From a virus, in IMG/VR virus record IMGVR_UViG_3300006802_000600, positions 1 through 23,318 of that record: a stretch of 23,318 nt of DNA, one strand, 5' to 3'. Below the pieces are notes generated by a model. The model was not told where the DNA came from. It worked only from the letters and a program-made list of their open reading frames with translations, and ran no database searches. Position 1 is the first letter of the stretch. Each line of letters opens with the position of its first letter. A program made the translations under genes and the position numbers. Shown piece by piece: positions 1 to 23,318 of the stretch.

Positions 1-829
1 CTGTCTGAGTAGGTCGTCCATATATTTCTGCTGGCATATTATATGATTCTTGAGTTCCACCAAATAGATCAAATGAAGGTATGTCTACATTAACTTCAGG
101 CATATACGTACCAAAGTTATCTACATTTCCTTGTTGAGCATTTGGTTGATTTGAAAATAAAACATCACTTTTTGTAACAAGACCTTTTTTAAGTCTATTA
201 GCAAGATCTGGATAATCTTTTTCTATACCTGCAATGTCAATACCTGCTTTTAATAATTGTGATTGATCTAATGCGTTTTGTGCTTCATACAATGTTTTTG
301 CTTGATCTGGTTTTAAACTGTTTAAATCATAACCTAACGCTTTGCCAGCCATCCATGTACTAAAATCAGCTTTAGGTGCTTCCGGGAACATAGTTTTATA
401 CATTGCGTTCATGGCACCTTTTGGATCAGTCAATAAATAGTTTTTGATAAATGGGTCATCAGTTTTATTAATCTGATTTTCTACTGCTCTCCATCTGTAT
501 TCAGTTTCAGTATTTTCATTTCTAACTTTTGTTAAGTCTGCTTGATCCTTAGCAAGACCAAATCGAGCCTGAACTGCTTTTGTGGATCTATCTATTGCAT
601 TTTGTCTTCCAGCATATCCACCAGACAAAGTGGCAAATAGTTTTTGTAATGGACTTTTATTTTGATAGAGTTGGCTAGAATATCCTCCAACACCTCCAAT
701 AATAGTATCAAACAATTTATTCTGATCTAATGACTTTAATTCTGCAGGCGTCATGTATTGCTGTGCAGGATTAATTTCAGTTCCCATTAATTTATCAATA
801 TCAAATAATGATGCTATATCTGCTGCCAT
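1..829 (-). CDS. Probable internal virion/ejection or tail protein, C-terminus beyond window
   Basis: This is an open frame of 276 codons from an ATG at 829 down to the window edge, with no stop, so the gene is truncated by the window. The start is supported by AGGAG five to six bases upstream, and that site overlaps the TAG stop of the previous gene. The protein begins MAADIASLFDIDKLMG and is hydrophilic, with many Gln, Asn, Lys and Asp. A short Gly/Ser stretch with GGVGGYSS (about residues 45-52) is followed by helical, charged sequence. I recognise no catalytic motif. Its position as the last gene of the tail part of the late operon, after two Gly/Ala-rich structural proteins, suggests an internal virion or DNA-ejection protein as in P22-like and T7-like phages. 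That role is inferred from position only. Confidence 0.75.
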   Translation of the reverse strand, partial: MAADIASLFDIDKLMGTEINPAQQYMTPAELKSLDQNKLFDTIIGGVGGYSSQLYQNKSPLQKLFATLSGGYAGRQNAIDRSTKAVQARFGLAKDQADLTKVRNENTETEYRWRAVENQINKTDDPFIKNYLLTDPKGAMNAMYKTMFPEAPKADFSTWMAGKALGYDLNSLKPDQAKTLYEAQNALDQSQLLKAGIDIAGIEKDYPDLANRLKKGLVTKSDVLFSNQPNAQQGNVDNFGTYMPEVNVDIPSFDLFGGTQESYNMPAEIYGRPTQT

Positions 830-837
830 GTTTGCTC

Positions 838-1647
838 CTAAACTAAGCTTCGTCTGCTTGTTATTCTTGGAATATATGTATTTAACATACCACCCTTGTT
901 ATCTTTATTGCTTGCAGTTTTGTATCCAAAATTAATACCTTGACCTGCTACAGATGGATCACCTCTGGTAATGCCACCTCCACCACTACCTGTTTGCATT
1001 TGTGGTTGATATGTATCAAATAATGATGCTACACCTGTAAGACCCATAACTGTTTTAAATGGATTTTCTTTAGCATAATCATACGCATCTGTTCCAATTT
1101 GTTTGATCTTACCCATCAGTGATGTATCGGTAGTATCAGTAATTGAATTAATTTTATTTGAAAAAGCTAAATTTGGATTTGTTTGACCCATATTATCCAT
1201 GAGTAAATTTTTTGCTTGTAAATTATTTGGCATTCCAGATGCACCATAAGCAAAATTAGGTGCATAACCTACCATATCATTACCTAATGCAGCGTAAGGA
1301 TTTGATTGTGATAATACTCCAAAATCGCCTTGAGGGTATAATTGATTAAATGCGTTTTGTTGGCTAAAGTTAATACCTGCTGATCCTGTACCAGCACCTA
1401 CTGTTGGTACTGCGTTTGCTACAGATAAATCTGCTAAATTTTCAGTGATTCCACTCTTAATACCTTGACTGGCAGCTTCAGATCCTGCACCACCAAAAAA
1501 TCCTGCAATGTCATTATAAAATAAGCTATCAGGCCCACCAAACAATCCTCCTGATACACCACCCAACATGGCACCCTTCATAGGATCTTTGCCAGTAGCT
1601 AAAGATGTTGCAGCACCTATACCAGCACCTATTAAGACATGAGCCAT
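838..1647 (-). CDS. Putative internal virion/ejection protein with Gly/Ala-rich N-terminus
   Basis: A 269-aa protein whose first about 40 residues are small and hydrophobic (MAHVLIGAGIGAATSLATG, then further GG and GA pairs). This type of segment is frequent at the N-terminus of podophage ejection or internal virion proteins and could be membrane-active. The middle is rich in Asn, Gln and Gly, and residues about 215-240 contain a GSGGGG linker. No enzyme motif is visible. The ATG at 1647 overlaps the stop of the preceding gene by one base (TAATG), so translation is probably coupled. The neighbouring genes on both sides look structural. The role in DNA ejection or tail assembly is inference from composition and position. 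It could equally be a tail-tip component. Confidence 0.75.
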   Translation of the reverse strand: MAHVLIGAGIGAATSLATGKDPMKGAMLGGVSGGLFGGPDSLFYNDIAGFFGGAGSEAASQGIKSGITENLADLSVANAVPTVGAGTGSAGINFSQQNAFNQLYPQGDFGVLSQSNPYAALGNDMVGYAPNFAYGASGMPNNLQAKNLLMDNMGQTNPNLAFSNKINSITDTTDTSLMGKIKQIGTDAYDYAKENPFKTVMGLTGVASLFDTYQPQMQTGSGGGGITRGDPSVAGQGINFGYKTASNKDNKGGMLNTYIPRITSRRSLV

Positions 1648-2453
1648 TACTTGCCTCCACCAGAGGATTTAGTAGTAGTAACTTGTCCCATAGGAGCACC
1701 ATAAGCTGCACCCAAGTATGAAGCAAGTTTATTGTATGGTAAGTTTTGACCAAATTCATATCTTGCAATATCAGCATCAAGTGCTTGTTGTTGGTAATCT
1801 TCTGAAATTTGACCAATATTTAATAATTGATTGATATCTTGATAATCTGCTTGTGCCATTTGTGGAGCACCAGCAGTTGCTTGCATTTGTCTTGCTCTTT
1901 CGTCTGCATAGTTTGAATAACCTAATTCACCAGCTTTATTAACTAATGTATTAGCAAATGTTTGTGATGCTCGATCTTGTAAATCACCCATAGCACCAGA
2001 ACCATAACGACCTGCTTTAGATGATTGTGATGCAACATTTTTCAATGTATCAAAATATTGTTGACCTGCAGCTTGACCCATGCCTCTCATAGCATCTTGT
2101 AAAAATGGATTGTTTCCTAAATATTGACCTTGTATTGTTGCCATTTGTTGTTGCTGGGCCGCAGGCAATAAAGCATTTCCTGCTAACGCTCTATTTTGAG
2201 CAGCTTGCAATGCAGATTGAGTTTGAGCAGACGGAGAAATAAATGTTTGTCCGGGATAATATTGAGGAGTGTCAGCTTGATATAACTGTTTTGCCTCTTC
2301 AAGTCCGTATTGCACGAATGGACGTACAGTTGGATCTAATTGGTTTTGTGTTGTAGACGAACTACCTCCACCACCACCTCCTTTGTAGAATGTCAATAAT
2401 TGCACCATTCCTGTTCCAAAGAAAATGTTAAATATTTTGTGAAAAGGTATCAT
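1647..2453 (-). CDS. Structural protein with FHK-type N-terminal leader (copy 2)
   Basis: A 268-aa protein. Residues 1-22 are a hydrophobic leader (MIPFHKIFNIFFGTGMVQLL, then TF) closely matching the start of the otherwise unrelated 185-aa protein at 16569-17126. Residues 24-33 are a Gly/Ser linker. From about residue 38 the chain is Gln/Ala-rich and probably helical (LEEAKQLYQ at 51-59, a QQQQ run near 100-103, and further Ala/Gln helices up to 180). This body resembles Gln/Ala-rich virion proteins of marine podophages that usually begin at the Gly/Ser stretch, so the leader looks added. The ATG overlaps the TGA of the upstream GNAT-like gene as ATGA. A structural or ejection role is inferred from context; the leader's function is unknown. 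Confidence 0.75.
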   Translation of the reverse strand: MIPFHKIFNIFFGTGMVQLLTFYKGGGGGGSSSTTQNQLDPTVRPFVQYGLEEAKQLYQADTPQYYPGQTFISPSAQTQSALQAAQNRALAGNALLPAAQQQQMATIQGQYLGNNPFLQDAMRGMGQAAGQQYFDTLKNVASQSSKAGRYGSGAMGDLQDRASQTFANTLVNKAGELGYSNYADERARQMQATAGAPQMAQADYQDINQLLNIGQISEDYQQQALDADIARYEFGQNLPYNKLASYLGAAYGAPMGQVTTTKSSGGGK

Positions 2454-2860
2454 AGTTTTAACTCCATTAGTGTATATTTAGGTTTCATATTCCATTTGAT
2501 TCGCCATAATCGTTCTATAGCTTTTAGCTTGGTTGAGCCTTGAATTGATGTGCCACCATTTTGTTTTACCCACTCAACAAATTGATTCCATGCTTCTTGA
2601 CTTGTTGTACCACCTATATAAGTGATATAACAAACACGATCATTGGGATATGTAACCCATTGAATAGTTAATGCACAAGTACATTTTTTTTCTTGATTTA
2701 ACACTAAAAGTAATATGCAATTACCTTCAGCAGTAAATAATTTAAGTTGATCAATAGTGAATTCACCATTGCCTGCGTCTAATGCTCTTTGTAAGTGAGG
2801 AATTGCAAGGCACCAGTATTGGTGAACCAACTGTTGTGGAATAACAAACAGTGTGTCCAT
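2450..2860 (-). CDS. GNAT-like small phage protein (copy 2)
   Basis: A 136-aa protein resembling the small GNAT-fold proteins that many podophages encode near virion genes. The pattern ALTIQWVTYPNDRVCYITYIGG (starting at residue 63, beta strands around a YP turn) followed by an EAWNQFVEWVKQNGG helix (89-103) fits the fold. The C-terminal GRxGWxR motif seen in better conserved members is not recognisable here. It aligns over its full length with the protein at 17123-17512. The ATG at 2860 has AAAGGAG eight bases upstream, so the start is secure. Whether it binds acetyl-CoA is unknown; it may be a virion component rather than an enzyme. It is translationally coupled by ATGA to the FHK-leader protein downstream. 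Confidence 0.75.
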   Translation of the reverse strand: MDTLFVIPQQLVHQYWCLAIPHLQRALDAGNGEFTIDQLKLFTAEGNCILLLVLNQEKKCTCALTIQWVTYPNDRVCYITYIGGTTSQEAWNQFVEWVKQNGGTSIQGSTKLKAIERLWRIKWNMKPKYTLMELKL

Positions 2861-2898
2861 AAGATATACTCCTTTGAGTCTATCCTATTTTATCATAT

Positions 2899-2927
2899 AC
2901 TATAAGTCTGCCCTGACTACCCAACAA
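2899..2927 (-). promoter_or_regulatory. Possible sigma-70-like promoter before the second GNAT-like gene
   Basis: On the minus strand TTGTTG (2922-2927) and TATAGT (2899-2904) are separated by exactly 17 bases, followed by the 56-base gap before the GNAT-like gene, one of the few real gaps in this operon. The -10 box matches the consensus in five of six positions, the -35 box in only three. It could be a secondary late promoter or chance in AT-rich DNA. Confidence 0.25.
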
Positions 2928-3723
2928 TAAGATATCTATAAGTTTTGTCTGCAATATTGTTAGCAAAGTGAGCAATAGTCGCCTCACCTTTACCTGTATT
3001 AGATATATAGATGTTGTTTACATTATTAGGTGCTACATAGTTAACTGTACAGATAACTGATGGTATTGCAGGTCTAATAAATGGTGATGTTTGTGCAGGA
3101 CTAGACCATAAAGATATATCTGTAGAAGATGTTGCACCTGCTAATTCTACATAATCACCTGCTGTTAATTCTAAAAATAGATTCATAGCACCAATCATTT
3201 CAGATGGATCACCTGTTGATTTTCTTGCAGGTAAACCAAAACGACTTGCTGATCTCGTTACATCTGCACCATTAACACGATACCAAATTTCTGCAAATTC
3301 ACCATCATTACTATTGTTTTGTAACTGTACTGTAAATGTTATGTTATATGTACCTGCATTTCTTACATACATTCTTGATGGTGTGCCACTATTAACATAA
3401 ATGCCATTACTGATTTCTGTTGTATCAAATACCACAACTGCTGTATTACCAATTGATGGTGCTAACTGCGTTGTAGTGTCGCTAAATACTCCATAAGGTG
3501 TTGTATCAAAAAATGCTTCTGTAGAGTATGGCATTAAATAGATTACTGAATCATAACCTATTCGTTCATCATAAATGGTAGTTGTATTTGCCCACCCAGT
3601 ATTTAATGTAATTTCACCAGTATTGTTAGATTTACCTTCTACTAAGTTGTTAACTACTTCAGCTACTAATCGAGGTTCAGCTCCCTGAAAAGGTAGCTTA
3701 CGATACATATTATTACGAGCCAT
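2917..3723 (-). CDS. Jelly-roll-like virion/tail surface protein
   Basis: A 268-aa protein, mostly predicted beta. Residues 1-70 (MARNNMYRKLPFQGAEPRLV, then VVNNLVEGK and an NTG-ITL-NTG stretch) look like an attachment region. Residues about 117-232 have the strand pattern and motifs of C1q/TNF-like jelly rolls used by phage tail and capsid decorations: YVRNAGTYNITFTVQLQN, EIWYRVNG, FLELTAGDYVELAGA, then IRPAIPSVICTVNYV. No enzymatic motif is seen. It starts one base into the stop of the propeller-like gene (TAATG) and ends at a 56-base gap. Likely a surface-exposed tail or head-tail component. Assignment to a particular part of the particle is inference. Confidence 0.75.
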   Translation of the reverse strand: MARNNMYRKLPFQGAEPRLVAEVVNNLVEGKSNNTGEITLNTGWANTTTIYDERIGYDSVIYLMPYSTEAFFDTTPYGVFSDTTTQLAPSIGNTAVVVFDTTEISNGIYVNSGTPSRMYVRNAGTYNITFTVQLQNNSNDGEFAEIWYRVNGADVTRSASRFGLPARKSTGDPSEMIGAMNLFLELTAGDYVELAGATSSTDISLWSSPAQTSPFIRPAIPSVICTVNYVAPNNVNNIYISNTGKGEATIAHFANNIADKTYRYLIVG

Positions 3724-5177
3724 TATCTATTGCCTGTTTTAATATAATCTATATCAAGTGCTATTACATTGCTCCATAATGTTCCTAAAGGCTCTATCGC
3801 TATTCTGTGATATCGCCCACCTGACCTTAAAGATGTTCTGCCAATATTACTTGTATTGTATGGAGAACTAAATACTAATGGATCAAATAAGTTTTTACGA
3901 GATGCTATCTTAATTGTCGATAAACCATTTACACCACCAGAACCTACAGTATCAATTTGTGGTCTAATTAGATTAATGACTGAGTTATATCCAAACTCTA
4001 AATCAGATGTAATAATTTCTGAATTATAATTTGATCCAGTAAAGGTTACTATTTTATTACCTCTGGCACCTGCAAATAAGAACTTACCACCTACGAACAC
4101 TCGATCATCTAGTGATGCAGGCATAGCTTCTAATGTTCCATATAGGCTATCTAATGTTTCTAATACCACACCTGCTGTTGCAATATTACCTAAAACATCA
4201 GCATCTGTAACAACTCTTGACCATTTATTTAATTGCCAATTGTATACTAATGTACTTCTTTGACCTTGAACGTTTGGATAATTCCATACTACTAATTTTT
4301 TAACTGGATCTACAGATGTAGACATAGTGTCTATATCAGTTAATGCAACATCATCAAAAAAGTATCTGTCTACTTTTTCTGTACCAATTCCTTGAACTCT
4401 AGTTCCATCACATTTGTAAAAACCATCATCAGATAAGAAAAATGTTTCATTTCCAAACTGAGCAATAGATCCACCATCAATACATCCTAAGCCTCTTGAG
4501 ATTGTATCGAACTGGAAGAATAAAGGTGAGCCTACGTATGACATACGCACAATAGCTTTTTCTAAGAATATAAGACCAAACTCTCCCCCTGACAGCCCAG
4601 TAATATTTCCCCCATCTCCGAGCAATTGAAAATCTGACTGACTTGTAGAACCTGACACCCATAAGGTCTCATCGTTGATATCCGACCAGATAACTTTAGT
4701 TGGGTCTGATCCAGTATTTAAATTAGCAGCAACGACAAAGTCACGCACAACTGTTACAAATTTAGCAATAGGTGCAGATGCAGATACATCGGCAAATACT
4801 GATGATGATCCAATATACCATGCTTGTAGTTTCTCTTGATCATTGGCACCAATAATAGCATTACCAAACTGAGTAAATCTCCATGGCGATGTAGAGGAAT
4901 AACCACCTACTTTAGAAACATCATCCAAATTTCTATTGGTAGGATTGTATTTAAATAACTTAGTAGAACCTCCACCTAGGATTTGTACGTTATCACCATA
5001 CTTACCAACTAATACTGAATTTAATGCCTCGCTTCCTGCATTAGAATAATCTTCTGCATTTGGAAATGGTGCATAACCCAATGATACTGGATATACATTT
5101 CTAGCATCTCTTAAGCTACCAGAGACTGCGTGTTGATCAGGTGTCCATTCACCAAGAGATATTCTTGTTGTCGTCAT
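3723..5177 (-). CDS. Head-tail/tail stabilisation protein, P22 gp10-like beta-propeller type
   Basis: A 484-aa protein built of repeated blade-like segments: GDNVQILGGGSTKLFKYN (starting near residue 60), PWRFTQFGNAIIGAN (near 98), FVTVVRDFVVAAN, KVIWSDINDETLW, then GNETFFLSDDGFYKCDG with a following DRYFFDDV. This combination is typical of podophage proteins annotated as packaged-DNA stabilisation protein (P22 gp10) or T7 gp12-like tail tube. These form the lower part of the tail below the adaptor ring. The ATG at 5177 overlaps the stop of the adhesin gene as ATGA, and the stop overlaps the next ATG. The family call is from recalled pattern, not a search. A T7 gp12-like nozzle is the main alternative. 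Confidence 0.75.
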   Translation of the reverse strand: MTTTRISLGEWTPDQHAVSGSLRDARNVYPVSLGYAPFPNAEDYSNAGSEALNSVLVGKYGDNVQILGGGSTKLFKYNPTNRNLDDVSKVGGYSSTSPWRFTQFGNAIIGANDQEKLQAWYIGSSSVFADVSASAPIAKFVTVVRDFVVAANLNTGSDPTKVIWSDINDETLWVSGSTSQSDFQLLGDGGNITGLSGGEFGLIFLEKAIVRMSYVGSPLFFQFDTISRGLGCIDGGSIAQFGNETFFLSDDGFYKCDGTRVQGIGTEKVDRYFFDDVALTDIDTMSTSVDPVKKLVVWNYPNVQGQRSTLVYNWQLNKWSRVVTDADVLGNIATAGVVLETLDSLYGTLEAMPASLDDRVFVGGKFLFAGARGNKIVTFTGSNYNSEIITSDLEFGYNSVINLIRPQIDTVGSGGVNGLSTIKIASRKNLFDPLVFSSPYNTSNIGRTSLRSGGRYHRIAIEPLGTLWSNVIALDIDYIKTGNR

Positions 5178-6133
5178 GCGTAATTAATCCCATTATAAAA
5201 AGTACCTGCTGTGACATTGCCTGCGTTAGTAGAAGGAAATGCTCTTCCTAAACCCCATATAATACGTACACATCCTTTAGCACCATATCCTGATGAACCA
5301 GATGCGTCAGCACCACCACCCCCACCACCATATAGTCCACCATTTTTACCTTGACCATCTTGTCCACCAGAGCCACCAGTTCCTGAAGCACCTTGTTCGT
5401 ATCCTCTGTTTATACCAGACGTACCTTGTCCAAATGGGTTTACTCCACCACCACCTGCTGCTTGAGAATCGCCACCACCACCTCTACCACCTGCACCACC
5501 AGTTACAGAGTTACCATTGCCTGAATAACCACCTGCACCTGATCCACCTCGACCTGCTGTGTCATCATATCCTGAAGTAGTACCACCAGAACCACCACCT
5601 TGTCCATTATATGAACCACCAGTACCCGGAGCAGATGGACTGTTTGGTGATATACCACCTCCTCCACGCACAGTTGTAGTGTTTATAAAATAACTATCAC
5701 CACCATTTTGTAATCCATAGTCATTACCTACACCTGCCTGACCTACAACAACTGTATATAACGCACCCGGAGAAACGGCAATATTATTTCGCCAACCTAA
5801 ACCACCACCTCCACCTCCGTTGCCTGCAGCACCTGAGTGGTATCCACCACCACCTCCACCTATTGCAACTGCACAAACAGAATAAACACCATCTGGGCAG
5901 GTCCAATCAGTTGTACCTACTGTGGTATATAATGCTTGACCTTGAATGCTGAATGTACCACTATACCAATCTGTAATACTAATTACGCTATTATTGGCAG
6001 TTCTATTTCTAGTTGAAGTTGTTGCTAATCTACGAGATGCAACTTCATTAAAACTGATTTGCGTACCAGATGCACGTTGTAGTTCTATATTAGCGTCATC
6101 AAAACTAATTTGACCTGATGATTGAACAGCCAT
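5174..6133 (-). CDS. Glycine-rich tail adhesin
   Basis: A 319-aa protein. Residues 8-61 hold three related strands (QISFDDANIEL, QISFNEVASRRL, VISITDWYSGTF), a pattern common at the base of marine phage fibre proteins. Residues about 68-90 form a small beta domain. Residues 92-290 are dominated by Gly runs (GGGGGG at 92-97, GGGGGG at 106-111, and many later GGxGG units), suggesting a polyglycine-II-like sandwich as known for the gp38 adhesin of phage S16. The end, RIIWGLGRAFPSTNAG, is typical of marine phage glycine-rich proteins. It directly follows the S74 fibre gene (one-base TAATG overlap), matching a fibre followed by its tip adhesin. Receptor binding is inferred. Confidence 0.8.
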   Translation of the reverse strand: MAVQSSGQISFDDANIELQRASGTQISFNEVASRRLATTSTRNRTANNSVISITDWYSGTFSIQGQALYTTVGTTDWTCPDGVYSVCAVAIGGGGGGYHSGAAGNGGGGGGLGWRNNIAVSPGALYTVVVGQAGVGNDYGLQNGGDSYFINTTTVRGGGGISPNSPSAPGTGGSYNGQGGGSGGTTSGYDDTAGRGGSGAGGYSGNGNSVTGGAGGRGGGGDSQAAGGGGVNPFGQGTSGINRGYEQGASGTGGSGGQDGQGKNGGLYGGGGGGADASGSSGYGAKGCVRIIWGLGRAFPSTNAGNVTAGTFYNGINYA

Positions 6134-6879
6134 TATTCACCTTTCAATAAATCAACTTCTGCTTTTAACTCTTTAATTGCCTCTATTAATAACGGAACTA
6201 ATCTATCATAGTGAACTGTCATATATTGTTCATCAATTGGTGCAGGTGATATAACTTCAGGTAATACTTTATTTACTTCCTGAGCAGATACACCTACTTC
6301 TTTATGAATTTCATATCCTAAATCAACGGCAGTTTGGTTAGCATGATAGTAAAATCCATTTAAACTACATACTTTATCCAAAGCATCTTCTATGTTGCCT
6401 AATTTAGTTTTTAAACGATCATCTGAATAGTATGCAGTAATGTTGTTTGTCGCTCTGATCTCACCTGCTGTTCCAGAAGCTGCAGTGCCAATACCAATAG
6501 ATTGAAACTCAACGTTGTTTGAAACTCCTAACCCTAAGTTAGCACGAGCAGTCACTAAGTCAGTAGAACCTAAGCCACCTTGTGCAAATGATAATGGAGT
6601 AGTTAAACCAGTAATTTCAGTAATATCTGAGTTCACACCTGATTTAGCAGCACCAATATTTGTTCTAGCAGTTGTTGCATTATTAGCACCAGTACCACCT
6701 GCAACGATAGGTAATAAATCACCATTTGTACCTGCGTAGAAGTCTGCCAAATGAGCCATAACTTCTCGTATAGCGTTGTTAATACCAGATGGTGGGCAGT
6801 TTTCAGCAATGTTAATACTATCTATATCAACGTTGTTTGCTGCCGTTGCATCATATTCACTGATCTTTGTACGTGCCAT
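6133..6879 (-). CDS. Tail fibre with C-terminal S74 self-cleaving chaperone domain
   Basis: A 248-aa protein. Residues 1-50 (MARTKISEYDATAANNVDID, then CPPSGINNAIREVMAHL) are a fibre-base region common in marine phages. Residues 61-78 and 101-117 are two copies of the collar/fibre repeat GG(T/L)G-x-x-x-x-TAR-x-N(I/L)G. Residues 150-248 are an intramolecular chaperone of the Peptidase S74 family: YYSDDRLK with Ser152 and Lys157 spaced five apart like the Ser911/Lys916 dyad of endosialidase NF, GVSAQEVNKVLPEVI (196-210), and a C-terminal trimeric helix VHYDRLVPLLIEAIKELKAE. In this family the domain folds the trimer and then cleaves itself off just before the Ser. The mature fibre would then be about 151 residues. 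Family and residues are seen; cleavage is expected from the family. Confidence 0.9.
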   Translation of the reverse strand: MARTKISEYDATAANNVDIDSINIAENCPPSGINNAIREVMAHLADFYAGTNGDLLPIVAGGTGANNATTARTNIGAAKSGVNSDITEITGLTTPLSFAQGGLGSTDLVTARANLGLGVSNNVEFQSIGIGTAASGTAGEIRATNNITAYYSDDRLKTKLGNIEDALDKVCSLNGFYYHANQTAVDLGYEIHKEVGVSAQEVNKVLPEVISPAPIDEQYMTVHYDRLVPLLIEAIKELKAEVDLLKGE

Positions 6880-6889
6880 TTATATTTCC

Positions 6890-7258
6890 TTAAGGGTTTA
6901 TTATATCAGTCCAAGATTCATTGCCGGGAGCAACTGGACTCCACTCTTGACCTTTTCTGTATGAGTCAGCAGTAAAACTTGCTACTGCGTTCATTCTGGT
7001 GCTTAAGTTAGCAGGACTTCTGATAGCATTAGATACCATAAATCCACTAGCATTAACTGCACCAAGAATAGGTGTTCTAACTCTTATTGCATTACAAGTT
7101 ACTGATGCTTGTGCTAATACTCTACCAGTAGAACCTTGCAATATTTGAGTCGAGAGAACTTCACATTCTCCCGATGCAAATAATTGTGCAACACCCTCAC
7201 GAATCTCAGGTGGTCTAGTTGAGTATGGTACTGAACCAAGTGAGTATAGTCCTAGCAT
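6890..7258 (-). CDS. Small structural protein of the tail region, unknown
   Basis: A 122-aa protein beginning MLGLYSLGSVPYSTRPPEI and mostly predicted beta (GECEVLSTQILQGSTGRVLA, then ASVTCNAIRVRTPI). It ends with a GQEWSPVAPGNESW segment. I do not recognise a family. It starts three bases after the stop of the 1730-aa gene and ends ten bases before the S74 fibre start, so it sits between the largest tail protein and the fibre and is probably a linker or accessory fibre component. Two Cys residues (about 32 and 55) are noteworthy but not arranged like a metal site. Confidence 0.7.
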   Translation of the reverse strand: MLGLYSLGSVPYSTRPPEIREGVAQLFASGECEVLSTQILQGSTGRVLAQASVTCNAIRVRTPILGAVNASGFMVSNAIRSPANLSTRMNAVASFTADSYRKGQEWSPVAPGNESWTDIINP

Positions 7259-7261
7259 TTA

Positions 7262-10200
7262 TTATGCCTGACTTTCTGTCCAAGAGATACGACCAGTAAT
7301 CGTAAATGGGTTAGCAGTAGTAACAAGAGATGGATCTTCTGTTAGTTTAGCAACAATTGTTAAAACGTCAGGTCCGTCTGGGTACGTATTGTTACCACCC
7401 AAGATTGAGTTACCTAATGTTGCTACTTCTTCAAGTTGTTCTGAAGTTACAACAGGAGTCCTTGCAGTTGTACCTGCACCACCCTCTGCTCGGAATGAGT
7501 AGATGTCGTTACCACCTGTGATCGTGTCTTTGTTAGTATGATAGATCAATTGTGATAATGATGGGTTAGTTACTCGTTGCCATGCTGAGTTGTCAATCTG
7601 ACCATTTAGTCGTAACACAATTTCACAAGCGTGTGTTGTTAAGATACCAACTGACTTGAGAATTAACTGCATTCTGTTTACGATTTCACGCTCACCTAAG
7701 AAACCCGGAGTGTTAGTATCAACAGATGGTGCTAGTCGGATACTGATTAATGGAATATCGTACACAACTGGTTGAGTAGTACCTGCCAATGTTACTGTGT
7801 AAGCAGTATTAGTACCTGCTGTTCCACTTGGAGCCCTATCAACTACAACTAAGTTTCTTGAGGAGAAGTTAAAGTTATAACCTGCAGAAGAAAGTATAGA
7901 TGGTAGATATGGTTGTTGTGGTGATACTCTGCCGTCTTGTGGGTTTCTTGTGAAACCTGTTAAGTTAGCACCAGTAATTGATAATCCACTTGTTAAAGTG
8001 TTATATGTACTAGATGGTGCTACTTCTAAGGCATAACCAATTGCTCTTAATTGGTTTTGAACATAAGCATAGTAATATCCAGTATATGCTGATCTACCTG
8101 TTACTGTTAAGGTATTAGTACCAGTTAACTGAACAGATTGAGATGATGCAGTAAAGATGTATGCTTTATCGTCATCGAATCTTCCGTCCATAATAACAGA
8201 TGTACCCCAGTGTGCTAAAGCAGGTACATAAGTTGGTTGACCAATGTTTTGAATGTCATAACGAGCAGGTAAGTTACCTGATCTTAAATATGCTTCTGAG
8301 AATTTGTTGTTGTGAATAAATTCATGAACATATTTAACGTTACCATGTTGATCTTTAAATCCAAAACGTACTTTACCTGCACCATACCATGAGTAATCCA
8401 TGTATGCCATTTGGATTCTACTTAAATTCAAGTAATATCCTGTTGGGCCTGTACCATCACAAACATCTAAATTCCATGCAGTTTGAGGAATTTTTGTATC
8501 TATAGTTTTAGTTACAATAACTTTAGATTGTGAAGTTCCTCTGTATGATGGTGCAATATACAATGTTGTGTCTGATGTAATTGCAGTAATTAAATAAGAT
8601 TGACCTTTAATAACGATCATTCCACCTACGTTTAATTGTGATAAGAACTTAGTATTAGTACCAGTTACAACACCTTCACCAAACGCTACAGATACATAAC
8701 CTGAGATCTGTTGAGTAGATGAACGTCTACATACTTTTAACTCTTGTCCATCAAATTCAAAGTACATACCATTTTGGTCATCAAACAAACCACAACGTAA
8801 TGCTGAGTTTTGCCATGCGTTAACATAGAATTCAGCAAATGCACCTGTTGATTGTGCAGTTGATGGGAATGTTGCTAATGTGAACTCAAATGAATAGTCA
8901 TCTGGAACAGATGTAATTGTTTGTACACCATTGTAGAAGTCAACAAATGTACCTGCTTCATCAACGCTTGGTGCACCACTAATTGTAATCTGTAATCCAG
9001 TTGTTAATCTGTGTGGGAATTTAGTATATACACGAGTTAAACCTGTAGTACCATCAGATTCAATTCTTTCAATTGATACTGTTGGTCTAAAGTTAACTGC
9101 GAAAGATACTTGAATACCTTTACCAGATTGATAACGGAAGTATTTACGAGTTTGACGAATCATCTGTGAATCTGGGTTAGTAGATGGGATCAATTCAACA
9201 CCACCATCATATGGTCTATGTAATGCAAAACCATCTGATCGGATCAATAGACCTGTACCAACAGCATACTCTTGACCAGTTAATGTTGCATCAGCACCAC
9301 CAGTTAATTTGATTCGTGTTGTACTTAATACTGCTTCAACTGTTGATTGGTAAGTTGCACCAATGTTATTTAATTTCCAAAGTTCAACACCTACACCAAC
9401 TGTTGTAATGTTAATTAAACCTGTATTGTTGATAGCACCAGTTCTAGTTGGGTGTAATGTAACTGCTGTAGCACTAATTGCTCTTACATAGTAGAAATAA
9501 CCACTAATTAATCCACCGGGGTTAGTTTCTGCATACATAATAACCATATCACCATTACTAAATCCATGTGAGACTGATGTTGTTAAACTGTCTGCTGACA
9601 CATCAATTGATGATACTGTTCTTGTAGTAAATGATTCTGATTGATACATAGAGATAGTATCACCAGTTTTAAAGAATGATGAGAAGTTAGTATTTGCACC
9701 AATAACATCAACTTCACCACTGGTTGTACTAATTGTACCTTGACCTAAAACCTCACCAATAATGTTTGATGTTGTTAAAGTAGCAAGACCTGAACCTACA
9801 GATGATAAAGTAATTGCAGTGCCTGCAACAGCATTATCATAAGTAGTCGCAAACTTAATCCAGTTACGAGATACTCGAATAATGTAGTAGTTAGTAGAAT
9901 CAGTTAATCCACCAGTAGCAGTTCCAAGTGTTGTATACGCAACTTCATAACCTGTTCTAAAATAATGGTCAGGAATACGAACAGCATTTTGCTCAATAGA
10001 TACAGATGATGCAGGATCAAATTGAATGGTTCTAACAGGAATTTGACCTGCTGCGTGCATTGTAAATGTTGTTGGTGTTGGTGTTGTGGAAACTGCGTAA
10101 ACACCATCAGATGCACCCTCAACAGAAGCAGTTAAACGCTGTGTGCCTGTACCTGCAGTAGTAATATCTACAATAGATACTTTTCTAATTCTTGATGTTC

Positions 10201-12454
10201 CTGTTAATACTTGAGAGAACCAAATTCTATCTGGATGTCCTGAGTTAGCAATAGCACCTGCTGATGTATTGTATAAGTAGAATGAGTTAACGTTAATTAC
10301 ACGAACATAGTAATAACCACCATTAACTAAACCACCAACTGGTGTGTTTGATGTATATTGCACACGATCACCTGTTGCAAATCCATGGGCATTCTTAATA
10401 ATCTCTTGATAGTTAGAGTTAATATAACCATTTGTTGGATTAGAACCTACCCAACTATTGTCAATTGTTATATTTGGGCCATCGAAACCTGATACAGTTG
10501 TTGCAAGTTTTAATGTGTTGGTTGAAGATTCAGCAACGTAATATGTCAATCCGTTAGTTAAACCACCAATCGTTGTTCCACCTTGGTTAGTATAAACAAC
10601 TGAGTTACCATTAGATAATCCATGGTTAGGTGCAGTTAATTGGTCAGCATTTAAACGATGTGAGTAACTGTAAACAGTATATACTGCGTTTACATCACCA
10701 TAGTTAGACATATTCCATAAACCAGTTTGGTCATAACGTCTTACACGATATCTGTTGGTATTAATAACTTCAACTTCCCAATAGTTATTGTTTGAGATTG
10801 GAATAGTGTTAGTGTTAGCAGATAAACGGATAACATCACCAGTATTTAAAGCATGGTTAGGATGCCATAATGTATCTCTTAATGGGTTAGTATCAACAAC
10901 AATCATAGCACCACCGATAGTGCCTGATGTTAAGTTATATATAGCACCATTTGGTGTTGTTGAGAACTGCATGACAGCGTTTACGCCCTGAGAGAAATTT
11001 CGAGAATAAACTGTTTGTCCACCACTTGGTTCCCAATCTGTTAACACATCGTTATTGCTTAAAACAGGTAATCCACCCATGGTGGTGTATGTCATAAACA
11101 TTGCTTGTGTTGCACTACTTACATATGGCACATTACCTTCAAAAGTAATTTGTTCTGTTGTAAGGTTAATTGAAAGAGGTCTATATGCTTTTACAAATGC
11201 AGAACGAATCACTCCGTTAGTAGAACCTGCATCAGTAATGTTTACTTTTGCAGTAGATGTTGCACCACCTAGTGTTAAGTAGATTGTATTAGCGTTAACT
11301 ACTCGTACCCAGTATGGTCTAGTATCATTTAAACCACCAATCGTTCCGTTACCATAACCTCTTAAGTACACTACATATTGACCATCTGTAAATCCATGAG
11401 GTGTTGTAAATGTAAATGTTTCGTTAGCAGAATCAATAGTTACTGTTTTGTTAGCACCTGTACCTGCAATAAAATAGAAAGCATCTTTTGGTTTAAAGTT
11501 AAGTGGATCCCATGCACCAATTGCCCATGAATCTGTTTCGCCTGTTGGTGTATTAACGTCTACAGTTGATTGTCTGTCTGAATAGTTTGCAGTTGTCGTT
11601 GAAGCAGCATTAAAGTTTACAATCTTTTGACCAACTGAGTTAGTTAAGAAGAATGATGTATCTTGATTAAATGCCATTGGGTATTTTGTAGTAACAGTTA
11701 ATTCTGATGGATCAGCACCATCTGTTGTAATACCATTAATGTTAGATAACTTAAACTCTGTACCTTGATAGATAGAACCTAAGAATACTTGAGTGTATGT
11801 ATCTCTAATAGATTCTGTTGTTTCGTTTGCACGTTTTGCAGTGTATTGGAATGTAGTGGTATCAACTACCTTAGTTACAACGAAAGCACCATTACAAATA
11901 TTGTTTGTAGCACCTTGTACGATAATTGGGTTACCTTGTACTAAGTTATGTACGTCAACTGTTTGTACTGTTACAATGCTTGAGTTTGCTTGTGTTGTAA
12001 TATCAACTGTTTGAATATCAGCATCACCATTTCGTGAGAAAAATGTAGGAATGTTTTTAACAAGTTCTAATGTTTCCCATTTGGTTGACTGTAGACCATA
12101 TTCAAAGTCAGTATCAATTAAGTTTTCTGGTTGTGATACACGAAACTTAGATACAGGATCAGTATAGGTTTCATTTGGTGAGAAATAAGTAGAGTCAATT
12201 TCTACCCATATTTGCAGAACATCATTATCAGCATAACTCGAGCAATCATGATTAAGCACAAGTGTTGTACTTTCTTCAGGCCCGTTAAATGAATAAGACG
12301 CTAGTGTATTAAACTCACTATTAAACGCAAACATTTCTACATTGCGTGTAGCATTGTTGATTAATAATATTCGTTCTCTACCATAGATTTCATCTAATAC
12401 AATAGTATTAGTGTCTTTATCAAAGGTATAAGTATGTATAAGTTTTCTTGACAT
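7262..12454 (-). CDS. Giant tail/adhesin protein with at least eight beta-repeat modules
   Basis: A 1730-aa protein, the largest gene in the window. Residues 1-130 are a distinct N-terminal domain. From about 166 to 1195 a module recurs with pattern (P/V)HGF-x-(D/T/N)G-(D/x)-x-V-x-Y, then GGL, then YYVR-(V/I), N-x-x-x-L. Copies begin near residues 166, 352, 532, 608, 689, 828, 962 and 1147. Two further stretches, near 907-937 and 1252-1305, have the phage tail motif of the type VTGTNTKF...L-x-VGGMIVI...ITSDTTLY. Residues 1330-1730 are a non-repeated C-terminal part. No enzyme motif was recognised. The size, repeats and place before the fibre genes suggest a fibrous or baseplate-like tail protein that contacts the cell surface; that role is inferred. 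Confidence 0.85.
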   Translation of the reverse strand: MSRKLIHTYTFDKDTNTIVLDEIYGRERILLINNATRNVEMFAFNSEFNTLASYSFNGPEESTTLVLNHDCSSYADNDVLQIWVEIDSTYFSPNETYTDPVSKFRVSQPENLIDTDFEYGLQSTKWETLELVKNIPTFFSRNGDADIQTVDITTQANSSIVTVQTVDVHNLVQGNPIIVQGATNNICNGAFVVTKVVDTTTFQYTAKRANETTESIRDTYTQVFLGSIYQGTEFKLSNINGITTDGADPSELTVTTKYPMAFNQDTSFFLTNSVGQKIVNFNAASTTTANYSDRQSTVDVNTPTGETDSWAIGAWDPLNFKPKDAFYFIAGTGANKTVTIDSANETFTFTTPHGFTDGQYVVYLRGYGNGTIGGLNDTRPYWVRVVNANTIYLTLGGATSTAKVNITDAGSTNGVIRSAFVKAYRPLSINLTTEQITFEGNVPYVSSATQAMFMTYTTMGGLPVLSNNDVLTDWEPSGGQTVYSRNFSQGVNAVMQFSTTPNGAIYNLTSGTIGGAMIVVDTNPLRDTLWHPNHALNTGDVIRLSANTNTIPISNNNYWEVEVINTNRYRVRRYDQTGLWNMSNYGDVNAVYTVYSYSHRLNADQLTAPNHGLSNGNSVVYTNQGGTTIGGLTNGLTYYVAESSTNTLKLATTVSGFDGPNITIDNSWVGSNPTNGYINSNYQEIIKNAHGFATGDRVQYTSNTPVGGLVNGGYYYVRVINVNSFYLYNTSAGAIANSGHPDRIWFSQVLTGTSRIRKVSIVDITTAGTGTQRLTASVEGASDGVYAVSTTPTPTTFTMHAAGQIPVRTIQFDPASSVSIEQNAVRIPDHYFRTGYEVAYTTLGTATGGLTDSTNYYIIRVSRNWIKFATTYDNAVAGTAITLSSVGSGLATLTTSNIIGEVLGQGTISTTSGEVDVIGANTNFSSFFKTGDTISMYQSESFTTRTVSSIDVSADSLTTSVSHGFSNGDMVIMYAETNPGGLISGYFYYVRAISATAVTLHPTRTGAINNTGLINITTVGVGVELWKLNNIGATYQSTVEAVLSTTRIKLTGGADATLTGQEYAVGTGLLIRSDGFALHRPYDGGVELIPSTNPDSQMIRQTRKYFRYQSGKGIQVSFAVNFRPTVSIERIESDGTTGLTRVYTKFPHRLTTGLQITISGAPSVDEAGTFVDFYNGVQTITSVPDDYSFEFTLATFPSTAQSTGAFAEFYVNAWQNSALRCGLFDDQNGMYFEFDGQELKVCRRSSTQQISGYVSVAFGEGVVTGTNTKFLSQLNVGGMIVIKGQSYLITAITSDTTLYIAPSYRGTSQSKVIVTKTIDTKIPQTAWNLDVCDGTGPTGYYLNLSRIQMAYMDYSWYGAGKVRFGFKDQHGNVKYVHEFIHNNKFSEAYLRSGNLPARYDIQNIGQPTYVPALAHWGTSVIMDGRFDDDKAYIFTASSQSVQLTGTNTLTVTGRSAYTGYYYAYVQNQLRAIGYALEVAPSSTYNTLTSGLSITGANLTGFTRNPQDGRVSPQQPYLPSILSSAGYNFNFSSRNLVVVDRAPSGTAGTNTAYTVTLAGTTQPVVYDIPLISIRLAPSVDTNTPGFLGEREIVNRMQLILKSVGILTTHACEIVLRLNGQIDNSAWQRVTNPSLSQLIYHTNKDTITGGNDIYSFRAEGGAGTTARTPVVTSEQLEEVATLGNSILGGNNTYPDGPDVLTIVAKLTEDPSLVTTANPFTITGRISWTESQA

Positions 12455-12458
12455 TTAT

Positions 12459-12803
12459 TTAACTCCCAAATACGACTGACAAAGCAGTGTAGTTATCTCT
12501 TGTTATTGATTTTTTAGCTGGGTAAGTAACAAATACATCTTTACCACCTGCACTAAAGTTTACTTTTGCACCACTATTAGATGAATCTAGCACTGTATCT
12601 CTTGATAGAGTATTACCTGCACCAACTGTACCTACTCCTACTTCCCATTGTGTTTGAGAAGAAATAGAATAATAAGTTTGATTTCCAACACCTATGGCAG
12701 ATGTAAAGGATTGGAAACCATTTAATGCACCATCTAAAGTTATTGTGCCTGTGCCTACACTGGATGATGATTCTCTTACTCTATCTTTTAATATGAGTGC
12801 CAT
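12459..12803 (-). CDS. Small tail fibre-associated protein
   Basis: A 114-aa protein starting MALILKDRVRESSSSVGTGT, with GNQTYYSISSQTQWEVGVGT, LSRDTVLDSSNSGAKVNFSA and GGKDVFVTYPAKKS. This set of motifs is frequent in short tail or fibre proteins of marine and environmental tailed phages. There is no signal peptide or catalytic motif. It lies four bases upstream of the giant tail gene and nine bases after the next small tail gene, so all three are probably made from one message and may act in the same tail substructure. The recognition is by recalled motif pattern; the exact role is unknown. Confidence 0.75.
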   Translation of the reverse strand: MALILKDRVRESSSSVGTGTITLDGALNGFQSFTSAIGVGNQTYYSISSQTQWEVGVGTVGAGNTLSRDTVLDSSNSGAKVNFSAGGKDVFVTYPAKKSITRDNYTALSVVFGS

Positions 12804-12812
12804 TTTTTATCC

Positions 12813-13199
12813 TTAGTCTAATGTGACAGTTAATTGACCTGCACGAATAGTGAAAATATCTCCAGTTTCAACTAATTTGCTAATGTCAAGTGGGGTGTGA
12901 AATAACAAATTACCACCTGTAATTGTGTCATATAATGCAATGTGTGTTATTGTTCCCCATGTTGCTGATGCTTGATCAAAAGCTACATCAGCGTTAGTAG
13001 TAGCTACTCCACCTACTGGTGCTGAAAATACTGCTTGTTTTCTAGCATAAGAACCACCTGATACCTCTGTTCCTGATCCGTCATCATTTGGGTTGCTAGT
13101 ATATAAAGCAACGAATATGTCTGATGGGGATGTGTACGTTGATGCTCTTAGAACTGCATTTAATAACGCATTTTCTAAGTAATTACTCATTTCTGCCAT
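12813..13199 (-). CDS. Small tail protein of the YLENALLN / WGTITH family
   Basis: A 128-aa protein with the hallmark order MSNYLENALLNAVLRA (5-19), SDIFVALYTSNP, GTEVSGGSYARKQAVFSAP, then TWGTITHIALYDTITGGNLL and a C-terminal GDIFTIRAGQLTVTLD. These motifs mark a phage structural family common in podophages and siphophages, usually annotated as tail or fibre protein or left hypothetical. The second ATG (Met4) could also serve as start. It lies five bases after the adaptor gene, at the head-tail join in gene order, which fits a tail component made next to the adaptor. Confidence 0.75.
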   Translation of the reverse strand: MAEMSNYLENALLNAVLRASTYTSPSDIFVALYTSNPNDDGSGTEVSGGSYARKQAVFSAPVGGVATTNADVAFDQASATWGTITHIALYDTITGGNLLFHTPLDISKLVETGDIFTIRAGQLTVTLD

Positions 13200-13203
13200 G
13201 ATT

Positions 13204-13830
13204 TTACCTCGATTGTAATGTGATTGTTAATGGTGTTGATGGATATTCGCTTTCATCATCTGATTTAGCTAATGATTCAAGTCCTCTTGTATATAATGCT
13301 GACCAAGTTTGTATTCTTTCATCGTTCATGATGTATGGTTCAGCTTCTGCTAGTGAAGCGTATAACAAAAGATCTGGTGCGTATAATAAAAACTCATTTG
13401 TAGCCTTAGATGCACTGAGGTACTCAGGTCTAAAGTAATAAATCATTTTTATTGTATAATTTGCATCCGGGATTGGTGCAAACTGAAATTCTGAAGCTAA
13501 CAAAGTGTAATTTATTGGTTTACCTTTGCTTGTCGTGCTTGTATTTGCAAAAAAGTTAGCAGGTGTTTGAAATTGTAATGTAGATACAGGATTAGTATCT
13601 AAATACATTGCTTTTATTGCTAAAAAGTCATTAGGTAATGCAATTGTCCCATCATTTGCAGTCAAAGTTGCAGTAGAATACTTTAACATATTGCGTAAAC
13701 GCAAATCTCTACGTAATCTTTGCTCTGCCAACTGAATAAATAGAGGAATCTTGTCTGTTAAGTCATCACGAGCCAAATACTCAGCGACTAACTCTTTCAG
13801 TTTAGTCCAACTATCAAAATTACCTGCCAT
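13204..13830 (-). CDS. Head-to-tail adaptor protein (SU10 adaptor / T7 gp11-like)
   Basis: A 208-aa mostly helical protein. Residues 1-50 (WTKLKELVAEYLARDDLTDKI, split here as WTKLKELV and AEYLARDDLTDKI, then FIQLAEQRLRRDLRLRNM) are the typical N-terminal helices. LPNDFLAIKAMYL and the FQFAPIPDANYTIKMIYYFR strand segment follow, then the helical APDLLLYASLAEAEPYIMNDERI and W-x-x-LY. This is the pattern of adaptors that form a ring beneath the portal in SU10-like phages. Gene order (capsid, 105-aa protein, adaptor, tail) supports it. The ATG at 13830 overlaps the stop of the preceding gene by one base. Alternative naming would be tail tubular protein A-like. Confidence 0.8.
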   Translation of the reverse strand: MAGNFDSWTKLKELVAEYLARDDLTDKIPLFIQLAEQRLRRDLRLRNMLKYSTATLTANDGTIALPNDFLAIKAMYLDTNPVSTLQFQTPANFFANTSTTSKGKPINYTLLASEFQFAPIPDANYTIKMIYYFRPEYLSASKATNEFLLYAPDLLLYASLAEAEPYIMNDERIQTWSALYTRGLESLAKSDDESEYPSTPLTITLQSR

Positions 13831-14147
13831 TATACGTTTCCTTGTCGTGTTCTAAAGAATCTGTTATCAGGATTGTTAAGCCATGCTCTAAATCTCTTTT
13901 GATCTAACACATGAAAACCACGCATGATTCCTTGTTTGTTCAAATCATCAATAACTGTGAGTGGAATAGATGCAATCTTGTTATCAAATACATCATCGCC
14001 CCATCTGCTAGGGGTTAAATTAAATTCTTTTTTGTTTTGTTCAATAATGTCTGTTACATCTTGTGAAGTTTCAGCAATAAATCCACCATCATCAGTGAAT
14101 TCTACTTCTGTACTTCTAAATTCGTTGGAGTCTAGCTTTTTTTTCAT
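13830..14147 (-). CDS. Conserved small virion-region protein, unknown function
   Basis: A 105-aa charged protein: MKKKLDSNEFRSTEVEF, then ETSQDVTDIIEQNKKEFN, ARW-like PSRWGDDVFDNKIASIPL and ending FRAWLNNPDNRFFRTRQGNV. The end motif (K/R)-x-W-L-N-(N/D)-PDNR-x-FRTR is one I associate with small proteins placed between capsid and adaptor genes of marine podophages; their role is unknown to me. Translation probably starts at ATG 14147, which lies inside the preceding 50-aa ORF (32-base overlap), with an AAAAGGA stretch upstream. It may be a head completion factor, judging only by position. Confidence 0.75.
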   Translation of the reverse strand: MKKKLDSNEFRSTEVEFTDDGGFIAETSQDVTDIIEQNKKEFNLTPSRWGDDVFDNKIASIPLTVIDDLNKQGIMRGFHVLDQKRFRAWLNNPDNRFFRTRQGNV

Positions 14148-14268
14148 GATAAAAAAGTATTCCTTTTCTTTTTAACCTACCAAACATTCGGTTAACTTTT
14201 TTTTGTAATTTATTTGCTTGATGTGTATCAAGTAATCTATGTTTATATTGTGGTCTCTGTACTCTCAT
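14116..14268 (-). CDS. Very small basic ORF downstream of the capsid gene
   Basis: A 50-aa reading frame starting ATG at 14268 and stopping TAG at 14116-14118. It begins MRVQRPQYKHRLLDTHQANK and continues with many Lys and Arg (LQKKVNRMFGRLKRKGI), so it is strongly basic with no hydrophobic segment. A GGAGG Shine-Dalgarno lies eleven bases upstream but within the 3-prime arm of the UUCG hairpin that follows the capsid gene. The frame overlaps the start of the 105-aa gene by 32 bases. It fills an otherwise empty 156-base gap. I recognise no family. The overlapping location and strong RBS make it a plausible gene, but chance is possible at this length. Confidence 0.5.
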   Translation of the reverse strand: MRVQRPQYKHRLLDTHQANKLQKKVNRMFGRLKRKGILFYHEKKARLQRI

Positions 14269-14275
14269 AAAGGTA

Positions 14276-14295
14276 AAGCCCTCCGAAGAGGGCCT
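14276..14295 (-). terminator. UUCG-loop hairpin after the major capsid gene
   Basis: On the minus-strand RNA, GCCCUC and GAGGGC pair perfectly around a UUCG tetraloop. One G-U and one A-U pair extend the stem to eight pairs. The stem starts eight bases after the capsid stop and is followed by UUUACCUUU, a weak U tract. UUCG-capped GC stems are typical of factor-independent terminators and of 3-prime stabilising hairpins. The imperfect U tract suggests partial termination, giving more capsid than downstream message. Confidence 0.75.
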
Positions 14296-14303
14296 ATCCT
14301 ATA

Positions 14304-15266
14304 TTACTCTGCTAAGTCAGCAATAATTGCGTGTGCTTTTTCGTTTTTCACTTGTAAAGTGTATTCAACTAAAAGCTGAGTTTTGTCACTGTCACCAGTT
14401 TTTGCCAATTCATTTGTCATGAATGGACGTAAGTAAGCAATAGATGCGTACTCTGGATCAAGAACAAATGCTACTTCACCATTGTCATCAGTATCAGCAG
14501 TCATAAATCTGTTAGGAACAACAGATAATGTACCAAAGTCTGATAAGTAAACATCAGCAGCACCTACGATAGTTGTTGCTTTGTTTGCTGGTGCTTGATA
14601 ACGTTGTGCAGCAATACCTGCAAAAGCTGATACTACTTGTTTTTGTGTTGGTGTAACCATTAATACAGTTGGTGTACCACCTTCAACGAAAGCTTTTTTA
14701 ACTGCTGATTTAAGCATAGCTTCAGTGAAAGCTGCATCTGTACCAGATACACGAGCAGTTGTACCACCTGAACCTGCTGTACCTGCACCAACGTAGTTAG
14801 TATTTAACCATGTTTGTAATGCACCTAATTTACGTGCTGTTGAAGCATCACCAGTTACTGCAGCTTGGTTAGATAAAAGAATTTTTTCCATATCTCGTTT
14901 AAGTTCAGCAGATGCTTTGCTTAATTGATATGCTTTTTCAGATTTACGACCTGCCTTATCTACAGATTCAAGAGTACCTGAGATTTGGATAGTTTTTTGT
15001 GAAATCTGAGTTCTGTTACCAACACGACTTGTTGGTGCTAATGTTGCTGATGTAGCATCGTCACCTTCAACTGCAGCGTTTGTTAATGTTGCTGCTGCTA
15101 AAGAATCAGTTTGCCATTCGTGGTAAATAGCTGATGCTTTTGATTTACCAACAGATGACATAAATGGTGTGTCTGTTGGAGAAATGTTATAAATAACATC
15201 TGTTAAATCTTCACGTTGACCTACGGCACCGCCTGAGCCAACTACTTGGGTTTTATATGTTGCCAT
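14304..15266 (-). CDS. Major capsid protein, SU10/DUF5309-like
   Basis: A 320-aa protein with the hallmarks of the SU10-type major head protein family: REDLTDVIYNISPTDTPFMS (18-37), HEWQTDSLAAATLTNAAVEG, TQISQKTIQISGTLESVDKA, then KRDMEKILL and a C-terminal beta part ending NEKAHAIIADLAE. Such proteins have the HK97 fold and assemble the icosahedral head. The gene follows the scaffold by 14 bases, with AAGGAAG about nine bases before ATG 15266, and is followed by a UUCG hairpin, as expected for the most abundant virion protein. The scaffold gene is separate and no N-terminal delta domain is obvious. Family assignment is from strong motif recognition. Confidence 0.9.
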   Translation of the reverse strand: MATYKTQVVGSGGAVGQREDLTDVIYNISPTDTPFMSSVGKSKASAIYHEWQTDSLAAATLTNAAVEGDDATSATLAPTSRVGNRTQISQKTIQISGTLESVDKAGRKSEKAYQLSKASAELKRDMEKILLSNQAAVTGDASTARKLGALQTWLNTNYVGAGTAGSGGTTARVSGTDAAFTEAMLKSAVKKAFVEGGTPTVLMVTPTQKQVVSAFAGIAAQRYQAPANKATTIVGAADVYLSDFGTLSVVPNRFMTADTDDNGEVAFVLDPEYASIAYLRPFMTNELAKTGDSDKTQLLVEYTLQVKNEKAHAIIADLAE

Positions 15267-15280
15267 TTTAATTCACTTCC

Positions 15281-16288
15281 TTATGATATAAAGTTTTCAA
15301 AAAGAGCCGCAGCATCTGATGCTTTACCAGTCTGCTTTAGCTTATTCATTTGTTGTTTAATGATGTCTCTCGAACCTTGTTTAACCTGAGTTCCTGCTTT
15401 AACCATTTTTGGTGCTTCTGCAACCTTTTTGTTGATTTGAGGTTTAGATTTTTGAAGTTTGTCGTACATCATTGCTTTGTGTAACATTAATACATGACGA
15501 TGATCATATACATTTGATAATTCATCTTCAGTAAAACCTACACTTTTACCATAATTGCGAATTTCATTTCTGAATTGTTCGCCTTTGGCTTTGTCTGAAA
15601 ACTCTGGTAGGATTTGTGAAAGTTTCTGTGCTTCCTGTTGAACATACGATGACATTTCGTGCTGTCTTTCTGCTTGTTGCTGTTGAGCAATGCGTCTTTG
15701 TTCAGCTTGAATTTGTGCTAGTTGTTCTTTTTTCTCTGTCAGTTCTGCGACTTTAACTGCATATCCTATTGGGTCGTTTTCCTTCATATCGGCTAACGAT
15801 TCTGGTGTTTCATTTGTAGAAAGCAAAAATTGTTCTACTGCGTGTAGCCGTTGAGCGTAAGCATCTCTAACTTGTCTTGACTCTTGAATGAGTTTAGCTT
15901 CAGCTTCTACTGCCTTGCGTTGATCAGCTAATTCTTGAGTTTTTTTCGTGTAATCTGCACCAAGTTGATAGCCTTGAAGTAATTCATCGAGGGTCACTTC
16001 TTTCTCTTCGCCTGCAGCTTTTACTGTAAAGCGTTGAGGTGCTTCAAGTTCCTCTTCTTCAACTTCTTCTGCTAATTCTTCTTCTACGTCATCTGCATCA
16101 ACAACTTCATCTTCTGTTGCTTCCGCAGCTTCTTCATAGTCTGCACTATCTTCAGCACTTTCTTCAACAGTTTCTGGTTGCTCGTTGGAGTCCTCACCTG
16201 CTGATAAAATGCCTTCAAAACGTGTAGCAGCTTCATTCACAGTTAGTTCTCCACTTCCCTGTTCGGGAGTCATGGTTTCTTCACTCAT
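15281..16288 (-). CDS. Capsid scaffolding protein
   Basis: A 335-aa protein. Residues about 31-84 are extremely acidic (runs of Glu and Asp such as EEELAEEVEEEELEA). Residues 86-121 are FTVKAAGEEKEVTLDELLQG followed by YQLGADYTKKTQELA, a motif set typical of scaffold or capsid assembly proteins of podophages. Residues about 120-225 are a long charged coiled coil with QQQQ runs, and the end is basic (KMVKAGTQVKQGSRDIIKQQ), consistent with capsid-binding C-termini of scaffolds. The protein should form the internal core during procapsid assembly and then leave. It lies directly upstream of the capsid gene. ATG 16288 has AAGG seven bases before it. Confidence 0.88.
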   Translation of the reverse strand: MSEETMTPEQGSGELTVNEAATRFEGILSAGEDSNEQPETVEESAEDSADYEEAAEATEDEVVDADDVEEELAEEVEEEELEAPQRFTVKAAGEEKEVTLDELLQGYQLGADYTKKTQELADQRKAVEAEAKLIQESRQVRDAYAQRLHAVEQFLLSTNETPESLADMKENDPIGYAVKVAELTEKKEQLAQIQAEQRRIAQQQQAERQHEMSSYVQQEAQKLSQILPEFSDKAKGEQFRNEIRNYGKSVGFTEDELSNVYDHRHVLMLHKAMMYDKLQKSKPQINKKVAEAPKMVKAGTQVKQGSRDIIKQQMNKLKQTGKASDAAALFENFIS

Positions 16289-16305
16289 TGTATTTCCTTA
16301 ATGTT

Positions 16306-16345
16306 CCCTTTTGGCAAGGGTTGCCATTATAGAAAGTTCTATAAT
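16306..16345 (-). promoter_or_regulatory. Two tandem hairpins upstream of the scaffold gene
   Basis: A perfect nine-base inverted repeat (arms ATTATAGAA and TTCTATAAT with a two-base centre) spans 16326-16345 and covers the stop of the 76-aa gene. A second stem, CCCTT/AAGGG with a five-base loop, spans 16306-16320. Neither has a U tract on the minus strand, so transcript processing or stability is more likely than termination. The pair fills the 50-base gap before the scaffold and capsid genes. Confidence 0.4.
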
Positions 16346-16569
16346 ATCTTCCATGCTTTATCTTTAATGTCGCTATCTTTAGCGATTGATTCAAGATAAC
16401 CCATGATTTCGTCTATAGCTTGTAATCGATTGTAGAACTTTTCACGATCTAACATTGCAGATGGATCTGAGTATCTAATACCATTGAGTTGATTGTCTCT
16501 TAACTCTTCGATTACGTCTAAAAATTCTTGTGATTGTAATAAGTTCTTTATTGCTTCTTGTCTTGTCAT
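16339..16569 (-). CDS. Small helical protein, unknown
   Basis: A 76-aa protein, MTRQEAIKNLLQSQEFLDVI and onward, almost entirely predicted alpha-helical with alternating charge (EELRDNQ, LDREKFYNRLQAIDEI, YLESIAKDSDIKDKAW). There are no Cys and no hydrophobic segment. Similar short helical proteins often lie between portal and scaffold in podophages, without known function; that comparison is from memory. The ATG at 16569 overlaps the TAA of the preceding gene by one base, so the two are probably translationally coupled. It ends at the two-hairpin gap ahead of the scaffold gene, making it the last gene of the portal-side group. Confidence 0.75.
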   Translation of the reverse strand: MTRQEAIKNLLQSQEFLDVIEELRDNQLNGIRYSDPSAMLDREKFYNRLQAIDEIMGYLESIAKDSDIKDKAWKIL

Positions 16570-17126
16570 TATTTAGATTTGCTTACAGTTTGAGGTGCAT
16601 TAAAATTTAATTCACTACCTAATAATCCATTACCCATAAATCTTCCTGCTCCATACATTGGGGCTGATGAGTTATAAGATGCTTGAAAATTTGGAGTAGA
16701 TAATAAAGATGATGCTGGTGTGTATACACTTAAATTTTGAACTGGTGTGTAATTAGATGCGTTTCTATTTGCATTTTTAGCCATTAAATATGCCATAGAA
16801 GGTGAATATCCTTCATTCTCTCCACCTTTAACAAATCCTTTAACATCGCCTTCATACAAACCATAATCAGCATTACCTAATTTGTAACCACTACCATTAG
16901 GTTGGTAAATATTTTCACCACTGTAATATAAATTAGATCCCGGAATTTGATATAATCCGTTAGATTGTTTGATTAAGCCTAACCCGGATACAATGTTGTC
17001 TGGAACAGATGACACAGGGATGTCTTTTCTTGGTGGAGGTCCACTATAGTTCATGAAATAGTTAAAAGTACATAAACGTACTAATCCCATTCCACAAAAT
17101 AACATGATCAATTTATGAAACATCAC
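16569..17126 (-). CDS. FHK-leader protein (copy 1), Asn/Ser/Tyr-rich, unknown
   Basis: A 185-aa protein. Residues 1-21 (MMFHKLIMLFCGMGLVRLCT, then F) match the leader of the 268-aa protein at 1647-2453 at about half of positions: FHK, F, G, G, V, L, TF. The body is different: low-complexity sequence rich in Asn, Ser, Gly and Tyr (IPGSNLYYSGENIYQPNGSG at about 57-77, LGNADYGLYEGDVKG) without a recognised domain. Residues 28-32 are SGPPP. Met25 is an internal ATG but has no good RBS; the ATGA overlap with the GNAT-like gene supports Met1. It lies between portal and scaffold, so a head-assembly or ejected protein is conceivable. Function unknown; two Cys in the leader are notable. Confidence 0.7.
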   Translation of the reverse strand: MMFHKLIMLFCGMGLVRLCTFNYFMNYSGPPPRKDIPVSSVPDNIVSGLGLIKQSNGLYQIPGSNLYYSGENIYQPNGSGYKLGNADYGLYEGDVKGFVKGGENEGYSPSMAYLMAKNANRNASNYTPVQNLSVYTPASSLLSTPNFQASYNSSAPMYGAGRFMGNGLLGSELNFNAPQTVSKSK

Positions 17127-17434
17127 ACTTCCTTCATGAGTTCAGAACAGATAACTTTAAAGTTATGGTTTTTAGTTAAAAATGATTTTTCCCATCCTTG
17201 TCGACCAAGAATTGTAATATATGAACAACCTTCTTTTCTTGCATATGCTTCAGCTTCAAGATATAACTCTTCTAATTCATCCAAATTACCTGCAGCTAAA
17301 AATAAATGTAAAACAAGTTTTTTAGGGTAATATTGAACTTGAGTTATTAATGCAGAATTTTCTGTAGTCCAAAATTGAAAATCATGACAAATAATTGCGT
17401 GGTATATATCATCCATATCATATAAACCAAACAA
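17123..17434 (-). CDS. GNAT-like small phage protein (copy 1), true start probably further upstream
   Basis: From the TTG at 17434 the frame gives 103 aa, but the open frame continues upstream to 17512 and encodes IIVNKKDFNVEWNRLKDTIQ and onwards, which aligns with residues about 5-25 of the paralogue at 2450-2860 and with the usual N-terminal helix of this family. The core holds ALITQVQYYP, then LHLFLAAGN, a helix ELEELYLEAEAYARKEGCSY, and the conserved ILGRQGWEKSFL near the end. This is the GR-x-GW motif typical of phage GNAT-like proteins. No ATG, GTG or TTG exists upstream of 17434, so a non-standard start (AUA at 17504-17509) is possible. It overlaps the portal 3-prime end and is joined by ATGA to the FHK-leader gene. 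Enzymatic activity is unproven. Confidence 0.65.
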   Translation of the reverse strand: MFGLYDMDDIYHAIICHDFQFWTTENSALITQVQYYPKKLVLHLFLAAGNLDELEELYLEAEAYARKEGCSYITILGRQGWEKSFLTKNHNFKVICSELMKEV

Positions 17435-17495
17435 TAAATCAACTGCTTTTTGAATGGTATCTTTTAATCGATTCCACTCAACATTAAAATCTTTT

Positions 17496-19610
17496 TTATT
17501 GACTATTATTAGTCATACCTCTTTGAGAAATATTGTTAATTTTTTCTAAGGCATCCATGATCGTTTTAGTTTGATCTGATTGTCCTCTTTGACTCTTTTG
17601 TGTAGCATCAAGTCTGATTTGTAATTCTTTTAAAGCTAGTTCAGTTGTTTGTTGAACTTCTTTTTGTTTCAATGCTAAAGCATCTTGTTGTGCTTTTAAT
17701 TGCATTTGTTCACGATCTAACTCAAGTTTAGCTTGATCAGTTTGTGCTTTAAGCTGTGCTTTCTCACGTTCAACTTCTGCAAGAACTCTAGCAGCTTCTG
17801 TATTTGGATCTGGTTTTTCTGGTTGAGGTTGTGATAACTGCTCATTCATCTCTGGTGTAATTTCATTCATAAACTCAGTAGCGTCTTTAAAGCCTGCCAT
17901 ATGAATAAATTTAGCTAATGTATCTCGATACTGTTTAATAGAAACAAGTGGATTAGATAAACCATAATTAGTTAATATCTCTTCTTGTTTAGCTAAAATC
18001 ATTTGCATTGTAGCTAATTGCTCTTGTCTTTGACCAGTACCTAAACCTACATTGATAGTGACATTGTAGTTAGTTTTCCATTCTCTTGGATCAAATGGAA
18101 CAAACTCACCATTAATACGTACAATTTTTTGTTTTTGTTGGTACTTGCATAATAAATGTAAGATACCTCTAAATAAACTTGTTACACCTGTTTCTGCAAA
18201 TATCCTAGCAATTAACTCAAGTTTTCCAGTAGAAGAAGCAGACATAGCTGAAACCGCAGCAGCAGTTACATTTTGTAATACATCAGGATCTAATCCTTGT
18301 TGAGTATCAGAAATACCTGTGCGTTTAGCTTGAATGTTATCTAAATACTCTAACATTGGGAATGATTGACCAGCACTGCTTTGTACTGTTAATGGTACAA
18401 CGGCTGCCGGGTTTTTCAATCTCACTACACCACCTGCTGTGGATGTGAGTAAGTCATCTAAGTTAACTTGTCCTTCAACTGCACCAACACGATAGTTGTT
18501 AGTTAAGTAGAGGTTGTCTAGAATTTGTCTAGTAACAGTTGATTTAATTAATTGGATATCCATAGCACGATCAGCTAAAGATTGACCAAAGAATTTATGA
18601 GGAATTGGAATTGGGCAAAGAGAATGGAATGGAACATAGTCACATTCATGTTCTTCTAAAATTTCATTACCTGCATATACTACTCTTCTGTATTCAGCAA
18701 TGTCATCATCATCAATATCTACTTTAAGATAACATTCAAATACTTCAATTAACTGCATAGATTCATCTTGTGAATCTTTATCTAATGGTTGTTCACCACG
18801 AGTGTATCGAGCAATACGTTCTGGACTAAACTCTAAAGCATCTCCTGATGGTAATGATTCAATAATTTCTTCATCGTAACCCATAGCAATTAAATCACTA
18901 CGAGTCATCATTTTACGATGTGCAGTAAATGGAGAATCTGCTATTGTTTTAGCACGCTTAGATATTAAGAATTCTTCTGGAGGTACGTTTTCAATTGTAA
19001 CCTTACCTTTGTTTTCTGATCTTTTGAGTTTTACATTGTAGTAGTATTCATATTGAGCAGGCATGACTTCTGTGCCGTCAGGCCCCATCATTGCTTCCAT
19101 GACTAATTTTTCATTAACTTCTTTTTCTACAAGTTCTACTTCTTCATCTTGCATAAGAACTGCAAGTTCATCTTCAGAAAGATATTCGTATTTTTCTGTT
19201 TTAACATCAATTTTATCTTCCCAGTATGCTTTAACAACACCTACTTTTTGTAGTAAAGCATCTTTAAACCAGTTGTGCATAACAAGGAATCCATCATTGT
19301 CTTTATGGAATACCCAATTTGCATATTCAGTTGCTTGTTTAGCAAACGGACCATCGCCATCATTGACAGGCTCAAACTGAACAACTTTATCTCCAGACGC
19401 AAATAAACGCATGAGTTGTGGTAATGCACCATCGACAACTTCTGCAACCTCTCCAGTAACGATTTGTGATCTTCCTTCAACTTCGTTACCATAAGGCTCA
19501 CGTAAATAGTATTCAAGTGCTTTTTGTCTATCGTCAGTTGTTTCTGTCTCAAGAAAGCCTATCGAATCTTCTATTTCAGCGTCTAATATTGCTTTTAATT
19601 TTTCACTCAT
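17496..19610 (-). CDS. Portal protein
   Basis: A 704-aa protein with features of podophage portals (P22 gp1/SU10-like): an N-terminal segment EIEDSIGFLETETTDDRQKA, then ALEYYLREPYGNEVEGRSQI and VDGALPQLMRLFASGDKVVQ; a wing region with repeated acidic strands; HKFFGQSLADRAMDIQLIKS and TVTRQILDNLYLTNNYR in the middle, typical of the stem and crown; and a Gln/Lys/Glu-rich coiled-coil C-terminus (about 604-670), then a Ser/Asn-rich tail. The portal ring is the DNA entry vertex and docks the terminase made by the preceding gene. The ATG at 19610 abuts the terminase stop with no gap. Its 3-prime end overlaps the likely 5-prime end of the GNAT-like gene. Length fits large podophage portals. Confidence 0.88.
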   Translation of the reverse strand: MSEKLKAILDAEIEDSIGFLETETTDDRQKALEYYLREPYGNEVEGRSQIVTGEVAEVVDGALPQLMRLFASGDKVVQFEPVNDGDGPFAKQATEYANWVFHKDNDGFLVMHNWFKDALLQKVGVVKAYWEDKIDVKTEKYEYLSEDELAVLMQDEEVELVEKEVNEKLVMEAMMGPDGTEVMPAQYEYYYNVKLKRSENKGKVTIENVPPEEFLISKRAKTIADSPFTAHRKMMTRSDLIAMGYDEEIIESLPSGDALEFSPERIARYTRGEQPLDKDSQDESMQLIEVFECYLKVDIDDDDIAEYRRVVYAGNEILEEHECDYVPFHSLCPIPIPHKFFGQSLADRAMDIQLIKSTVTRQILDNLYLTNNYRVGAVEGQVNLDDLLTSTAGGVVRLKNPAAVVPLTVQSSAGQSFPMLEYLDNIQAKRTGISDTQQGLDPDVLQNVTAAAVSAMSASSTGKLELIARIFAETGVTSLFRGILHLLCKYQQKQKIVRINGEFVPFDPREWKTNYNVTINVGLGTGQRQEQLATMQMILAKQEEILTNYGLSNPLVSIKQYRDTLAKFIHMAGFKDATEFMNEITPEMNEQLSQPQPEKPDPNTEAARVLAEVEREKAQLKAQTDQAKLELDREQMQLKAQQDALALKQKEVQQTTELALKELQIRLDATQKSQRGQSDQTKTIMDALEKINNISQRGMTNNSQ

Positions 19611-20888
19611 TTACACAATCCATTTATTATTAACTTGAAGTGGTTTATGCCACTGCTCAATTGGAGACTCGTCTAGCCCTACTGCAAGATAGCGAAAAGC
19701 ATCTGAAGCATGAGAACACCAGTCATGTAATGGTCTATCGTGAAATACATTGCGTTTTTCATCATAGACTCTACGATAATTTTTAAGTGCATCTATTCCC
19801 TGTTTTGTTTTTTCTGCATCAAACCAACAACGAGGAAGAAGCCTTCTAGCGGCCTGAATACCATCTGCAACATTTAATTTTTGTGCTACAGTAACGGATA
19901 GCCCGGCATCTTCTAGCATTTCTTTTCTTGATTTACCTGTACCTAATTCACGTACAACCACATCGTGTGGCAGTATATGAGTTGCATACATCCAATCATT
20001 TTGTTGTAGCCAAGAAACATAGTAATCAAGTCCTACACCATGGTTCTCTACATAATCTACTAATCGCACTTCTTTATTGACTAATTGTGCAACCCAAATT
20101 GCAGTAGAATCTGACATTCCAAGGTCCCATGCAGTATAAGTTCTAGCTAAACCATCACGATCAATATTAGTAATTCTATTGTTAGCTTCAATATCAGCAA
20201 TCAGTTTAGAATAGTAAGATCCTTCTACTGGTGCTTGGAAAGAGCATTCAAATTCTTGATTGTATTTATCTTCACCCATTTCAGAAAAAGCTGCGTGTAA
20301 TTCTGATTCTGGTAAAATTTTAGTTTCTGAGGCTCTAAATTCTAATAATGACCAACCATCATTCTTTTCACCTCGATCTCTGAGATCTTTAAAATGATTT
20401 TGACCTTTAGGTGTGCCCATGGCTACGCAGTAGCCTTGACGATCTGCTAGAGCAGGACGAATAATTTCTGTAAATAGTGATGGGTTAATATCCCCCACCT
20501 CGTCAATTATACATCCATCAAGGTAAATGCCTCGAAGCGAATCCGGGTTATCAGCACCATATAAAGAAATACGCTTACCCATAAAGTCAACACGCAATTC
20601 AGCAATGTTAGCTTTGGCACCTAATGGTCTGGTATATTCTGTTAAATAATCCCATGCGACTCGTTTAGCTTGGTTATATGTAGGTGCTATATACGCATAT
20701 CTGGGATTAGGTTTATCACACATCAATGCAGAATGTATCAATTGGTTAATTGCACAAACAGTTTTACCCATCCTGCGATGAGCAACAACCACAGAAAATC
20801 GATTGCTTTTCACAAGTTTGTGAATATCTTTTTGTGGGGCTCTTGGTCTATATCCTGTATCTAGCACTTGCGACTCCATATGGGTCAT
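19611..20888 (-). CDS. terL: Terminase large subunit
   Basis: A 425-aa packaging motor and nuclease. The ATPase part has Walker A AHRRMGKT (36-43), an adenine-like YIAPTYNQAKR (66-76), Walker B CIIDE with the catalytic Glu (126-130) and the coupling motif GTPKG (158-162). The nuclease part has WDLGMSDST with Asp255 and Asp259, and DAFRY with Asp396, as expected for the RNase H-like metal site. The protein cuts concatemeric DNA and pumps it through the portal. ATG 20888 overlaps the stop of the preceding gene as ATGA, but AAGGAG is only two bases upstream; Met4, eleven bases from the same RBS, is an alternative start. Portal follows directly. Confidence 0.95.
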   Translation of the reverse strand: MTHMESQVLDTGYRPRAPQKDIHKLVKSNRFSVVVAHRRMGKTVCAINQLIHSALMCDKPNPRYAYIAPTYNQAKRVAWDYLTEYTRPLGAKANIAELRVDFMGKRISLYGADNPDSLRGIYLDGCIIDEVGDINPSLFTEIIRPALADRQGYCVAMGTPKGQNHFKDLRDRGEKNDGWSLLEFRASETKILPESELHAAFSEMGEDKYNQEFECSFQAPVEGSYYSKLIADIEANNRITNIDRDGLARTYTAWDLGMSDSTAIWVAQLVNKEVRLVDYVENHGVGLDYYVSWLQQNDWMYATHILPHDVVVRELGTGKSRKEMLEDAGLSVTVAQKLNVADGIQAARRLLPRCWFDAEKTKQGIDALKNYRRVYDEKRNVFHDRPLHDWCSHASDAFRYLAVGLDESPIEQWHKPLQVNNKWIV

Positions 20889-21052
20889 CGCTCCTTTTTA
20901 AGTTGTTTCATCCTCTCGATTCTAGCTTCACGACTCATATAGAGCCATTGTTCTAGGTCATCGTATGTTCTGTTACAAGAAATACATCTTGCTTTCTTAC
21001 CTTCGCCTTTCATACGGCAGTTTCCTGTGCATGGTGTATCAGACGCAGTCAC
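20885..21052 (-). CDS. DUF1289-like small Cys-rich protein
   Basis: A 55-aa protein read from GTG 21052 to TGA 20885-20887. The sequence DTPCTGNCRMKGEGKKARCI, then SCNRTYDDLEQWLYMSREAR, matches the DUF1289 pattern: PC-x-x-x-C, a CxxC-type pair (Cys23/Cys26), an EQW or EIxxW motif and a basic C-terminus. Four Cys residues (8, 12, 23, 26) probably bind one zinc or an iron-sulfur cluster. The start GTG overlaps the TGA of the upstream 52-aa gene as GTGA, and its TGA overlaps the terminase ATG as ATGA, so it is translationally coupled on both sides. Its terminal AAAAAGGAG supplies the terminase RBS. A small nuclease or packaging accessory is conceivable but not shown. Confidence 0.75.
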   Translation of the reverse strand: MTASDTPCTGNCRMKGEGKKARCISCNRTYDDLEQWLYMSREARIERMKQLKKER

Positions 21053-21207
21053 TTAGATTTTTTATTAGATTTTGCAGTTTTAGCTGAGTCTCTAAAATTT
21101 TTGGCTGTGGGGGCTCCTTTGGCTCCGGGCTTTCGCATGGATTCTCCTGATCCTTTTTTAATACGTGCTCGTTTAGCGTGGATGTTGGCATACAACCCTT
21201 TTCCCAT
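21049..21207 (-). CDS. Short basic conserved phage protein (MGKGLYANI-type)
   Basis: A 52-aa protein: MGKGLYANIHAKRARIKKGS, then GESMRKPGAKGAPTAKNFRD and a Lys/Ser tail. The pattern (K)GL(Y/W)ANIxAKRxRI...MRKPG(A/S)KGAPTA is common in short phage and plasmid proteins, annotated only as domains of unknown function; DUF6321-like is my recollection and is not certain. It is strongly basic and could bind nucleic acid. The ATG overlaps the previous stop by one base (TAATG) and its TGA overlaps the next GTG. It is too short for usual length cut-offs but the conserved pattern and couplings make it a convincing gene. Confidence 0.8.
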   Translation of the reverse strand: MGKGLYANIHAKRARIKKGSGESMRKPGAKGAPTAKNFRDSAKTAKSNKKSK

Positions 21208-21713
21208 TACAGTAAACCTTTTAGTCTTTGTAGTTCTTCTGCTGCACGAATACGACCCATTGTATTATCTCCACCCACACGAGGTGCTTGTGGGTTTGTA
21301 GCAATAGATTCTAAATATTTTCTATATTGATCCTGTGTATTTTGCATTTGCATTGGAGAATAATTGCCTTCTTCATACGCATTTAAAAAAGTATCCATAG
21401 GAAAACCAGCACCTGCGACAGTATTAAAAGGAGTTTTATTTTGATTTAAATTCATTTCATTTCGCATTAATTGCATTTTCCAATCTGGATTTTCGCTAGG
21501 CACATATGGCATATTTTTATATGGCATATTTTTTAGTTCAAATTCAGTTGATCCGGGAGCATATGGCATAGTTTTTATCATATTAGGATCAAATTTAAAG
21601 TCAGGTCTTTCCATACGATAATTTTCTAGGAAGGTATCACGCATTTGTGTTTTTGGATCCTTACCTAACATTGCATTTAATCTAGCTAATTGGGCTGAAA
21701 GTGATGCGTCCAT
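21207..21713 (-). CDS. Met/Asn-rich protein with MPY repeats, unknown
   Basis: A 168-aa protein with no recognised domain. Residues about 45-74 contain three MPY triplets (KTMPYAPGS, KNMPYKNMPYVPS). Residues 80-130 are Met/Gln/Asn-rich, and the C-terminus (MGRIRAAEELQRLKGL) is helical. The start ATG 21713 overlaps the stop of the 45-aa gene by one base and the stop overlaps the next ATG. The location between the small and large terminase genes suggests a packaging or head-associated role, but nothing in the sequence shows it. Composition is similar to that of some minor virion proteins of this operon. Confidence 0.75.
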   Translation of the reverse strand: MDASLSAQLARLNAMLGKDPKTQMRDTFLENYRMERPDFKFDPNMIKTMPYAPGSTEFELKNMPYKNMPYVPSENPDWKMQLMRNEMNLNQNKTPFNTVAGAGFPMDTFLNAYEEGNYSPMQMQNTQDQYRKYLESIATNPQAPRVGGDNTMGRIRAAEELQRLKGLL

Positions 21714-21850
21714 TATTTTTTCTTCCTTTTAGTTTTACCTGCTTTGCTTAATGCAATAGCAATCGCTTGTTTTTGTGGTCTACCAGATTTCATTTCTGTG
21801 CGAATATTAGAAGAAATAGTTTTCTGGGACTTACCTTTTTTTAATGGCAT
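21713..21850 (-). CDS. Short basic phage protein (DUF6496-like)
   Basis: A 45-aa protein: [40 protein letters not shown] and a KRKKK end. The order PLKKGxSxKTIxxNIxxEMKxGxPQKQAxAIALSxA is common in short phage proteins, annotated as DUF6496 or similar; no function is known to me. It is very basic and may bind DNA. Both ends overlap neighbours by one base (TAATG), behind the small terminase-like gene and before the MPY protein. Confidence 0.8.
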
Positions 21851-22404
21851 TATTCAATTCCTGTAATAACTTTTACTTGGACAGGAGAACCATCAGGATT
21901 TCCAGAAATTTCATGTTGAGTCACTTCTTTCCATCTTGCACGGGTTTTAAGCCAAAAAATCATAGCTGAAGTATTACCTGATTGTGCTTCTTTAAATAGC
22001 GTTCCTGCAATTATAGCATTGGCATCTATTCTGCCTCGATCTAATTCAGGACGATAATACTTTACTAGCGTGTCATGGGATATGCCTAATACTTTGGCGA
22101 TATCTTCATACGTTGTTCCTACTGACGATAAATCATAAACTTGTTTTCGGGTGTCCTCATTTGGAAGGTGTGGGGGTCTACCTCGCCCTGTTTCTGGGCT
22201 TTCCAAGGCATCGTGCTCTGTATCACTGACTGGGCCTGGGCTCTGTGCCGGGTAAGTGTCAGTCTGGCTTGACTCATCCACCACTCCCTCTTCCTCTTCT
22301 ACCTCGATCTCGTTGAGGCTATCACTGTGCTCATTGTCAGTCTTGCTTGACTCGTCAACGATAGGATGTTCGACATCGTTATCTTTAATTAAGTTATCAA
22401 TCAT
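21850..22404 (-). CDS. Probable terminase small subunit with acidic N-terminal extension
   Basis: A 184-aa protein. Residues 1-72 are strongly acidic, low complexity and contain a duplication ([14 protein letters not shown] at 16-29 and [14 protein letters not shown] at 42-55). Residues 73-160 are a helix-turn-helix type domain: [18 protein letters not shown], then [22 protein letters not shown]-x-x-GR, and [20 protein letters not shown] with a following RARWKE. This is typical of the DNA-recognition small terminase subunit of podophages. It is the first gene of the leftward operon and large terminase follows after four short genes. The start is the only ATG before residue 147; upstream RBS is weak (GAGTGGA). 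A transcription regulator is the main alternative. Confidence 0.7.
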
Positions 22405-22582
22405 ATTTAATCCACTCTTTTTTATTAATTCTCTTTATAACTACGATTTATTATTGATCTGTTGTTTTTACGCAACACTTATAATTTATTTAACTAAATA
22501 AGTAAGTTTCTCTTGACTTACATATGTGTATATATATACTTATAGATAGCAACACACTTTATTAATTACTTAGGAGATACAC
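22405..22582. promoter_or_regulatory. Divergent intergenic control region
   Basis: This 178-base AT-rich stretch separates the leftward late genes from the rightward genes. It contains the rightward promoter listed separately, a small stem TGTTG/CAACA (22461-22478) and an imperfect inverted repeat around 22480-22506 with a perfect six-base core (TATTTA/TAAATA at 22488-22501). A leftward start could use TATAAA-like boxes near 22430 but no good -35 goes with them. The late genes may therefore need a phage-encoded activator or polymerase, or read-through from outside. No RNA gene or longer ORF was seen here. Confidence 0.6.
22513..22540 (+). promoter_or_regulatory. Sigma-70-type promoter for the rightward genes
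   Basis: TTGACT (22513-22518) and TATACT (22535-22540) each match the -35 and -10 consensus in five of six positions and are separated by 16 bases. Transcription should start near 22547, about 35 bases before the first ATG, leaving room for the AGGAG at 22572-22576. Host polymerase could use it immediately after infection. Confidence 0.7.
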
Positions 22583-22834
22583 ATGAAAACAACAACTTGC
22601 TTAGCAGTGAACGAACTACATAAGACCATTGAGGCTAATGCAGATCATGCTATAGATACACTACAGAAGCTAGAAGATAAGCTTACGCAAGAGTATTGGA
22701 GATTGCACGATCAAGTAGCTAAAACTGCATTCGGTGGAGATGCTAGCCAGTTCCAGACTCTTAGCTATATTGGACAATTAGCTATCGCTATCAAAACATT
22801 AACAGAAGCTAAAGCTAAGTTCCAAGGTATCTAA
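22583..22834 (+). CDS. Small helical early protein, unknown
   Basis: An 83-aa protein, MKTTTCLAVNELHKTIEANA and onward, predicted to be mostly alpha-helical with heptad-like Leu/Ile spacing (ALDTLQKLEDKLTQ-type stretch at about 23-37 and LAIAIKTLTEAKAKF near the end). No known motif is seen. AGGAG lies six bases before the ATG and a strong promoter lies about 45 bases upstream, so it is the first gene of the rightward transcript. Codon use is like the late genes. Short proteins of this kind in the first positions of early operons often act on host processes, but that is only inferred here. Confidence 0.75.
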   Translation: MKTTTCLAVNELHKTIEANADHAIDTLQKLEDKLTQEYWRLHDQVAKTAFGGDASQFQTLSYIGQLAIAIKTLTEAKAKFQGI

Positions 22835-22835
22835 T

Positions 22836-22976
22836 ATGATTACTTTACAGATTCTATTCTTTACTTTATTAGCGTTTATGAACCTCCTCCTCGTTGTGAG
22901 TGGGTTCTATATTGCAAGCCTAATCTTTTCGGTTGGGCTTGTGTTTCATTTTGTTTATATTCTTACTAACTATTAG
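22836..22976 (+). CDS. Small integral membrane protein, two predicted helices
   Basis: A 46-aa protein from ATG 22836 to TAG 22974-22976: MITLQILFFTLLAFMNLLLV, then VSGFYIASLIFSVGLVFHFV and YILTNY. Almost the whole sequence is hydrophobic and fits two short transmembrane helices (about 2-21 and 23-43) joined by a Ser/Gly turn. The ATG lies one base after the TAA of the previous gene, with AAGG about nine bases upstream. Its TAG is part of the next RBS (TAGGAG). This tight packing supports a real gene. Possible roles in membrane takeover, superinfection exclusion or lysis control are guesses. Confidence 0.7.
   Translation: MITLQILFFTLLAFMNLLLVVSGFYIASLIFSVGLVFHFVYILTNY
22914..22942 (+). promoter_or_regulatory. 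Long hairpin inside the small membrane-protein gene
   Basis: GCAAGCCTAA (22914-22923) can pair with TTGGGCTTGT (22933-22942) in ten pairs including two G-U, around a nine-base loop. It is in the plus-strand transcript, about 32 bases before the stop, and is followed by U-rich sequence (TTTCATTTTGTTT). It could be an attenuator or processing site for the downstream genes, or simply tolerated coding structure. Confidence 0.35.
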
Positions 22977-22979
22977 GAG
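22975..22979 (+). promoter_or_regulatory. AGGAG ribosome binding site that decides the next start
   Basis: Two in-frame ATGs follow, at 22980 and 22986. The first is directly adjacent to AGGAG and cannot be used efficiently. The second is six bases away, the same spacing as seen at 22583 and 23224. The second is therefore the likely start of the next gene. Confidence 0.75.
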
Positions 22980-22985
22980 ATGATT

Positions 22986-23222
22986 ATGTTTTACGATGTC
23001 AAAGTAATCCAAACATTTACAAAACTTGTAACAGTCAGAGTCAAGGCTAAATCAGAGTCAGAAGTTTGGCTAAAGTTTAATGAAGGCAAACTCGATGAAT
23101 CGATCATGAAAGCATCAAGCGAGTTAACCGAGCCTTATCATTACACGCATGAAGATAACAACTATGACTATGTATATGAAGTTGTTCCTTCTGATGCTCA
23201 ACACACTTATCAAGGAGATTAA
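22986..23222 (+). CDS. Small acidic early protein, unknown
   Basis: A 78-aa protein from ATG 22986 (an in-frame ATG at 22980 is too close to the AGGAG). It begins MFYDVKVIQTFTKLVTVRVK and ends EVVPSDAQHTYQGD. The first half looks like strand-strand-helix (VKVIQTF, LVTVRVKAKSESEVWLKF) and the second half is acidic with Tyr/Asp/Glu (HEDNNYDYVYEV). Short phage proteins with such a VKV...VTVRVKAKSEEEA pattern are common, but no function is known to me. It lies nine bases after the membrane-protein stop and its end overlaps the RBS of the next gene. An anti-host DNA-mimic style role is conceivable only from its acidity. Confidence 0.7.
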   Translation: MFYDVKVIQTFTKLVTVRVKAKSESEVWLKFNEGKLDESIMKASSELTEPYHYTHEDNNYDYVYEVVPSDAQHTYQGD

Positions 23223-23223
23223 T

Positions 23224-23318
23224 ATGTGCTATTGCGATTGTTGTAATAAATGGGTCAAAGATGAGCGTAGTTTTCAAATGCGAGAAATCAATGACGATAC
23301 TCTATTCATATGTCTTCA
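23224..23318 (+). CDS. Cys-rich putative zinc-binding protein, cut by window end
   Basis: An open frame from ATG 23224 to the window end, 31 full codons: MCYCDCCNKWVKDERSFQMR, then EINDDTLFICL. Cys residues 2, 4, 6 and 7 and a further Cys at 30 suggest a short zinc-ribbon or zinc-finger protein. AAGGAG with six bases to the ATG gives a strong RBS. Further Cys residues would be expected beyond the window. Function unknown. Confidence 0.65.
   Translation, partial: MCYCDCCNKWVKDERSFQMREINDDTLFICL

Follow-up and report, generated by a model that had tools for sequence, protein, structure and literature searches.

Two pairs of a GNAT-like gene and a leader-bearing gene in a podophage from water

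In phage P22, gene 14 (DUF2824, PF11039) encodes a small head-morphogenesis protein just before the ejection protein encoded by gene 7 (P22_gp7, PF25688). The 20-residue leader of gp7 lies directly before a K-GG stretch (YPE/KGGKGG) and is cut off by the host peptidase OpdA, leaving KGGKG (PMC8402733). Deletion of this leader is mild in effect: the burst falls only to about 60%, and gp7 is still incorporated (PMC8402733). None of the papers covered by a literature search describes the function of P22 gene 14. In T7, gene 13 (PF11090) is located directly before gene 14 (PF24072), which encodes the first internal virion protein; GNAT proteins encoded beside internal virion proteins have been equated with T7 gp13, and a GNAT-like nature of gp13 has been proposed (PMC6775973). 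A comparable order, in which a GNAT-like gene is followed by a gene whose product carries a leader before (K)GGG, occurs in the LUZ24-like phage PaP3 (orf15/orf16), in roseophages CRP-3, CRP-7 and CRP-738, and in the head module of roseobacter phage CRP-804, a T7-like phage. In the first four, a single unit is seen, its GNAT belongs to the same superfamily as those described here (phrog_7642), and the leader ends in F/Y-(K)-GG(G). In CRP-804, gp21/gp22 form a second GNAT and leader unit before the portal gene, while a separate pair, gp31/gp32, lies in the ejection module and looks T7 13/14-like by its position and by the N-terminus of gp32; gp31, which has no database match, is in our reading a T7-gp13-type protein. 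In T4, the capsid-targeting sequence is a short N-terminal peptide carried by unrelated internal proteins.

The two gene pairs of the window

The window, a 23,318-nucleotide stretch from a short-tailed phage (podophage) from water, contains two pairs of a GNAT-like gene and a leader-bearing gene, and the open reading frames were found where a preliminary description of the DNA had placed them, one GNAT start apart. As that description held, one pair lies at the ejection end of the module and the other between the portal and scaffold genes. In the first pair, GNAT-like protein P0002 (136 aa; 2450..2860, minus strand) has a good ribosome-binding site and an ATG start, and its gene is directly upstream of that of P0003 (1647..2453, minus strand), an internal or ejection protein. 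The N-terminus of P0003 is the class A leader MIPFHKIFNIFFGTGMVQLLTFY (2385..2453, minus strand), which is followed by K-GGGGGG and a Gln/Ala-rich body. P0003 matches phrog_4287, "DNA ejection protein" (E 3.8e-10), as do its homologs in Venkman and PaP3, and homologs are present in Venkman and in more than 30 IMG/VR loci. The next gene of the ejection module (838..1647, minus strand) is Gly-zipper-like, with a weak YMGG Gly-zipper match below the cutoff (E 0.0026). P0002-P0003 is thus an ordinary podophage ejection-protein pair, like T7 13-14 and P22 14-7, which had escaped the preliminary description.

In the second pair, the gene of GNAT-like protein P0001 (17123..17509, minus strand) probably starts within the 3' end of the portal gene (17496..19610, minus strand; assigned by position and by the annotation of the Venkman homolog). 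It is followed by P0004 (16569..17126, minus strand), an Asn/Ser/Tyr-rich accessory protein, predicted to be an internal or ejected virion protein, whose N-terminus is the portal-side leader MFHKLIMLFCGMGLVRLCTFNYF (17055..17123, minus strand). The interval between P0004 and the scaffolding protein (15281..16288, minus strand; phrog_3927, E 8.9e-62) holds a conserved 76-aa gene (16339..16569, minus strand), which is found in relatives with or without P0004. P0004 has no Pfam family, no convincing PHROG family and no match to phrog_4287; a Pfam scan of P0001 to P0004 yielded nothing useful.

An exact ATGA overlap, proposed for both pairs, is present at the first junction but not at the second, which reads GTGA if P0004 starts at the GTG at 17126 and has an overlap of a single nucleotide (TGATG) if it starts at the ATG at 17123; ATGA does occur in homologous second pairs of relatives. 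The proposed start of P0001 at 17512 proved to be a CTA codon. No ATG, GTG or TTG was found near the start of this frame in the eight homologs examined, in which the candidates are ATA, ATC or ATT, and the start in the window is probably ATA.

Compared with the described systems, the gene order of P22 is preserved and the junction of P0003 (LTFY/KGGGGGG) resembles that of gp7, while P0004 has no K-GGG junction and P22 has one pair only. Sequence and profile comparison detected no similarity between P0002 and P22 gp14 or between P0003 and P22 gp7, and P0003 has no sequence or profile match to PF25688. P0002 precedes P0003 as T7 gene 13 precedes gene 14, but it has no Pfam match to PF11090, its hhalign comparison with T7 gp13 is not significant, and T7 gp14, unlike P0003, has no Gly-junction leader. 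The PaP3, CRP-3, CRP-7 and CRP-738 leaders share the layout of P0003 but are unrelated to the FHK leaders of the window; in CRP-804, both the leader and the cargo body of the head-side unit are unrelated to those described here. The T4 capsid-targeting sequence, from a different phage type, has no motif in common with the window leaders.

The GNAT-like proteins

The AF2 model of P0002 (pLDDT 92.9) has NatD and GCN5 as its best Foldseek matches in the PDB (NatD E 3.8e-6, TMq about 0.6-0.7). Its matches in BFVD include "host specificity protein A", which in our reading would be T7 gp13-type proteins. The model of P0001 is only moderate (pLDDT 77, with about 27 poorly modelled C-terminal residues), and its PHROG matches are phrog_22172, phrog_7642 and phrog_25629. 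The pairs had been described as a duplicated module, a view that calls for some similarity between the two proteins. BLASTP finds no match between P0002 and P0001, and their kinship was therefore assessed by profile comparison (hhalign), which aligned the two families at 98.6% (E 1.3e-15, 122 columns, 16% identity). Both proteins are thus GNAT-fold members of one phage superfamily, and their families are also homologous to GNAT-like proteins of LUZ24-like phages, pelagiphages and roseophages (E 2.9e-21 and 1.5e-25). Since homology is detectable at profile level only, a recent duplication is not supported. GNAT 2 is nearer to its counterparts in other podophages (E 1.5e-25) than to GNAT 1, which gives no support to copying inside this genome; a better fit is deep paralogy or the separate acquisition of the two genes.

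The acetyl-CoA pyrophosphate loop motif [QR]xxGx[GA] is missing from 20 of 20 GNAT 1 sequences and from all eight close GNAT 2 sequences, with a chance-like match in two distant sequences. Because of this absence we prefer an assembly chaperone without catalytic activity to an acyl transferase, and it speaks against the earlier suggestion of an acyl-transfer/acceptor pair.

The leaders and their association with GNAT-like genes

The leaders of P0003 and P0004, each about 23 residues long, are indeed of the same kind: MIPFHKIFNIFFGTGMVQLLTF and MFHKLIMLFCGMGLVRLCTF are identical at 10 of 19 residues (BLASTP E 3e-5). This is the sole significant BLASTP match between the two proteins, whose bodies are unrelated, as had been stated. 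A profile built from four ejection-protein leaders was scored against N-terminal windows; the portal-side leaders ranked next with scores of 39-51, the best of about 13,100 other N-termini reached 24, and background windows averaged -8 (sd 8). Judged from these comparisons, the homology of the leaders at the two sites is well beyond chance. In relatives, the class A leader of the ejection protein is replaced by unrelated classes B, B', C, D and E. Leader class changes 8 times on the GNAT tree and 11 times on the body tree, against about 14 in shuffles, which is no more than suggestive. The Venkman ejection protein has its own leader motif, GDT..LAH..LLK..GGSGT.NP.TGL, which recurs in three other phage records, in one of which the protein bears the annotation "tail tape measure protein", and nowhere else among the loci examined; the idea that it is a widespread domain was dropped.

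The view that a GNAT and a leader belong together as a unit and can be joined to different cargo proteins is supported at the portal-scaffold site, where eight distinct loci of relatives have both, 19 have neither and none is mixed, with several gains or losses of the cassette on the portal tree; the unit also recurs in the unrelated podophages named above. IMG/VR was searched for leaders by DNA patterns, and the search gave 14 matches, 13 with readable upstream DNA; a GNAT gene precedes the leader in all 13, so that no leader lacking a GNAT neighbour was found among them. A similarity at position 8617 of locus L007 was dropped because it lies inside an unrelated protein. GNAT-like genes do precede leaderless ejection proteins (L007, L040, HTVC106P, DB2 and MJing1); the dependence is therefore one-way, and the GNAT-like proteins have a leader-independent role. 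On one contig (L071/L184) the ejection gene has a leader and a GNAT while P0004 has neither, and another (L126/L170) combines a class B' leader with the portal-side leader, each at its own site, indicating that the pairing is local and not genome-wide. Two GNATs that are 95% identical are followed by leaders of different classes (class D in L005, class C in L006), and this exchange argues against strict leader recognition.

Explanations of the pairs and their meaning

We tentatively regard each pair as one unit of chaperone and leader-bearing cargo of the podophage ejection-protein type, a reading to which we give a little less than even confidence. The GNAT-like protein would be a non-catalytic assembly chaperone. 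Encoded by the first of two overlapping genes, it would be synthesised immediately ahead of its cargo and would hold the leader of the nascent cargo, keeping it from membranes and from aggregating until procapsid entry. The leader of P0003 may be a propeptide that a host peptidase cleaves off at the K-GGGG junction, in the way OpdA processes P22 gp7. P0004 has a leader of this kind too and follows a GNAT-like partner of its own; it would be a further virion protein, either internal or ejected, and by analogy with the injected-protein pair of podophages, which the second pair resembles, it is probably a virion cargo that has so far gone unrecognised. An assembly-targeting role of the unit, raised in the preliminary description, is possible, with the mild effect of the analogous P22 deletion to be kept in mind.

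Alternatively, the leader could mark a recombination junction, at which phages exchange modules through a short stretch of DNA that stays with the GNAT by adjacency alone; this we consider unlikely. In most within-class comparisons the DNA of the leader is better conserved than the sequence on either side of it (for portal-side leaders, 0.93-1.0 compared with typically 0.7-0.85 in each flank; for class A of the window compared with others, 0.89-0.92 in the leader, 0.62-0.65 and 0.68-0.75 in the flanks). Genes that are otherwise nearly identical have exchanged leader classes, and RNA structure was rejected as the cause of this conservation (z-scores from -1.5 to +1.0, without a common fold). 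However, the portal-side leader of the window is only about 52% alike in DNA to those of relatives and yet all of them can be recognised as one protein motif with class A, and in class A leaders dN is well below dS. Such a junction would also leave unexplained why unrelated phages have a similar leader-(K)GGG arrangement, and loss of the GNAT is accompanied by loss of the leader.

It is distinctly unlikely that the leader is an encapsidation signal that brings its cargo into the procapsid through scaffold binding, as the T4 capsid-targeting sequence might suggest, with a separate role for the GNAT-like protein. The same leader does occur on two proteins that are unrelated, P0003 being a predicted ejection protein, the P0004 gene adjoins the scaffold, and a fusion needs only the first ten residues of T4 IPIII to be targeted (stated in PMC8402733). 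Most P0004 proteins of relatives and distant ejection proteins nevertheless have no leader, the scaffold is conserved while leader classes are very different, and P22 gp7 enters the particle even when leaderless and keeps about 60% of its function (PMC8402733). Improbable, too, is a membrane-active peptide in DNA ejection, with the GNAT-like protein serving only to shield the virion or the cell that makes it: leaders of classes A, C and D, like the portal-side one, are short peptides of hydrophobic or amphipathic character, but classes B and B' (MIYDYFPELDGNQSIDNGKMGRQLF) are polar, and a leader removed before assembly, as in P22, would never reach the target membrane. An active acyl- or acetyltransferase modifying the leader at its N-terminus or FHK lysine would suit the NatD/GCN5-like fold and the strict local pairing at the second site, but is highly improbable given the missing acetyl-CoA motif, the lack of conservation of the lysine between leader classes (MIKLHHIF, MIYDYFPE) and the retention of the GNAT where the leader is absent.

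Extending the chaperone and cargo reading to podophages at large is more doubtful, though conceivable: a catalytically dead GNAT chaperone and its cognate, exchangeable N-terminal leader may form a portable loading system that makes a new gene product a virion cargo, in which case the portal-scaffold unit and the head-side unit of CRP-804 would be independent recruitments of hitherto unknown proteins, internal or ejected. The question bears on T7 gp13, on P22 gp14 and on the numerous neighbours of podophage ejection genes that are labelled "acetyltransferases"; phage GNATs have been counted in some papers as possible host-metabolism genes (PMC11288001, PMC6918029). The cassette that is present or absent at the portal-scaffold site offers a natural comparison of one cargo gene in two states, accompanied by GNAT and leader or lacking both, and would allow the service of a GNAT to the leader of the next protein to be tested directly. 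New virion cargo proteins may thereby become predictable from gene order alone.

GNAT-leader gene pairs in the structural operon

The 23.3-kb virus record carries, on its minus strand, a podovirus structural operon encoding the terminase, portal, scaffold, capsid protein, SU10-type adaptor, tail proteins, and an ejection module. Among annotated relatives, its terminase is most like that of Methylophilales phage Venkman (78%), then that of a Manatee Spring phage (76%), with HTVC010P-type pelagiphages (48%) next. At the ejection module, the GNAT-like gene P0002 (2450-2860, minus) joins the leader-bearing ejection-type gene P0003 (1647-2453, minus) through an ATGA junction. In the portal-scaffold gap, the GNAT-like gene P0001 (17123 to about 17509, minus) joins P0004 (16569-17126, minus), which encodes an Asn/Ser/Tyr-rich leader-bearing protein, through GTGA or TGATG, so that the exact ATGA overlap given for both pairs in the preliminary description holds only for the first. 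Around the P0001 start, none of eight homologs (the window at 17434-17512, minus; L074, L077, L094, L169, L170, L172, L175) has a nearby ATG, GTG, or TTG; the conserved N-terminus starts at ATA, ATC, or ATT, and in four homologs it overlaps the portal stop as ATAA, suggesting non-canonical, coupled initiation.

P0002 adopts a confident GNAT fold in AlphaFold (pLDDT 92.9), its closest PDB structures being NatD and GCN5 and its closest viral models phage proteins, some read as T7 gp13-type; P0001 gave a weaker model with identical viral neighbors. The two proteins show no BLAST match, whereas profiles of their families align over the full length (98.6%, E 1.3e-15). The proposed duplication of the module is not supported as a recent event: in profile comparison, P0001 is closer to the GNAT-like proteins that other podophages encode (E 1.5e-25) than to P0002, indicating that the two genes are no fresh duplication. 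The GNAT-like proteins lack the acetyl-CoA loop residues, which makes a catalytic role unlikely.

Leader homology and pairing with the GNAT-like gene

P0003 and P0004 resemble each other only over an N-terminal stretch of ~20 residues (10/19 identical, E 3e-5), their bodies being unrelated, as first described. A profile of four P0003 leaders of class A, the window's type, was run against the N-terminal windows of all collected loci, about 13,100 in total; after its own members, the next matches were all P0004 leaders (scores 39-51), against 24 for the top unrelated window. The leaders of the two proteins, first described as the same, are therefore homologous.

At the ejection site, the GNAT gene of the window's clade always lies upstream with an ATGA overlap, while the leader is exchangeable: classes B (MIYDYFPELDGNQSIDNGKMGRQLFK), B', C, and D also occur, Venkman has a longer leader, and all run into a Gly run. 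In P0003, the codons of the K-G-G junction (2370-2384, minus) are AAAGGAGGTGG, which forms a strong intragenic Shine-Dalgarno-like sequence; the L184 junction also has AAAGGAGG, and other relatives use other Gly codons. The Venkman gp46 leader (L002 20038-20157) contains GDTELAHVNTWEANLLKAHGGSGTINPVTGLREY, a motif that MW202753, MW202825, and DSL-LC04 also carry in virion proteins; it is possibly another exchangeable leader domain.

Among more distant relatives, L007 and L040 have the GNAT gene without a leader, and L012-L039 have neither. Scanning IMG/VR with DNA patterns for class A and portal-side leaders yielded 14 stretches, and all 13 with readable upstream DNA had a GNAT gene, none showing an FHK leader without this neighbor. 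In these data, therefore, the leader implies GNAT, but GNAT does not imply the leader.

Portal-scaffold gaps were gathered from IMG/VR via scaffold and via P0001. Among distinct P0004 N-termini with enough upstream DNA, all from one phage clade, the leader was present in 8/8 with a GNAT gene directly upstream and 0/19 without, counts from related loci to which no plain significance test applies; P0004 is missing altogether in many more distant relatives. On the portal tree, the loci with GNAT fall in more than one place: L042 (a contig near-identical to the window), L074, and L094/L175 each adjoin GNAT-less loci, with 6 state changes (P0004 absence included) versus a shuffled mean of 13. GNAT and leader at this site thus switch together, and have done so several times. 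The pairing is local, since contig L071/L184 combines a leader-GNAT pair at the ejection gene with a P0004 that has neither, and contig L126/L170 bears leaders of two classes, one at each site. L070 and L071 carry, about 280-790 nt before scaffold, an additional ~180-residue gene (MGSPALENFYNASQQ...) between P0004 and a 76-aa gene.

Within a class, leader DNA is more alike than its flanks in most comparisons, synonymous sites included, and no common RNA structure was found for it, which suggests movement by recombination as a short block. Leader class changes number 8 on the GNAT tree versus 11 on the body tree, which hints weakly at joint movement of leader and GNAT. Recognition of the leader by GNAT, if any, is not strict, as L005 and L006 share 95% identical GNAT proteins with leaders D and C.

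Parallels in other podophages and a proposed role

A GNAT of the superfamily directly precedes a leader-bearing protein in PaP3 (MNFLHFNVKRLMGFNVEDALDSRAYKGGS...), whose orf16 matches phrog_4287 like P0003, and in CRP-3, CRP-7, and CRP-738 (...IVFKGGGG); in HTVC106P, HTVC023P, DB2, and MJing1 it directly precedes a leaderless or nearly leaderless protein. The T7-type roseophage CRP-804 has an extra GNAT-leader pair, gp21/gp22, just before portal (L211 143-1353, gp21-gp23), which independently mirrors the window's second unit. Its ejection module holds another pair, gp31/gp32, T7 13/14-like in appearance.

Judged by gene order, leader, and PHROG match, the first pair most likely works like T7 13-14 and P22 14-7, although sequence and profile comparison does not place it within those families. 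The strongest analogy is P22 gp7, from which the host peptidase OpdA cleaves the N-terminal 20 residues, so that the mature protein begins with KGGKG (PMC8402733), processing also noted in the P22 record; P0003 reads LTFY/KGGGGGG and may be cleaved similarly. From its sequence, P22 gp14 is suspected to have a GNAT fold. In P22-like phages (L195-L197; ST-87, APSE-1, Proteus V3), the gp7 leader varies or is absent on a conserved body, APSE-1 starting MGGSSGDNG and the Proteus phage MSIIRWIENKTLPMSGLMKGGGDGG. P22 tolerates leader loss with about 60% burst (PMC8402733), which argues against the leader being an essential targeting signal. Considering the missing acetyl-CoA loop residues together with the P22/T7 analogy, we propose that the GNAT-like protein would chaperone, without catalysis, a virion-bound protein with a leader, and that P0004 may be one such protein.
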